From: Lachnospiraceae bacterium
Lineage (GTDB): Bacteria; Bacillota; Clostridia; Lachnospirales; Lachnospiraceae
NCBI GenBank assembly: GCA_017614155.1
Contig: JAGACK010000056.1
Coordinates: 1 to 60,568, forward strand
Direction: 5' to 3'
DNA: 60,568 bases
Positions 1 through 60,568 of this stretch are shown one piece after another. The notes under the pieces were generated by a model. It was not told where the DNA came from. It searched no databases and worked only from the letters and a program-made list of their open reading frames with translations. The translations under genes were made by a program, and so were the position numbers. Every line of letters begins with the position of its first letter. The stretch's first letter is position 1.

Positions 1-3000
1 ACCACTGCAGGCTTTATCATTCCGCTTGTGTAGAAGCAGTAGGGATCTTCACCGTTTGCGTCACAGCTTACTATCACTCCGTCATCGGGATCGTTTGAGA
101 AGCCTACCGAAAGTTCTTCATCCCCGAGCTTTGTCCAGTTGGCGTAAAGCGTGAAGCTTGAGTTTACCGGTGTCGAAAAGTCATAGGACTGTTTGCACTC
201 CCTGTCTTTGTACCAGCCCTCGAACTGATATCCTGCTGCTATGGGATTTGCAGGTCTCGTGACTGCTTCGCCCTTTGTGACCTGTCTGTCTTCAGGCGCA
301 ACCTTTCCCTTTCCGTTCAGGTAGAAATGAACACACGCGATGTTCGGGTCAGCTTTGTCAGATATCTGAAATTTTAATTCTCTTTCACCACTGTAGCTGT
401 TTATACCTGTCAGGTATGCAGTTGCATTTCCGCTCAGGGTGTTATCAACGAAGGAAACTACGAAGTCCGTATCCTGGACAAGGGTCTTCCCTCCATCCTT
501 TACTATGACCGTCGGCTTTACGGGCCTTCCGGTGTATGCTGCTACAAACGGGTCAAGGTACGCCTCGAGTCCGTTGATATCAGTTCCTTTCTCATTGGTC
601 TTTCCGTTGAGGCTCACGGACTCAACCCTGACATTCTGAAGTTCGAGCTTTGATCCGTTCATCGCGATCACTGCATTCTGCTCGGAACCGACGCCTTTTC
701 CCGAAAGCTTCACTCCCTGGCTTCCCGCGCCTTCAATGTTGACCTCAAAGACCTGTCCTTCCTGAAGCGGCATCTCCACATTTTGTTTTTCTGCATTGAA
801 GGTTGCCTGGGATGCTGCTGTCTTCACGCTCATGACATTGGACCCTTCCATTGCAGCATAGGAAAGAAGTCCGCCGCTCTGATTCTTTATGGTCCTGTTT
901 CCCGAAGCTGAAGCATATACCCTCTGTTCAGGCTTTGCATTCGTATGATCTTTGAAAAGGCCCGTGCTCCTTGCGATGAAGCCTCCGTCTTCTCCAAGTT
1001 CCTGACCTGATGCGTTTTCTCCGTTTACAGTCAGCAGGTTGTTTCCGTTTGCATCTTCTATGCTGTATGCGTTATTGTCCACTACCATCGCGCGGCAGCG
1101 CAGCCTGCATCTGAGACGGCACCTCAGGCGGCATCTCAGACGGCATCTCAAACGGCATCTGAGACGGCATCTTAAGCGGCAGCGAAGTCGGCAGCGAAGC
1201 TGGGTTTCTTTGTCCTGTCCTGCCCATGATGTTCCTTCGCCGTTGGGGTTGTCATAGTTGTTGAAGTCTTGAACATCCTGATCCGACCATGGAGAAGTCC
1301 CACCTGTAAATTTATCGCTCTCTTCTTCATAGTAGGATTTATTAGCCTCATAATCATTATAGTCTTCGTCTGTCCAGTCCCAAAATCGATCTGACATCTG
1401 ATCGTCAAGATCAGACCAGTCAGTCTCACCTGCGCCGGGTTTTAAACTGTCCATCCATTCTTCCCAGTCTGCATCACCGAATTCATTCAGTTTGCCGTTT
1501 ACATGGTCTTTCCAAACCTGAGAATATATCTCATACGGGACACAGGTGATCGCACATCTGGGATCATCCGAACTCCAGTGAAATTCTGATTTATCATCAA
1601 CAAGATTATACTTCCAGCCCTTGTAGCTTCCGTCGGGATTTTTGGTAAACTCTATCTTCCTGTCTGTCAAAGGATAGTTGCTGTCGTAGATGTGAAGGTA
1701 ATTGGAGTCGGTTTCATTTATCTCAATATCATATCCCAAAACGGCATGTCCGCCCTGAGGACCGAAAAGCCCTATGATGACAGGCCTTAGGACACTCATC
1801 TGCTGCTGACCCTGTCCCTGTCCTATCGGTTCAAACATATTTTTTACTATCTCATCCGGAGTGGAATCGATGCAGAAGCAGTACTGCACCCTGTCGTCGT
1901 ACTGGGAGATCTGCATGGCTTCTATGAACTTCCTCAGATCCGTGCGAAGCTGAGCAGGATCATCATCGCTTGTATCACGATCTACGGGATAGGACAGATC
2001 AAACTGGTTTAAATACGCATCCCCTGATGCGTTTTCTCCTGTAAAATCTTTTCCTCTTATTCCCAGAGATGAGTCACCTGTTCCGTCCATTTTTGCGACT
2101 CTGAGAAGATTGCTTGTAGCTGACAAGCCAAAACAGCTTCCTCCCCACTCATCATCAAAAAAGCTGTACATAGCCCTGCCTTTGTCAGCACCGAAGAAAT
2201 CCTCGTAACGTTTTTCAGGAATGTTATAGTGCCAGTTTTCCTCGTATCCGAGGCCTGATCGTCCGTATGTATTTCCAAAGGGATACGAAAAACCGCATAT
2301 ATCTGATCCTGAGCCCGTAAAATATCCTACCGCTCCATTATCACCGTCTACAACTGCATAGGCAGAACTCACATGGCTGCTGTTATAAGGTGTGCCGTTT
2401 CCACCCACCAAAGAATCACATCCCTTAAATACATCACTTCCAGATCCTCTTTCGTTCCAGTTCCAGGTGGTATAAATGGTCTTCAGCTTGCTGCAGCCGA
2501 AAAACATTTCGTCAAATTCTATCCCGCTTGCACCGGTCAGATAAAACGCCGAAATATCCATGGACTCAAGAGAACTGCAGTTTTTAAACATCCTGTCAGA
2601 ATTAAAAGAGGTCGCTTGCCAATGCGGCAGCCTTACGCTCTTTAATGCTGTACATCCGTTAAACATGTCTGAATAACTACTGATACCGGAGGAAAAGTAC
2701 TTCATGTTAACATATTCAAGAGAAGTGCAGTTCATGAACATTCCACTGACATTACCTGTCGCAGACTCCGACCGTTGGAATAAAACATTTTTCAGAGATG
2801 AACATCCCTTAAACATATCAGACCAATCACCGCCCAAAAAGTAAATATTTCTGAGATCGGCAGTTTCCAGGGCTTTCATATCCTCAAAAAGACCGGATGG
2901 CGATCCGCTCATTTTTATTGATCTCTCTTCATCTTTTTTTTCAGCGCTGACTGACTTTATGCCGGAAGAGTTATCTCCAAATGAAAAGTCATTGTCTAAC

Positions 3001-3578
3001 CAAAACAACTCTGCAGCTAAACCGGAACTAATATCACTGGAAAATCCGGCCGTTTCCAGTTCGGCCTGCGTGAAGCTGGCCGGTATAACAACATCTGCAC
3101 TGCTACCGATGTATTTTTTTATTATAATATGCGTATTTGTATCCCAATCTCCAAGAGTGCCCGCATCACACAGCCAGCTCTCACCGTTGTGGACCACTGT
3201 TTTCCAGGTTGATTCATCTCCTGCCGGCTCTTCGGTCTTATTATCCGAAACCGCCTCTTCGGGAGCGGCATCCTCTGATACTGCCTCCTCGGGTTCGGGC
3301 ACTGAAGGTTCTGATACCTCATCTGTTGGTGCTGTCTCGTTTTCGCTTACAGGAGTCTGACCGGGATCTCCCGGATCAGTGTTCTCCTGCGGGTCCTCCG
3401 GCTGTCCGGGCACCTCATTTTGCTCCGGTGTCTCAGCCTTTGGCGTCTCTTCTGCCTGCTCCCTTGCAGCAGGCGCGGTATCAGCCGGAATCTCATCGGC
3501 AAATACAGTTGCGGAAAAGATCTGCATCAGCAGAAATACAACTGCCAGAAAACCTGCTATCCTGCGTTTGTGTACCAT
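1..3578 (-). CDS. Giant secreted LRR / papain-like / LRCR-array protein A (3' end outside window)
   Basis: The gene runs off the left edge, so only the first 1192 codons are visible. The start is the ATG at 3578, with AAGGAG eight bases upstream. In order I see a signal peptide (about 1-31, ending VFADE), an acidic Pro/Glu/Ser linker, BspA-type leucine-rich repeats of the MFxGCxxLxxxDL form (about 215-395), and a papain-like domain with Cys482 in GGSCFGLSA, His611 in GGHAVLGY and Asp632 in IYDSNYP. An acidic linker, nine LRCR units (794-829), a beta domain, a Listeria-Bacteroides repeat and the start of an MBG-like domain follow. The triad suggests a cysteine peptidase or transferase acting outside the cell. 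The family assignment is by motif only and the substrate is unknown. It is divergent from the plus-strand gene at 4059 and has its own promoter. Confidence 0.85.
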   Translation of the reverse strand, partial: MVHKRRIAGFLAVVFLLMQIFSATVFADEIPADTAPAAREQAEETPKAETPEQNEVPGQPEDPQENTDPGDPGQTPVSENETAPTDEVSEPSVPEPEEAVSEDAAPEEAVSDNKTEEPAGDESTWKTVVHNGESWLCDAGTLGDWDTNTHIIIKKYIGSSADVVIPASFTQAELETAGFSSDISSGLAAELFWLDNDFSFGDNSSGIKSVSAEKKDEERSIKMSGSPSGLFEDMKALETADLRNIYFLGGDWSDMFKGCSSLKNVLFQRSESATGNVSGMFMNCTSLEYVNMKYFSSGISSYSDMFNGCTALKSVRLPHWQATSFNSDRMFKNCSSLESMDISAFYLTGASGIEFDEMFFGCSKLKTIYTTWNWNERGSGSDVFKGCDSLVGGNGTPYNSSHVSSAYAVVDGDNGAVGYFTGSGSDICGFSYPFGNTYGRSGLGYEENWHYNIPEKRYEDFFGADKGRAMYSFFDDEWGGSCFGLSATSNLLRVAKMDGTGDSSLGIRGKDFTGENASGDAYLNQFDLSYPVDRDTSDDDPAQLRTDLRKFIEAMQISQYDDRVQYCFCIDSTPDEIVKNMFEPIGQGQGQQQMSVLRPVIIGLFGPQGGHAVLGYDIEINETDSNYLHIYDSNYPLTDRKIEFTKNPDGSYKGWKYNLVDDKSEFHWSSDDPRCAITCVPYEIYSQVWKDHVNGKLNEFGDADWEEWMDSLKPGAGETDWSDLDDQMSDRFWDWTDEDYNDYEANKSYYEEESDKFTGGTSPWSDQDVQDFNNYDNPNGEGTSWAGQDKETQLRCRLRCRLRCRLRCRLRCRLRCRLRCRLRCRLRCRAMVVDNNAYSIEDANGNNLLTVNGENASGQELGEDGGFIARSTGLFKDHTNAKPEQRVYASASGNRTIKNQSGGLLSYAAMEGSNVMSVKTAASQATFNAEKQNVEMPLQEGQVFEVNIEGAGSQGVKLSGKGVGSEQNAVIAMNGSKLELQNVRVESVSLNGKTNEKGTDINGLEAYLDPFVAAYTGRPVKPTVIVKDGGKTLVQDTDFVVSFVDNTLSGNATAYLTGINSYSGERELKFQISDKADPNIACVHFYLNGKGKVAPEDRQVTKGEAVTRPANPIAAGYQFEGWYKDRECKQSYDFSTPVNSSFTLYANWTKLGDEELSVGFSNDPDDGVIVSCDANGEDPYCFYTSGMIKPAV
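1092..1199 (-). repeat. LRCR tetrapeptide array of protein A (9 x 12 bp)
   Basis: Nine uninterrupted 12-bp units each encode Leu-Arg-Cys-Arg. The peptide is invariant, but the DNA uses five Leu codons (CTT, TTA, CTC, TTG, CTG) and CGC, CGA, CGT, AGA and AGG for Arg. Every Cys is TGC. The array is followed directly by AMVVDN, a junction shared in similar form by all the paralogues. Confidence 0.95.
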
Positions 3579-3668
3579 TTTGAATTCTCCTTGTTTCATT
3601 TTTCCCCCTCTATTTTTGAAAACAAAAATCACCACTATTTCGTTCCTTAGCTCTTCGCTCAATATCTT

Positions 3669-3698
3669 ATTATAACAATAATACCCCGAAATCATCAA
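3669..3698 (-). promoter_or_regulatory. Sigma-A type promoter of gene A
   Basis: Reading the minus strand, TTGATG (3693-3698) lies 18 bp before a perfect TATAAT (3669-3674). The predicted transcript would carry a leader of roughly 80 nt with AAGGAG before the ATG at 3578. The -35 box falls in the loop of the inverted repeat 3680-3713. Confidence 0.7.
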
Positions 3699-3713
3699 AT
3701 ATTTCGGGGTATT
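3680..3713. other. 13-bp perfect inverted repeat overlapping the gene A promoter
   Basis: AATACCCCGAAAT (3680-3692) and its exact complement (3701-3713) flank an 8-nt loop. It looks like a terminator hairpin but has no T-run on either strand and lies upstream of both divergent genes. It covers the -35 box and most of the spacer of the minus-strand promoter, so an operator is possible. No regulator is identified. Confidence 0.55.
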
Positions 3714-3722
3714 ACGACAAAA

Positions 3723-3750
3723 TGGGACAGGAGAAGCATCCCCTGTCCCA
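3723..3750. repeat. TGGGACAG hairpin, copy 1
   Basis: TGGGACAG (3723-3730) pairs with CTGTCCCA (3743-3750). The same half-sites form hairpins at 7742-7758, 12712-12740 and 17712-17734, and an unpaired half-site (CTGTCCCACT) lies near 32506. It is a small dispersed palindromic family linked to the LRCR gene cluster. Confidence 0.7.
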
Positions 3751-3770
3751 CTAGGCTGTTACTGTTCAGT

Positions 3771-3926
3771 CACGAGCCACGAGGGCGTAAATCAGGCTAA
3801 GCCTGATTTATGCAGCGAGTGGCTGCGTGCCAAAGAATTACGAAAGCCAGTCCGCGCGCCCGTACCGAAGGCAATTTCCATTGCGCCGGACACATTACAA
3901 TTCAGCGCTGGTCAAGCGCTGAATTG
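3771..3926. repeat. Structured intergenic segment with two strong palindromes
   Basis: This lies in the roughly 480-bp gap between gene A and the plus-strand gene at 4059. A 10-bp stem with a TAA loop (3788-3810, TAAATCAGGC and complement) is enclosed by GCCAC/GTGGC pairing (3776-3780 with 3819-3823). A second perfect 12-bp stem, CAATTCAGCGCT, spans 3898-3926 with a 5-nt loop. There is no T-run and no coding potential. It may be a dispersed intergenic repeat or act on the RNA leader of the next gene; the function is unknown. Confidence 0.6.
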
Positions 3927-4058
3927 AAGATCTTCAGGGATTATGGTATATTGCTGACAGAATGCGGCTATGAGCGTAAATAACTGAAGCAGAAAAAATC
4001 CGTGAGTGACACAAAAATCGTCAGCACAAAAAAGAATACCATTTTGCCGGCACCTGCG

Positions 4059-5075
4059 ATGACAGATGTCTTCGATATGCTGTGCATAAAAGCGGGAGAA
4101 TCCGGCCGTGACCGCAGCCTGTTTGGCGGATGCCTCACCCGGGCAGGGGAACTCTTCCGACCATTTATTGCAGGGATCAGCTTCCCCCACATCTTTCTCG
4201 AATGTCCGCTTTCCGGTGATCCGTACCTGGACCTGACTGTACTGTATGGCAGACTGACGGAAGGTACTGTGGTGAAAAGTAAATACTGCGAAGGCTGCGA
4301 TGAGCTTTTCCGCCGCTATATCCGGATGAAGCAGGACCATCCGGAAGTGGTCTTCGGGTTTGAGCTTGATACGTCAAAAGAAGATCCCGGCATGGCTGCC
4401 GTTCATTTTGACCCCCGTGGCAAAAACTTTCTTGTCACACCGTTTTGCGAAGCCATCGGTGAAGACAGATATGGAGAACTGTACCTTCAGACTGCGGAAA
4501 AGCTGGCTGATACCCTGCCTCCTTCTTTTTTCGGGATGTTTCGCGGCCGTGAAGAAGCACCTCTAAGAGTATGCGGTTATCTCGGAAAAAAAGAGATGAA
4601 TCAGATCACGGGCGGCCGGGATCTGCTCCTGTCTGCGTTTGAGGCCGCAGGATTTTCCGCTTACGATGACAGGATGATGGATGAGATTGTAAATGTCTTC
4701 AAAATTGCACCCTGCGAGACAGATTATCAGCTTGATATCTATCCGGACGGCAAAGCCGGGGATGTATTTTCCATAGATCTGAGGCTTGCCGAGCGGGCAG
4801 CAGCATCCGTAAGGGAATCCTTCGCAAGCGGGGCAGCTTCAGAGATAATGTCGTATTTTACAGAGCTTGGTATCGCCGATGAACGGACCGGCATGCTGAG
4901 CGGGATGGCCACCTCCTTTGCATTCCCTTCACTGGATGAAACCGGAGAGGCGGCTCAGTATGCAATGGTGCTGCATCCCATGTGGCTCAAGATAAGATGG
5001 AAGGGAGCGCGTCTTTGCAGCGCGAAATGCTACAGTCTTATGCGTGCCGGTTTCATCAGATCCACCTTACCATGA
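4059..5075 (+). CDS. Uncharacterised protein, first of a related pair beside a Nif11-like peptide
   Basis: I do not recognise the family. The open frame extends upstream to a GTG at 4002, but the ATG at 4059 is preferred because MTDVFDMLCI aligns with the N-terminus of the paralogue that follows (MYELIYNLIY). Neither start has a convincing ribosome site. The product (338 aa) has no signal peptide or membrane segment. It shares with its neighbour the pattern FPxIxxExPLxGDxxxDLxVL, a central FFGMFxxRxxxPLRV segment, a GGRDLLL...AAGF segment and a C-terminal KIRW...AKCY strand/helix. It ends 6 bp before the second gene, so the two are probably translationally coupled. The setting suggests an enzyme or partner acting on the small leader peptide at 6362, which is inference only. 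Confidence 0.75.
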   Translation: MTDVFDMLCIKAGESGRDRSLFGGCLTRAGELFRPFIAGISFPHIFLECPLSGDPYLDLTVLYGRLTEGTVVKSKYCEGCDELFRRYIRMKQDHPEVVFGFELDTSKEDPGMAAVHFDPRGKNFLVTPFCEAIGEDRYGELYLQTAEKLADTLPPSFFGMFRGREEAPLRVCGYLGKKEMNQITGGRDLLLSAFEAAGFSAYDDRMMDEIVNVFKIAPCETDYQLDIYPDGKAGDVFSIDLRLAERAAASVRESFASGAASEIMSYFTELGIADERTGMLSGMATSFAFPSLDETGEAAQYAMVLHPMWLKIRWKGARLCSAKCYSLMRAGFIRSTLP

Positions 5076-5081
5076 AAAAGT

Positions 5082-6065
5082 ATGTATGAACTGATCTATA
5101 ATCTGATATATTTCGCACTGACAAAGGACGGAAAGGATGAGCTCTTCGGCCGACGGATCGAGGCTGACAGTGATGTGCTTAAAAAGAGCTTTGCGGGAAG
5201 TGATTTTCCCGAGATATGGTTTGAACTGCCGCTTTTGGGGGATGCCTGGTACGATCTCCATGTACTGACCTCAAGAAGCTCCCTCGAACCCGAAATACAG
5301 CTTCCCGAAGGAATCCTTCACCCGGAATTGTTCCGCTGGTTTTCAAAGAGCCAGGGAACACGGCAGCTTGCCATGAGTCACGATCTGTCAAAGGGGATCT
5401 ATGACAGTCCTGCGGTGCAGCTTCTTATCGGCGGTTGTGAAATTTCCACATGCTGTGATTTCCTTTCCAAAGCCGGAAATCCTGCTGCCACTCCGGCATA
5501 CAGGGCATTCCGGGACAGGATCCCAAAGGAGTGGTTTGCCTGTTACCTTGGTACCTTCCCCCAAAGGGATGATCTGAGCCTTCGCGTTGAATGCATACCG
5601 ACTGCTCAGATGCAAAAGACCTATTCGGAAAGGGAGGATCTGTTACGGCGCGATCTTTCCATGGCAGGCTTCAGGATCAGCGATGAGATGCTGAAGCTTG
5701 TAAAGTTTATGGCATGCCAGCCCTTCCCGATAGAATTTCAGTTCAATGTGGATAAAGAAGGATGTGCAGCCCCTGTGCTGGGTGTCAGCCTTCGCTTCCT
5801 TATCCCGGGAGGCAGATACCCTCACCTGGCCTTTTCAGCAGAAAACAAAAGCGTTATATCCCTGATGAGTATGCTTTCTTCTGAAGGACTTTGTGATAAG
5901 CGCTGGCAGATGCTGCCCGGATGCGCTTTTGCCAGGCGGATTTCTGCAGGCAGCGCTTCAGTTCGCTTTGGAGGATATACAGCCTTTATCAAGGTCCGCA
6001 TGACCCCCGACAGACTTACAGATGCCAAAGCATATATAGTCGCAAAAGTATTTGAGCCCTGTTAA
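5082..6065 (+). CDS. Uncharacterised protein, second of a related pair beside a Nif11-like peptide
   Basis: The 327-aa cytosolic-looking protein is a diverged paralogue of the gene just upstream. Matching segments are LFGRR near residue 23, FPEIWFELPLLGDAWYDLHVL (about 41-61, compared as a pattern), IPKEWFACYLGTFPQRDDLSLRV in the middle, REDLLRRDLSMAGF and a C-terminal IKVR...AKAY. The start ATG at 5082 has only a weak GAAAAAG upstream, which fits coupling to the previous stop codon 6 bp away. The repeated beta/alpha arrangement is faintly like an ABBA-fold transferase, but no motif supports that. It is best left as unknown function, with a possible role in processing the peptide encoded at 6362. 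Confidence 0.78.
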   Translation: MYELIYNLIYFALTKDGKDELFGRRIEADSDVLKKSFAGSDFPEIWFELPLLGDAWYDLHVLTSRSSLEPEIQLPEGILHPELFRWFSKSQGTRQLAMSHDLSKGIYDSPAVQLLIGGCEISTCCDFLSKAGNPAATPAYRAFRDRIPKEWFACYLGTFPQRDDLSLRVECIPTAQMQKTYSEREDLLRRDLSMAGFRISDEMLKLVKFMACQPFPIEFQFNVDKEGCAAPVLGVSLRFLIPGGRYPHLAFSAENKSVISLMSMLSSEGLCDKRWQMLPGCAFARRISAGSASVRFGGYTAFIKVRMTPDRLTDAKAYIVAKVFEPC

Positions 6066-6277
6066 CGGGTGATTTTTACAGCTTTGCCGCAATTGCGGTC
6101 GGCGCGAATCATACTAGGCTGCCGAAGGCAGGCATTTAGTTTAACTGCATATACCGCGGAACAGTTTTTAAATCGACAGTTAAATACGTTCGCGAGTATA
6201 AATGCCAAAACGAAAAGAGTTTTGTCGTTTAATATACCTGTATCGGTTGAGTGATCGGGTCAGACTTCCTTATCAGA
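6066..6277. other. Structured intergenic region before the leader-peptide gene
   Basis: No gene is seen here. A perfect palindrome CCGCAATTGCGG (6087-6098) is followed by a long imperfect hairpin in which GGCATTTA (6131-6138) pairs with TAAATGCC (6199-6206) and GTTTAACTG pairs with CAGTTAAA. An A-rich/T-rich pair near 6207-6231 follows. Together these could terminate or attenuate transcription from the two upstream genes, leaving the peptide gene on its own promoter. Confidence 0.45.
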
Positions 6278-6306
6278 TTGACGTCACATTTTAATCATAG
6301 TATGCT
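6278..6306 (+). promoter_or_regulatory. Promoter of the Nif11-like peptide gene
   Basis: TTGACG (6278-6283) and TATGCT (6301-6306) are separated by exactly 17 bp. The predicted start of transcription near 6313 gives a leader of about 50 nt with AAGGAAAGG before the ATG at 6362. Confidence 0.7.
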
Positions 6307-6361
6307 AAGGATATCGGAGATTTACGGTACACGGTAACGGCTTTGAAGGAAAGGAAAAGTC

Positions 6362-6628
6362 ATGGCACATTTTGAAATAACAGAAGAACACAAGAAGAGA
6401 ATGGCGGAATGTAAAACGCCCGAAGAGTACATCGCACTGGCAAAGGAAGTAGGGTACGAGCTGACCGAAGAACAGATCGAAGAGATCAACGGCGGTGAAG
6501 AGGTCGGAACATCCTGGAAAAAACAGGATACGTGCCCCAAGTGCGGCGCTCACAGTATTTCCCAGTATCGTCCCAACCCGTACATGGTAGTGTATCATTG
6601 CAATATATGCGGGTATGAGTGGAACTAG
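6362..6628 (+). CDS. Small peptide: Nif11-like double-glycine leader plus CPxCG / CxxCG core
   Basis: The 88-aa product starts at ATG 6362 behind a clear AAGGAAAGG site. Residues 1-46 look like a Nif11-type RiPP leader: PEEYIALAKEVGYELTEEQ followed by IEEINGG. The remaining 42 residues hold CPKCG and CNICG, a pattern equally typical of a small zinc ribbon. Two readings are possible. It may be a peptide natural-product precursor whose cysteines are the modification sites, or a small zinc-ribbon protein carrying a Nif11-like helix. The adjacent pair of unknown proteins and the dedicated promoter favour a peptide-maturation cassette, but no transporter, lanthionine synthetase or radical SAM enzyme lies beside it. 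Confidence 0.8.
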   Translation: MAHFEITEEHKKRMAECKTPEEYIALAKEVGYELTEEQIEEINGGEEVGTSWKKQDTCPKCGAHSISQYRPNPYMVVYHCNICGYEWN

Positions 6629-6725
6629 TGTTACACTAGTGTAGCGTTTCAATGGTATCTTAAGTCATTTTTCTATATTTTATGCAACCAATTATTTCGG
6701 GGTTTAGGTATAGGTTGCGGATATA

Positions 6726-7721
6726 TCAAAAGCAGATCCCGTTTATCGCTGTCAGTTCTTCCTCGGAGAAATCCGTTTTCATGACTGCAGGGATGTTTTC
6801 AAGGATCTGTTCGGGGCGTGAAGCGCCGATAAGCACTGAACATACATCATCGTCTTTAAGTATCCATGAGAGTGCCATCTGCGCAAGCGTCTGTCCCCGT
6901 TCTTTTGCCAGTACATTAAGCGCCCTTACCTTTTCCATAAGTTCATCTGTCAGATCATCCTTTGTCAGAAACCTCGGATCCCTGCCGATACGGCTGTCAT
7001 CCGGTATGCCATCCAGGTATCTGTCTGTAAGCAGCCCCTGAGCCAGCGGAGAGAACGCTATTATTCCTAGTCCGAGTTCTTTGCAGGCTTTCTTTACACC
7101 ATCTTTTTCTATATCCCTGTTAAATATGGAGTATCGTCTTTGATTTACGATCAGGGGAAGACGGATATCCCGTGCTATCTCGAAAGCCTTTCTTGTGTGT
7201 TTTTCATCATAATTTGAAATGCCGGCATAAAGCGCCTTCCCGGAGTCCACGATCTGCTTCAGCGCTCCCATGGACTCCTCTAGAGGTGTATCCGGATCCT
7301 GTCTGTGATGGTAAAAAATATCGACATAATCAAGTCCCAGGCGTTTCAGGCTCTGGTCGCAGCTTGCGATGAGATATTTTCTGCTCCCGAAGTTTCCATA
7401 GGGGCCCGGCCACATATCATAGCCGGCTTTTGTTGTGATGACGAGCTCGTCACGATAGTCCGCAAAATCCTCCCTGAGGATCTTTCCTGTGTTGATCTCT
7501 GCTTCACCATGGGGCGGACCATAATTATTTGCCAGATCGAACTGTGTGATCCCGTTATCAAAAGCAGTACGGCACATCTTCCTCATGGTCTCAAAGTCTG
7601 CATTGGATCCGAAATTGTGCCAGAATCCCAGAGATATCGCAGGGAACATCAGACCGCTCCTGCCAACTCTGTTGTATTTCATCTTTTCATATCTGTTTTC
7701 AGATGCTGTGTATGTACTCAT
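6726..7721 (-). CDS. Aldo/keto reductase, YghZ-like
   Basis: This is an NADPH-dependent reductase of aldehydes or ketones with a TIM-barrel fold. The expected catalytic tetrad is visible: Asp62, Tyr67 (DLANNYGP), Lys98 (TTKAGY) and the His of IFYHHR (139). The C-terminal cofactor loop reads LIGASRPEQILEN. Overall it resembles the YghZ / L-glyceraldehyde-3-phosphate reductase subgroup. An in-frame GTG exists at 7757, but the ATG at 7721 (MSTYTASENR) has AAAGGG upstream and gives the usual 331-aa length. It begins 42 bp after giant gene B, with a TGTGGGAC palindrome between them, so readthrough from B is likely. Its physiological substrate cannot be read from context. Confidence 0.92.
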   Translation of the reverse strand: MSTYTASENRYEKMKYNRVGRSGLMFPAISLGFWHNFGSNADFETMRKMCRTAFDNGITQFDLANNYGPPHGEAEINTGKILREDFADYRDELVITTKAGYDMWPGPYGNFGSRKYLIASCDQSLKRLGLDYVDIFYHHRQDPDTPLEESMGALKQIVDSGKALYAGISNYDEKHTRKAFEIARDIRLPLIVNQRRYSIFNRDIEKDGVKKACKELGLGIIAFSPLAQGLLTDRYLDGIPDDSRIGRDPRFLTKDDLTDELMEKVRALNVLAKERGQTLAQMALSWILKDDDVCSVLIGASRPEQILENIPAVMKTDFSEEELTAINGICF

Positions 7722-7741
7722 ATTCTTCTGCCCTTTTATTA

Positions 7742-7758
7742 TGTGGGACAGTCCCACA
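7742..7758. repeat. TGTGGGAC palindrome, copy 2
   Basis: A perfect 8-bp inverted repeat, TGTGGGAC-A-GTCCCACA, lies between gene B and the aldo/keto reductase. It belongs to the same dispersed GGGAC family as the hairpins at 3723, 12712 and 17712. No T-run follows, so it is not an obvious terminator. Confidence 0.7.
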
Positions 7759-7763
7759 GCAGC

Positions 7764-10700
7764 TTACTTCTTATCTGCGACCTTTATACCCAGTGAACGC
7801 ATGATGTCTATGGGATCGAGGTTTTTGAAGTTTGCTGAGCCGATGGTAAACTTTGTGGTCCTGCTGCCGAAGGATGACTTTCCGTCTCCTGTCACGATGA
7901 GTGTCGCCTGGCCCTTGTTTTTGTTGTTCAGATACCCTACGCTGTAGGTCTTGTCATCGACCTTTATCCAGTCCTTGTCCTGCTTTACATAGACATCCAC
8001 AGCAGGCCTTACCGCCCTGCCTGTATAGGCCTGCGCGGGCAGGCTCTTCTTTGTAGGAGCTGCATCCTTTTCTATGATCTTTGCCTTTGAAAGATCTGCT
8101 GAACCTGCAGGAGGCAGCAGTACCAGATAGTCTGTCTGCGCCGGGCCTCCCGTGTACTTGCCCTTTCCTGTCACTGTCACCGTGATCTTCTTTGATGTCT
8201 CGCCTTCACCGAGCGAAAGATTCCCTTTAAGCTCCTCGCCTGCGATGTTGTAGGATACGTTGTAATCCTTCTTCGTGAGCATGGTATCCCCAATCATGAC
8301 ATAGGGTTCCGATCTGTACTTGCCGGGCTTCGTATAGATCATGTCGGGAGCGCTGACTGTCACATTTTTGAGCTCTGCCTGCTTTACGATAAATGCATCA
8401 CTCTTCTGCTTCTGTCCTTTATAGTTTCCAATGAAAGTTACCTTGTACTTTGCCTTCTTCTTTTCTGTGCTGATCTTTTTATTGTCCTTGCAGGAAACCT
8501 TGTAGTCCTTTCCTTTCTTCAGTGTGCGTCCCCCTGCTGTGACTGTAAGCTCGGGCACTGCTCCCTTAGGCGAGTATTCAGCTTCATCCTTTGCAGCTTT
8601 TACTGTCACATCAGACTTGCTGTCAGGCAGGATCCTGAAGGTCTTTGTCACTCTTCCTGTACATCCGTTTATGCCGGTCACTATGACCTTCGCCTTTCCT
8701 GCGTTTATGTTGTTTTTATATTTAACCTTATAATCAGTTCCTTCCTGAAGCGCTGTCCCATCCACGCTCTTTACTGCCAGGTCTGCGGCTTTCAGTTTCT
8801 GTGCTGCTCCGTTATAGTAGTATGATTTATTTACATCCTTTCCGAGCGTCACGCTGATCTTTGACTTGCTCATCTCCGCTTTGGTCTTTATCACAACAGG
8901 GATGTCCTTTATTTCGCCCGTAAAGTTCCCCTTACCCGTGATGGTAACCGTAGGATTATTTGCCTTGTCGGACTCCTTGAATTTCAGGCTTCCTGTAGAG
9001 CTTGTGATATCGTAATCACCTGTCTTCAGCTCATAATCGTTATAGCCGATCACCGGTTCGAGCTTCTTTCCTGCCTCGACTACCATTCCGCCTACAGTGA
9101 TCTCATCATCCGACAGCGAAAGCTTCTTCGGCACAACATAGAATGTCAGTTTCCTGCTCCCTGCAAAGCTTCCCTTGCCGGTGACTGTTACTTTGGCAGG
9201 GCTGTTCTCTTTTGATACCTTTGTATTGTTCTCGTACTTCAGGGTATAATCAACGCCCAGCTCAAGCTGCGTATCACCGTTTGTGACGATCACTGCAGGC
9301 TCGACCTTATGTCCGGTATAGACTGCTTCATTATGTCCGGTGGAACGGTTGTACACAGCGACCTCCCCGTCTGAAGGATCGTTTGAGAAGCAGACAGCCA
9401 TTCCGTCTATGGGTATCCACTTTGCATAGAGAGTGATATCGCTGTTTACTGCAGACGCAAAGTCATAGGCTTTTGTGCATTCCTCATCTGTAAACCAGCC
9501 GTCAAACTTCCAGCCTATGCCAATAGGGCTTGCAGGCTTTTCGACGGTCTTTCCCGTCTCTGCCAGTCCGTCTTCGGGCGCTGTCCTTCCATGGCCGTTC
9601 AGGTAGAAGTGGACCATCTTGTAGTGCTTTGTCACAGGCTCTTTTGTGATGGTAAACTTCAGTTCCCTGGATCCGGTGAAGGCTTCAAGACCGTAAACAA
9701 CGGCGCTTGCCTCGCCGGGCTTCACGTTGTTATTATAGGCTACTACATAGTCGCTTCCTTCCGTCAGGCGCTTTCCATCCTTTTCTACCGTAACGGCAGG
9801 CTTGATAGGTGTATCTCCTTTTGCCTCAAAGACATAGTCGTTCAGATACGCCCTGATGCCGTTTATGTCTTTTCCGTTGCCGTCATCTTCTTTTCCGTTC
9901 AGTTCGATGTTCTGAACTTCCACATTTGCCAGTTCAAGTTTGCCTCCCGAATTAAGCGTGATCTGTGCTCCCTCTCCTGCTCCGTTTCCGGTTCCCGAGA
10001 TCTGGACAGCCTTGTTTTCGGATACATCTCCAAGGTTTACTGAGAAGGTATCTCCGTTTCCGAGAGCTATGTTTACATTGTTTGTCTTCTTCTGTTCGTT
10101 TAATTCAACATCTGCCTTTGACGCCGTGGTCTGAACATCCATCAGCTTGCTTCCGTCCATCGCCTTGAACGAAAGTCCGCCGCTTTTGCTTATGACAGTC
10201 CTGTTTTCACTCGCAGATGTATAAACGGATTTTTTGCTTTTCTTTGTATTACTGCCGTCGGCAAATATCCCTGCTTCTCTTTGGATGAAGGTACTGCCTT
10301 CAGCTCCTTTTGCAATATCAGAGTTATCTCCGTTTACTGTTATCAGAGTTTTGTCGTTGTCATCCTTTATCTCAAAAGCCGAATTATCCACTCTCATGAC
10401 ACGGCATCTCAAACGGCATCTTAAACGACATCTTAATCTGCAACGCAGGCGGCATCTCAGGCGGCAGCGCAGACGACATCTTAAGCGGCAGCGCAGACGA
10501 CAGCGCAAACGACACCGCAGCATGACCTGTTGTTTTTCATTTTCATCAGTAATGTGACGATCCTCTATCTCCTGATCTGCCTGTCTTTGCGCCTCTGCTT
10601 CCAAAGCATTTTCAAAGCCCTCAGGATCATTGCTGTATTGGTCACAAATTGCTTTATCCGCGTCCTTATTTGATTCCAATGCTTCATCATTATATTCATC

Positions 10701-12689
10701 CGGATTATCCTTGTAATCCTTTTCCTCATCTTCAGTCCAGCTGTTCAGGAAAAGATAATCGTCCAGGGCAGTCCATTCACCGTCACCCAGGCCCAGCATA
10801 CTTACAAGTTCATTTGCCCACTGCTCCTGATCATAGTCACCGCGATCCTTCCATACCGCACTGTAAACATCATAAGGAACATATGTCATGAAGCATTCAT
10901 CATTGTCAGAATCCCATTTGATGTTATCGCTTATATCATAATGCCAGCCGGACGCACTTTCATCCGGATTTACTCTGACAGTTATCTTTCTGTCTTCCAT
11001 GGGATAGTTGCTGTCATAAATATGAATATAATAGCCTGTAAGGTTTTCCAGTTCGTCCCGGATTGGTTCAACCTTGTATCCCAGGACAGCATGTCCGCCT
11101 TCAGTGCCAAACAACCCGATGATGACAGGCTTTGAAGAAATCGTTTCCCATCTCCAATTTTGAGAATCGTACTCATAACGATTATCACTTATCACAGTCT
11201 GAACAACTTCTTCCGGAGATGCATCCAGTGAAAAGCAGAACTGTACCCTGTCGTCGTACTGTGAAATCTGCATGGCCTCGATGAATTTTCTCAGATCAGT
11301 TCGAAGATCAGAATCATCTTCACTGTCATCTGAAGGATCATTATCCACCGGATAGGGAAGACCCAGCTGTCTTGGCGAGGCAACCTCATAAGGACCGTAA
11401 CCCAGGGAATTTACATCCGTTTCACTATCTCCGCTGTTTTTGAACAATCCGCTGGTTGCGGAAAGCCCATAGCAGCTGCCGCCCCATTCATCATCAAAGA
11501 ATTTGTAGATGTTTTTTCCTTTATCCCTGAACAGCTCCCGGTATCTGATCGCCGGGATATGATATTGCCATCCCGACTCATATCCAATACCGGAATAAGT
11601 ATTTGAGAACTGATATGAATAATCTTTGATATCATTTCCACTGCCATATGCATCTGTAAAGTAGCCCGGTTTATCATCCCGACCATCAATATGAGCATAA
11701 GCTTCTCCAATATTTTCAGATGAATACTTTGTGCCTGCGCCGCCTACAAGCGACTCACATCCCCAAAAAGTATTTTTAAAATAATCACCAAAGGAATATG
11801 TACTTGATACAAGGATCGTCTTCAGATTTGTGCATCCATAAAATGTTTCTTCACAGATAAAACTCGGATCCTCACACCCTATGCTACTTAAATCCACTAC
11901 TTCTATGGATTTGCAGTCTCGAAACATCCTAGAAGCGGAAAATTGCATAAGCCTGTCACCTGTGCTGAAAAGATAAACATCCTGAAGGGATTTACAGCCG
12001 TTGAACATATCCGTACAATTTAGCGATCTACTGGAAATATCCACCCTCATAGCTTGAATATTCACGGTTTTGAGTGAACTCATGCCCATAAACATCTCGC
12101 TCAGATCTTCTGTTGCTGTTAATCCCCCTATCGTTACCGATCTGATCTTTTCCTTGTTTGCTCCAAATGAAAAACCTTTGCCCCCTTTATTGATCACCAG
12201 ATCTATATCTTCGTTTTCTGTCAGATCCATAATACTTGTTCTGTTAACGGGTACACTGGCCGGTACAACCACATCCAGATCCGTACCGACATATTCCAGA
12301 AGAAAAAGGTAATTACTGCTATATTCGCATCTCCATACCCTGTTGCCCTTATCATCAAGTATATAGACATCCTCGGCCCCGGCAGGTTCTTCCAACTCAT
12401 TTTTCGAAACACTTCCGGCATCATCCTCCGAAACGGTATTATTATCAGAAACAGCCTCCTCTTCAGGTGCTGTCTCATCTTCAGACACGGTTTCCTCCGC
12501 CGGCTGTACGATATCATCGGATACAGTCCCTTCATCAGGTATTACCGGATCTTCCGACACGCCCTCCTCTGCCGGTATGACCTCATTTGATGAAACGATT
12601 TCATCCGCAAAGACATAACCTGAAAAAGACTGTGATATGAGCACAGCCGTCATCAAAAATGCCGCGAGTTTCCTCATTCTTTTCTTCAT
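7764..12689 (-). CDS. Giant secreted LRR / papain-like / LRCR-array protein B
   Basis: This 1641-aa exported protein starts at ATG 12689 behind AAGGGGGAAG. It has a signal peptide (1-29, ending YVFADE) and an acidic linker of EExVSED-type repeats (30-105). BspA-type repeats occupy about 186-316 (MFNGCKSLQDV, MFRDCKSIEVV). The papain-like domain has Cys406 (GGSCYGLSA), His533 (GGHAVLGY) and Asp559 (IYDSNYP). An Asp/Glu-rich helical linker leads to ten LRCR units (724-763). One Listeria-Bacteroides repeat (about 1060-1096, GWFTDEECTKAYDF) and a run of MBG-like domains with YNNN, YKNN and TGKGSF strands continue to the end. No LPxTG motif or membrane anchor is present; the tail ends SLGIKVADKK. 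The C-terminal third is close to protein C while the LRR part is not. It lies 58 bp after gene C, probably in the same transcript. Confidence 0.88.
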   Translation of the reverse strand: MKKRMRKLAAFLMTAVLISQSFSGYVFADEIVSSNEVIPAEEGVSEDPVIPDEGTVSDDIVQPAEETVSEDETAPEEEAVSDNNTVSEDDAGSVSKNELEEPAGAEDVYILDDKGNRVWRCEYSSNYLFLLEYVGTDLDVVVPASVPVNRTSIMDLTENEDIDLVINKGGKGFSFGANKEKIRSVTIGGLTATEDLSEMFMGMSSLKTVNIQAMRVDISSRSLNCTDMFNGCKSLQDVYLFSTGDRLMQFSASRMFRDCKSIEVVDLSSIGCEDPSFICEETFYGCTNLKTILVSSTYSFGDYFKNTFWGCESLVGGAGTKYSSENIGEAYAHIDGRDDKPGYFTDAYGSGNDIKDYSYQFSNTYSGIGYESGWQYHIPAIRYRELFRDKGKNIYKFFDDEWGGSCYGLSATSGLFKNSGDSETDVNSLGYGPYEVASPRQLGLPYPVDNDPSDDSEDDSDLRTDLRKFIEAMQISQYDDRVQFCFSLDASPEEVVQTVISDNRYEYDSQNWRWETISSKPVIIGLFGTEGGHAVLGYKVEPIRDELENLTGYYIHIYDSNYPMEDRKITVRVNPDESASGWHYDISDNIKWDSDNDECFMTYVPYDVYSAVWKDRGDYDQEQWANELVSMLGLGDGEWTALDDYLFLNSWTEDEEKDYKDNPDEYNDEALESNKDADKAICDQYSNDPEGFENALEAEAQRQADQEIEDRHITDENEKQQVMLRCRLRCRLRCRLRCRLRCRLRCRLRCRLRCRLRCRLRCRVMRVDNSAFEIKDDNDKTLITVNGDNSDIAKGAEGSTFIQREAGIFADGSNTKKSKKSVYTSASENRTVISKSGGLSFKAMDGSKLMDVQTTASKADVELNEQKKTNNVNIALGNGDTFSVNLGDVSENKAVQISGTGNGAGEGAQITLNSGGKLELANVEVQNIELNGKEDDGNGKDINGIRAYLNDYVFEAKGDTPIKPAVTVEKDGKRLTEGSDYVVAYNNNVKPGEASAVVYGLEAFTGSRELKFTITKEPVTKHYKMVHFYLNGHGRTAPEDGLAETGKTVEKPASPIGIGWKFDGWFTDEECTKAYDFASAVNSDITLYAKWIPIDGMAVCFSNDPSDGEVAVYNRSTGHNEAVYTGHKVEPAVIVTNGDTQLELGVDYTLKYENNTKVSKENSPAKVTVTGKGSFAGSRKLTFYVVPKKLSLSDDEITVGGMVVEAGKKLEPVIGYNDYELKTGDYDITSSTGSLKFKESDKANNPTVTITGKGNFTGEIKDIPVVIKTKAEMSKSKISVTLGKDVNKSYYYNGAAQKLKAADLAVKSVDGTALQEGTDYKVKYKNNINAGKAKVIVTGINGCTGRVTKTFRILPDSKSDVTVKAAKDEAEYSPKGAVPELTVTAGGRTLKKGKDYKVSCKDNKKISTEKKKAKYKVTFIGNYKGQKQKSDAFIVKQAELKNVTVSAPDMIYTKPGKYRSEPYVMIGDTMLTKKDYNVSYNIAGEELKGNLSLGEGETSKKITVTVTGKGKYTGGPAQTDYLVLLPPAGSADLSKAKIIEKDAAPTKKSLPAQAYTGRAVRPAVDVYVKQDKDWIKVDDKTYSVGYLNNKNKGQATLIVTGDGKSSFGSRTTKFTIGSANFKNLDPIDIMRSLGIKVADKK
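10401..10520 (-). repeat. LRCR tetrapeptide array of protein B (10 x 12 bp)
   Basis: Ten perfect LRCR units use TTG, TTA and CTG for Leu, AGA, CGC, CGT and CGG for the first Arg, CGT, CGC and AGA for the second, and both TGC and TGT for Cys. The flanks are QQVM upstream and VMRVDN downstream. Confidence 0.95.
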
Positions 12690-12711
12690 GGTCTTCCCCC
12701 TTGAATCAACA

Positions 12712-12740
12712 AGTGGGACAGAGATTTCCCCTGTCCCACT
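12712..12740. repeat. AGTGGGACAG hairpin between genes C and B, copy 3
   Basis: A 10-bp stem AGTGGGACAG / CTGTCCCACT with a 9-nt loop fills much of the 58-bp space between two giant genes. On the minus strand it is not followed by a T-run. It could act as a processing or attenuation hairpin rather than a full terminator. Confidence 0.65.
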
Positions 12741-12747
12741 AAAACTG

Positions 12748-15700
12748 TTAATTACCTGCGATCTTTATTCCCAATGCGCGCATGATGTCTACCGGCTCCA
12801 TATCCTTCATGCTGGCTGAGCCGATGGTAAACTTCGTGGTCTTGCTGCCGAAGGATGACTTGCCGTCACCTGTCACGATGAGCGTAGCCTGACCCATGTT
12901 TTTGTTGTTCAGATACCCTACGCTGTAGGTCTTGTCATCAACCTTTATCCAGTCCTTGTCCTGCTTTACATAGACATCTACTGCAGGTCTGACTGCCTTT
13001 CCGGTGTAGGCCTGTGCGGGCAGGCTCTTCTTTGTAGGAGCGGCATCCTTTTCTATGATCTTTGCCTTTGAAAGATCTGCTGTTCCTGCAGGAGGCAGCA
13101 GGACGAGGTATTCTGTCTGCGCAGGTCCTCCCGTATACTTGCCCCTTCCGGTTACTGTCACCGTGATCTTCTTTGAGGTCTCGCCCTCTGTGAGGGACAG
13201 CTTCCCTTTCAGCTCCTCTCCGGCGATGTTGTAGGATACAATGTAATCCTTTTTCGTGAGCATGGTATCTCCCATCATGACATAAGGCTCCGATCTGTAC
13301 TTGCCCGGCTTCGTATAGATCATGTCGGGAGCGCTGACGGTCACATTCTTAAACACCGCCTGCTTTACGATAAATGCATCTTTCTTCTGCTTCTGTCCTT
13401 TATAGTTTCCGATGAAGGTTACCGTGTACTTTGCCTTCATCTTTCCGGTACTGATCTTTTTGTTGTCCTTGCATGAAACTTTGTAGTCCTTTCCTTTCTT
13501 CAGTGTGCGACCTCCGGCTGTAACTGTAAGTTCAGGCACTGCGCCTTCAGGCGAGTATTCAACTTCATCCTTTGCAGCCTTTACGGACACCTCCGACTTG
13601 CTGTCAGGCAGGATCCTGAAGGTCTTTGTCACTCTTCCTGTACAGCCGTTAATCCCAGTTACTATGACCTTTGCCTTGCCTGCGTTTATATTATTCTGAT
13701 ACTGGACCTTATAATCAGTACCTTCTCTTAAAGCCGTACCGTCCTTTCCTTTTACCGAAAGTTCAGCTGTCGAAAGTTTCTGCGGAGAACCGTTGTACAT
13801 ATGGGATGTGTTTATGTTCTTTGAAAAGGTTACGACAAGCCTTGACTTATTTATCTCAGCCTTCGTCTTTATTATCACGGGGATGTCTCTTCTCTCTCCG
13901 ATGAAGTTTCCCTTTCCCGTGACAGTCACAGTCGGATTTCCTGCCCTGTCGGATTCCTTAAAGGTCAGGCTTCCGGTTGAACTTGTGATGTCGTAATCCT
14001 TCGATGTCAGCTGATAATCTCCATAACCTATAACAGGTTCAAGCTTCTTCCCTGCCTCGACGACCATTCCGCCGACAGTGATATCTTCATCTGTCAGATC
14101 TTTTGCTGTAATGTAGAACTCCAGTTTCTTGCTGCCTGCAAAGCTTCCCTTGCCGGTCACGGTTACCGTCGCAGTCTTTCCGTCTTTTGAGACATTTGTA
14201 TTATTCTCATATTTAAGTGTGTAATCCTTATCCCTGACAAGCTGTTCATCACCGTTTGTCACGATCACTGCAGGCTCTGCCGCTCCTCCGGTGAAAAGCA
14301 TCTCATTATGTCCCGTTTCACTGTTGTAGATCGCGATCTGACCGTCTGCAGGATCATTTGAGAAGCTGGCTGCAAGCCCGTCTATAGGTATCCATTTGGC
14401 ATAGAGAGTGATGTTGTCATTTACGGCTTTATCAAAATCATAGGCTACGGTACATTTCTCATCCGTGAACCATCCGCCGAACTTCCAGCCTATGCCCATG
14501 GGACTTGCAGGCCTGGCAACAGTCTTTCCGGCTTCAATGAGTTCATCTTCCGGTCCCTTCCTGCCATGTCCGTTCAGGTAATAGTGGACCAGCTTATACT
14601 GCTTTGTGACAGCATCTTTTGTAACGGTGAATTTTAGTTCTCTCGAACCGGTATAGGCATCAAGTCCCTGAATGACCACAGAAGCCTGCCCGGGTTCAAT
14701 ATTGTTGTTATAAATGAGGACATAATCAGTTCCTTCTCTGAGCTGTCTGCCGTCCTTTTCAACATGTACAACGGGCTTGACCGGATTTACACCGTCACCG
14801 CGCACTTCATAATTATCCAGAAAAGCTCTGGCACTGCTGATATCCTGCCCTTTGCCGTCATCTTTTTTGTTGTTCAGCTCGATGCCCTTCACATCCACAT
14901 TTGAGATCTCGACTTCGCCTCCGGCTTTCAGGTTGATCTGCGCGCCCTCGGTTGCTCCGTTTCCGGTTCCGGTTATCTGGACCGCCTTGTTTTCGGATAC
15001 ATCGCCGAGCGTTACCGAGAATGTATCACCATCGCCAAGCGCAATGTTTATATTATTTGTTTTTGTCTCATCATTTATCTCAATGTCAGCCTTTGACGCA
15101 GTCGTCGTGACATCCATCAGTTTGTTGCCATCCATGGTCATAAAGGACAGTCCGCCATCCTTGCTCTCGACAGACCTGTTCTGGCTTGCCGATGTATAAA
15201 CAGCTTTTTTCTTCGGATCTCCGTTTCCGTCCTTGAAGATATTTACGCTCTTCTGAACAAATACGGTATCCTTGTACTCATCAGCGATCTCCGTAGATCC
15301 GTTGGTGACATCAACGATCGTATTTCCGCTGTCATCCTTCACCATATAATTAAGGCTGTCCACAAGCATTGCCCTGCAGCGCAGGCGGCATCTCAAACGA
15401 CATCTTAATCTGCATCTCAAGCGGCATCTCAAACGGCATCTTAATCTGCAGCGCAGACGGCATCTTAATCTGCAGCGTAATCTGCAACGCAGTCTGCAGC
15501 GAAGCTTTACTTCACTTATTTTCTGCGGATCCGTGATATGATTTTGTGATATCTCGGCCTGCGCTTCCTTCTCCCCCTGACTTTCGGCATAGGTGTCGGA
15601 AACACCATCAAGCGCCTGCTCAAAGCCTTCGGGATCATCCTTGTAGGTCTCGCAGAGAGCCTTTTCCTCTGATAGCGTCATGGCATCAAGGTCAGGATCA

Positions 15701-17610
15701 AAACTTGTGTGTGAAACGAGATCCTCGAACTCATCCTTGTGATCGTTATAGTATTCTTTTTCCTCGTCAGTCAGTTCCCGTGTGAAAAAGTATTCGTCAA
15801 GATCATGCCAGTCATCCAAATTAAGTCCCAGCTTTTCGGCGAGATAATCAAACCACTCATCCTCATTGAATTCTCCGCCGTCCTCCCAAATGGAACTGTA
15901 GACTTCGTAGGGCACAAAGGAGATGTCACAGCCTTCCACATCAGAGCCCCACTTTATCGTGTCACTCAAATCATAATGCCAGGAATAATACGCTCCATTA
16001 TATTCCTTTGTGATCAGTATCTTTCTTTCATCATCATCATCGTAATTGCTGTCATATATGCGGATATAAGGATTTCCGTTTTCATCTTCCTTCACATCAT
16101 ATCCGAGGACCGCATGGCCGCCCTCGGGTCCAAACAGACCTATGATGACGGGATATTTGGGTTTTCTGTTTATCTCATTTATTATCTCCTCGGGAGTCGC
16201 TCCGACCGAAAAGCAGAACTGCACCCTGTCGTCGAACTGGGATATCTGCATGGCTTCGATATATTTTCTGAGGTCCTTATAAAGATCTGCTCTGGTATCA
16301 TCCGAAGGATCCCTGTCAACAGTTTCCGGAAGAGACATATTCCATGGAACATCGTTTGGAGCATCGAAGTCCTTCATTGTCGGGGATGTAGCCGAGCCCT
16401 GCTTGAACAGTCCTCCGGTAGCGGCCAGACCGTAGCAGCTCCCGCCCCATTCATCATCAAACAGGCGGAAGTAATTGTCACCCTTTACGGGAAAGATCTC
16501 ACGGTATCTCTCTATGGGAATATGATAATGCCAGTCTGCCTCATATCCCATGCCCCGGGCGCCGTAGGTATTTCCGTATCGATAGGAGAATCTGCCTACA
16601 TTTAAAGGGAAGCTGAGATAACCCGGTTTCCCGTCAGCCCCGTCAACTCTGGCATATTCCCAGTCTGTATTGTTCGGATCGTATTTTGTCCCGTAGACGC
16701 CGACAAGCGATTCACATCCGTCGAATATATGAGTGCAGCTGCTGATCTTTGAAGGATATATCCTTACCTCTTCATCCTCGCTCATGTAGACAGTCTCAAG
16801 CGATGTGCAGCCTTTGAACAATCCTGAGCACTCTGTGACATCCTGAAGGAGTATACGCGAAAGATCCACCTCCGTCAGAGAAGAGCAGCCCTCAAACATG
16901 GATGAGATATTGGTAAAATTGTACATACATCCCCATGTATGATACAACAGATCCACTTTTTCAAGTGAAGTACAGTCCTTGAACATTCGTGCACAGCTGG
17001 TGGTCCAGTTTGCCTCTACTCCCGACATATCAACTCTTCTTAAATTCTTACTTCCCTCAAACAGGCCCTCCAGGACATAAGAACCGCTTATTTTGGGATA
17101 AGCTGTTATGGAAACGGAGCGTATCCTGTCATTATGGCTGAACGCGCCTCCTCCGAGCGCAATCTCTGTTCCGTCATCCAGATATTTACGATCCAGCACA
17201 ACATCCGGATCCGAACCAATATATTCAGTCAGACAGATACATGAGTCGATATTGAAGTATTTCCAATCCTTTATATTGAACTTATATTCACCATTGGCTC
17301 CTGAAGCCTCCTCGGAAACCGCAGCATCACCCGATACCGTATCCTCCGCCGGCATGATTTCATTTTCTGACAAGGTATCTTCTTCCGGCCCCGGTTCATC
17401 CCCGGATACCGGCTCCCGTGCAGGGGTGGCATCATCTGCAGGCGCCGTACCTTCCGCAGGCTCAGCAGTATCCTCAGACACCACTATAACTTCCGGTATC
17501 GCTTCATCTGATGGCACAGCCTCATCAGCGTATACAAAACCGGACAGCGACTGTGACATCAGCACTGCCGTCATCAAAAATGCCGCAAATTTCCTCATTC
17601 TTTTCTTCAT
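12748..17610 (-). CDS. Giant secreted LRR / papain-like / LRCR-array protein C
   Basis: The 1620-aa protein starts at ATG 17610 with AAGGGGAA upstream. Its signal peptide is nearly the same as that of protein B (MKKRMRKFAAFLMTAVLMSQ). The acidic linker is followed by BspA-type repeats (about 170-310). The papain-like residues are Cys392, His499 and Asp520. A strongly acidic helical segment containing DPEGFEQAL leads into eleven LRCR units (703-746), the longest array in the window. The Listeria-Bacteroides repeat lies at about 1037-1072 and MBG-like domains follow, with a C-terminal end (ALGIKIAGN) close to that of B. The pair B/C is clearly a recent duplication in its 3' part, while the LRR and linker parts differ much more. 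No wall-anchor signal is visible. It is probably the first gene of a C-B-reductase transcript. Confidence 0.88.
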   Translation of the reverse strand: MKKRMRKFAAFLMTAVLMSQSLSGFVYADEAVPSDEAIPEVIVVSEDTAEPAEGTAPADDATPAREPVSGDEPGPEEDTLSENEIMPAEDTVSGDAAVSEEASGANGEYKFNIKDWKYFNIDSCICLTEYIGSDPDVVLDRKYLDDGTEIALGGGAFSHNDRIRSVSITAYPKISGSYVLEGLFEGSKNLRRVDMSGVEANWTTSCARMFKDCTSLEKVDLLYHTWGCMYNFTNISSMFEGCSSLTEVDLSRILLQDVTECSGLFKGCTSLETVYMSEDEEVRIYPSKISSCTHIFDGCESLVGVYGTKYDPNNTDWEYARVDGADGKPGYLSFPLNVGRFSYRYGNTYGARGMGYEADWHYHIPIERYREIFPVKGDNYFRLFDDEWGGSCYGLAATGGLFKQGSATSPTMKDFDAPNDVPWNMSLPETVDRDPSDDTRADLYKDLRKYIEAMQISQFDDRVQFCFSVGATPEEIINEINRKPKYPVIIGLFGPEGGHAVLGYDVKEDENGNPYIRIYDSNYDDDDERKILITKEYNGAYYSWHYDLSDTIKWGSDVEGCDISFVPYEVYSSIWEDGGEFNEDEWFDYLAEKLGLNLDDWHDLDEYFFTRELTDEEKEYYNDHKDEFEDLVSHTSFDPDLDAMTLSEEKALCETYKDDPEGFEQALDGVSDTYAESQGEKEAQAEISQNHITDPQKISEVKLRCRLRCRLRCRLRCRLRCRLRCRLRCRLRCRLRCRLRCRLRCRAMLVDSLNYMVKDDSGNTIVDVTNGSTEIADEYKDTVFVQKSVNIFKDGNGDPKKKAVYTSASQNRSVESKDGGLSFMTMDGNKLMDVTTTASKADIEINDETKTNNINIALGDGDTFSVTLGDVSENKAVQITGTGNGATEGAQINLKAGGEVEISNVDVKGIELNNKKDDGKGQDISSARAFLDNYEVRGDGVNPVKPVVHVEKDGRQLREGTDYVLIYNNNIEPGQASVVIQGLDAYTGSRELKFTVTKDAVTKQYKLVHYYLNGHGRKGPEDELIEAGKTVARPASPMGIGWKFGGWFTDEKCTVAYDFDKAVNDNITLYAKWIPIDGLAASFSNDPADGQIAIYNSETGHNEMLFTGGAAEPAVIVTNGDEQLVRDKDYTLKYENNTNVSKDGKTATVTVTGKGSFAGSKKLEFYITAKDLTDEDITVGGMVVEAGKKLEPVIGYGDYQLTSKDYDITSSTGSLTFKESDRAGNPTVTVTGKGNFIGERRDIPVIIKTKAEINKSRLVVTFSKNINTSHMYNGSPQKLSTAELSVKGKDGTALREGTDYKVQYQNNINAGKAKVIVTGINGCTGRVTKTFRILPDSKSEVSVKAAKDEVEYSPEGAVPELTVTAGGRTLKKGKDYKVSCKDNKKISTGKMKAKYTVTFIGNYKGQKQKKDAFIVKQAVFKNVTVSAPDMIYTKPGKYRSEPYVMMGDTMLTKKDYIVSYNIAGEELKGKLSLTEGETSKKITVTVTGRGKYTGGPAQTEYLVLLPPAGTADLSKAKIIEKDAAPTKKSLPAQAYTGKAVRPAVDVYVKQDKDWIKVDDKTYSVGYLNNKNMGQATLIVTGDGKSSFGSKTTKFTIGSASMKDMEPVDIMRALGIKIAGN
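15373..15504 (-). repeat. LRCR tetrapeptide array of protein C (11 x 12 bp)
   Basis: Eleven LRCR units without interruption. Leu is CTT, CTG, TTA or TTG. The first Arg is CGC, CGT or AGA and the second is AGA, CGT, CGC or AGG. One Cys is TGT and the rest are TGC. The flanks are SEVK upstream and AMLVDS downstream. Confidence 0.95.
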
Positions 17611-17675
17611 AATATTCCCCTTAGATTCAAGAGCACCGGTATCAAAGTGAGTATGCTTTTCTATAGCACCCGTTA

Positions 17676-17681
17676 ATTATA
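17676..17681 (-). promoter_or_regulatory. Possible -10 box for gene C
   Basis: A perfect TATAAT on the minus strand lies about 65 bp upstream of the gene C start, just past the terminator of the toxin-antitoxin unit. No good -35 box is seen at the normal distance. The rest of the 17611-17867 gap holds only that terminator. Confidence 0.35.
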
Positions 17682-17705
17682 TACGAATGAACACAATATA
17701 TGGCC

Positions 17706-17734
17706 AAAAAAGGACAGAGAAAAGTCCTCTGTCC
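17706..17734 (-). terminator. Rho-independent terminator after the toxin-antitoxin pair
   Basis: On the minus strand GGACAGAG, a 7-nt loop and CTCTGTCC are followed by six T residues (17706-17711). It lies about 130 bp after the antitoxin stop and upstream of gene C, insulating the two. Its sequence is a member of the GGGACAG hairpin family. Confidence 0.8.
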
Positions 17735-17867
17735 CACAAGTTATCATTTATGTAACAATATGAATTCCTCAAGATACTATTTGCTATCATCCTCTTTTAC
17801 TAAAACAATCGGCGCGGTGTGTTCTTCTTAATTCTTCCTCGTTATGGCAACTCAAAGAGAATGCCTT

Positions 17868-18062
17868 TTATGCCCTTATTCCATATCTGTTTCTTGATGG
17901 ATTTACCCTGCGAAACTTCAATGCTCTTTCTGGCGTTGTCTCCGGACAATCTTCATCGAACACGATAGGCTTTTTTCTTCCCTCTGCTATTTCCCTTATC
18001 TCCTCTTCCGTGAATGCCAGTTCTTTAGCCAGTTCAACGGATAAATTATCAGTATTTACCAT
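17868..18062 (-). CDS. Antitoxin partner of a BrnT-type toxin
   Basis: The 64-aa product starts at ATG 18062 with AAAGGGGA upstream. The open frame itself extends further up, through the toxin gene, but this start gives the expected size and a 14-bp overlap with the toxin stop. The sequence (FTEEEIREIAEGRKKPIVFDEDCPE and TPERALKFRRVN, about residues 17-53) fits the short acidic-then-basic antitoxins found after brnT genes, which bind the toxin and usually repress their own promoter. No ribbon-helix-helix domain is obvious, so the DNA-binding role is not shown. Toxin-first order is the usual one for this family. Confidence 0.72.
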   Translation of the reverse strand: MVNTDNLSVELAKELAFTEEEIREIAEGRKKPIVFDEDCPETTPERALKFRRVNPSRNRYGIRA

Positions 18063-18450
18063 AATATATTCCCCTTTCAAAGTTGGTTGCATACCTTGCC
18101 GATATAATCCTGATAACTTCAACTTCTTTGTTTTCCCGTATATACTTAACCCGTTCAGTATAAACAACAAAAACAACTGTATCCTTGCCAATACTACCTA
18201 TGGTCGAATCATTTCCACCAAACAGATTAATGCTTCCTGCAGACAAGTCTCCTATAATATCAAATCTATCCTCTCCGGCACTTTCTTCTTCATCATAATA
18301 CTCAATACGGTCATAATCAAAGAAAACACGGGCAGCACTTTTAAAAGAAATACCGTGCTTTTCAATATTCTTTTGGTTCTTATCCTCATCATACTCAAAT
18401 TGGATTCCACCCAGAGTAAATCCAATGTATTTGCTGTCGTCTATGCCCAA
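18049..18450 (-). CDS. brnT: BrnT-family ribonuclease toxin
   Basis: The 133-aa protein carries the hallmarks of BrnT toxins: FEYDEDKNQKNIEKHGISF near the N-terminus, ARVFFDYDRIEYYDEE, and the C-terminal VEVIRIISARYATNFER. The family is known to be RelE-like RNA-cleaving toxins. It has a serine- and glycine-rich insert in the middle (DLSAGSINLFGGND) that is longer than usual. The start appears to be TTG at 18450 with GGAG about 11 bases upstream; the nearest ATG (18467) is out of frame and stops after eight codons. A weak TTG start would keep toxin output low. It overlaps the antitoxin gene and has its own promoter, so it is a free-standing pair placed between two giant surface genes. Confidence 0.82.
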   Translation of the reverse strand: MGIDDSKYIGFTLGGIQFEYDEDKNQKNIEKHGISFKSAARVFFDYDRIEYYDEEESAGEDRFDIIGDLSAGSINLFGGNDSTIGSIGKDTVVFVVYTERVKYIRENKEVEVIRIISARYATNFERGIYYGKY

Positions 18451-18486
18451 TCTGATATGTACTCCATTCTTTTACTTCTTATTCCC

Positions 18487-18515
18487 AATATAGCATCATA
18501 CTTAACTGTTTTCAA
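18487..18515 (-). promoter_or_regulatory. Promoter of the BrnT toxin-antitoxin unit
   Basis: On the minus strand TTGAAA (18510-18515) and TATATT (18487-18492) have an exact 17-bp spacer. It gives a leader of roughly 30 nt before the toxin TTG start. No clear terminator follows gene D, so some readthrough from D is also possible. Confidence 0.65.
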
Positions 18516-18554
18516 TCAAAGTGATAAAAACGATTTCCTCTGTCCTACTTTCTT

Positions 18555-21500
18555 TCAATTTCCCGAAAATATCAGTTTCAGGATCTCGTCAAACTTTCTT
18601 ACTCCTATGGTAAAGGTTCCTGTCTTTGTGCCGAAGGCTTTTTTGTTGTCGCCGCAGATGATGATGGTCGCCTTTCCTCTCGATACATTGTTCAGATAGC
18701 TTACCGTATACGCCTCTTTCGGTACAGTCTCGTATGAAGATCCGACTTTGACCTTCACATCTATGGCAGGCTCTACCTCTTTTCCTGTGTAGTCTGCTTT
18801 TTTGAGCAGATCGTTTGAGCTCTGGGCATAGATATTCGCATCCGTCAGGTTGTAGGCTCCTTCGGGCAGCTTATTAACCGTGAAGCTTCCCGTGGCTTCA
18901 TCTTTGCAGCCTTTCTTTCCCGTGACCTTTACCGTTACGGTCGCAGGAAGCTCGCTGTCTTCAAATTTCGCTTTCTTCGTGATATCCTGTCCTCCCTTAT
19001 AAAGAGCGACCTTGTAGTTTCCGGGATCGAGCACGGTATCGCCCAGCTTCACAGTCATCCACGGCTCAAGCTTTGCAGGGCCCAGATAGACCATGTCTCC
19101 TGCTTTGACCTTTGCATCCTTAAGTGATGCCGCGCTGATCTCAAACTCGCCCTTTGCCTTCTTCCTGCCTTTGTAGTTTCCGATGAAGGTCAACGTATAT
19201 TTGGCATCCTTGCGTGGCTTGGTGTTGTCTTTGTATTTAACGGTATAATCAGCGCCTGCCTTCAGAACTGTTCCGTCCTTTTTTGTCACGACAAGCTTCG
19301 GTTCTGCAGCACCGGCATAGCAGTAAACTTCTCCCTTATCCTTCCTTTCGATATTTCCAAGCTCAAAGGTCTTGTCAGGATAGATCTTAAAGGTTTTTGT
19401 CACCTTTCCATAATAAGAGCCTTTGCCCTGTAGGGTAACTTTTGCGACACCTGCATTCTTGTTGTTGGAATAGGTCACGCTGTACTGGCTTCCGCTCTTC
19501 AGCACATTTCCTTTTCCGTCCTTTACTATGAGCTCTGCATCCGTTAACGTCTGCTCTGCGCCATTATAGACCTTTGGCGTAGTGATCTTTACTGCAACCT
19601 TGATCTTGTGCTCCCTCATCTCCTGCTTTGTCTTTGCGATGATCGGGACGCCTGTTATCTCGCCCTCAAAACTTCCCTTGCCACGTATGGTAAATGTGGT
19701 AACTTTTCCTGCAATGAGCTTTTTCGGGTCTGTCTCAAAGTCGGATGATGTCAGCACATAGTCGCCGTAAATAATGGTCACGGAAGCCTTTGTGTTGTTT
19801 TCTGCGACAACAGGTTCGACTACTATGTCTTTGTCTGCTATGTTCTTTTTCTTTATGACAAACTCCATGGTCTTGCTTCCCTTGAAGTTGCCCTTCAGCG
19901 TCACGGTGGCTGTTGCCTTTTTGCTGCCTGTCGTGACTTTTTTGTTGTTCTTGTAGGTAACCTTGTAGTCAATGTCCTTCTTCAGTACTTTGCTGCCAAA
20001 GGTCACATACATTTCAGGCTTGATCATCGAGCCGGTATAGAAGCAGTACGGATCGGTCCCGCTCTCATCGCATCTTACGATCACTCCGTCCGAAGGGTCG
20101 TTTGAAAAGCTCACAGCCAGGGTATCGTCACCAAGGTTCTTCCAGCCTGCGTAAAGAGTCATGTTGTCTTCAACCGGTGATGAGAAATCATAGGCTTTTG
20201 TACATTCTCTGTCTATGTACCAGCCGTCAAACTGATAACCGGCAGCTATGGGATTTGCAGGTCTTGCGATAGTCTTTCCTTTTTCGATCAGGACATCCTC
20301 GGGTGCGATCTTTCCATGACCGTTTAAGCAGAAGTGGACCATGCGAAGATCATCCCTTGCCTTGTCTGCAATGGTAAACTTTATCTGCCTTTCTCCTGTA
20401 TATGTTCCTATTCCTTTGATATAGACACAGGCATTTCCGCTTTCGGTATTATCGACATATGAAAGCACAAAATCGGTATTCTCGGTAAGTGTTTTGCTTC
20501 CGTCCTGCACATGCACTGCAGGCTTGAGTTTCTGTCCTGTATATGCGACCACATAATTATCAAGCCAGGCCTTCAGACTGTCTACATCTGTGCTCCTGCC
20601 CTCTTTGTTTTCACTGTTCTTTCCGTTGAGGCTCACAGTCTCGACCTTGACATTCTGAAGTTCAAGCTTAGTGCCGCTGCTGTTCAGCTTTATCTCGGCA
20701 TTTTCCTCGTTTCCTGCACCTGTGCCGGAAATTTCAGCTGAGCCGCCTCCGGCCTGTGCCATCTTTATGGAGAATGACTCTCCCTCTTTTAACGGGATGC
20801 TGATGCTGCCCTCCCCGCCTGCATTCTTTTCATTTCCGAGCGCAAAGCTTGCCTCGGCAGCCTGGGTCTCGACTTCCATTGCATTTAGGCCATCCATCGC
20901 CTTGAAGGATACTCCTCCGCTGCTGCTTTTAATTACCCTGTTTGATGAGGCAGGGGTAAATACGGCCTTCTTCTGGTTTATCGTCTTTGGCCCGATTGCC
21001 GTTATCCTCTGCTCGAATCCGGAGTCTATGCTTGCGGGATCAAGATTTCCATTCTGTACATCAACAAGCTTATTTCCTTCTTCATCACTGATGCTGTAGG
21101 ATGGATTGTCCACTATCATCGCGCGGCAGCGCAGACGGCATCTGAGGCGGCATCTGAGACGGCATCTGAGACGGCATCTGAGGCGGCATCTGAGACGGCA
21201 TCTGAGACGGCATCTGAGGCGGCATCTTAAGTTTGCTCTGTTGATCTCATCATCTGATGTATCAGTCGGCCACAGTACTGCCAGCCTGTTTTCGTAACCT
21301 TCAGTATCTTCATCATACTGACTGAAATTTGTTTCATAGTCTTCACTGTATCTATCAGCAAACATCATCCTGCAGCGAAGTCTGCAGCGAAGGTTGGTCT
21401 GCCATCCATCTTCAGAGCCTTCAGGGTAAAGTGCTTTTATCGCTGATTCAAAGGCTGCCTGATCGCCACCGATGTCTGTATACAGGTCATCTGCTTTCCT

Positions 21501-24500
21501 GTCTGCAAAAGCCATGCGGCAGCGCAGACGACAGCGAAGGTTTGCTTTCTTTATCTCATCACTTCCGGAATTTGGCCACAAACTGTCGACCGAACTGTTA
21601 AAATCGCTCATTTCACAATCCAGAGACTGAGCTTCTGCTTTCTTTTCTGCATATATCATGCGGCAGCGCAGACGACAGCGAAGGTTTGTTTCAAGGATTT
21701 CATCATTGTCATCTGAACTATTGCCAAAACACTCAGTAAGGAAGCTTTCAAGCGACTCAGGAGTAGTATCACTGTTGATATTTGTTTCTATATCTTCCTG
21801 ATTCTGCAACAGCCTGCAGCGGAGCCTGCATCTTAAGCGACAGCGCAGATTTGCCCTTTGGATCTCATCACTTCCCTCGTCCGGCCATAACTGACTAAGC
21901 CTTTCCTCAAAATCAGAATCTTCCCTATTCTGATATTCTTTGCTTATCTCTTTTGAAAGTTCCTCATAATACATGATCCTGCAGCGCAGACGGCAGTCTT
22001 CATTTCCCGGAAACTTTTCATTCAGAGCTTTTTCATATTCTTCTTTACTGTCATTTTGATGCGCGACAAAGAATGCAACCTCCTCCTTTGTCACTTCATC
22101 TATGCTGCCATTATCGTTTACATGCTGAAGATCCTCATCAAAGGCATCGATCGTGTCCAGATAGCTTTCCAGGAGCTGATCATCAGAGGCCTGATCGGTA
22201 AGTATAAGCTCATCAAGACTTGACCATGTATCATTATCAAACAGAAGTTCCCACAGTTTTTCAGCCCATTCTCCCGAATCATAATTTCCGCGGTCCTTCC
22301 ATACCGCCGAGAACACTTCATAAGGGATATAAGTCAGAACACAATTATCTGCATCAGCGGTATCGGTCCCCCAATGGATCCTGTCGCTGATATCATAATG
22401 CCAGCCTGTCACAGTACCGTCAGGCTCCGTGAGCAGTTCGATCTTTTTGTCCTCCGCCGGCCAGTTGCTGTCATAGACATGAATGGCAACGGGCGTTCCT
22501 GAATACATGGAATCCGAAACAATTCCTTCCTCCGTCCGCTCGACATCGTAGCCAAGCACCGCATGACCTCCCCCAGGACCGAACATACCGATGATCACCG
22601 GTGTTTTGATTTTTTGCCCATCATCAATGTTTTCTATCGCCCGGACTATCTCCTCCGGAAGGGCATCAAGGGAATAACAGAACTGTACTCTCTCGTCATA
22701 CTGAGCGATCTGCATGGCTTCAATGTATTTGCGAAGATCTTTATAAAGCTGTTCCTCTTTGTCATCAGATGTATCCCTGTCCACCGTTGCCGGAAGCGAA
22801 AGGTCTATGGGGTGCGAATTTGTACTCACGCCAAAACCGGCTATGGAGGGTATTTCTCTCTCACCCTGCTTTATGTCGGCTTCTTCATTGAACATACCGC
22901 TGGTCGCAGAAAGCCCGTAACAGCTTCCGCCCCACTCATCATCAAAGAATTTGAATATGTTGCTTCCCCTCTGTTCGCCGTAGAGTTCCTGATAGCGCTT
23001 CAGCGGGATATGATAATTCTCGTTTTCCTCATATCCGAGGCCGTTCTGACCGTAGGTATTGATGAAGCTGTAGGTATAATCCTTTACATGATCAAACCAT
23101 TCAGAAGTCCCTGAAAAGTATCCCGGTTTTCCGTCTAGTCCGTCAACCCGGGCATATATCCAGTCATTCCTCTCTACATCCTTTTTGTACACGGTCCCCT
23201 GGGAACCCGTGATAGCTGTGCATCCTGAGAACATTTTGTAGGAGCCGCCTGCATTTTCTTCAGTAAAGCTTGTTCCCTCACGGACATATATCGTTTTCAG
23301 TTTTTTGCATTGATCAAACATCCAAAAAGCTCTTGTGGCAGTCGAAAAATCAAAGGCAGTCAGATCAAGCTTTTCCAGAGATGAGCATCCGGAAAACATG
23401 TATTGCAGGCTGTCAGGCTTGATGGTATCCCTGCCAAACATCACATTTTTCAGGGCCGAGTCGCCGGCAAACATCGATGCCGTGTCCACTTTTCCCCCCT
23501 CTTTTGCAAATCTCACATTTCTGAGATCCACAGTTTCCAGACTGTAGCAATGAATAAACATACCGCCGGCATTTCTGATCGTAATCGGCTCATTAACAGG
23601 GCTTCCAAGGGTTACTGACTTCAGTGAACTGCAGTTTTCAAACATGTTGACAAAATGATAATCCGGATTCCCCGGAGTGATCGTTCCTTCCGGTTTTTTG
23701 ATCCCGCTAAGGTCCAGATTTTCAAGACTTGTACAATAATAGAACATATACTCCGCCGTACAGGATATCGGCAGAGAACCAAGTCTGAGATCCTTTAATT
23801 TATAACACTGATAGAACATATTCTTTGTCGTATAGATATTGTTAAAGCTCAGGCCGTGCAGATCAACAGTCTCAAGCTGCGAACAGCCGTTGAACATACC
23901 GGACAGATCACCTTCCACAAGGTGGATCCCTCCCCAGTTATCATACGGCTCTTCACCGATTTTTTCTCCGAAAACAGCGCTCTCCAGCGCAGAACAGTTT
24001 TTGAACATATCGGCCATGCCCCATACCCGGGAAAGATCCAAACCTCTTAAGTCCGCGCTTTTAAGGGATGTACAGCCATCAAACATATTCCGCATATCAA
24101 CAGCGTAGATCTTGTCTTTTATCTCCGGTCTGTTCACGCTCGCACTCCCGAAGGTTATGCTCTCCAGTTTGGCGCATTTGGAAAACATGCTTGAAAAGCC
24201 TTTATTATTGATAAACTTAACATGGCTGAAATCCAGCTCCTTTAAGGCATAGCAGTCCTGAAACATACAGGACAGACTTCCCTCAAGACACGATCCATCG
24301 GGAATCTTGACTGTTTCAAGAACAGGGCAGTTATAAAACATGTTCGTAGGCTCTCTGATCCCCATGGGCGATGTCCCAAAATCAACCGCCTTCAGTTTAT
24401 GACAGCTGATGAACATCGATGTGAATTCAGCTTTATATTTGTCCATATCATCAGGGGAAACAAAAGTAACCCCCGAAAAATCCACATTTTCCAGACTTTC

Positions 24501-25868
24501 GCAGTTCCGAAACATCAATCCTGCATCCGTTATCACCGCTCCGGCAGGAAGCACAGCCTCCTCAAGGGATGAGCATTCATTAAAAACACCCGACATACTT
24601 ACGGTTTTATCACCGGATAGTGTCAGGCCGGAAATATCAGCACTCTTCAGATTCGACATACCACTGCAGATTCCCAGCAGATTCGATGTTGCAGACACAA
24701 CACCCGGCATGATCTTCAGAGAAGTTATCTGCTCTCTTTTATCATAAAACAGAGTTGATCTCGAGTAATAACTATCTATCGGATTATCAAGCTTAACAAT
24801 GCAGTCAGGATAAGTCACCCCGTTGTTTTCATAATCCATTTTAGCGGGTATCACGACATTTGAGCTTTCTCCGACATATTTAGTCAGCGTCAATGTATTG
24901 CTTCCGGAATCATAGGAACATTCCCAATCCTGAAAAGTCGCAGGCTCCCCGTCATCAGCTGCAGAAGGCATGTCTGCTACATCGGTAAAATAACCACTTT
25001 CAGTCTCTCCCTTATCTATACGGGCATAGTTTGCTGTGATCCCAAGGGCAGTATCAGTGTATGTCGTGCCCGCACCGCCCACGAGAGCTGCGCAGTTTTT
25101 AAACATATCCGTAGAAGGACTTGCGTAGGTCATATTAGATTTGTTACTGTTCACATAGATCGTTTTTAACAGCGAACAATCCTTAAACATATATTGACAT
25201 CCATTAATGACATTAGTCAGATCCAGTTTGCTGATATCGAGAACTTTCAGCGACGAACAACCTTCAAACATGGAGGTTGTCTTTTTCAACCCCCAGTTTG
25301 CTGCACAATCGGGAAGTGTTACCGATTCCAGAGCACTACAGCCATAAAACATACTCGCCGCATTGCTGAGATCCTGGTCTTCCTGCGTGACCAGTCCACT
25401 GAGATCTGCTGTTTTCAGACTCGTAAAGTTTGAAAAAGCAGCACTAAAATTGGCTCCTGAATATAAGCTCACACCCGGCTCTATCTTTATCGAAGTAACC
25501 TGAGAATATGTGACAGGATTGCTTCCGCTGAAAAGATTATTAAATGGTATACCCTTGATACCGACAGGATAACCATCAACTGTAGACGGAATGACAACAT
25601 CGGTTGAAGTGCCCGTATATCTGTAAAGATAGATCACTCCATTATCAGGTTCAGCTGCAAATGTCCACCCGTCCTTTTCGGAAGTACCTGCCGGCGTTTC
25701 CGTCTCATCCTGTGATACTGAAGGGACGCTCCCGTCTTCCGGGATCGGTTCAGAAACAGGCACGGCATCCTGCGAAATCTCTTCCGCAAAAACCATTCCC
25801 GACAACGACTGCGTCACAAGTGATGCAGTTAACAATATCGTCGCCAGTTTCTTTCTTCTCATTTTCAT
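18555..25868 (-). CDS. Giant secreted LRR / papain-like / LRCR-module protein D (largest)
   Basis: At 2437 aa this is the largest protein here. The start is ATG 25868 (MKMRRKKLATILL), chosen over an in-frame start 27 bases upstream because AGGGGG lies just before it. After the signal peptide and a short acidic linker it has a very long set of BspA-type repeats (about 120-890; dozens of MFxxCxxLExxDL units) interrupted by YFTDV-type segments. The papain-like triad is Cys983, His1102 and Asp1133. Residues about 1292-1582 form a helical zone with LRCR groups every 49-55 residues (1.5, 3, 2, 2 and 2 units) and a final 9-unit array (1547-1582). A Listeria-Bacteroides repeat (about 1873-1906) and MBG-like domains finish the chain, which ends KLIFSGN without a wall anchor. 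It sits 41 bp after gene E and is its closest relative. Confidence 0.88.
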   Translation of the reverse strand: MKMRRKKLATILLTASLVTQSLSGMVFAEEISQDAVPVSEPIPEDGSVPSVSQDETETPAGTSEKDGWTFAAEPDNGVIYLYRYTGTSTDVVIPSTVDGYPVGIKGIPFNNLFSGSNPVTYSQVTSIKIEPGVSLYSGANFSAAFSNFTSLKTADLSGLVTQEDQDLSNAASMFYGCSALESVTLPDCAANWGLKKTTSMFEGCSSLKVLDISKLDLTNVINGCQYMFKDCSLLKTIYVNSNKSNMTYASPSTDMFKNCAALVGGAGTTYTDTALGITANYARIDKGETESGYFTDVADMPSAADDGEPATFQDWECSYDSGSNTLTLTKYVGESSNVVIPAKMDYENNGVTYPDCIVKLDNPIDSYYSRSTLFYDKREQITSLKIMPGVVSATSNLLGICSGMSNLKSADISGLTLSGDKTVSMSGVFNECSSLEEAVLPAGAVITDAGLMFRNCESLENVDFSGVTFVSPDDMDKYKAEFTSMFISCHKLKAVDFGTSPMGIREPTNMFYNCPVLETVKIPDGSCLEGSLSCMFQDCYALKELDFSHVKFINNKGFSSMFSKCAKLESITFGSASVNRPEIKDKIYAVDMRNMFDGCTSLKSADLRGLDLSRVWGMADMFKNCSALESAVFGEKIGEEPYDNWGGIHLVEGDLSGMFNGCSQLETVDLHGLSFNNIYTTKNMFYQCYKLKDLRLGSLPISCTAEYMFYYCTSLENLDLSGIKKPEGTITPGNPDYHFVNMFENCSSLKSVTLGSPVNEPITIRNAGGMFIHCYSLETVDLRNVRFAKEGGKVDTASMFAGDSALKNVMFGRDTIKPDSLQYMFSGCSSLEKLDLTAFDFSTATRAFWMFDQCKKLKTIYVREGTSFTEENAGGSYKMFSGCTAITGSQGTVYKKDVERNDWIYARVDGLDGKPGYFSGTSEWFDHVKDYTYSFINTYGQNGLGYEENENYHIPLKRYQELYGEQRGSNIFKFFDDEWGGSCYGLSATSGMFNEEADIKQGEREIPSIAGFGVSTNSHPIDLSLPATVDRDTSDDKEEQLYKDLRKYIEAMQIAQYDERVQFCYSLDALPEEIVRAIENIDDGQKIKTPVIIGMFGPGGGHAVLGYDVERTEEGIVSDSMYSGTPVAIHVYDSNWPAEDKKIELLTEPDGTVTGWHYDISDRIHWGTDTADADNCVLTYIPYEVFSAVWKDRGNYDSGEWAEKLWELLFDNDTWSSLDELILTDQASDDQLLESYLDTIDAFDEDLQHVNDNGSIDEVTKEEVAFFVAHQNDSKEEYEKALNEKFPGNEDCRLRCRIMYYEELSKEISKEYQNREDSDFEERLSQLWPDEGSDEIQRANLRCRLRCRLRCRLLQNQEDIETNINSDTTPESLESFLTECFGNSSDDNDEILETNLRCRLRCRMIYAEKKAEAQSLDCEMSDFNSSVDSLWPNSGSDEIKKANLRCRLRCRMAFADRKADDLYTDIGGDQAAFESAIKALYPEGSEDGWQTNLRCRLRCRMMFADRYSEDYETNFSQYDEDTEGYENRLAVLWPTDTSDDEINRANLRCRLRCRLRCRLRCRLRCRLRCRLRCRLRCRLRCRAMIVDNPSYSISDEEGNKLVDVQNGNLDPASIDSGFEQRITAIGPKTINQKKAVFTPASSNRVIKSSSGGVSFKAMDGLNAMEVETQAAEASFALGNEKNAGGEGSISIPLKEGESFSIKMAQAGGGSAEISGTGAGNEENAEIKLNSSGTKLELQNVKVETVSLNGKNSENKEGRSTDVDSLKAWLDNYVVAYTGQKLKPAVHVQDGSKTLTENTDFVLSYVDNTESGNACVYIKGIGTYTGERQIKFTIADKARDDLRMVHFCLNGHGKIAPEDVLIEKGKTIARPANPIAAGYQFDGWYIDRECTKAYDFSSPVEDNMTLYAGWKNLGDDTLAVSFSNDPSDGVIVRCDESGTDPYCFYTGSMIKPEMYVTFGSKVLKKDIDYKVTYKNNKKVTTGSKKATATVTLKGNFKGSKTMEFVIKKKNIADKDIVVEPVVAENNTKASVTIIYGDYVLTSSDFETDPKKLIAGKVTTFTIRGKGSFEGEITGVPIIAKTKQEMREHKIKVAVKITTPKVYNGAEQTLTDAELIVKDGKGNVLKSGSQYSVTYSNNKNAGVAKVTLQGKGSYYGKVTKTFKIYPDKTFELGNIERKDKGEVYCYAGAAEPKLVVTKKDGTVLKAGADYTVKYKDNTKPRKDAKYTLTFIGNYKGRKKAKGEFEISAASLKDAKVKAGDMVYLGPAKLEPWMTVKLGDTVLDPGNYKVALYKGGQDITKKAKFEDSELPATVTVKVTGKKGCKDEATGSFTVNKLPEGAYNLTDANIYAQSSNDLLKKADYTGKEVEPAIDVKVKVGSSYETVPKEAYTVSYLNNVSRGKATIIICGDNKKAFGTKTGTFTIGVRKFDEILKLIFSGN
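21123..21230 (-). repeat. LRCR tetrapeptide array of protein D (9 x 12 bp, homogenised)
   Basis: Nine LRCR units. Seven consecutive units are CTC AGA TGC followed by CGT or CGC, so this array is almost uniform at the DNA level, unlike those of A, B, C and E. It looks recently expanded or converted. Confidence 0.95.
21369..21995 (-). repeat. Spaced LRCR modules of protein D
   Basis: Short LRCR groups lie at 21369-21392 (2 units), 21516-21539 (2), 21660-21683 (2), 21813-21848 (3) and 21978-21995 (degenerate, CRLRCR). Each is followed by a helix-like stretch such as MAFADRKADDL or MIYAEKKAEAQ and preceded by a LWPxxxSDEIxxAN segment. Group-to-group spacing is 144-165 bp, or 48-55 residues. Confidence 0.9.
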
Positions 25869-25909
25869 AAAAAACCCCCTGTAATGAACATTCACTGTCT
25901 CAACCGGTC

Positions 25910-28900
25910 TCAGTTTCCTGAAAAGATCAGTTTAAGGATATCCTCAATCTTCCTTACACCTATGGTAAAGGTTCCTGTCTTTGTTCCGAAAGCCTTTTTA
26001 TTGTCTCCGCAGATGATGATGGTAGCCTTTCCTCTCGATACATTATCAAGATAGCTTACGGTATAGTTTTCAGCAGGCACGGTCTCATATGTGGATCCTA
26101 CTTTAACCTTCACATCTATGGCGGGCTTCACAGCCTTTCCGGTGTAATCCGCTTTCTTTAAGAGTTCGTTTGAACTCTGGGTATAGATCTTCGCATCTGT
26201 CAGATTGTAGGCTCCTTCCGGTAGCTTATTAACCGTGAAGCTTCCCGTTGCTTCATCTTTGCAGCCTTTCTTTCCCGTGACCTTTACCGTTACGGTCGCG
26301 GGGAGCTCGCTGTCTTCAAATTTTGCCTTCTTCGTGATATCCTGTTCTCCCTTATAAAGAGCAACCTTGTAGTTTCCGGGATCAAGCACGGTATCGCCCA
26401 GTTTCACAGTCATCCACGGCTCAAGCTTTGCAGGGCCCAGATAGACCATGTCTCCTGCTTTGACCTTTGCATCCTTAAGGGACGCCGTACTGATCTCGAA
26501 CTCGCCCTTTGCCTTCTTCCTGCCTTTGTAGTTTCCGGTGAAGGTCACCGTATATTTGGCATCCTTGCGTGGCTTGGTGTTGTTTTTGTATTTTACGGTA
26601 TAATCAGTGCCTTCCTTCAGCACGGTGCCGTCCTTCTTTGTCACGACAAGCTCCGGCTCTGCGGCGCCGGCATAGCAGTAGACTTCTCCCTTGTCCTTCC
26701 TTTCTATGTTTCCAAGCTCAAAGGTCTTGTCAGGATTGATCCTAAAGGTTTTTGTCACTTTTCCATAATAAGAGCCTTTGCCCTGTAGGATAACTTTTGC
26801 GACACCTGCATTCTTGTTGTTGGAATAGGTCACGCTGTACTGGCTTCCGCTCTTCAGCACATTTCCCTTTCCGTCCTTTACGATAAGCTCTGTATCTGCA
26901 AGGGTCTGCTCTGCTCCGTTGTAGACCTTGGGCGTAGTGATCTTTACTGTGGCCTTGATCTTGTGCTCCCTCATCTCCTGCTTTGTCTTTGCGATGATAG
27001 GGACGCCTGTTATCTCGCCTTCAAAGCTTCCCTTGCCCCGTATGGTAAGTGCGGCATCCTTTCCTGCGACAGGCTTTTTCGGGTCTGTCTCATAGTCGGA
27101 GGATGTCAGCGTATAGTCACCGTAAATAATGGTCACGGAAGCCTTTGTGTTGTTTTCCGCCACAACCGGTTCAACTGTGATATCCTTTGCAGCTTTTCCG
27201 GTGCCGTCGCCAATGTTCTTTTTCCTGATGACAAACTCCAGGGTCTTGCTTCCCTTGAAGTTGCCCTTCAGCGTCACGGTGGCTGTTGTCTTTTTGCTGC
27301 CTGTCGTGACTTTCTTGTTGTTCTTGTAGGACACCTTGTAATCAATGTCCTTCTTCAGGACTTTGCTTCCAAAGGTCACAAACATTTCAGGCTTGATCAC
27401 AGATCCGGTATAGAAGCAGTACGGATCGGTCCCGCTCTCATCGCATCTGACGATCACTCCGTCTGAAGGATCATTTGAAAAGCTCACAGCCAAAGTGTCG
27501 TCGCCAAGGTTCTTCCAGCCTGCATAAAGCGTCATGTTATCTTCGACTGCGGCCGAAAAATCAAAGGCTTTTGTGCATTCCTTATCCGTGTACCATGCGT
27601 CAAACTGATATCCTGCAGCTATGGGGTTTGCAGGCTTTGTGATTGTCTTCCCCTTTTCGACAAGGACATCCTCAGGCGCTATCTTTCCATGGCCGTTTAA
27701 GCAGAAGTGGACCATACGCAGGTCATCTCTTGCTTTGTCGGCTATGATAAACTTTATCTGTCTTTCGCCTGTATAGCTGCCTATTCCCTTGATGTAAACG
27801 CAGGCATTTCCACTCTCGGTATTATCGACATAGGAAAGGACATAATGCGTATTTTCTGCGAGATTACTATTTCCATCCTGTACATGCACGACAGGCTTGA
27901 GCTTCTGTCCGGTATAGGCGACAACATAGTAATCAAGCCAGGCCTTCAGGCTGTCCACATCTGTATTGTTTCCTCTTTTGTCCTCGCTGCTCTTTCCGTT
28001 TAATTCTACAGTCTCGACCTTGACATTCTGAAGCTCAAGCTTAGTGCCGCTGCTGTTCAGCTTTATCTCGGCATTTTCCTCGTTACCTGCACCGGTACCC
28101 GAGATCTCCGCCGAGCCTCCTCCGGCCTGAGCCATCTTTATGGAAAAGGTCTCTCCCTCCTTTAACGGGATGCTGATGCTGCTCTCTCCGTTTGCGCCTT
28201 CTTCGTTTCCGAGGCCGAAGTTTGCTTCGGGAGCCTGGGTCTGAACCTCCATGGCATTTGCGCCATCGAGAGCTTTGAAGGATACTCCTCCGCTGTTGCT
28301 CTTTATGATCCTGTTGACGGAAGTCGGCGTGAACACTGCCTTCTTCCGGTTTACTGCCCTGGGACCTATGGCTGTTATCTTCTGCTCAAATCCCGAATCT
28401 ACAGTCGCCGAAACAAGGCTTCCGTTGTTCACATCAACAAGCTTATTCCCTTCCGCATCGCTTATGCTATATGAGGAATTGTCCACTACCATTGCCCGGC
28501 ATCTGAGTCGGCAGCGCAGGCGGCATCTGAGACGGCACCTTAAGCGGCAGCGCAGACGACAACGAAGGCGGCATCTTAAGCGACAGCGAAGGCGGCAGCG
28601 AAGGTTTGCCTCTTTAACCTCATCGTTTCCTTCTTCAGTCCAAATATTAGACAGTCTGTTTTCGTATCCTTCAGGATCGTTTTCAAAGGAACTGAAGTTT
28701 AACTCGTAATCCTGCCCGTATCTGTCTGCAAACATCAGCCTGCAGCGCAGACGGCAGCGCAGGTTGGTCTTCATCGTATCATCGGAGCCTTCGGGATAAA
28801 GAGTTTTGATCGCATCATCAAAGGCCTGAGGATCACCCTTGTGCTCATTGTAAAGGTCCGATGCCTTGCGATCAGCAAAAGCCATGCGGCAGCGCAGGCG

Positions 28901-31900
28901 GCAGCGCAGGTTGGCTCTTTTTAATTCGTCATTTTCGGAATCGCCCCACAGTGTATCTATATCGCTGTTCAGACTTTCGAGACTGCTGTCATTCTTGTGT
29001 ACATCGTACAGCTGTCCGGCCTTATTCTCAGCACACATCAGTCTGCAGCGAAGCCTGCAGCGAAGCCTTGTCTCTTTTTCCTCAGCTTCGGAAAGACCGG
29101 TTAACGGCCATTTTTCATCAAGATATTTTTCAATGCCATGGTCCTCATCATTCGGATCATACGAAAATGTCTCGGAAATATCGCTCTGATTCTGCAGCAG
29201 CCTGCAGCGGAGCCTGCATCTTAACCGGCAGCGCAGATTTGCCTTTTTTATCTCATCGCTTCCTTCGTCCGGCCAGATGTCTTCCAGTCTGGCTTCAAAA
29301 CCCGTATCATCCGAAGCATATTCGCTGCTTATCTGCTTTGAAAGATCCTCATAATACATGATCCTGCAACGCAGCCTGCAACGAAGCGCAGTTTCCGAAG
29401 TCCCCGGGAACCTTTCATTCAGGGCTTTTTCATACTCTGTTCTGCTGTCCCCCTGATGCTCCACAAAAAATGCGACTTCATCAGATGTAAGCTCTTTGAT
29501 ATTTCCATCATCATCGAGCATCAGATCCTCATCAAAGGGATCAATGCCCTCCATGTAGCTTTCCCACTGCTGATCCGCATCCCACTCTGAAGTAAAGATG
29601 TAGTCATCAAGATCAGACCAGCTGCCTTCTCCCCCACCGAGAAGCTTCATGAGCCTGTCAGCCCATGTTTCCGCATTATAATCCCCGCAGTCTTTCCAGA
29701 CCGCAGTAAATATGTCATAAGGAATATAAGTCAGGACACAGTCTTTTGCGCCGGGGGTATCAGTCCCCCAGTGGATGTCATCGCTGATGTCATAATGCCA
29801 GCCTGTTGCCGTACCGTCAGGCTCGGTCATAAGGTCGATCTTCCTGTCCTCTCCGGGCCAGTTGCTGTCATATATGTGGATGGCAGAAGGCGCAGATACA
29901 GTTTGTCCGTTTGATGAGACTGCGGTCCTGCTCCACTCCACGCCATATCCAAGTACCGCATGGCCGCCCCCAGGCCCGAACATTCCTATGATCACGGGAC
30001 CGTTATTCGCACTCAGCTGATCTGCCGGACCGTCGATGGCCCGTACAACTTCCTCTGGAACTGCATCAAGGGAATAGCAGAACTGTACTCTCTCGTCATA
30101 CTGGGATATCTGCATGGCTTCAATGTACTTTCGAAGGTCTCCATATACCTCACGATAATCGGCTGTTTCATCCGACGGATCATCGTCAACTATCGGATCA
30201 AGGCTTAAATCCCGGGGATTCCGGGGACTTCCATCCCGAGCATAAAGATCAAGCCATGGAATAGATCTGTCACCTTGCGCCGGTTCGGGATTGCCATACA
30301 GGAACATGCTGCTTGTAGCAGAAAGACCGTAGCAGCTTCCGGCCCATTCATCATCAAAGAAACGGAAGATATTGCTTCCCCTTTTTTCACCGAAAAGCTG
30401 CCGGTAGCGTACTTCAGGAATATGGTATTCACTGTCTCTTTTATATCCGAGCCCCCTTGAGCCGTAGGTGTTGATAAATCCGTAGGTATACCGGTCTATA
30501 TCACCCGATTTTGAATTATATTTTGTGGAAAAATAGCCCGGTCGGGCAGAACCGCCGTCTATCCTGGCATAAGCGTTGTCATTATGGATATCATCATCCC
30601 TGTAGACTGTGCCCTTCATCCCCTTTAGCTTGATACATCCCTTAAACATATCCGTTGCGGAAACAACAACCTCCGGAAAAGGTTCATCAGGATCAACATA
30701 TATGGTCCTTAGTCTTTTACAGCCATTAAACATATCCGCACAGGAAAAAATCTTGCTTATATCCATACTCCCAAGGTCAATTACCTCCAGGCTTTCACAG
30801 TCCTTAAACATGCTAGCGGAATAAACCAGGTTATAAACACTGTTTTTCTGTCTGGGAAGCACGACCTTTTCAAGCGCGGTACAACCCTCAAAAAGTCCTC
30901 TGAGATTTTCATAATATCCGTCCGTAACAAATCCGCTTATATCCACTGTCTGCAGTGCTGTACAGCCCTTAAAGAATTCCTGCAGGATGCTGGTATAATT
31001 AAGCCTGGCTCCGCTCTCTACCCGGAAGGAGGTCATCTTTTTTCTGATTTCATCGTCAAAACGATCGAATGACCTGTTTATAATAACTGAATGAGTCCGA
31101 GCAGAAGTCTTGCCCCACTCAATACTTGCGGGAATTACAATATCCGTAGATCCTCCCCAGTAATGGGTAAGTACGGCAGCATCATCATCCATCCTGAATT
31201 CCCATCCGTCTTCAGTGAGCGACGCATCGGTAAAATATCCGGGACGGTCCTCCTCCCCGTCCACACGGGCATACCCGGAATCTACATGGTCTGAGTTATA
31301 TTCGGTGTTATTTCCGCCGATCAGGGATACGCATCCAAAAAACATATCCTCGCCGCTTCCGCAATATTTGCCCAGATCATTTCTGCCATAACAGTTGTGG
31401 TTGTAGATCGTTTTCAGGTTTTTACATCCGTAAAACATTCTGTTACAGCTGAGCTGATTTGCCCAGTCTCCCGGATATTCTTCATCGAATGTGGGAATTA
31501 TGTTACTGACATCAGCTCTCTCAAGGGATGTGCAGCCTGTAAAAACCCGGTCCAAACAGATATGAGGACAATCCGCGTATGTGGATATTTCAGGCAAAAC
31601 TGCCATTTTCAGGGCTGTACAGCCGTTGAACATATCACTGCAATCGTAAACATGTTCTGCCTCTCCCCCCGGTGTCAGTATACGTGTCGAGCCAAAATAA
31701 ACCGTCTCAAGAGAGGTGCACCCTTCAAACAGGCTCTTCCCGTTGACTCCTTCAAACCAGCTCAAGTCAACAGATTTAAGAGATGTCATGTCCTTGAACA
31801 GCCCGGGACCTGTTATAAGTGTCCACATATCTCCTCCGATTGTTCCCGGAGTTTTTTTCACAGTTTCTATGTTGTTTCTGTTCTTCCCAAAGTCAAAGTC

Positions 31901-32491
31901 TTCAGTGAGCGAATAGACAACATAGTCTCCCGAATCATCCTCAATTAATACCGGAACCACAACATCTTTCCTGTTTCCAAGGTATTCTGTTAATTCAATA
32001 GATCCAAAATGCTGAAACGAATCCGGATGGAATATTCCCTTCCATCTGTCCCCGTTTCCATCCGTAAACTCCCTTATCTCCCCTTCATCTTCCCCTGCAG
32101 CCTCTTCCGCGCCGTTTCCGGATACAGGCTCTTCCGTTTCGTTGCCTGATACGGACTCTTCTGTCTCGTTTCCGGAAAGATCAGACGGAACTGCTTCTTC
32201 GGGAATCTCTTCAGGCACAGGTTCTCCGGTCTGCGGCTGCGATACCTCATTCTGTTCAGGCGCAGTCTCGGGATCCATTACCTCCGGTGTCGCAGGGTCA
32301 ACCGTCTCCTCTGATGCCGGCTGCTCCTCACCGGATGGCTGTTCTGCTGCAACGCTTTCAGGCTGCGTTTCAACAGCCTCATCCGCAAAAGCATTGAAAG
32401 ATAACGACTGCGTCAGCATTGCCGCAGCCAGAATAAACGCCGCAAGTTTCTTCCCTCTGTATCTCATACCGGTTTCCCTTTTTCCGTTCAT
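25910..32491 (-). CDS. Giant secreted LRR / papain-like / LRCR-module protein E
   Basis: The 2193-aa protein starts at ATG 32491 (MNGKRETGMRYRGKK) with AAGGGGGAA upstream; an in-frame start at 32515 is less likely. The signal peptide ends near SFNAFADE. A long acidic linker with SGNETEE repeats follows, then BspA-type repeats (about 214-630) and the papain-like domain with Cys720 (AGSCYGLSA, Ala replacing the first Gly), His844 and Asp875. LRCR groups of 2, 3, 2, 2 and 2 units at 49-57 residue spacing begin at residue 1036, then nine units at 1297-1332. The Listeria-Bacteroides repeat is at about 1624-1654, followed by MBG-like domains. From the papain domain to the end it is very similar to D. 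It starts 20 bp after the HD-GYP gene, suggesting shared transcription. Confidence 0.88.
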   Translation of the reverse strand: MNGKRETGMRYRGKKLAAFILAAAMLTQSLSFNAFADEAVETQPESVAAEQPSGEEQPASEETVDPATPEVMDPETAPEQNEVSQPQTGEPVPEEIPEEAVPSDLSGNETEESVSGNETEEPVSGNGAEEAAGEDEGEIREFTDGNGDRWKGIFHPDSFQHFGSIELTEYLGNRKDVVVPVLIEDDSGDYVVYSLTEDFDFGKNRNNIETVKKTPGTIGGDMWTLITGPGLFKDMTSLKSVDLSWFEGVNGKSLFEGCTSLETVYFGSTRILTPGGEAEHVYDCSDMFNGCTALKMAVLPEISTYADCPHICLDRVFTGCTSLERADVSNIIPTFDEEYPGDWANQLSCNRMFYGCKNLKTIYNHNCYGRNDLGKYCGSGEDMFFGCVSLIGGNNTEYNSDHVDSGYARVDGEEDRPGYFTDASLTEDGWEFRMDDDAAVLTHYWGGSTDIVIPASIEWGKTSARTHSVIINRSFDRFDDEIRKKMTSFRVESGARLNYTSILQEFFKGCTALQTVDISGFVTDGYYENLRGLFEGCTALEKVVLPRQKNSVYNLVYSASMFKDCESLEVIDLGSMDISKIFSCADMFNGCKRLRTIYVDPDEPFPEVVVSATDMFKGCIKLKGMKGTVYRDDDIHNDNAYARIDGGSARPGYFSTKYNSKSGDIDRYTYGFINTYGSRGLGYKRDSEYHIPEVRYRQLFGEKRGSNIFRFFDDEWAGSCYGLSATSSMFLYGNPEPAQGDRSIPWLDLYARDGSPRNPRDLSLDPIVDDDPSDETADYREVYGDLRKYIEAMQISQYDERVQFCYSLDAVPEEVVRAIDGPADQLSANNGPVIIGMFGPGGGHAVLGYGVEWSRTAVSSNGQTVSAPSAIHIYDSNWPGEDRKIDLMTEPDGTATGWHYDISDDIHWGTDTPGAKDCVLTYIPYDIFTAVWKDCGDYNAETWADRLMKLLGGGEGSWSDLDDYIFTSEWDADQQWESYMEGIDPFDEDLMLDDDGNIKELTSDEVAFFVEHQGDSRTEYEKALNERFPGTSETALRCRLRCRIMYYEDLSKQISSEYASDDTGFEARLEDIWPDEGSDEIKKANLRCRLRCRLRCRLLQNQSDISETFSYDPNDEDHGIEKYLDEKWPLTGLSEAEEKETRLRCRLRCRLMCAENKAGQLYDVHKNDSSLESLNSDIDTLWGDSENDELKRANLRCRLRCRMAFADRKASDLYNEHKGDPQAFDDAIKTLYPEGSDDTMKTNLRCRLRCRLMFADRYGQDYELNFSSFENDPEGYENRLSNIWTEEGNDEVKEANLRCRLRCRLRCRLRCRLRCRLRCRLRCRLRCRLRCRAMVVDNSSYSISDAEGNKLVDVNNGSLVSATVDSGFEQKITAIGPRAVNRKKAVFTPTSVNRIIKSNSGGVSFKALDGANAMEVQTQAPEANFGLGNEEGANGESSISIPLKEGETFSIKMAQAGGGSAEISGTGAGNEENAEIKLNSSGTKLELQNVKVETVELNGKSSEDKRGNNTDVDSLKAWLDYYVVAYTGQKLKPVVHVQDGNSNLAENTHYVLSYVDNTESGNACVYIKGIGSYTGERQIKFIIADKARDDLRMVHFCLNGHGKIAPEDVLVEKGKTITKPANPIAAGYQFDAWYTDKECTKAFDFSAAVEDNMTLYAGWKNLGDDTLAVSFSNDPSDGVIVRCDESGTDPYCFYTGSVIKPEMFVTFGSKVLKKDIDYKVSYKNNKKVTTGSKKTTATVTLKGNFKGSKTLEFVIRKKNIGDGTGKAAKDITVEPVVAENNTKASVTIIYGDYTLTSSDYETDPKKPVAGKDAALTIRGKGSFEGEITGVPIIAKTKQEMREHKIKATVKITTPKVYNGAEQTLADTELIVKDGKGNVLKSGSQYSVTYSNNKNAGVAKVILQGKGSYYGKVTKTFRINPDKTFELGNIERKDKGEVYCYAGAAEPELVVTKKDGTVLKEGTDYTVKYKNNTKPRKDAKYTVTFTGNYKGRKKAKGEFEISTASLKDAKVKAGDMVYLGPAKLEPWMTVKLGDTVLDPGNYKVALYKGEQDITKKAKFEDSELPATVTVKVTGKKGCKDEATGSFTVNKLPEGAYNLTDAKIYTQSSNELLKKADYTGKAVKPAIDVKVKVGSTYETVPAENYTVSYLDNVSRGKATIIICGDNKKAFGTKTGTFTIGVRKIEDILKLIFSGN
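28496..28603 (-). repeat. LRCR tetrapeptide array of protein E (9 x 12 bp)
   Basis: Nine LRCR units using CTT, TTA, CTG and CTC for Leu and CGC, CGT, CGA, CGG, AGA and AGG across the Arg positions, with two TGT among the Cys codons. The DNA is far more mixed than in the sister gene D, although the proteins match. Confidence 0.95.
28739..29386 (-). repeat. Spaced LRCR modules of protein E
   Basis: LRCR groups lie at 28739-28762 (2), 28886-28909 (2), 29042-29065 (2), 29201-29236 (3) and 29363-29386 (2). The order 2-3-2-2-2 and the flanking helices (MAFADRKASDL, LMFADRYGQDY, LMCAENKAGQL) match protein D. The first group, degenerate in D, is complete here. Confidence 0.9.
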
Positions 32492-32511
32492 AGTTCCCCC
32501 TTCTGTCCCAC

Positions 32512-34431
32512 TCATCCCTTATCCTGCACATTCTTCAGCAGATTATAGGTTTCCTGATATGTATCATGTCTTCCGACCTTCAGCAGGTATTCTATATCCC
32601 TGAACACTTCCTCATGCTCAAATATACCCGGAAGCCAGGGAGCATATCTCGTTCCGCTTCCCTCCTTCAGCTCGCCGATGTAATCGTTCAGATCCTTTCC
32701 CCTGTTGTAGCTTCGTCCGACGGTATCGGTGGCTGCATCCAGGCAGTCCGCACAGAGGACTATGTCTATGACCGGCTTGTATGGACTGTCTGCCGTCTTG
32801 AAATCAAAGGGGTAGCCCTTGCTGTCGTCGTACCACTTGTGGTGCCCTATCGCAACATCCGCATAGGTCTTTGTGGATTCATGGCTTCTGAGGAACTCGC
32901 CTCCCGTGACCGGGTGAGTTTTTATTATATTGAACTCCAGATCAAGGAGCTTTCTTCCGTATACAAAGATCGTATCTATGATGCTGATCTTTCCGAAATC
33001 GTGGCAGAGCGCAGCATGATAGGTGTATGACAGTATCTCGTCTTTTCTTTCAAGAACGTCCTCTTTTGTCTTGCAGCCGGGCATGCCTATAAAGATCTCC
33101 GGCTGAAGCCTGAGGATATGATATGCAACTCTTTCGGAGATCTGTCCAACCATCCTCGAATGCACATATGTAGGCGGATGCATGGCGGCCAGACACTGCA
33201 GCACAAAATCCTCAAAGGATACGCCGCTGGGGATCTCTATGAAATTTGTTATTATAACGGTAAAGAATTCAAGCAGGAATGACATGACACCGGTATTCGG
33301 TATGCGGAAAAGATACGCGCTCAGTCCCTGATAAAGAGTCCTGATCAGTGTGACATCCTCCGCGCTTAAGTTTTTGGGATCGATAAGACACAGGGTCTCA
33401 AGCGGCACAAGGACATTTTCACAGCCGCCGTCTACCGAGAAATCAACCCTGTCCCTCTTCTCGTATCTGTCAAGCAGAAAGGCCCTGTAATCCTCCTTGC
33501 TCATCCTGCCTGCAAGACAGCGGCTCCTGGCTGCATGGACAGGATAAAAGTTGCTTCCGGGGATGTCGCCGAAATACTCGGGATTGACAGCGAACAGCTT
33601 GTCGAGCTCATCTGCCCTGTCGCATATCTTTTCAAGCAGATCGGGCGCGAACCCGCGCGCATTAAATATATCCGTGCACTGCACATAGTATTCCAGGACC
33701 CTGTAGGTAAAGTAATCCCAGTCAAATTCAGGCACAGCCTCATGGTAGAACATGTCGCTTGCGACACGCATCATCGTATCAAGGATCTCAATATTCTTTC
33801 TGTTCACCGCATCATCGCCTGAGGTACGCTCAAAGAATGATGTCATGAACCTGGCATCCGTCAGGACGATATCACGGCATTCCATATCGGTTATGGTCAG
33901 AAAGACATCCTTGTCGAGCATCTTTATGAACTCGTCGCCTATAGCCACGCCCTTGTCCTTGTAGTCCGCGCTGATCTTCGGATCAGTGAAGATCCTTTCC
34001 GTCATGTTCATCATGGAATAGCAGACTATGATCTGCTCATCCATCTTTCTGATCTTTGAATTGATGTCATCCGACTCCGCAACATCCTTCAGAAGCCGTT
34101 CACCTATCAGAAAGGCAATGGGAAGATCCAGGTTTTCAAAATCCTCTTCATCACCGGCAACACTGAGGAGTGTATCTGCCAGCTCCTCAAGTTCATCCGA
34201 CAGTTCTCCGTCAAGCGCATCCTCGGAGTTCAAGAGCGGATACAGCTTGCTGTCGAGCATCTCCCTGTTGATCGCCGCCAGTTCTCCTATCTTTTTGAAG
34301 TTGCTGCTCAGCCTTTCGCTGTAGCTTTCGGCGCTGTCGAACTTTTTGATGCTCGGCGATGAAAGGATACGGATATCCGACATCCTCTTTGCGTACTCTT
34401 CAAATTCTTTTTTGATCGATTCGATTTCCAT
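32512..34431 (-). CDS. HD-GYP domain protein, likely c-di-GMP phosphodiesterase
   Basis: The 639-aa soluble protein has a C-terminal HD-GYP domain. His477-Asp478 (CHDFGKI), the later THPVTGGEFLR, His530-His531 and GYP at 539-541 are all present. The usual HHExxDGxGYP is here HHKWYDDSKGYP, so the Glu is a Lys. HD-GYP enzymes hydrolyse c-di-GMP using a two- or three-metal site; with the altered loop, activity or substrate may differ. The first 400 residues are helical and match no domain I recognise. There are no membrane segments. The start ATG 34431 has GGGAAAG upstream. It lies 83 bp after the M32 peptidase and 20 bp before gene E, so it may share a transcript with the giant surface genes. 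Confidence 0.85.
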   Translation of the reverse strand: MEIESIKKEFEEYAKRMSDIRILSSPSIKKFDSAESYSERLSSNFKKIGELAAINREMLDSKLYPLLNSEDALDGELSDELEELADTLLSVAGDEEDFENLDLPIAFLIGERLLKDVAESDDINSKIRKMDEQIIVCYSMMNMTERIFTDPKISADYKDKGVAIGDEFIKMLDKDVFLTITDMECRDIVLTDARFMTSFFERTSGDDAVNRKNIEILDTMMRVASDMFYHEAVPEFDWDYFTYRVLEYYVQCTDIFNARGFAPDLLEKICDRADELDKLFAVNPEYFGDIPGSNFYPVHAARSRCLAGRMSKEDYRAFLLDRYEKRDRVDFSVDGGCENVLVPLETLCLIDPKNLSAEDVTLIRTLYQGLSAYLFRIPNTGVMSFLLEFFTVIITNFIEIPSGVSFEDFVLQCLAAMHPPTYVHSRMVGQISERVAYHILRLQPEIFIGMPGCKTKEDVLERKDEILSYTYHAALCHDFGKISIIDTIFVYGRKLLDLEFNIIKTHPVTGGEFLRSHESTKTYADVAIGHHKWYDDSKGYPFDFKTADSPYKPVIDIVLCADCLDAATDTVGRSYNRGKDLNDYIGELKEGSGTRYAPWLPGIFEHEEVFRDIEYLLKVGRHDTYQETYNLLKNVQDKG

Positions 34432-34448
34432 AATTCTTTCCCAGTCCG

Positions 34449-34467
34449 TGATCGTATGATGATCACC
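34449..34467. other. Inverted repeat upstream of the HD-GYP gene
   Basis: GTGATC and GATCAC flank a 7-nt centre, 18 bp upstream of the HD-GYP start. It could be an operator or a weak hairpin in the transcript from the peptidase gene. No other copy was noticed. Confidence 0.3.
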
Positions 34468-34514
34468 TTTGTTTATTGCTTCCCGAACGCAGCTTATCTT
34501 TTTCCGGATTTCAT

Positions 34515-36023
34515 TTACAGTTCATATACTTCTGAGTATTTCCCCTCAAGATAATCCATGTAATCATCGCAGGTCAGCTCACGCCCTGTGATATCGCGTA
34601 TCCATTCCTTCGGGGTCAGCCTGTCCGCCTTCAAAAAGACATTGTCCTGCATCCATCTGTTGATGCCCCGGATATCCCCGTTCTTTATCAGTGAATGGAC
34701 ATCGATCTCCTTTTTCATCCGTCCTATGTACATCGCGTTGTAGAAATTCCCTACCGCATAGGTCGGAAAATATCCGAAATCCGATGACCAGTGAACATCC
34801 TGAAGTATGCCTTCGGATTCGCTGCCGGGTGTGACTCCGAGATATTCCCCGTATTTTCTGTTCCATCTTTCCGGAAGCTCCTCCACTTTCAGGCCTTCTT
34901 CAAATATCCCTTTTTCGAGCTCATATCTGATGAGGATATGCAGCGGATAGGTCACCTCGTCGGCTTCCGTGCGGATCAGCGAAGGCGTCACGCAATTGAC
35001 CGCCTCATACAGTTCATCGCAGGATACATCCCTTAATATCTGCGGGAAGATCTTTTGAAATTCCGGGTACACAAGCCGGATAAAATCCTTTGATCTTCCA
35101 AGCACATTTTCGTAGAAACGGGATACCGATTCATGCATCCCGAGGGTCTTATTATCATAGATGAACCAGTCGCTGTCCTCGTAGGGCGAAAGAAGCTCAA
35201 ATAACGAATGTCCCCCCTCGTGAAGGATGGAATAGATATTTGAGGTAAACAGATCCGGCAGGAAATAAGTCGTAAGCCTCACATCATCTCTTTCCATCCT
35301 GTCGGAAAATGCATGCGAGCAGACACGCAGCGCTGACCTTTTCGGATCAAGGCCCATGAGTTCCTTCAGGAAATCAGCCGCCTTCTGCTGCTGCTCAAAG
35401 GTCGCAGGTATGGAAAGGAAGTCCGTGCGTATCTTCTTTTTGCTGTTTCGTATCTTTTCAAGCAGGACAGTCAGTCTCTCCTTCATCCCGTCAAAAAGAC
35501 GATCCAGATCCTTTACCGTGATCCCTCTTTCAAAACGATCGAGCAGGATATCGTAACCGCAGGCAAAGCTTTCGCCTTCCCCCAGCTCCCTTAGGTCTAT
35601 CCTTTCCCTGTTTATATTTATCACCTTTCCCAGTGATTCCGAAAAAAGCGAAAAGTCCTTTTTCTCTTTTGCTATGCTCCAGTCGGCATAAGCCTGTTTT
35701 TCTATGAGTGAATGTCTGTGAGATATCTCATCGGACATGTTCTTTTCTGTAAGATAAGTTCTGTAACGCTTTTCTATGAGCGCTCTCTCGTATTCATCAA
35801 GGGTTTCCTTTTCCCTGTAAAGTTCAAGGACATCCTCTATGAACTTCTCATCATTTCTTATCCTGAAAGCCTGTTTTTCAATTTCAGCGATAAGTTCCCC
35901 TTCTTTGTTCATCCCCATTTCGGGACAGCTTGTCTGCATATCAAACTCGATCAGCCGCATAGCGTGCAGACACTGATCTTCCTTTTTTACTGTATTGAGC
36001 ACATTATTCAATCTGTCATCCAT
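34515..36023 (-). CDS. M32 family (Taq-type) metallocarboxypeptidase
   Basis: The 502-aa cytoplasmic enzyme removes C-terminal residues from peptides. The zinc site is HEGGH at 268-272 with Glu298 in GMHESVSRF as the likely third ligand. Further M32 marks are RTEADEVTYPLHI and the late DVHWSSDFGYFPTYAVGN. The length is normal for the family, and the ATG at 36023 has CAGGGG upstream. The oligopeptide importer lies just upstream on the same strand but is separated by a strong terminator at 36085-36120, so this gene needs its own promoter; only a poor TTGAAA box was seen. A role in breaking down imported peptides fits the neighbourhood. Confidence 0.93.
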   Translation of the reverse strand: MDDRLNNVLNTVKKEDQCLHAMRLIEFDMQTSCPEMGMNKEGELIAEIEKQAFRIRNDEKFIEDVLELYREKETLDEYERALIEKRYRTYLTEKNMSDEISHRHSLIEKQAYADWSIAKEKKDFSLFSESLGKVININRERIDLRELGEGESFACGYDILLDRFERGITVKDLDRLFDGMKERLTVLLEKIRNSKKKIRTDFLSIPATFEQQQKAADFLKELMGLDPKRSALRVCSHAFSDRMERDDVRLTTYFLPDLFTSNIYSILHEGGHSLFELLSPYEDSDWFIYDNKTLGMHESVSRFYENVLGRSKDFIRLVYPEFQKIFPQILRDVSCDELYEAVNCVTPSLIRTEADEVTYPLHILIRYELEKGIFEEGLKVEELPERWNRKYGEYLGVTPGSESEGILQDVHWSSDFGYFPTYAVGNFYNAMYIGRMKKEIDVHSLIKNGDIRGINRWMQDNVFLKADRLTPKEWIRDITGRELTCDDYMDYLEGKYSEVYEL

Positions 36024-36078
36024 CTTTTATACCCCTGTCAGTTATACGAAGAAGTTCTTATTATGAGCCATGATAGTT

Positions 36079-36120
36079 TTCAAAAAAGGCGGCAGACTTT
36101 GTTTCATGTCTGCCGCCTTT
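36079..36120 (-). terminator. Rho-independent terminator of the oligopeptide transporter operon
   Basis: A perfect 13-bp stem, AAAGGCGGCAGAC and its complement (36085-36097 with 36108-36120), has a 10-nt loop and is followed on the minus strand by a run of Ts. It starts 10 bp after the end of the solute-binding protein gene. Confidence 0.92.
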
Positions 36121-36129
36121 GGCCAAGTC

Positions 36130-37791
36130 TTATTCTATTTTGCCGTACATGAAGTACCAGTAGCCATATGGCGAGTGCCAGGTATCCTTGACATTGCTCT
36201 TCATCAGCCAGAAGTCGTTGTAATAAGCGACCGGAGCCATGGCTGCATCGTTGAGGATTATCTGCTCCGCCTCGTGAAGCTTGTCATAGTGAAGCTTGAT
36301 ATCAGTCGTTGTCCTTGCTTCATCAACCGCCTTGTCGAAATCGGGATTGGAGTACTTTCCGTCGTTGTTTCCGTTTCCTGTCTCGAGCAGGTTGATCATG
36401 TTTGAAGGGTCATCCCAGTCATAAACCCAGCCGTTTCGCGCAACTTCAAAGTTGCCTTCACGCCTGTCAGCAGTGACAGTCTTCCACTCCTGGATATTGA
36501 CTGTCATCTTCAGTCCGAGTTCGCCCCATGCGCTCTGCAGATACTCTGCAACAGCCTTGTGATATCCAGCATCGTTGGTCAGATATGAGAACTCAGGGAA
36601 TCCCTCTCCGTTGGGATATCCTGCATCAGCTAAAAGCTGCTTTGCCTTTTCAAGATCCTTGTCATAATTTGAAGTATCGAAATGATCGCCGTACTTCTGC
36701 TTTGTCACATCCTCGAACGAAGATCCGTCAGCCTCATCGGAAACGCCGGGTCCTACAAAGTTTGTAGCCGGTGAATATGTTCCCTGCATGATGGTGCCTG
36801 CAACATATGCTCTGTCGATCGCAAGTGAAAGAGCTTCCCTGACCTTGGGATCATTGAAGGGCTCTTTCTCTGTGTTGAATGTTACATAGTAGGTACCCAT
36901 GATAGGCTCAACATGGAACTCGGCATTGTCCGCAAGAGAAGGTATCTCCTCTGTAGGAACATCCTTGATCATCGAAAGGTCGCCGTTCTGATATGCGGAA
37001 TATGCAGCGTTTGAATCCTCGATGAGATGCCATACGATCGTATCAAAGGTGATGTTTGCAGCATCATAGTAATTGGGGTTCTTTGTAAATACGATCTGTG
37101 AACCATCAGTATACTCCGTCATATAATAAGGACCGTCCGTGATATAGGTTGCCGGATTGGTTGACCAGCCTTCCCCGTTTGCCTCAACCGTTGCCTTCTG
37201 AACGGGAACAAGCACTGCAAACGCGCAGATCTTGTCAAAGTAAACGCAGGGAGTTGAAAGCTCAACAACGAAGGTTGTTGCATCGGGAGCAGATACTCCG
37301 AGAGCATCTACATTTCCGCCCTCTGCTTCGTCATAACCCTTGACCATGTTGAGCAGGTCATATCCGTAAGGCGCTGCTGTGGCGGGATCGGCAACCCTCT
37401 TCCATGAATAAACGAAATCTTCTGCTGTAAGATCCGATCCGTCTGACCATTTGAGGTCCTTTCTCAGATGGAAGGTCCAGGTAAGGCCGTCGTCGGATAC
37501 ATCATAGCTTTCGGCTACACCTGGAACAACATTGTTGTTCTTGTCAAACTTGAGCAGACCCTCAAAAGCATGAATGATCATGTTCGCGCCGTCAACAGCT
37601 GAGTTGAGAGCGGGATCGATGGTCTCGGGTGAAGGTCCGACCTGAACATCGATGGAAGTTCCTGCTGCGGCTGCCTGTCCTCCATCAGCTGCTCCGGCAG
37701 CTGCACCGTTTGATGCGGCATTGCCACAGCCTGACAAAAGAACCGCAGCGGTCATGACTGTCGACATCAGGATCGCAATTGTCTTTTTCAT
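36130..37791 (-). CDS. oppA: Oligopeptide-binding lipoprotein (SBP family 5)
   Basis: The 553-aa protein has a lipoprotein signal with the lipobox LLSGC, Cys22 being the lipidated residue. A short Ala/Gly-rich tether precedes the family 5 binding fold, recognisable by PETIDPALNSAVDGANMI near the start of the mature chain, SDGSDLTAEDFVYSWKR and REALSLAIDRAYV. It would capture peptides outside the membrane and hand them to the permease pair. It is the last gene of the operon, 80 bp after the second ATPase, with a small palindrome in that gap. Last position and separation often go with differential mRNA stability, which would raise the level of binding protein. Opp versus Dpp specificity cannot be decided from sequence alone. 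Confidence 0.93.
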   Translation of the reverse strand: MKKTIAILMSTVMTAAVLLSGCGNAASNGAAAGAADGGQAAAAGTSIDVQVGPSPETIDPALNSAVDGANMIIHAFEGLLKFDKNNNVVPGVAESYDVSDDGLTWTFHLRKDLKWSDGSDLTAEDFVYSWKRVADPATAAPYGYDLLNMVKGYDEAEGGNVDALGVSAPDATTFVVELSTPCVYFDKICAFAVLVPVQKATVEANGEGWSTNPATYITDGPYYMTEYTDGSQIVFTKNPNYYDAANITFDTIVWHLIEDSNAAYSAYQNGDLSMIKDVPTEEIPSLADNAEFHVEPIMGTYYVTFNTEKEPFNDPKVREALSLAIDRAYVAGTIMQGTYSPATNFVGPGVSDEADGSSFEDVTKQKYGDHFDTSNYDKDLEKAKQLLADAGYPNGEGFPEFSYLTNDAGYHKAVAEYLQSAWGELGLKMTVNIQEWKTVTADRREGNFEVARNGWVYDWDDPSNMINLLETGNGNNDGKYSNPDFDKAVDEARTTTDIKLHYDKLHEAEQIILNDAAMAPVAYYNDFWLMKSNVKDTWHSPYGYWYFMYGKIE

Positions 37792-37835
37792 AAATTCTCC
37801 TCCTTATATAAGTTGTTTTTTGCTTTTATTAAAAT

Positions 37836-37849
37836 CCGTCAATTGACGG
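37836..37849. other. Palindrome between the transporter ATPase and binding-protein genes
   Basis: The perfect 14-bp palindrome CCGTCAATTGACGG is followed by ATTTTAAT on the minus strand. It may be a weak attenuator or an mRNA-end stabilising hairpin. It may also be part of a larger fold, since an AACGGTTAAAACCG sequence lies beside it. Confidence 0.4.
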
Positions 37850-37871
37850 TTTTAACCGTTACCGGATCAGA

Positions 37872-38882
37872 CTATACCGGTTTTGGGGAACCGGTTTCCG
37901 CCTTTGAAGCCTTGTCAAGATGATGGCAGGCGCAGAAATGGCCTGCTGAAATCTCCTTAAACTCCGGAGTTTCGGAAGCGCACTTTTCATCCGCATAGGG
38001 ACATCTGGTCCTGAAAGCACAGCCGCTCGGCGGATCAACAGGCGATGGTACATCACCCTGAAGGATGATCCTCTTTGATGAGCGTGCGGTGTTCGGATCC
38101 GCCACAGGCACCGCAGATATCAGAGACTGCGTGTACGGGTGCGCCGAATGGAAGATCAGTTCTTCCGACTCGGCAAGTTCAACCATATGTCCAAGGTACA
38201 TGACGCCTATCCTGTCGGAGATGTGGTTTACGACTGACAGATCATGCGCAATGAAAAGATATGTCAGGTGAAGAGCTTCCTGCAGTTCCTCAAACATGTT
38301 CACGACCTGCGCCTGGATCGAAACATCAAGCGCCGACACCGGCTCGTCGCAGACGATAAACTCGGGATCGACCGCAAGAGCCCTCGCTATACCGACTCTC
38401 TGCCTCTGTCCTCCTGAGAACTCATGCGGATAACGGTTTGCATGCTCCGAATTGAGTCCGACACGGCTCAAAAGCTCTATGATCCTGTCTCTGCGCTCCT
38501 GCTTATCAGCGCAGAGCTTGTGTATATCGAGCGCCTCTCCTATGATATCCCCTACCGTCATCCTGGGATCAAGCGAAGCATAGGGATCCTGGAAGACTAT
38601 CTGCATCTTGCGCCTGTAGGGAAGCATATCGGCTTTGATCTTTTTTTCACTGTCAAAGAGAACCTGTCCGTCATATTCGATGCGTCCTGCCGTCGGTTCG
38701 ATGAGACGCAGGATCGAACGGCCCGTTGTGGTCTTTCCGCAGCCCGACTCGCCTACCAGTCCGAAGGTCTCTCCCCTTTTGATATAAAAGCTCACATCAT
38801 CAACGGCCTTTACGACCTTTTTTGAGCCTGCAACGGGAAAATACTGTTTTAAGCCCTTGATATCCAGAAGCTTATCGCTCAT
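37872..38882 (-). CDS. oppF: Oligopeptide ABC transporter ATPase, OppF-like
   Basis: The 336-aa ATPase energises peptide uptake. It shows Walker [10 protein letters not shown], signature SGGQRQR, Walker B FIVCDEP and the H-loop AHD. The C-terminal oligopeptide/dipeptide extension follows ([13 protein letters not shown]) with the cysteine motif [14 protein letters not shown] typical of these subunits. The start ATG overlaps the stop of the first ATPase gene by four bases (ATGA), so the two are translationally coupled and expected to form a heterodimer. It is followed by the binding-protein gene. Confidence 0.94.
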
Positions 38883-39919
38883 GCCTTAACCTCCCCGTTT
38901 TTCATCTCAAACTCCTTTTTGGCCTGCAGGAAGCACCTTGAATAATGCTTTCCCTTCATGCCCACCACAGTATAGCCGCCCAGATTGTCAAATTCAGTTC
39001 GTTCAGGCTTTTTTTCCAGACACACCTTCATGCAGGATTCACATCTGGGCGCAAAAGGGCATCCCTTAGGAGGATTCAAAAGATCCACCGGCTGGCCCTC
39101 AATGGGCACAAGCTTCGAGTACTCCTTTTCCTGAAACTTCGGTATCGATTTCAGCAGTCCCTTGGTATATTCGTGCTGCGGATTGTAGAATATATCATCC
39201 AAAGGACCGTATTCCACAATCTCTCCCGCATACATAACGGCTATATTGTCACACATGGAAGCTACGACTCCGAGGTCATGGGTAATGAGGATGATCCCCA
39301 TCTTGAGCTTCTTTTTGAGATCATTCATAAGCTCGAGTATCTGAGCCTGGATCGTAACATCGAGAGCTGTCGTAGGCTCATCCGCTATGAGCAACTTCGG
39401 CTCGCAGGCAAGCGCGATGGCTATCATGACCCTCTGTCTCATTCCTCCGGAAAGCTCATGCGGATACTGCTTCAGCCGCTTGTCAGGCTCGTTTATGCCG
39501 ACCAGCGTCAGCAGCTCTCTGGCCCTTTCGCGCGCTTCGTTCTTTGTCTTGTCGCCATGGACACGGACCGCCTCTTCTATCTGGTTTCCTATGGTATATA
39601 CAGGGTTGAGGCTTGTCATCGGATCCTGGAAGATGATGCTGATCTCCTTGCCCCTTATCTTTCTGATCTCCTTTTCGGTCATCAGGTCTATGCGGTGTCC
39701 GTTAAAATTCACCTCGCCGCCGATGATCTTTCCGTTGTCGGCAGTCAGCCCCATGAGGGAGTAGGCAGTAACGGATTTTCCGGAGCCGGACTCGCCGACG
39801 ATACCGAGGACCTCTCCTTCCCTCATCTGGATGGAGACATCATTCAGGGCCTTTACCTCTCCCGCGGGAGTAAAGAATGAAAGTTTTTCATGGATTATAT
39901 CAACCAAATATTCGCTCAT
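38879..39919 (-). CDS. oppD: Oligopeptide ABC transporter ATPase, OppD-like
   Basis: This is the 346-aa partner ATPase. It has Walker [11 protein letters not shown], signature LSGGMRQR, Walker [13 protein letters not shown] and the switch His in THD. The C-terminal extension holds [14 protein letters not shown], an Opp/Dpp-type cysteine cluster. It starts 10 bp after the OppC-like permease gene and overlaps the following ATPase gene by four bases. Both ATPases keep all catalytic motifs, so neither site looks degenerate. Confidence 0.94.
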
Positions 39920-39929
39920 ATCTTATTAC

Positions 39930-40976
39930 CTATTTCTTCATTTTCGGGTCGAATGCATCCCTGAGGCCGTCGCCTAAAAGGTTGAAGCTCAGGATGATTA
40001 TGAATATCATGAACGCCGGAGCGAACAGCTTTTCAGGATAGGTCTGCAGTCCGTTCAGCGCGTTCGAAGCAAGTGAACCAAGTGACGGCATGGGTGCCTG
40101 AACGCCAAGTCCCAGGAAGCTAAGGAACGATTCCGTAAAGATCGATGAAGGTATCTGCAATGTCGTCGTAACGATCAGGGTACCTATGCAGTTCGTGATC
40201 AGATGCTTTTTTATTATGCGCCCGTTCGTTGCTCCGAGTGCCTTTGCGGCTGTCACATATTCATTCTGCTTGAGGACCATGATCTGTCCCCTGACTATCC
40301 TGGCCATTCCGACCCAGTACAAAAGCGCGAAGACAAGGAACATGGAGACCATGTTGGGCCCCAGTGCCGTGATCCAGCCAAAGCCCGGAACAGCAGCCAG
40401 ATTCTGGAGCGGGAATTTGAGCACCTGCGCCAGCAGTATGATAATAAGTACATCGGGGATCGTATAAAGCACATCAACGATCCTCATCATCACCATATCC
40501 GTTTTGCCGCCGAAATAACCTGCCACGGCGCCGTAGACCGAGCCGATGATCAGGATGAGAAGCGATGCGACTATACCCACCGTCATGGAGACTCTCGCTC
40601 CAACCAGCACTCTGATCGTATAGTCCCTGCCGTTCTGATCCGTTCCCAGGAAGTGCGGGAATACACTCTCGCCGGCTTCCATCATCTGCAGTTCCTTTGC
40701 GGAATATTCCATGATGCCAAGCCTTTCGGATCCCTTCATCTGCTCCTCATATGCATAAGGATAAAATGCCGGGACTATGAAGGCCAGGACCATTATGATC
40801 ATGACTACCGTAAAAGCCGCCATGGCGATTTTATTCTTCCTGAATCTCCTGAAACCGTCCTTCCAGAAACCGACGGACTCGCGCATCACGACCAGCGATT
40901 CTTTTTCATCAGCTGTGGCCGGAACGAAATCATCCACATTCAGTTGTAACGACAAGGGATTTTTCTTTACATCCAT
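39930..40976 (-). CDS. oppC: Oligopeptide ABC transporter permease, OppC-like
   Basis: The 348-aa inner-membrane permease has a roughly 50-residue cytoplasmic N-terminus, a first membrane segment (MAAFTVVMIIMVLAFIVPAF), a long external loop and five further segments. The coupling loop AAKALGATNGRIIKKHLI carries the EAA-type motif that docks on the ATPases. The loop LGTDQNGRD is characteristic of OppC/DppC proteins. It lies 15 bp after the OppB-like gene. Confidence 0.94.
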   Translation of the reverse strand: MDVKKNPLSLQLNVDDFVPATADEKESLVVMRESVGFWKDGFRRFRKNKIAMAAFTVVMIIMVLAFIVPAFYPYAYEEQMKGSERLGIMEYSAKELQMMEAGESVFPHFLGTDQNGRDYTIRVLVGARVSMTVGIVASLLILIIGSVYGAVAGYFGGKTDMVMMRIVDVLYTIPDVLIIILLAQVLKFPLQNLAAVPGFGWITALGPNMVSMFLVFALLYWVGMARIVRGQIMVLKQNEYVTAAKALGATNGRIIKKHLITNCIGTLIVTTTLQIPSSIFTESFLSFLGLGVQAPMPSLGSLASNALNGLQTYPEKLFAPAFMIFIIILSFNLLGDGLRDAFDPKMKK

Positions 40977-40991
40977 CTTTTAAATCCCTCC

Positions 40992-41909
40992 CTACTTAAG
41001 CTTGATACGCGGGTCAATGAACGCGTAAGCAATATCAACAAGTACATTCATCATTATGATAAGGCAGGCCAGAAAGATCGTGGTCCCCATGATGAGCGGA
41101 TAGTCCCTTGACGGGATTGCCGCAACGAACTCCGATCCCAGGCCCGGGATGGTGAAGATCTTTTCCACGATGAAGCTTCCTGTCATAAGATATGCAAGAA
41201 GCGGTCCGAGATAGGTTACTACAGGAAGGATCGCATTCCTCAATGCATGCTTGAAGATCGACTTGAAAGTTGAAACCCCCTTTGCCCTTGCAGTCCTCAT
41301 ATAATCCTGGCCGATGACATCAAGCATCGATGAGCGCATGAGACGCGCTATATAGCTTGCAGGATAGAGAGAAAGCGCCAAAACAGGCATGATATAGCTT
41401 GCAGGAGTCTGAAGTCCGAGCGAAGGCAGGATCTTCAGCTTGACTGAAAAGAAATACATCATCAGAGTGGAACTTAAGAATGTGGGAATGGCTATACCTG
41501 CTGTGGAAAAGACGATGATCACATTGTCCACGGCCTTCCCCCTGTTGTAGGCTGCGACAGATCCCAGCGGGACGCCGATGAGCACCGATACAAGCACAGC
41601 CAGAAGTCCAAGTCTGGCCGAAACAGGGAATTTGTTGCGGATTATATCATTTACGGTAAAGCCCCTCTTTTTCAGGGACATGCCCATATCGCCGTGGAGA
41701 ATATCTCCCATATAGGTCAGATACTGTACAAACAGAGGCTTATCCAGTCCGTATTTTGCTTCCATGGCTGCCTGAGCCTGTGGCGTAACAGCCTTTTCGG
41801 AAAGGAACGGTCCTCCCGGCACGAGATTCATGATGAAAAATGTCAGCGTAGCCACCACAAACGCCGTCAGAACACCAAACAGTATTCGCTTGACTATATA
41901 TTTAACCAT
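40992..41909 (-). CDS. oppB: Oligopeptide ABC transporter permease, OppB-like
   Basis: This 305-aa permease is the first gene of the operon. The N-terminal segment (YIVKRILFGVLTAFVVATLTF, about residues 3-23) followed by a periplasm-side PGGPF and six membrane spans is typical of OppB/DppB. The EAA-like loop is ARAKGVSTFKSIFKHALRN. The ATG at 41909 has AAAGGGAG upstream and a very good promoter about 40 bp further up. Confidence 0.94.
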   Translation of the reverse strand: MVKYIVKRILFGVLTAFVVATLTFFIMNLVPGGPFLSEKAVTPQAQAAMEAKYGLDKPLFVQYLTYMGDILHGDMGMSLKKRGFTVNDIIRNKFPVSARLGLLAVLVSVLIGVPLGSVAAYNRGKAVDNVIIVFSTAGIAIPTFLSSTLMMYFFSVKLKILPSLGLQTPASYIMPVLALSLYPASYIARLMRSSMLDVIGQDYMRTARAKGVSTFKSIFKHALRNAILPVVTYLGPLLAYLMTGSFIVEKIFTIPGLGSEFVAAIPSRDYPLIMGTTIFLACLIIMMNVLVDIAYAFIDPRIKLK

Positions 41910-41943
41910 GTCGGTCTACTCCCTTTCAAAAAAACTCCAAAAT

Positions 41944-41972
41944 ATTATACAACCATGAGGGATTAATTTCAA
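41944..41972 (-). promoter_or_regulatory. Promoter of the oligopeptide transporter operon
   Basis: On the minus strand TTGAAA (41967-41972), a 17-bp spacer and a perfect TATAAT (41944-41949) lie about 35 bp upstream of the oppB-like start. The inverted-repeat element at 41995-42076 is immediately upstream. Confidence 0.85.
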
Positions 41973-41994
41973 TTATAAAATGGGACGGTCATGA

Positions 41995-42076
41995 GGAGAC
42001 AGGGGGACGGTCCTTTTGTCTCCTTACAGATAACCGATCACAGAAAAGGAGACAGAAGGACCGTCCCCCTGTCTCC
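41995..42076. repeat. GGAGACAGGGGGAC inverted-repeat element, short copy 1 (82 bp)
   Basis: Two 29-bp inverted ends (41995-42023 and 42048-42076) enclose only 24 bp, which include ACAGATAACCGATCACA. Each end can itself fold as a hairpin. Read on the minus strand, the first end is followed by TTTTCTG, so it can terminate the transglutaminase-like gene that ends at 42087. Fuller versions lie at 45590 and 47875 in the same orientation. Confidence 0.85.
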
Positions 42077-42086
42077 CTGATTTTTT

Positions 42087-45000
42087 TTATTCGCTCACCT
42101 TCACTTTTATCGTGTAGGTCTTTCCTGCGATCCTTGCTGTCAGCTTTGCCGTGGCAGGAAGCCCGTTTGCTCCGGCTTTTCTCGCATATACTGTACCCGA
42201 CTCATCCACAAAGGCTATGCCGTTTTTATTGCTCCTGAACAGGACAGGCTCGAAACAGGTGCCGTCCTTGGCTTTGATACGACAAACATCTCCCTCTTTG
42301 ACATCAAGGTTATAGACGGTGCCGGCGCTGTTGCCCACGGTCAGCTGTCCGTTTCCTGCCAGTTCAAAGGAAGGCTTTTCATTATATACCTTTATGACAT
42401 AATCAAATCCACGCTCGTTTTTGTAAGGATTATAGTTTCCCGATACCGAAGCAGCCCCGAGTATCCCTCCGGTCTTTATCACTCCGCTCCTGATCCTTGC
42501 GACTGTATCCTGCGTGGAAGTCCAAACTACCTTCTTTGTGTTGACTCCCAGCAAAGAAAGTCCCATGCTTTTGCCCGGCATCATATAATATGTCCGCGCT
42601 TTCGGGGACGGTACATTGACGGTGAACGTCTTTTCTCCTTCGGATGTGACAGCCTTAACCTTTATCATTCCGGTCCCCACAGCCTTGAGCTTTCCGTCAG
42701 GCGTGATCCTGACCACGCTATTCTGATATGCAACAGTCTTTTTGTCCTTGTCTTTGATCTCTGTCAGAGGAAGTGAGGAAGCCCACTGAGTCTTTTTATT
42801 GACTTTAAAGCCATCGGCAAATTTCAGGGTTATGGTCGAAAGAGGCTCGACCACAACTGCCTCATCGCCTATGGGATCCGCCGCCTTTTTCTCCACAACC
42901 TTTACGGTCGAGGTCAGGGCCTTTCCGTTCACATAGGCAGTAACCTTGCAGCTTCCCTTGCGTCCTCCGAAGACCTGACCGTCTGCCACCGAAGCCACGC
43001 CGGGATTTGAGGAAAACCAGCTCACATTGTAGTGCTCTGCCTTATCGCCAAGATCCAGTTCCAATGGCATGGACTGTCCGACAAGAACTGTGGCGTTTTT
43101 CTGTAATAAGGGCGCCGTGACGACGACAGTGAAGCTTATCTCGCTGCCCTCATCCGAAACAGGTACACCCGTGATCATTGTCCCTTCCGTGACTGCCTTG
43201 GCTTTCAGCCTGAATTTCTTTAATATCTGAAGAACGGATTTGTCCTGCGATGTCCAGATATGATCACTGTCAAGGTCATAGGTCTGTCCCTTTGTCAGAT
43301 ACAGCGTATCACCGGATTTCGGCAAAAGCGCAGTATCAAGTCCCGATCCGGGAGCATCCTGTGCCGATGAAGGAGCAAATCCCGCTGTGAGCGTCATGTT
43401 TCCGGTAACGGGAGTCAGACTGTTCCACAGCGCCCCCTTTTCTGTATACCAGCCTGTAAAGGGAGTCGGACCTGCCGGGTCCTCCGGGACATTCTTTACA
43501 GTATCACCTTCTTTGACCTCCTCCGAATAAACCGTATTTCCGCCTGCAACAAAGGTCACAGTATAATACTGAGTCTTTTTGGACCTGACCATGACCCTAC
43601 AGAATGCGCTCTTTCCGCCGGCCGCGGGCTTGACTTCAATTGAGGTATCACCTTCAGATACGCCTCTGATCAGTGCAATCGATCCGGATCCGTCAACATT
43701 TGCAATAGTCGGATCAAAACTGGAGAAAACCACCTCCTTGTTTTCTGTATCCTCGGGGATGACATTTGCAGACAGCTGCGCTGTCTCGTTTATTCCCAGC
43801 TCGATCTCGTATTTATCAAGAACGACTCCGGCTCCCTTGCTGTCATAAGCGCTCACATCGATCTTTCCACTGCCCTTCATGTTACTGTCTCGTTCGGTGT
43901 AGAGCTGGTAGTTGAGAAAACCGTCTTCAACCATTGCACCATATATATATCCTTTAGATTTCTCAGTTTCATTCAGGGTATAGAAAACCTTGTTCTCGCC
44001 AGTATTCGAATTGACCAAATATATCTGAGTGGGCGTTGCCAATGTAAAATAGTTTCCGACAGAACTTATGCTGCTGTAGTTTGCTTCCCACCAGGAGCTT
44101 TCGCCCCAAACATACCACTTGGCAGTATAATCCATCAGCTTATTAGTAGCAGAAGTCCTGAAATCATAGGTGTTCAGTGTCGCATTGATCTCACCGGAAT
44201 AATAAGCCCCCAGGTTTCCTACCAATGGCATAGGAGAGTTCATCTCTATCCATGGTTTGTCTTCAAGATCGCTTGAACCGGGAACGGAATTGTAGATGTC
44301 TTTTCCATCTTTGTTTTTCCAATCAGTCGAATCATGCGCGCACTCATTTTTACTGCTATATTTTGATGGATATCCGTTTTTTATCTTATCCCTGCTAAGC
44401 AGGAAATTCAGATGACGGCAGTAGTATTCATAATTATGATCGTTTTCACCTCCACCTATCGGATCGTCCCATGTACAGTCGACATAGTACTGCTTTCCGC
44501 TCACGGTCAGATAATTCCACGCATGATTGATTCTGTTGCTTCCGACATAGTCGCATTTGAAGCTGCTTCCCAGCTTGTTCATCAGATGCTTGAAGGCCAG
44601 GCTGTATCCCTCGCAGACCGCGCTTCCGCCCAAGATCACATCTTCGGCAGTGTATTTTGAATAGGTCAGATCGTACTGGCAGTGTGTGACTATATAGTCG
44701 TGTATATACATGGTCTTCTGGAGATCTGTCCAGTCTGACTGGACATTTCCGATTATCTGCGCAACCTTTCTGTTGAAGGCATCAGAATCCTCGATGGTAC
44801 ATCCGTCCTTTACCGCAACCGTGATCGTCTGTACCGCATCCGTACTGTCAGCCATGCAGGTATATGCGCCGTCCACAAAGAAAAACTCCGCATGGTCATT
44901 GATCACATCCGCAAGGAGATGACCGGCATCATTTGAGCTGATGGAAAACTCATGAATATCAGCCGTTATCCGGCGGCTGCCATCCCAGTTTCCAAGCGCA

Positions 45001-45488
45001 TCCACAACCTTCTGTACCGCTCCGTCATAAGCATCCCCATATACCTGCGAGATCTGTCCGTTTCCGCCTGCAGCTTCTTCAAAATTCGGGAAGCCTCCCT
45101 CCTGGAACAGATACTCCGAAATATCTCCCGAGATCTCTTTCGTGCCGTCAGCTTCCGGCTCGGACATGTCCGCAGATACTGTCTCCTCCGGTCCTGCTGC
45201 CTCATCCGGTACAACTGTCTCATCCATATTCTCTGAAACAGAAACAGGCTCCGTTTCCTCTGCCGCAGGAGTTTCCGCTTCCTCTCCCGGCAGAACGACT
45301 TCGCTTTCATCCGGCTGCGCATCTCCTGTCTCATCTGCAGGAATTTCACCTTCCGAAACAGTTTCACCCTCTGCGGCAGGCTTTACCTCATCAGCAAAAA
45401 CAGCTCCGGCATTTCCGGCAAGCCCTGCGACCATGGACAATGCCACAATCCATGACAACAACAATTTTTTAAATCTGGGATTTTTCAT
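42087..45488 (-). CDS. Secreted transglutaminase-like protein with Ig-like repeats
   Basis: The 1133-aa exported protein starts at ATG 45488 with GAAAGGA upstream; a frame extension by seven codons is less likely. The signal peptide ends near AVFADE. An acidic linker with VSEN/VSEG motifs (about 35-130) resembles those of the LRCR proteins. The transglutaminase-like core has Cys292 (GGSAVCEGYS), His322 (NHAWNYL) and Asp337 (VDCTWDDP), a complete triad. BIG_2-type domains (GVSEGDTSIEVKP), one Listeria-Bacteroides-like repeat (FTGWYTEKGALWNSL) and further Ig-like domains to the end follow. Such proteins may crosslink or cleave surface proteins; the actual reaction is unknown. It is a single-gene unit bounded by inverted-repeat elements on both sides. 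Confidence 0.88.
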   Translation of the reverse strand: MKNPRFKKLLLSWIVALSMVAGLAGNAGAVFADEVKPAAEGETVSEGEIPADETGDAQPDESEVVLPGEEAETPAAEETEPVSVSENMDETVVPDEAAGPEETVSADMSEPEADGTKEISGDISEYLFQEGGFPNFEEAAGGNGQISQVYGDAYDGAVQKVVDALGNWDGSRRITADIHEFSISSNDAGHLLADVINDHAEFFFVDGAYTCMADSTDAVQTITVAVKDGCTIEDSDAFNRKVAQIIGNVQSDWTDLQKTMYIHDYIVTHCQYDLTYSKYTAEDVILGGSAVCEGYSLAFKHLMNKLGSSFKCDYVGSNRINHAWNYLTVSGKQYYVDCTWDDPIGGGENDHNYEYYCRHLNFLLSRDKIKNGYPSKYSSKNECAHDSTDWKNKDGKDIYNSVPGSSDLEDKPWIEMNSPMPLVGNLGAYYSGEINATLNTYDFRTSATNKLMDYTAKWYVWGESSWWEANYSSISSVGNYFTLATPTQIYLVNSNTGENKVFYTLNETEKSKGYIYGAMVEDGFLNYQLYTERDSNMKGSGKIDVSAYDSKGAGVVLDKYEIELGINETAQLSANVIPEDTENKEVVFSSFDPTIANVDGSGSIALIRGVSEGDTSIEVKPAAGGKSAFCRVMVRSKKTQYYTVTFVAGGNTVYSEEVKEGDTVKNVPEDPAGPTPFTGWYTEKGALWNSLTPVTGNMTLTAGFAPSSAQDAPGSGLDTALLPKSGDTLYLTKGQTYDLDSDHIWTSQDKSVLQILKKFRLKAKAVTEGTMITGVPVSDEGSEISFTVVVTAPLLQKNATVLVGQSMPLELDLGDKAEHYNVSWFSSNPGVASVADGQVFGGRKGSCKVTAYVNGKALTSTVKVVEKKAADPIGDEAVVVEPLSTITLKFADGFKVNKKTQWASSLPLTEIKDKDKKTVAYQNSVVRITPDGKLKAVGTGMIKVKAVTSEGEKTFTVNVPSPKARTYYMMPGKSMGLSLLGVNTKKVVWTSTQDTVARIRSGVIKTGGILGAASVSGNYNPYKNERGFDYVIKVYNEKPSFELAGNGQLTVGNSAGTVYNLDVKEGDVCRIKAKDGTCFEPVLFRSNKNGIAFVDESGTVYARKAGANGLPATAKLTARIAGKTYTIKVKVSE

Positions 45489-45546
45489 GACTGATCCTTT
45501 CAGATTCACTGGGAATCTTTATACAACAATTATCATTCTGTCTATA

Positions 45547-45575
45547 ATCATGCCACTATATGCTGTGTTTTTCAA
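45547..45575 (-). promoter_or_regulatory. Promoter-like sequence at the edge of repeat copy 2
   Basis: On the minus strand TTGAAA (45570-45575) and CATGAT (45547-45552) have a 17-bp spacer. The same boxes and spacer recur at 47841-47869 next to copy 3. It points into the transglutaminase-like gene, about 55 bp from its start. Confidence 0.5.
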
Positions 45576-45589
45576 GAGCGAGACAGATA

Positions 45590-45928
45590 GGAGACAGGGG
45601 AGACAGGGGAGACAGGGGAGACAGGGGAGACAGGGGAGACAGGGGGACGGTCCTTTTGTCTCCATATATGTATCGCCGATCGGTTATCTGAAACATGTTT
45701 TGCGAACACCCAGCCGGAAGTTCTTAGCGAATCCGAGGCTTATAAATTTCGCGGGTGCGAAGGCCGCGCCGTTTTTCAGGTGCGGAACGGCGCAGAGCGA
45801 AATTTTGTTTATAAGACGACGGATGAGCTTAGAACTGTCCGAGCCGTGAACAAAACATGTTACAGATAACCGATAACAAAAACAAAAAAGGAGACAAAAG
45901 GACCGTCCCCCTGTCTCCCTGTCTCCCC
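45590..45928. repeat. GGAGACAGGGGGAC inverted-repeat element, long copy 2 (about 339 bp)
   Basis: The 29-bp ends lie at 45635-45663 and 45890-45918. The left end is preceded by six tandem 9-bp AGACAGGGG units (45592-45645). The 226-bp interior is itself a long imperfect hairpin: GTTCTTAG against CTTAGAAC, CTTATAAATTTCGC against GCGAAATTTTGTTTATAAG, and a GC-rich CGCGCCG/CGGCGC core near 45765-45795. The last 90 bp match copy 3. There is no coding region. Read on the minus strand, the right end plus the following T-rich stretch makes a terminator for the gene ending at 45932. Confidence 0.88.
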
Positions 45929-45931
45929 AAG

Positions 45932-47830
45932 TTATTGTTTGGACTGGCGCTTGTTTATATACATTTCTTCATCTGCTCTCTTTATAACCGCATCAATGGA
46001 ATCGTCGGCCGACGGATCATAAACTGCCATACCGAATGCGACAGATACCTTCTCTTCCGGCGGAGCGCCGGATGTTTTTATTATACGGAGCTTCTCTCTG
46101 AAATCCGCGATAAGTTTTTCGCGGTCATCAAAATCCCTGCCCTGCAGGACACTGACAAATTCGTCTCCCCCGATCCTGAATACTATACTGTGGGCAAAGG
46201 TATCGCATATGAGCCTGCAGGAGTTTCTGATGTACTCATCTCCCTTTTCGTGGCCAAAGGTATCATTCACATATTTCAGATCGTTTATATCGAACATCAC
46301 AAAGGCAGTCGGTGGCATTTCACCGTTTTCAGCCTTTTCCCTCAGGTCCTTCCTGAAGTTTTCATATGAGACCCTGTTCCGGGTCATGGTCATGGGATCT
46401 CTGTTCAGAAGTTCATAGAGCCTGTCATTTAAGGAAGCCAGTTTCAGGTTTTTGCTATAGGTTTCAAGTATCCTGTTGAACGCTGTTTTAAATGACAGAA
46501 AGACAGAATCACTGAAATAAGAAGTATTGTCCGACATCACCATGCAGCCGCAGACATATGCGCCAAGATAGAGCGGCATAAATACAAATATGTGACCCGG
46601 ATCCTTGTCATCGGATCCCGGGAGCAGGCCGGCTTCAGCCTCTACGGTCTTCACGGGATAATGAACATCTCCATTCTTTCCGACAATCATATCCACCTTA
46701 TCCGGCAGGGTGTATGCAGGAAGATCTGAGAGCTCACATTCGGCCAGTTTTGCGAATTCCGGTGAAATGAAGATATAAAACGGATTTCCCTCCTGACCGT
46801 CATGGTCATAGAAGAATTCCTGCAGACATGTCCCCAAAGACTGATAGCTGTCTGACTTCAGCACGGCATTTTCCATATAATGGATGCGCCCTCTCCGAAA
46901 ATCGGCAAGGACCGATTCCCGGGGTGTCTGCCGGCAAAGCCTTCTCCTGACCACATCGGATCTGTCGCCTATATTGCATCCGCAGCTCTCTCCGATGACA
47001 AACTCACACGGAATATAGTGATCGTTCCCCGGATCCTCTCCGGCAAAGATCTTTCTGAAGCATTCGGCTGTCTTTTCACCCATGCCTTCAAACGGCTGTG
47101 CCACGCTTGTCAGTGAAGGATAGAAAGACCGCGCTTTGTCCGTGCCGTCAAATCCCGTCAGGAGCACATCCCTCGGCGACAGGATACCCGATTCCTCAAG
47201 CACGAAGCTGATAAAAAGCGCAGTATTGTCATTGGCGCACATGATCACATCCGGAAGCGGCTGCCCTTGTCCGAAATTCCTGCGAATGTGATCAGTCGCA
47301 TAATAAACATCCCAGTTGGAGTAAAGTATATCTTCTTCGCCAAATGACACACCGTGTTCTCTGCATGAATCCTTTACTGCCCTAAGCCTGTCATTTGAAT
47401 CCTGACTGTCCTTCGGCCCTGCAACAAACAATATCTTTTTTACTGCATGCTCCTCAAGGAGATGATCCGCCAAGGGCTTCATCCCCTCATAATTGTCGGT
47501 ATAGATACAGATGGCACCGTCAATCTTCTGCCCGATGCTGACCATGGGAGTTCCGCTTCCCTGCCATCCTGAAATGATCTTTTCATTTAATCCGGCATCA
47601 TCCATTCCGGGGCCAACAAACACTGCCCCGTCAAACTGTTCAAAACGAGGCAGCTCATATATACATGCTTCAGCCCTGTTGTCAGATTCGTCGCGTCCGA
47701 AAGCATCATATCCCACAAATACACAGATATCCGCCACACCGTCATCAAGACCTTTTTTCAGCCCGTCAATATACTGTTTCAAGCATCCCGAACTCCATCC
47801 GTTCGCGATAACTGCGATCTTCTTTTTCAT
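45932..47830 (-). CDS. LacI-type periplasmic-binding sensor fused to a GGDEF diguanylate cyclase
   Basis: The 632-aa protein has an N-terminal sugar-binding-like fold of the LacI/RbsB type (KKKIAVIANGWSSGCLKQYIDG; later DVIMCANDNTALFISFVLEE and DVLLTGFDGTDKARSFYPSLTSV), a middle linker, and a C-terminal GGDEF domain with intact GGDEF at about 554-558. No signal peptide, membrane segment or helix-turn-helix is present, so it should bind a small cytoplasmic ligand and control c-di-GMP synthesis. No RxxD inhibitory site precedes GGDEF. The frame is open further upstream to 47869, but that part falls in a promoter-like stretch beside the repeat, so ATG 47830 is preferred; its ribosome site is weak. 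It is flanked by direct copies of the inverted-repeat element. Confidence 0.87.
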   Translation of the reverse strand: MKKKIAVIANGWSSGCLKQYIDGLKKGLDDGVADICVFVGYDAFGRDESDNRAEACIYELPRFEQFDGAVFVGPGMDDAGLNEKIISGWQGSGTPMVSIGQKIDGAICIYTDNYEGMKPLADHLLEEHAVKKILFVAGPKDSQDSNDRLRAVKDSCREHGVSFGEEDILYSNWDVYYATDHIRRNFGQGQPLPDVIMCANDNTALFISFVLEESGILSPRDVLLTGFDGTDKARSFYPSLTSVAQPFEGMGEKTAECFRKIFAGEDPGNDHYIPCEFVIGESCGCNIGDRSDVVRRRLCRQTPRESVLADFRRGRIHYMENAVLKSDSYQSLGTCLQEFFYDHDGQEGNPFYIFISPEFAKLAECELSDLPAYTLPDKVDMIVGKNGDVHYPVKTVEAEAGLLPGSDDKDPGHIFVFMPLYLGAYVCGCMVMSDNTSYFSDSVFLSFKTAFNRILETYSKNLKLASLNDRLYELLNRDPMTMTRNRVSYENFRKDLREKAENGEMPPTAFVMFDINDLKYVNDTFGHEKGDEYIRNSCRLICDTFAHSIVFRIGGDEFVSVLQGRDFDDREKLIADFREKLRIIKTSGAPPEEKVSVAFGMAVYDPSADDSIDAVIKRADEEMYINKRQSKQ

Positions 47831-47840
47831 GACGTCTCTA

Positions 47841-47869
47841 ATCATGCCACCATGCACTATTTTTTTCAA
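47841..47869 (-). promoter_or_regulatory. Promoter-like sequence at the edge of repeat copy 3
   Basis: On the minus strand TTGAAA (47864-47869) and CATGAT (47841-47846) are 17 bp apart, matching the boxes beside copy 2. Only 10 bases separate the -10 box from the ATG at 47830, so the transcript would have almost no leader. Confidence 0.5.
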
Positions 47870-47874
47870 GAGGG

Positions 47875-48001
47875 GGAGACAGGGGGACGGTCCTTTTGTC
47901 TCCGGATGAGCTTAGAACTGTCCGAGCCGTGAACAAAACATGTTGCAGATAACCGATAACAAAAACAAAAAAGGAGACAAAAGGACCGTCCCCCTGTCTC
48001 C
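47875..48001. repeat. GGAGACAGGGGGAC inverted-repeat element, medium copy 3 (127 bp)
   Basis: The ends lie at 47875-47903 and 47973-48001. The interior matches the last part of copy 2 (GGATGAGCTTAGAACTGTCC through to the AACAAAAAA stretch), so it is an internally deleted version. On the minus strand the first end followed by TTTTTTGTTTTTG is a good intrinsic terminator for the ECF transporter genes. A trailing CTGTCTCC duplication reaches the stop codon of the T-component gene. Confidence 0.87.
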
Positions 48002-48014
48002 CCTGTCTCCCTGT

Positions 48015-48842
48015 CTAAGTAAACGGATTGTAGAATCTGCCGTTGTTGAGATGGTTCAGGCAGAGAGCGGCTGCAAGGAGCAGCGCTGAAATGAGCATGG
48101 AGAAGTAGTCCTGGAGGCGGAACTTCCTTGCCATGTACCAGGTTCTTTTCTTCAGCTTTCCAAAGCCCCTGAGTTCCATGGCATTCGCTATGGTCTCGAT
48201 CCGTCCCATGCTGGAAAGGATCAGTGGGATCAGTATGTTTGATGCAGCCTTCAGGCGTTTCGTCAGGGAAGCCTTTTTGCTCATCTCCACGCCGCGGGCC
48301 TGACTCGCCTTGCTTATCTCGTAATACTGCTGCTGGACATCCGGTATATACCTCAGGGCCAGCGAAACCGAATATGCTATCCTGTAGTTCACGCCTATCC
48401 TGTTTAAGGATGCCGCGAATTCACTGGGTTCAGTGGTGCAGACAAACAGCAGTATGACAGGTATCGTAGCACTGTATTTGAGGATATAGTTCGACTGATA
48501 AAAAAGCTGCTCGGCTGTGGGCGCATATCTGCCAGTCCATTCCGTCAGATAGGTGCAGGATCCGTAGATCTGCGTCCCATGCTGAGGAGAAAAAAGATAG
48601 ATCAGTATCGTGTTGATGATCAGGAACGCAAGCGTAAAGCCGACCATGAAGGATACATCCTTCACCCGGATCTTTCCCACAAAGAACAGCATGATCCCTG
48701 CCACTGAAAGAAAAGCCAGAAATCTCGTATCATAGGTAAGCATCGCGGCAAAGCTCCACAAAAGCATGCTCACAAGCTTTGTCGCGCCTGTCAGCCGGTG
48801 TATCAAAGAAGGACGTTCTATATAATTAAAGAGGTTTGTCAT
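48015..48842 (-). CDS. ecfT: ECF transporter transmembrane T component
   Basis: The 275-aa integral membrane protein links the substrate-binding S subunit to the ATPases of an energy-coupling-factor vitamin or metal importer. The two coupling motifs are seen as SQARGVE and AMELRGFG, each with the key Ala-Arg-Gly or Leu-Arg-Gly. At least four hydrophobic helices flank them. The start ATG 48842 (MTNLFNYIERPS) has AAGG upstream and overlaps the 3' end of the ATPase gene by 17 bp, indicating coupled translation. It is the last gene of the unit. Confidence 0.92.
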   Translation of the reverse strand: MTNLFNYIERPSLIHRLTGATKLVSMLLWSFAAMLTYDTRFLAFLSVAGIMLFFVGKIRVKDVSFMVGFTLAFLIINTILIYLFSPQHGTQIYGSCTYLTEWTGRYAPTAEQLFYQSNYILKYSATIPVILLFVCTTEPSEFAASLNRIGVNYRIAYSVSLALRYIPDVQQQYYEISKASQARGVEMSKKASLTKRLKAASNILIPLILSSMGRIETIANAMELRGFGKLKKRTWYMARKFRLQDYFSMLISALLLAAALCLNHLNNGRFYNPFT

Positions 48843-50562
48843 CTGACCTTCTTTCCTCCTTTTCACAGGCAATGAAACGCCTTACAAAAGCTGTCCCGTC
48901 ATCTATGCCGCAGCTTTCCGACAGCCGGTACAGGCTGGTCTCCCTGAGGCTGGCAGTTTTTATTATATCCCTGTCAGTGATGACCGCAGCAGGATCGTCG
49001 TCTGCTATGATGCGGCCGTCAGAAAAAACAATGGCTCTTTCCGCATACTCGATCATCAGATGCATGTCATGCGTGATCATGATGATGGTGATCCCCTGTG
49101 AGCGAAGATCCGTTAAGAATTCCATGATCTCCGTATAATGCCTGTAATCCTGCCCTGCCGTGGGCTCGTCAAGTATGAGCATCTTTGGCTTCAGAACAAG
49201 GATCGCGGCAATAGTGACCCTTTTTTTCTGTCCGTAGCTTAATGCGCTGATCGGCCAGTTCCTCATCCTGTACAGGCCGCAGACTTTCAGCACATCCTCT
49301 ACCCTCTTTTTTATCTCCTCTTCACCGGCTCCGCGGTTTCTGAGGCCCAGAGCGACTTCATCAAAGATCATCGTCTGGGAGATCATATGATTCGGATCCT
49401 GCATCACATAGCCGATGTGCTCCGCTCTTTCCTTCATGCTCAGAGCCGACAGGTCCCTCCCGTCAAAGGAAAGTGCCCCGCTCTGCCCGGTTTCAAATCC
49501 GCAGACAACCTTCGAAAAGGTGGACTTGCCCGCGCCGTTTGTTCCGACGATCGCAGTCATCTCACCTTCGTTTATCGTAACGGAAATACCGTCCAGAGCC
49601 CGTTTATTTCTTTTTTCATAAGAAAAGACGAGGTCTTTCACCTCAAGAAGCGGTTTCGTCCTTTTGGGAGGGGCTTCATTTTTAACTGAACAGAACCATT
49701 TCCTGACAAGTTCCCTGTCGTTTTCATCCAGACATCCCAGTTCATGATCTGCAGGCTTTTTTTCCGGTGTCAGGCTGACGCCTGCAAACTTGAGCGCCCT
49801 GACATAGAGAGGCTCCCGAACGCCGGCTTTTAAAAGCAGATCGGAACACAGCAGCGTATCAGCATCAGTATCTGAGATTATCCTCCCCCTGCTCATCAGA
49901 ACAACCCTGTCCACATGCCTCCAGAGCACATCTTCCAGACGGTGCTCAACTATAATGACAGCGGCTCCTGTCTTTTTCTGCAGTTCATCAATGAGCTCAA
50001 TGGCCTCTCTTCCCGTTGCGGGGTCGAGATTTGCCAGCGGTTCATCAAAAAGCAGGACATCCACATCATCCACCATGACGCCTGCAACCGATACTCTCTG
50101 CTTTTGTCCTCCCGAAAGCTCTCCCGGGGCAAAATGAAGATGATCCTGCACATTCACCAACCCGGCAATGTGCAGGACCTTTTTTTTCATCTCATCCTGA
50201 ATGACGCAGGAATTCTCCAATGCAAATGCTATGTCCTCGGCAACCGTCATGCCCACAAACTGGGCATCCGTATCCTGCAGTACCGTGCCCACAGTCTGAG
50301 AGATCTCAAAAAGACCAAGGCCTGATGTCTCTTTGCCGGCCACCTTCAGCGATCCGCTCATCTCTCCTTTGTACGAAAAAGGGATCAGTCCGTTGATGCA
50401 CGAGACCACGGTGCTCTTTCCGCATCCTGAGGGTCCCGCAATCAGTATCTTCTCTCCCTTTCTGACACAAAGATCAATGTCATAGAGCGTCGGATCCTGC
50501 TGGGCTGTATATTTGAACCCGAAATGCGAAAATTCTACCGGGATGTCTTTATTATCTTTCAA
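48826..50562 (-). CDS. ECF transporter double ATP-binding protein
   Basis: Two complete ABC ATPase domains are fused in one chain of about 578 aa. The N-terminal domain has GPSGCGKST, ELSGGQKQR and VLLFDEPLANLD; the C-terminal domain has GTNGAGKST, ALSYGQKKR and MLILDEPTAGQD. Both keep the Walker B Glu and the switch His, though the second signature is SYGQ. It does the job of the separate EcfA1/EcfA2 pair, as in YkoD-like proteins. I prefer the TTG start at 50562, which overlaps the stop of the S-component gene as TTGA and has AAGGAAG upstream. An ATG at 50616 would add 18 residues inside the upstream gene. Confidence 0.9.
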   Translation of the reverse strand: MKDNKDIPVEFSHFGFKYTAQQDPTLYDIDLCVRKGEKILIAGPSGCGKSTVVSCINGLIPFSYKGEMSGSLKVAGKETSGLGLFEISQTVGTVLQDTDAQFVGMTVAEDIAFALENSCVIQDEMKKKVLHIAGLVNVQDHLHFAPGELSGGQKQRVSVAGVMVDDVDVLLFDEPLANLDPATGREAIELIDELQKKTGAAVIIVEHRLEDVLWRHVDRVVLMSRGRIISDTDADTLLCSDLLLKAGVREPLYVRALKFAGVSLTPEKKPADHELGCLDENDRELVRKWFCSVKNEAPPKRTKPLLEVKDLVFSYEKRNKRALDGISVTINEGEMTAIVGTNGAGKSTFSKVVCGFETGQSGALSFDGRDLSALSMKERAEHIGYVMQDPNHMISQTMIFDEVALGLRNRGAGEEEIKKRVEDVLKVCGLYRMRNWPISALSYGQKKRVTIAAILVLKPKMLILDEPTAGQDYRHYTEIMEFLTDLRSQGITIIMITHDMHLMIEYAERAIVFSDGRIIADDDPAAVITDRDIIKTASLRETSLYRLSESCGIDDGTAFVRRFIACEKEERRSDDKPL

Positions 50563-51110
50563 TCCTCTTCCTTCAGGCTGCCCTTTTTCGGGATCGCCTT
50601 TGCATAAGCAAGACACAGCAGAGTGCCGATAATCGCTGTAGTGATGCTGTTTGATATGGCACTGATAAGTCCCTGTATGAAGACCTTGTTTGCCGGCTCG
50701 GAATAAATGAGTATGTCAAGGACAGGCGCCACAACAACCCACGAGATAAGATGCGCGGCAAACTGCTCAATATTGAAGAAAGCTATGTCCTTTCCGGAAA
50801 ACTCTCCCTCGCTTATGCGGAGTTTCCTGGCTATGATACCCATTGCAAGGCCGAATACGCCGGATGCAATGACCCAGCTCCACCAGATGCCCCAGCCGTA
50901 GCTGAAGTCAATGAAAAAGTGTCCGATGAGTCCTGCGAGCACACCCGCTATGGGGCCGAATACGGCGGCGATGAATGCCAGGAGACCATACTGGGTCGTA
51001 ATGTTCGTATTTGGCACGGGTGAAGGGATCGCAACAAAGCGTCCGAGCACAAAAAAGAGCGCAGCGCCGATACCGATGGCAACGATTGTCTTTACTGAAA
51101 GTTTTTTCAT
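50559..51110 (-). CDS. ECF transporter S component, UPF0397 / riboflavin-type family
   Basis: The 183-aa membrane protein starts at ATG 51110 behind GGAGG. The opening KLSVKTIVAIGIGAALFFV and the following PSPVPNTNITTQYGLLA and FGPIAGVLAGLIGHFFID are diagnostic of the UPF0397 / ECF-ribofla_trS family of substrate-binding subunits, with about five or six helices. Family naming points to a flavin-like vitamin, but for many members the substrate is untested. Its neighbour hypB raises nickel as an alternative, without direct support. It is followed with overlap by the ATPase and T genes, giving a complete transporter in three genes. Confidence 0.88.
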   Translation of the reverse strand: MKKLSVKTIVAIGIGAALFFVLGRFVAIPSPVPNTNITTQYGLLAFIAAVFGPIAGVLAGLIGHFFIDFSYGWGIWWSWVIASGVFGLAMGIIARKLRISEGEFSGKDIAFFNIEQFAAHLISWVVVAPVLDILIYSEPANKVFIQGLISAISNSITTAIIGTLLCLAYAKAIPKKGSLKEED

Positions 51111-51162
51111 GATAAACCTCCGTTCTTCTATATAAACAACTGACTTAACTATAGCATTGCTC

Positions 51163-51825
51163 TTATTTCCGGTCAATCCGGCCTTCAAGCCACTTCACCC
51201 ACTCCGATATGCCTTCACCTGTCTTTGCGCTCACAGGGAAGATCTGAGCCTTCGGGTTTCGCATCAGGATGTTCTGTCTGCATCTTTCCATGTCAAAATC
51301 AAAATACGGCAGCACATCTATCTTGTTGATCATGACCGCATCGCACACAGTGAACATGAGAGGATATTTGAGCGGCTTGTCATCTCCTTCCGGCACCGAA
51401 AGGATCATCGCATTGCATGTCGCTCCGGTATCAAACTCCGCGGGACATACCAGATTGCCGACATTTTCCAGTATCGCAAGATCAAGATCCTTCGCAGTCA
51501 GTTCCTCCATGCCCTGTCTTGTCATGCCCGCATCCAGATGGCACATGCCTCCTGTATGAAGCTGAATGCATCTGACTCCGGTCTCTGCAATCTTTCCCGC
51601 ATCCACATCCGAATCGATATCTGCTTCCATGACACCTATGCGGTATTTTGCCTTCAGCGCTTCTATCGTGCGAAGCAGCGTTGTTGTCTTGCCGCTTCCC
51701 GGCGATGACATGAGATTCAGCAGAAACACTCCCTTTTCCTTCAGCTCATCCCGGAGTTTTTCCGCTTCCCTGTCATTGCTTTCAAACACGCTTTTTTTTA
51801 ATTCAACAATCCTTACTCCGTCCAT
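51163..51825 (-). CDS. hypB: HypB-type GTPase for nickel insertion
   Basis: The 220-aa protein is a SIMIBI GTPase of the HypB type, which delivers nickel to [NiFe] hydrogenase with HypA. Motifs are Walker A SSPGSGKTT, MEADIDSDVDAGKI, the metal-binding GGMCHLDA, ENVGNLVCP, NKIDVLPYFDFD and SAKTGEG. It lacks the N-terminal His- or Cys-rich nickel store found in some HypBs. No hypA, other hyp gene or hydrogenase subunit is in the window. It starts 9 bp after the histidine kinase gene and ends 52 bp before the ECF S component, so it may be co-transcribed with both. Confidence 0.93.
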   Translation of the reverse strand: MDGVRIVELKKSVFESNDREAEKLRDELKEKGVFLLNLMSSPGSGKTTTLLRTIEALKAKYRIGVMEADIDSDVDAGKIAETGVRCIQLHTGGMCHLDAGMTRQGMEELTAKDLDLAILENVGNLVCPAEFDTGATCNAMILSVPEGDDKPLKYPLMFTVCDAVMINKIDVLPYFDFDMERCRQNILMRNPKAQIFPVSAKTGEGISEWVKWLEGRIDRK

Positions 51826-51834
51826 ATGATACTA

Positions 51835-53736
51835 TCACCCCGTTTCTTTCTCCGCCTGTTCCTTCAGGATCCTTTCGGCAACATCTATCAGTTCCTTCTG
51901 GTTGACCGGCTTGCTGACATATTCGACAAACCCTTCTGCCAGATATGATGCCCTCACTCCCACGATCGCATTTGCGGTGAGCACAACGACAGGCGTATCA
52001 CAGTTGATGTTCTCCCTGTCGTTCTGAATCCTGTGAAACGTCTCTATCCCGTCCATCTCAGGCATCAGATGATCCATGAATATGATATCGTATTTCGTTC
52101 TCTTAGTCATTTCAAGGCACTCAGCTCCGGAAGATGCGCTGTCGACAGTCATCTGCGTATCTCGGAGAAGTCCCTTGAACACTATGATATTGACCTTTCC
52201 GTCATCGACCACGAGGATCCTTTTGCCCGGTGCCGTAAACATCTTCGTCTTTTCCCTGTCAATGCTTACGCGTTCGGAAAGCCTTGCATTGAAATCTCCC
52301 ATCGCCATGCGGTCGGTGACCTTCTGGGGGATCCTCACGGTAAATTTCGATCCCCTGCCGTACTCGCTTTCCACATCGATCGATCCGTTCATCATGCCGA
52401 CAAGCTGCTGCGTGATGTGCAAACCAAGTCCTGTCCCTTCGATATGCCTGTTCTTGAGTTCATCAAGCCTCGAAAAGCGTTTGAAAAGATTCTCAAGATC
52501 CTCTTTTCGTATGCCCACTCCCGTATCGGTCACACTGATAACTAAAGTTCCCGAAGCCCCGTTTCCGGAAGTTTCAGCTTTGGCATCGGCGTCAAAGGAA
52601 ACATTCAGCGTGACCGAACCGGTCTTTGTATATTTGACCCCGTTTGACAGCAGATTGTTCATGATCTGCCGGATCCTGACCTCATCTCCGAAATACCCCG
52701 ATGGCATGCCCGGATCATTTTCAAATATGAGCTTCAGGCCGTTTTCCTCTGCGCGCATCCTGTTCATCTGATAGCAGTCATTCATTATCGAGAACAGCTC
52801 ATACTTATCGGGACGAAGCTCCATCCTGCCGGATTCTATCTTTGTGACATCAAGGATATCGTTTATTATCGACAGCAGGCTGTTGCCGGAGATCCTGATG
52901 TTTTCGGCATATTCGAGTATCTTCGGATCATTGCTGTCCCTGAGGATCATTGTATTCATGCCGAGGATCCCGTTTATAGGGGTCCGGATCTCATGCGACA
53001 TGCTGGCAAGGAAATCACTCTTTGAATTGTTGGCAACATTTGCCTCCTCCCTTGCGATCTCAAGCTCCTTCATCGTCTTCATGAGTTTGCGGTAATCGGG
53101 TGTCTCAAGCGCAAAGAGCATGATGAGAACGGAAAAAGCCTCACCGAAGGATATCAGGAGTATGTCTCCGAGGATCATCTGCAGGATCGTAAATATGGTG
53201 GGCAGGAAAAGGAACAGAACTATGATCTTTGATATCCTCCCCGTCATGTCATGGTAATTCTTCATCACGACAAAAAGCATATGGAAGATGATCGCCAATG
53301 AAAGAGCATATGCAACAAAGAACAGATTTCCGTGGTAATAGACACCGTCCCTGAACCTGAACATCCAGCCGGTGAACAGGTTCAGCGTAATAAAACCGAA
53401 CAGGATAAAGATCAGTATATTGTTGATCATTTTTGATTTCTTTGAAGCACTCGGGTAATAATTGAGGATGGTCTGCATGGCAAAAGCTACACAGACAGCG
53501 GACGAATACTGATAAAGAGAGTTCAGCACCAGATTCAGGCCGTCGTTTACCATGTATCCGTAGCAGATCGTATACGCTGTTATTATATCGATAACGGCAC
53601 ATATGATTACGGCATAAAGATACCTGGTCACACACCTGTGTCCGCTGGTTTCGGAATATAAAACTGTCTTCATTACAACCGCGATGACTGTAAGCATCAG
53701 TATCGCGGCAACATCAAAGGAAATATTGTAATACAT
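51835..53736 (-). CDS. Membrane hybrid sensor histidine kinase with receiver domain
   Basis: The 633-aa kinase has an N-terminal block of about seven membrane helices (1-215) with no large external loop, suggesting it senses a membrane or small lipophilic signal. A short helix leads to the dimerisation domain with His248 in SHEIRTPING, then an ATPase domain with NNLLSNGVKYT, DTGVGI and GTGLGL. The C-terminal receiver has Asp555 in MDHLMPEMDG and the Lys of SKPVN. The separate output protein is unknown. The frame extends 36 codons upstream into the space before the maturase gene, but ATG 53736 begins the first membrane helix. It has no ribosome site; an extended -10 box seven bases upstream suggests a leaderless mRNA. 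Confidence 0.9.
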   Translation of the reverse strand: MYYNISFDVAAILMLTVIAVVMKTVLYSETSGHRCVTRYLYAVIICAVIDIITAYTICYGYMVNDGLNLVLNSLYQYSSAVCVAFAMQTILNYYPSASKKSKMINNILIFILFGFITLNLFTGWMFRFRDGVYYHGNLFFVAYALSLAIIFHMLFVVMKNYHDMTGRISKIIVLFLFLPTIFTILQMILGDILLISFGEAFSVLIMLFALETPDYRKLMKTMKELEIAREEANVANNSKSDFLASMSHEIRTPINGILGMNTMILRDSNDPKILEYAENIRISGNSLLSIINDILDVTKIESGRMELRPDKYELFSIMNDCYQMNRMRAEENGLKLIFENDPGMPSGYFGDEVRIRQIMNNLLSNGVKYTKTGSVTLNVSFDADAKAETSGNGASGTLVISVTDTGVGIRKEDLENLFKRFSRLDELKNRHIEGTGLGLHITQQLVGMMNGSIDVESEYGRGSKFTVRIPQKVTDRMAMGDFNARLSERVSIDREKTKMFTAPGKRILVVDDGKVNIIVFKGLLRDTQMTVDSASSGAECLEMTKRTKYDIIFMDHLMPEMDGIETFHRIQNDRENINCDTPVVVLTANAIVGVRASYLAEGFVEYVSKPVNQKELIDVAERILKEQAEKETG

Positions 53737-53743
53737 GATAATC

Positions 53744-53752
53744 AGTATATCA
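53744..53752 (-). promoter_or_regulatory. Extended -10 promoter, probably giving a leaderless kinase transcript
   Basis: TGATATACT on the minus strand fits the extended -10 form (TGnTATAAT-like). It lies exactly seven bases before the ATG at 53736, so transcription would begin at or next to the start codon. No convincing -35 box is seen. Confidence 0.45.
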
Positions 53753-53783
53753 CAATCTGTACGATTTTTACATTTGAACGGAT

Positions 53784-54926
53784 TCAGGGTCCTTCCCTGA
53801 ATGTTTTTTGAAGTTCCGCAAAAAAGGCCCTGTAGCCCTCGCACAATATGTTCTTTCCGTCGGCCGTCCTATCCTTCGGGCAGCCTCCGAAGCACAGCTT
53901 CAGGTATGGGCATTCATAGCACTCCTTTGCAAGGCCGTAGGTTTTGTGCATACCGAACTGCCTGTTCTTTTCCATCAGTTCCCCAAGCGGCTGCTGTGTT
54001 ATATTTCCCAGAAGATACTCCGGGAATGCATAACGGTCACAGGAATAAACATCCCCGTTTGCTTCCACGCAGCCTGAATGCCCGCAAAGCGCATCATGGA
54101 CACAAAGAGGTGAATGTCCCGTTTTCATAAGTGACAGGGCGGCATCTATGATCTGCACATGCTTTGTTCCCCTGTCTGTCCGGCTCCATTCCTTCAAAAC
54201 GGCGGCCAGGAAGCTGCCGTACTGCTCGGGAAGTACGGAAAACGGTGCGATAACATGGCGTACCTTTGATGAATGGATCCCCTGCGGAACGGCAAAATGC
54301 TGGCCTGTCGAGATTTCATATTCGGATGCCTCGCTTTCAACCACAGGCAGGAACTGCATATGATCTGTCAGTTCCCTCAAAAAGGAATAAACCTCGACGG
54401 GATGCGCGGCATTTTCACGGTTCAGGGCCGTCAGCGTGTTGAAGGGCACTCCATGTTTTTTCAGGAGACCGATCCCCTCCATGGTCTTTTGAAACGCGCC
54501 TTCACCGCTTTCGGTCTTCCGGTAAAAGTTGTGAAGATGCTCCGGTCCGTCGATGCTCACGCCGATCAGGAAACCGTTTTCACTGAAGAAATCGCAGATC
54601 TCATCAGTAAGCAGAGTAGCATTGGTCTGCAGCGTGTTCAGGATCTTTCGGCCCTTTCCGTATTTCTTTTGAAGCTTTACAGCCTCACGGAAAAAGTCCG
54701 TCCCCGCAAGGGTGGGCTCACCGCCATGCCAGGCAAATTCCACCACGGCATCCCTGCCATGCATTTCCAGATTCTGGCAGACGAAAGCCTCCAGGATCTC
54801 CTGCGGCATGATACCGCAGGAGACATCAAGGAGACTCTTTTTTCCCAGATAATAACAGTATCCGCATCTTAGATTGCAAGCGCTCGATACCGGTTTTGCC
54901 AGCATGGCATACGACCTGTCATCCAT
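53784..54926 (-). CDS. Anaerobic sulfatase-maturating radical SAM enzyme (anSME)
   Basis: The 380-aa enzyme converts the active-site Ser or Cys of a sulfatase to formylglycine using S-adenosylmethionine. The radical SAM cluster is CNLRCGYC (Cys17, Cys21, Cys24) near the N-terminus. The SPASM-type C-terminal region carries many cysteines: CVHDALCGHSGC, YSCDRY, CYECPYLKLCFGGCP and LCEGY. These match the two extra iron-sulfur clusters of anSMEs. It starts 27 bp after the sulfatase stop codon, an arrangement that strongly suggests that sulfatase is its target. It is not an obvious partner for the leader peptide at 6362, which lies far away. Confidence 0.94.
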   Translation of the reverse strand: MDDRSYAMLAKPVSSACNLRCGYCYYLGKKSLLDVSCGIMPQEILEAFVCQNLEMHGRDAVVEFAWHGGEPTLAGTDFFREAVKLQKKYGKGRKILNTLQTNATLLTDEICDFFSENGFLIGVSIDGPEHLHNFYRKTESGEGAFQKTMEGIGLLKKHGVPFNTLTALNRENAAHPVEVYSFLRELTDHMQFLPVVESEASEYEISTGQHFAVPQGIHSSKVRHVIAPFSVLPEQYGSFLAAVLKEWSRTDRGTKHVQIIDAALSLMKTGHSPLCVHDALCGHSGCVEANGDVYSCDRYAFPEYLLGNITQQPLGELMEKNRQFGMHKTYGLAKECYECPYLKLCFGGCPKDRTADGKNILCEGYRAFFAELQKTFREGP

Positions 54927-54953
54927 GAAATACCCTTTACTGTATATGTTTCT

Positions 54954-56831
54954 TCAGTCCTCAAAGAGATTCTGGAGCGCTTCGTACAGATTGCGGAGCA
55001 TCTCCATGATCGAATTAATCTGATCGTCCTTGCTGTCTTCGTCCTTATCTTCGGCTTTATCTTCGGAGGAGGATGCTTCTCCCGCATCTTCTGAACCGGT
55101 CTTCTGCGGTCCCGCTCCCGCATTGAGATCCTCTATCCTTTCCTCAAGGACCTTCAGTGTCTGCACCATGTATTCGCCTTTGTCATCTCCCACCTCATCT
55201 TCGATCATCTGATTCAGCAGGTCGTTCATTTTGAGGATCAGAGCGGCATTTTTTTCGGGATCGGCAGCCAGATTATCCAGTTCCTCCGGATCGTCCTTCA
55301 GGCTGAAAAGCTGCACGTCATTGTGCTCGAGGAGCTCATCCATGGACTCAGGCGTGTTGTAATCACCCGGCGCAAAGTATCTTGCAAACTTATAATCCTC
55401 TGTGACTATCCCACGGACCATCCCCCTTACCGTGGGATCAAATTCATATGTGATATTTCCGTCTTCATCCTGATGATAGATCAGCGCACACTGCGAAAGC
55501 ATCTCGAAACAGAAAAGCGCAGCATCCCTGACACTTGTTTTGCTTCCGTCAAGAAGAGGCACCAGGCTGTGTCCGTTGAGTCCCTCCATCGCCTTTTCCT
55601 TTTCTTCTTCAGATATGTTTGTCATATCTATAAATGTAGGAGCAAGGTCCATGTGACTTGTCACGGCAGATATCCTCTTTCCGCCTTCATAATCCGGATG
55701 GACTATGGTCAGAGGGACATGGATATTGTTCTCATAGAGGAAGCCCCCCTTGCTCTTCAGGCCGTGGCTTCCGTGCATTTCACCGTGATCTGCCGTAAAT
55801 ACTATGATCGTGTTGTCCAAAAGACCGCTTTCGTCTATATAGTCAAGAAGATCCATCAGGTTGTTGTCAGAATCCTGAATGCAGTTGAAATAATAGTCCT
55901 GATAATCCTTCCATTCATCCTCCGTCGAATCGTATCCGCTGCTGATCGCCCAGTTGGAACGAAATACGCTTAAGGCTCCCGGAACATCCTTTGCTTCAAG
56001 GTCAAAATCCCAGCTTGAAGGCGCCGGCTCGTCATAGGTCTTGTCGTACAGCTTATCATCGGGTTTTCCTGCCATAGTCATGACCTTGCTGTTATAGTCT
56101 ATGTTGTCGTAATCCATGATATCGTGAGGATTGATCAGATCCACAGTCAGGAAAAACGACTTTCCGCTGTCATTTAATTCCTTTCCTTTGTCTGAAAGCC
56201 ATTCCACGGATTCCGAAACGATCTTTGGATCTATCTCATTTCCCTCATGGACCTGTCCGATATAATCCTTTCCGCCCCAGTCCGCAAAACCGTAATCCTC
56301 AAGGCTTGTCAGTTCTTCTCCTTCGGTGTTCCCCAGCGTGCTGCTGTTTCCCATATGCCATTTTCCCTTGAGAGCCGTATAGTAACCTGCCTGTCTCATC
56401 CGGTCTCCGATAGTGGTTATTTCTTCATCCAGAGCACCCTGCCAGAAAAAATCGGTGTTGTCATGCATTCCGTTCTGTATGACATGCTCGCCCGTGAACA
56501 TGACTGCACGGGATGACGTGGACATGTTCGAGCAGGCATAATGCTTTTCAAAAGTTGTACCCAGCTCCTCAAGGAGCTTCCTGGCCTTAAAGTCTGTCCC
56601 TTCCGGATACTCGTCAAAGTAGTGCTGCTGATCTACGGTAATAAAAATGATATTATAATTCCCGTCCTCATTAGGCGTGCCTTTGCCGTCTGCATCAGCC
56701 GTATCCTCCCGGTCCTGTTCCTTCGCATCGGTATCCGTACTGAGGCTGACAGCTGCTGCCGCCTGCGCAGTATTCACTGCGATCATTGTCGTGGCAAGTC
56801 CCGCTGCCACAAGTGCTTTTCTGTTTTTCAT
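54954..56831 (-). CDS. Exported Ser-type sulfatase
   Basis: The 625-aa enzyme starts at ATG 56831 (MKNRKALVAAG) with AAGGGGG upstream. The signal peptide ends near NTAQAAAA. The alkaline-phosphatase-like fold is marked by NIIFITVDQQ (metal Asp67), FTADHGEMHGSHG and KGKWHMG. The formylglycine site reads STSSRAVMFTG, giving Ser104 as the residue to be oxidised and Arg108 as its partner; the third position is Ser rather than the usual Pro or Ala. A Ser-type site needs the anaerobic maturase encoded just downstream. The C-terminus adds an acidic Glu/Asp/Ser tail and a short amphipathic helix. It probably removes sulfate from mucin or other host glycans, which is inference from family. Confidence 0.92.
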   Translation of the reverse strand: MKNRKALVAAGLATTMIAVNTAQAAAAVSLSTDTDAKEQDREDTADADGKGTPNEDGNYNIIFITVDQQHYFDEYPEGTDFKARKLLEELGTTFEKHYACSNMSTSSRAVMFTGEHVIQNGMHDNTDFFWQGALDEEITTIGDRMRQAGYYTALKGKWHMGNSSTLGNTEGEELTSLEDYGFADWGGKDYIGQVHEGNEIDPKIVSESVEWLSDKGKELNDSGKSFFLTVDLINPHDIMDYDNIDYNSKVMTMAGKPDDKLYDKTYDEPAPSSWDFDLEAKDVPGALSVFRSNWAISSGYDSTEDEWKDYQDYYFNCIQDSDNNLMDLLDYIDESGLLDNTIIVFTADHGEMHGSHGLKSKGGFLYENNIHVPLTIVHPDYEGGKRISAVTSHMDLAPTFIDMTNISEEEKEKAMEGLNGHSLVPLLDGSKTSVRDAALFCFEMLSQCALIYHQDEDGNITYEFDPTVRGMVRGIVTEDYKFARYFAPGDYNTPESMDELLEHNDVQLFSLKDDPEELDNLAADPEKNAALILKMNDLLNQMIEDEVGDDKGEYMVQTLKVLEERIEDLNAGAGPQKTGSEDAGEASSSEDKAEDKDEDSKDDQINSIMEMLRNLYEALQNLFED

Positions 56832-56893
56832 CAATACCCCCTTCTTTATAAAAAACATTTTATATTGTAACCCTGACATCATTTCAGGCTGCG

Positions 56894-59800
56894 TCACAGC
56901 TCTTTCTCCTTGAGCATCTTCTTATTCTCATACATGATCTGATCAGCCCGTTCATATACCGCGCCAACATTTTCGTCATCCGCCCATCTTGCCATGCCAC
57001 AGGCTATCACTATGCCGCCTGAAAGCCCGGCATGTGTATTGTGCTCCCGGATATTTGATATGAGCTCATCTATGCAGCTGTAATCATCTCCCTCGACAAG
57101 AACAAGGAATTCATCTCCGCCGGTCCTGAATACGGGACTGCGCTTGAAGTTATCACAGATAAGCTTGCACGCATCACGGATATACCGGTCTCCTGCCTGA
57201 TGTCCCAGCGTATCGTTTATCGTCTTTAAGTTGTTCACATCCAGGACGACCAGCGCAAATTCAGGATTGCCCTGTTCGGATATCAGTTTATTTATGCGTT
57301 CTTCTTCCTCCTGATAGGCATGCTTGTTCTTTACGCCTGTCAGCGCATCGATATTTGCTTTGGTATGCGCCTGGGCAAGACGTCTTGCATACTCTTCCTC
57401 CTGACGGACCTGGGATTCTATGTCATTTATGCCCATTATAAGACGGCGGCCTTCCTTTTCCTGTACCATGGCAGCTTTAAGCTGCACATAATGCGGCATG
57501 CCGTTTATCATGAGCCTGTAGCTCATCGAGAACAGCCTGCCCTTTTCCGTTTCAGATATGATCTCATCTTTTTTGAACATGGCAAGGAACCTTTCCAGAT
57601 CCTCCGGATAGATGACCCTGCATATCTGCTCGCGTGAAACAGTGAAGAAGTCCATGCCTTCTTTGGGCAATGAAAGCGAGTTGAAACCTTCTGTCGCACT
57701 GAATTCGCGGTAGCGCTCAGTCTCGGGATTGATGACATAAACACACAGGAAATCACCTGTCAGGGCATTCAGGCGCGTATAAGCGATCCGCTCCTCCAGT
57801 ATGCGTTCTGCCGCGCGTTTCTGTTTCATCTCCTCATCAACATTTGTAACACCCAGGATGATGAAACGTTCATCATCATCCATGCGGGTGACTGTCATGC
57901 TGACATAGACCGGCCCGTTATCCGACAGCAGCCGGTAAGTCATGATGAAGTTCCTGTGACGGTCCAGGGCATCAAGCAGCGTTCCGCGGTGAAGCGCCCT
58001 GATAACTCCCTCCCGGTCATCCGGATATACATAAATATCGGCATCCCGTATGCAGGACTCAAAGAAATCCTCTCCCCTGCGTATCTCTTTGAGCGTGCCC
58101 GTAGCATCATCAGTGTTGTATTCGATATATTCGCCGTTTTCAATATTTACATAGTAAAGATCCTCATAGCCGTGCGCGAGAGTCTGCGCAATATGCGTAA
58201 AGATAATGCCGGTGCTGCGCGCTTTTTCATAGGCTTCCCTCGTAGTGGCGTTCTCACGCTGGATACGCACCATGTCAGTCACATCCTGGCTCATGCCAAG
58301 GACGCACATCCTGCCCGAGGCATCAATGAACCTCAGCTTGGTTGTCTGCAGCTGCTTCGGATTTCCGCCCGCATCCGGAACATCCTCAAAGACTACATAC
58401 GGTTCGTCCATCGAAAGAGCGATCCTGTCTTCATCGTTAAACAGCTTTGCTGTCTTTTCATCAAAGAGATCGAAAGCGGAAAGCCCGATCACTTCTTCCG
58501 GCTTCTCTTTCCTCGAATATTCTGCAAAAGCCTGATTACAGGCAAGATAGATTCCCGTTCCGGCATCCTTTGAATAGGTCATGGCCGGCATGTTGTCAAG
58601 AAGCGTGCTGATGGATTCCTTCAGCTCCGCGATCTTTTTTGCATCCTCCGCCTCCTTTTCGGCAACGGAAAGCTGTTTCCCGAGTCTCATCGCATCCCGG
58701 TAGTTATACATCATGACGAGGATACAGAGGAGGAACAGCCCGAGCGATACAAGAGTATACATGATATTGGTATTGCTGACCTTTTTAGCCTGTTCCTCAA
58801 GAAAAGCCACCCTGGATGAACTGCTCTCTTCGTTCGAGTCGATATCCCGGTGTGCCTGATGGTACTCATATATATTTTCGACTGCCTGCTCGGCAGCGTT
58901 TTCGGTGACCCTTGACACCCACATCATTGACGCGAACAGGACCAGTACCAGCAGGATGATCCATACGATGAAACGCTGTCCGTATTCCCTGTTCCTGTCC
59001 CGGTAGATCAGCCACCTGAAATAACAAAGCCCCAGGATCGCCCAAACAATGAACAGGATGTAGGACTCCATCTCCATAGCGTCAAATGGCAGAAGCCCCG
59101 GTATCAGAAGCAGCAGCAGAAAGCATATCATCAGCGCCATACCAATAAGCCCGGTAATCCTCTCAGCGCGTTTATTATCATGCCCTGCATGTCTGAACAC
59201 CGCATAGGAAAAAAGGCCGTAGATCATGGTCGCGCCAAGTGTGGTAACATCCACGATCCAGCCTATCGCCGTCCTTCCCAGAAACGGGACAAGGACTGAT
59301 ACAGCCGCTATCGCAAAGACAGCCTTCACGGGATTTCCTCTCCCATCAGCCTGTGCAAAGCTTTTCGGCGCTTCCCCGTTCCTGCCCGCAGCAAGCAGCA
59401 GGCGTGAGACCGCCATCATATTCCCTATCAGGCTCGTCAGTATCACGCCGAACAGAGCAAACAGCAGGATCACTACACCAGCATGTCCGAGATAATGGTC
59501 GGCTGCGTAAAAGGCCGGGACAGCACTGATACCCTGAAGATTGCCCATGTCGCGGATATACTCCAGCCAGTTTTCATACTCAGGAGGATAGGCGGATATA
59601 GAAAGCAGCGAAACAAAAACATAGAGGATGGTCGTGATCACCACTGAACAGATCAGGATGCGGCGTATCTTTTTTAGCGGGAATGCATATTCCTCGGAAA
59701 AATGCGCAACATTCTCAAATCCTATAAATGCCCACGGCGAGATCGCAGCGATACGGACAATCTGACCGAATGCAGCCGAATCTTTCAGAAAGAAAGGCTC

Positions 59801-60385
59801 ATAACTGTATCCGCTGCCATGCCGCACAAAAGCGATCAGCGCGCATACCGCAAACCCGGCCGCAAAAACAAGGGCCGCTGCGGTCATGATATGATTGATG
59901 AAACGGTCGCCTGCTGTACACAGAAAGCCGATGGCCACAACCGTACAGATCGAAAGCAGAGCTTCTCCGAACCATACCTCATATCCGAAAACGCTGTACC
60001 GGAAACCGAACCTGAAGGTGTCCCCGAGGAAAAAACGCGCAAACAGCGGAACAGATGTGATATTGGCCCAGAGTATGGCCAGATAAGTCAGAAGGATGAA
60101 CCACATAGTCACAAAGCCCAGATCCTTGCTGCTTGCCTCCCTCACAAAGGTGTAGGGGCCGCCCGCATCGGGCCTTGCCTGTATCATATACTGCAGGTTC
60201 CATGTGATGACCAGTACGACAGCCATACCGATCAGCAGTCCGAAGACAGTACCAAGGATACCTGATTTGACCAGGTAGGTATTGCAGGTAACTATGAATG
60301 ATCCCCATCCGATACTTGTACCGATCGAAAACGCCCATATCCCAAGAGGGGTAAAGCCCTTTTTATCCGACTGGGTACTTCCCAT
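56894..60385 (-). CDS. Amino-acid permease fused to PAS and GGDEF domains
   Basis: This 1163-aa single reading frame joins three parts. Residues 1-470 form an APC-type amino-acid permease with about 12 helices; GTSIGWGSFIV matches the unwound first helix of that family. Two more membrane segments (about 475-565) frame an external loop. Several PAS-like sensor segments follow, one beginning LLDNMPAMTYSKDAGTGIYLACN, and others contain YPDDREGVIRAL and YPEDLERFLAMF. The chain ends with a GGDEF cyclase (GGDEF at 1089-1093, no RxxD site). It likely reports on transport or extracellular amino acids by making c-di-GMP. ATG 60385 is preferred because AAAGGAG lies nine bases upstream; the ATG at 60394 directly abuts that site. 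The sulfatase gene follows after 62 bp. Confidence 0.9.
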   Translation of the reverse strand: MGSTQSDKKGFTPLGIWAFSIGTSIGWGSFIVTCNTYLVKSGILGTVFGLLIGMAVVLVITWNLQYMIQARPDAGGPYTFVREASSKDLGFVTMWFILLTYLAILWANITSVPLFARFFLGDTFRFGFRYSVFGYEVWFGEALLSICTVVAIGFLCTAGDRFINHIMTAAALVFAAGFAVCALIAFVRHGSGYSYEPFFLKDSAAFGQIVRIAAISPWAFIGFENVAHFSEEYAFPLKKIRRILICSVVITTILYVFVSLLSISAYPPEYENWLEYIRDMGNLQGISAVPAFYAADHYLGHAGVVILLFALFGVILTSLIGNMMAVSRLLLAAGRNGEAPKSFAQADGRGNPVKAVFAIAAVSVLVPFLGRTAIGWIVDVTTLGATMIYGLFSYAVFRHAGHDNKRAERITGLIGMALMICFLLLLLIPGLLPFDAMEMESYILFIVWAILGLCYFRWLIYRDRNREYGQRFIVWIILLVLVLFASMMWVSRVTENAAEQAVENIYEYHQAHRDIDSNEESSSSRVAFLEEQAKKVSNTNIMYTLVSLGLFLLCILVMMYNYRDAMRLGKQLSVAEKEAEDAKKIAELKESISTLLDNMPAMTYSKDAGTGIYLACNQAFAEYSRKEKPEEVIGLSAFDLFDEKTAKLFNDEDRIALSMDEPYVVFEDVPDAGGNPKQLQTTKLRFIDASGRMCVLGMSQDVTDMVRIQRENATTREAYEKARSTGIIFTHIAQTLAHGYEDLYYVNIENGEYIEYNTDDATGTLKEIRRGEDFFESCIRDADIYVYPDDREGVIRALHRGTLLDALDRHRNFIMTYRLLSDNGPVYVSMTVTRMDDDERFIILGVTNVDEEMKQKRAAERILEERIAYTRLNALTGDFLCVYVINPETERYREFSATEGFNSLSLPKEGMDFFTVSREQICRVIYPEDLERFLAMFKKDEIISETEKGRLFSMSYRLMINGMPHYVQLKAAMVQEKEGRRLIMGINDIESQVRQEEEYARRLAQAHTKANIDALTGVKNKHAYQEEEERINKLISEQGNPEFALVVLDVNNLKTINDTLGHQAGDRYIRDACKLICDNFKRSPVFRTGGDEFLVLVEGDDYSCIDELISNIREHNTHAGLSGGIVIACGMARWADDENVGAVYERADQIMYENKKMLKEKEL

Positions 60386-60568
60386 GTGTACCATCTCCTT
60401 TCAAAAAAAGCCTGCCTTTATATTTTAATGATGTTGGGGTCAAAAGCGCCGCACCTTTCAAATAAATCGTGATGCGTTTGCATCGATATTGAACCTTGAA
60501 AAGTTTATACAAAACCGCAGAAATACGGGACTTTTCGGCACTTTTCTAGTATAATTATGGTATCACAT
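60386..60568. promoter_or_regulatory. Upstream region of the permease-cyclase gene
   Basis: On the minus strand TTGACC (60438-60443) and TATAAA (60417-60422) have a short 15-bp spacer, making a weak promoter candidate. A palindrome GATGC-GTTT-GCATC (60471-60484) could be an operator. A TATAAT on the plus strand near 60551-60556 may serve a gene beyond the right edge. Confidence 0.3.

Follow-up and report, generated by a model that had tools for sequence, protein, structure and literature searches.

Five giant secreted proteins encoded in the window (the whole 60,568-nucleotide stretch of Lachnospiraceae DNA analysed here) each carry an uninterrupted array of the tetrapeptide LRCR. What do such arrays do, and what keeps a four-residue word identical throughout them?

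LRCR arrays in the window

The five arrays reported in the first-pass annotation were recovered in frame, with the same boundaries and with perfect units only (Table 1). That annotation had missed the four or five short arrays present in each of D and E, the two longest proteins of the window, as well as two further LRCR-array genes elsewhere in the genome, on contigs C21 and C48. A degenerate LRCR-LRCR pattern gave 74 matches in this genome and the same pattern reversed gave 0, indicating that the arrays are not due to chance. An assembly artefact is unlikely, as arrays of the same word are also found in genomes G026, G029 and G099.

Table 1. Arrays, host proteins and neighbouring genes in the window
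Feature	Position	Strand	Details
Protein A (cut by window end)	3..3698	-	peptidase-like domain 1512-2369, array, stalk; LRR-like region by eye
Long array, protein A	1092..1199	-	9 x LRCR
Protein B	7764..12689	-	1641 aa; peptidase-like domain 10851-11708; List_Bact_rpt (PF09479)
Long array, protein B	10401..10520	-	10 x LRCR
Protein C	12748..17610	-	1620 aa; peptidase-like domain 15886-16671; PF09479
Long array, protein C	15373..15504	-	11 x LRCR
Protein D	18555..25895	-	2446 aa; peptidase-like domain 22299-23156
Long array, protein D	21123..21230	-	9 x LRCR
Short arrays, protein D	21369..21989	-	between acidic stretches; 2, 2, 2, 3, 1 units at 21369-21392, 21516-21539, 21660-21683, 21813-21848, lone unit 21978-21989
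Protein E	25910..32515	-	2201 aa; LRR_5, DUF285 above cut-off; peptidase-like domain 29696-30568; PF09479
Long array, protein E	28496..28603	-	9 x LRCR
Short arrays, protein E	28739..29386	-	between acidic stretches; 2, 2, 2, 3, 2 units at 28739-28762, 28886-28909, 29042-29065, 29201-29236, 29363-29386
HD-GYP-like protein	32512..34431	-	4-base overlap with start of E; co-occurs with array genes
Peptide ABC transporter	36130..41909	-	SBP_bac_5, two ATPases, two permeases; upstream of HD gene

As had been proposed, each array adds a charge of +18 to +22 to an otherwise acidic protein; minus their LRCR units, the five proteins have net charges of -69 to -122, the value for A being that of the partial protein. 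Cys residues, on the other hand, are not the rarity that was claimed, since these proteins harbour 16-42 additional Cys outside the arrays. No best Pfam or NCBIfam stretch fell on the array in the three of the five window proteins that were scanned (B, C and E), which supports the view that it is an undescribed domain. A PF16078 match close to an FRLR array was below the cut-off and was taken as chance.

Array words in other genomes

In other genomes, homologues have an array in the corresponding position, built from a different word, namely MRCR, FRVR, FRLK or FRLR. The 26 array genes comprise 12 with LRCR, 4 each with MRCR, FRVR and FRLK, and 2 with FRLR. Each gene uses one word for its long arrays, short arrays and lone units alike (388 of 396 units exact), and the 8 deviating units all belong to one near-copy gene pair (in G015 and G023, representing one gene), which tolerates YRMR, YRIK and RYMK units. 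From the first to the last unit plus 80 residues on each side, we found only 9 alternating tetrads that depart from the word, and a single near-copy pair accounts for 8 of these. The units follow the formula [L/M/F/Y]-R-[C/V/L/I/M]-[R/K], position 2 being Arg throughout the counted units and position 4 either Arg or Lys. Long arrays range in size from 6 units to at least 16. Short arrays are absent from A, B, C, the C21 and G099 proteins and one G026 protein. MRCR-MRCR was found in 2 of the 10 array genomes tested, both without an LRCR-LRCR match, and G015 has both FRVR and FRLK genes, the latter being a possible binning error.

Scanning a named genome collection for four consecutive LRCR units yielded at least 111 stretches. 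At least 5 of them, in three Lachnospiraceae genomes (RGIG2871, SRR8387714_bin.49 and RUI304), have at least 6 codon-varied units in an open frame of >500 aa; these were rejected as extra genomes, being by sequence the same contigs as G099, G026 and G029. Among the matches listed, other runs of at least 3 LRCR mostly were copies of one 12-mer or lay in short frames. Viral contigs contained 106 LRCR stretches, none with 6 or more units. Weak peptidase-like matches were also found elsewhere in the order, and the eight of nine such loci that were read showed no tetrapeptide repeated three or more times in tandem.

Selection on the peptide

Between adjacent LRCR units, half of the codons differ and none of the amino acids do. 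Altogether, 239 adjacent unit pairs (LRCR, MRCR, FRVR and FRLR) showed 0 amino-acid differences with 33-56% of codons differing, and the near-copy genes of protein A and contig C21 have accumulated 8 synonymous and 0 amino-acid changes over 36 array codons. As codons vary yet amino acids are fixed, the word is held at the protein level, under very strict selection.

Between genes of one genome, the DNA of LRCR units is no more alike (0.710) than between genomes (0.708), and copying therefore does not explain the shared word. MRCR units are more alike within G012 (0.840) than between G012 and G045 (0.788). For the part of the genes behind the array, grouping the MRCR genes of G012 and G045 in one clade was rejected (p-AU 2e-44), as it was for both parts joined (2e-5), but not for the part in front (p 0.07). 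Outside the arrays, two alignment columns co-vary with the word, which is not beyond chance (80 of 600 random four-row sets reach this number).

Amphipathic pattern and charge

The alternation of hydrophobic and Arg/Lys residues persists through all word changes, and the array lies behind an acidic linker. Using a hydrophobicity scale, we obtained strand moments of 1.5-1.8 and helix moments of 0 for nine units and 0.15-0.39 for two units. The first-pass annotation had envisaged a beta strand with one basic face. The strand-like alternation with a single Arg/Lys face is indeed kept in all words; however, in the sole AlphaFold2 model (10 sequences), the array of protein C (395-438) is drawn within a helix (387-436), with pLDDT <50 over most of it (405-436), so that the model says little about conformation.

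The negative charge of the acidic linker grows with the charge of the array (Spearman 0.91 for 25 of the 26 proteins; 0.76 within 13 short-linker proteins; 0.33, not significant, within 11 long-linker proteins), the p values being too small because the proteins are related. This scaling fits the proposal of an internal clamp for the linker, in which the array would dock on the latter.

Host proteins and gene neighbourhood

The array separates a Cys-His-Asp peptidase-like domain from a stalk, and its hosts are putative BspA-like surface proteins. The domain precedes it in 25 of the 26 array proteins, i.e. those with the GGHA site in view. The motifs GSCYG, GGHAVL and YDSN occur in this order, with Cys, His and Asp conserved where in view (alignment A1 and motif check), and these ordered, conserved Cys, His and Asp/Asn residues make the domain a candidate papain-like cysteine peptidase. 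It has no best Pfam or NCBIfam stretch in B, C and E, and its best PDB match by sequence is at chance level (E 0.71), i.e. no solved relative was found. The structure model is of low confidence in this part, which the structure comparison barely touched. In four homologous proteins devoid of array (G233 and G418), a short linker joins the peptidase-like domain to the stalk.

LRR_5 (PF13306) scored above the cut-off of 27.7 bits in E (33.5 bits) and also above cut-off in L300, but below it in B and C; no match is listed for L309 and L268. List_Bact_rpt is above cut-off in the stalks of the scanned B, C and E (44.9-55.9 bits), and no wall-anchor family was reported in six array proteins scanned.

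The gene overlapping the start of E, a candidate of the HD-GYP type, has an HD domain (PF01966, 25.5 bits, cut-off 22) and matches PDB 4mcw over 467-605 (E 1.4e-12), with some HD-GYP motif letters differing. No signal-like start was seen by eye. Among 48 genomes, 9 have both this gene and peptidase-like matches, 36 have neither, and 1 and 2 have a single one of them; across the wider bacterial family, the HD protein is present in 10 of 397 genomes, 7 of which lack a peptidase-like match. Homologues of the peptide transporter adjoin the G099 array gene. The transporter is likewise a neighbour of the HD gene in L327, L328 and L329, whose visible part has no array gene.

Possible roles of the arrays

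Two explanations can largely be set aside. The first-pass annotation proposed, among other roles, disulfide or metal crosslinking by a ladder of Cys residues, and each unit does contain a Cys in 16 of the 26 array genes. The other 10 (FRVR, FRLK and FRLR) have no array Cys, with array position and overall architecture unchanged; cysteine is thus dispensable and such crosslinking fails as a general role, which makes it the least probable reading. Slippage and conversion might instead make and homogenise arrays of little function, in line with their variable length, with the excess of identical unit pairs over a codon shuffle (77 versus 49) and with the recombination junctions that fall at or close to the array in 2 of the 7 profiled pairs. 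Homogenisation would nevertheless wipe out the synonymous differences that abound here, and the word is kept in single and double copies in unique context; turnover at the DNA level is already disfavoured and appears very improbable.

Binding of the Arg face to anionic wall polymers, plant-wall uronic acids or nucleic acid is a putative role that accords with the invariant Arg, the basic position 4 and the lack of reported wall anchors, but it does not need a uniform hydrophobic word, and the acidic linker already supplies the counter-charge; we consider it quite unlikely. The array might also be a run of cleavage sites for the preceding domain, the protein cutting itself or its paralogues and freeing the stalk or short peptides, which the neighbouring transporter could import. 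Papain-type enzymes favour hydrophobic-Arg (L-R, M-R, F-R, V-R) as P2-P1, and the position and conserved motifs of the domain and the transporter genes beside array genes in the window and G099 are consistent with this. However, one or two sites would be enough, leaving 9-11 identical units and scattered copies unexplained; the domain also exists without array, has no solved relative by sequence, and the transporter occurs beside HD genes with no array gene in view, so that processing seems unlikely. Hardly more likely is recognition in trans, whereby one receptor, wall polymer or enzyme per genome would read the word, and paralogues would share it. Behind the array the word tracks the genome rather than the gene lineage, LRCR units are as alike between as within genomes, and the HD-GYP-like gene co-occurs with peptidase-like matches. 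Yet the front part does not reject a single MRCR clade, which, with the junctions at or near the array, means that the front half may simply bring its word along. In addition, MRCR units are more alike within G012, G015 may combine two words, and the HD protein lacks a signal-like start by eye and, in the wider bacterial family, mostly occurs without peptidase-like matches.

We tentatively favour, from the sequences, a putative cationic amphipathic pairing segment. Its Arg/Lys face would dock on the acidic linker, either within one molecule or between neighbours, and its hydrophobic face would pack on other such arrays; arrays both short and long, and perhaps paralogues, might thereby zip together at the cell surface. 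Every unit could then pair with every other, which would explain both the uniform word in scattered copies and its replacement as a whole. The array may be a clasp for the peptidase-like domain and stalk, or link molecules into fibres. Pairing is favoured by the absence of amino-acid change, whole-word replacement, the strand moment, charge scaling and the short linker of arrayless homologues. Against it stand the helix of the low-pLDDT model, the weak long-linker correlation, six proteins without short arrays to pair with, the inability of an all-cationic array to self-pair without counter-ions, the lack of word co-variation outside arrays beyond chance, and one gene that tolerates deviating units. 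With less confidence, the word may be seen as a protein 'password': each array protein of a cell would carry it at all of its scattered sites, self-pairing or a partner would read it, and evolution would replace it whole, such that array proteins of different species could not join.

Relation to known systems

BspA-type LRR surface proteins (LRR_5, DUF285 (PF03382) and List_Bact_rpt) provide the probable host architecture of several array proteins, but these families do not match the array, acidic linker or peptidase-like domain, and the scanned G099 and G004 proteins have no LRR_5 match. C-H-D peptidase-like folds include the papain, C39 and transglutaminase types; the motif order is shared with them, while the domain described here has no Pfam or significant PDB sequence match and its activity is putative. 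Amphipathic beta peptides, self-assembling or antimicrobial, show the same hydrophobic/cationic alternation. Such peptides are short, designed or host-defence molecules, whereas the runs found here span 24-64 residues inside giant bacterial proteins. The C-terminal heptads of RNA polymerase II are likewise tandem short words under protein-level selection. The array differs from them in sequence, compartment and partners, and we know of no whole-word switch between close relatives for those heptads.

Tandem repeats usually either drift or get copied at the DNA level. In these arrays the DNA diverges freely while the peptide word remains exact, and related species show another word in every scattered copy, a combination that calls for a checking mechanism and points to a putative, strictly checked code for binding or assembly. 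LRCR, MRCR, FRVR, FRLK and FRLR form a natural, cleanly varied series of bacterial amphipathic cationic segments.

Tandem arrays of a four-residue word

Five LRCR arrays of 9, 10, 11, 9 and 9 perfect units, a unit being one copy of the word, are confirmed on the minus strand at the places given in the first-pass annotation, one in each of the giant proteins A to E. Two consecutive units are matched 74 times in this genome (2.64 Mb), against none for the reversed pattern, and the matches are spread over seven genes, five in the window and one each on two other contigs (C21 and C48). Short arrays, each one to four units long, are also found in protein D, protein E and the C48 protein, separated by acidic stretches of approximately 40 residues. 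The array was given no name by Pfam or NCBIfam in scans of proteins B, C and E, and none of the papers listed in literature searches dealt with it. Other features of the window are included in the table.

Arrays and other features of the window
Feature	Positions	Strand	Observation
Part of the gene of protein A	1-1199	minus	Near-identical to the C21 gene (L269) behind the array, strongly different ahead of it
LRCR array	1092-1199	minus	9 perfect units
LRCR array	10401-10520	minus	10 perfect units
LRCR array	15373-15504	minus	11 perfect units
LRCR array	21123-21230	minus	9 perfect units
LRCR array	28496-28603	minus	9 perfect units
HD-GYP-like gene	32512-34431		Long, uncharacterised N-terminal part; associated with a peptide transporter operon and, in several genomes, with array genes
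Gene of another large protein	42087-45509		Big_2 and PF09479; array absent; transglutaminase-like match below cut-off
9-base tandem repeat	45590-45645		GGAGACAGG, perfect, 6.2 copies; located upstream of the large-protein gene at 42087-45509
Radical SAM/SPASM gene and adjoining sulfatase gene	53784-56897		Likely a sulfatase-maturing pair

Word usage within and across genomes

With a profile of the peptidase-like domain, homologues were recovered from 10 of 48 genomes of the genus, and array genes total 26 in 10 genomes. The word switches between them: LRCR is also found in G026, G029 and G099, MRCR in G012 (three genes) and G045 (one), FRVR in G015 (four), FRLK in G015 (one), G008 (two) and G023 (one), and FRLR in G004 (two). 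MRCR pairs are present in two of the 10 array genomes tested, both devoid of LRCR pairs. G099 is the only array genome found outside the genus in a domain-profile search of 397 family genomes (334 genera), which is blind to arrays in proteins without this domain. Four more distant homologous proteins, from G233 and G418, lack the array. Its alternation of hydrophobic and basic residues and its place in the protein are maintained, and charge scaling was observed, within limits.

For four of the five words a first tally could, by its design, register only exact copies; a recount therefore took in other alternating hydrophobic-basic tetrads as well, across the span of the units and 80 flanking residues on both sides. 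It yielded 388 exact units and nine other tetrads. Four of these (YRIK, YRMR twice and RYMK) occur in each copy of a 2518-residue FRLK gene near-identical in G015 (L305, contig C150) and G023 (L308, contig C110), which reflects either recent transfer or one contig binned into two metagenome assemblies; the ninth, LKAK, lies directly ahead of the first array in a G012 gene. The exact word is thus strictly kept, in 388 of 396 array units. Short arrays lie at corresponding positions in LRCR and MRCR proteins, as in protein E (2, 3, 2, 2, 2 and 9 units) and a G012 protein (contig C66; 2, 3, 2, 2, 2 and 8 units), so that about 20 scattered first residues all differ between them. The number of short arrays varies somewhat among other members. 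On a smaller scale, F-type proteins of G015 and G004 combine an array, a double copy and a single copy with one word throughout, and those of G008 an array and a single copy of one word.

Codon variation

The array is not a simple DNA repeat. In 132 pairs of adjacent LRCR units, 53% of codons and a mean of 3.2 of the 12 bases differ, yet the amino acids are always the same; 74% of random base changes would replace a residue. Codon differences reach 33% for MRCR (58 pairs), 56% for FRVR (33 pairs) and 42% for FRLR (16 pairs), again with no amino-acid difference; the 28 differences in 63 FRLK pairs are due to the YRMR and YRIK units of the near-copy gene. In the close pair A and C21, whose identity along a 900-base stretch behind the array is 95%, the array shows eight synonymous and no amino-acid changes. 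In six other pairs, Nei-Gojobori counts gave 4-10 'nonsynonymous' steps within arrays, which are path effects arising where arginine codons change from AGR to CGN, since the translated arrays are identical.

For all words, the share of CGC among Arg codons is 0.20-0.40 within arrays and several-fold lower, 0.03-0.09, elsewhere in these genes. In LRCR arrays an AGR codon tends to have CGN as the next Arg codon and vice versa (odds ratios 0.27 and 0.17), and FRVR arrays show this in one of the two neighbour relations; the within-unit relation is opposite in MRCR arrays (odds ratio 8.4), and the test was uninformative for FRLR. Synonymous variety itself may thus be selected for, because it benefits translation or counteracts slippage. 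Identical units exceed those of a codon shuffle (77 against 49), indicating that some units were duplicated as DNA; adjacent units are no more alike than shuffled ones.

Putative role of the array

The disulfide or metal crosslinking proposed in the first-pass annotation cannot be a shared role, since 10 of the 26 array genes have no Cys in the array. In our preferred but tentative reading, in which conformation, pairing and function are inferred, the array might be a cationic amphipathic pairing segment that would dock both on the acidic linker and on other arrays of its kind. A single AlphaFold2 model, of protein C, draws it as a helix, with pLDDT under 50 over most of it. Among the next choices, recognition of the word by a partner in trans appears rather unlikely, and it is slightly less likely still that the array serves the peptidase-like domain as a processing ladder.

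Inheritance of the word

With array words removed, a single clade of the four MRCR genes was rejected (p-AU 2e-5), strongly so for the rear part alone (p-AU 2e-44); it was not rejected for the front part alone (p-AU 0.07). Of seven gene pairs profiled block by block, two are clear mosaics. The G026 (contig C154) and G029 (contig C15) genes share 82-100% identity per block ahead of the array and 68-86% behind, and A and the C21 gene mostly 38-85% ahead and 93-100% behind, with the switch approximately 60 bases before the array. LRCR units are as alike in different genes of one genome (0.710) as in different genomes (0.708), so DNA copying of arrays between genes is not the cause for this word; for MRCR, the likeness of units is somewhat greater within G012 (0.840) than between G012 and G045 (0.788). 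As the two mosaics show, arrays can lie at the junctions where heads and stalks have recombined. Given these mosaics and the front/rear tree split, the word may be tied to the genome, or it may move along with the front half, with rear halves being exchanged at the array.
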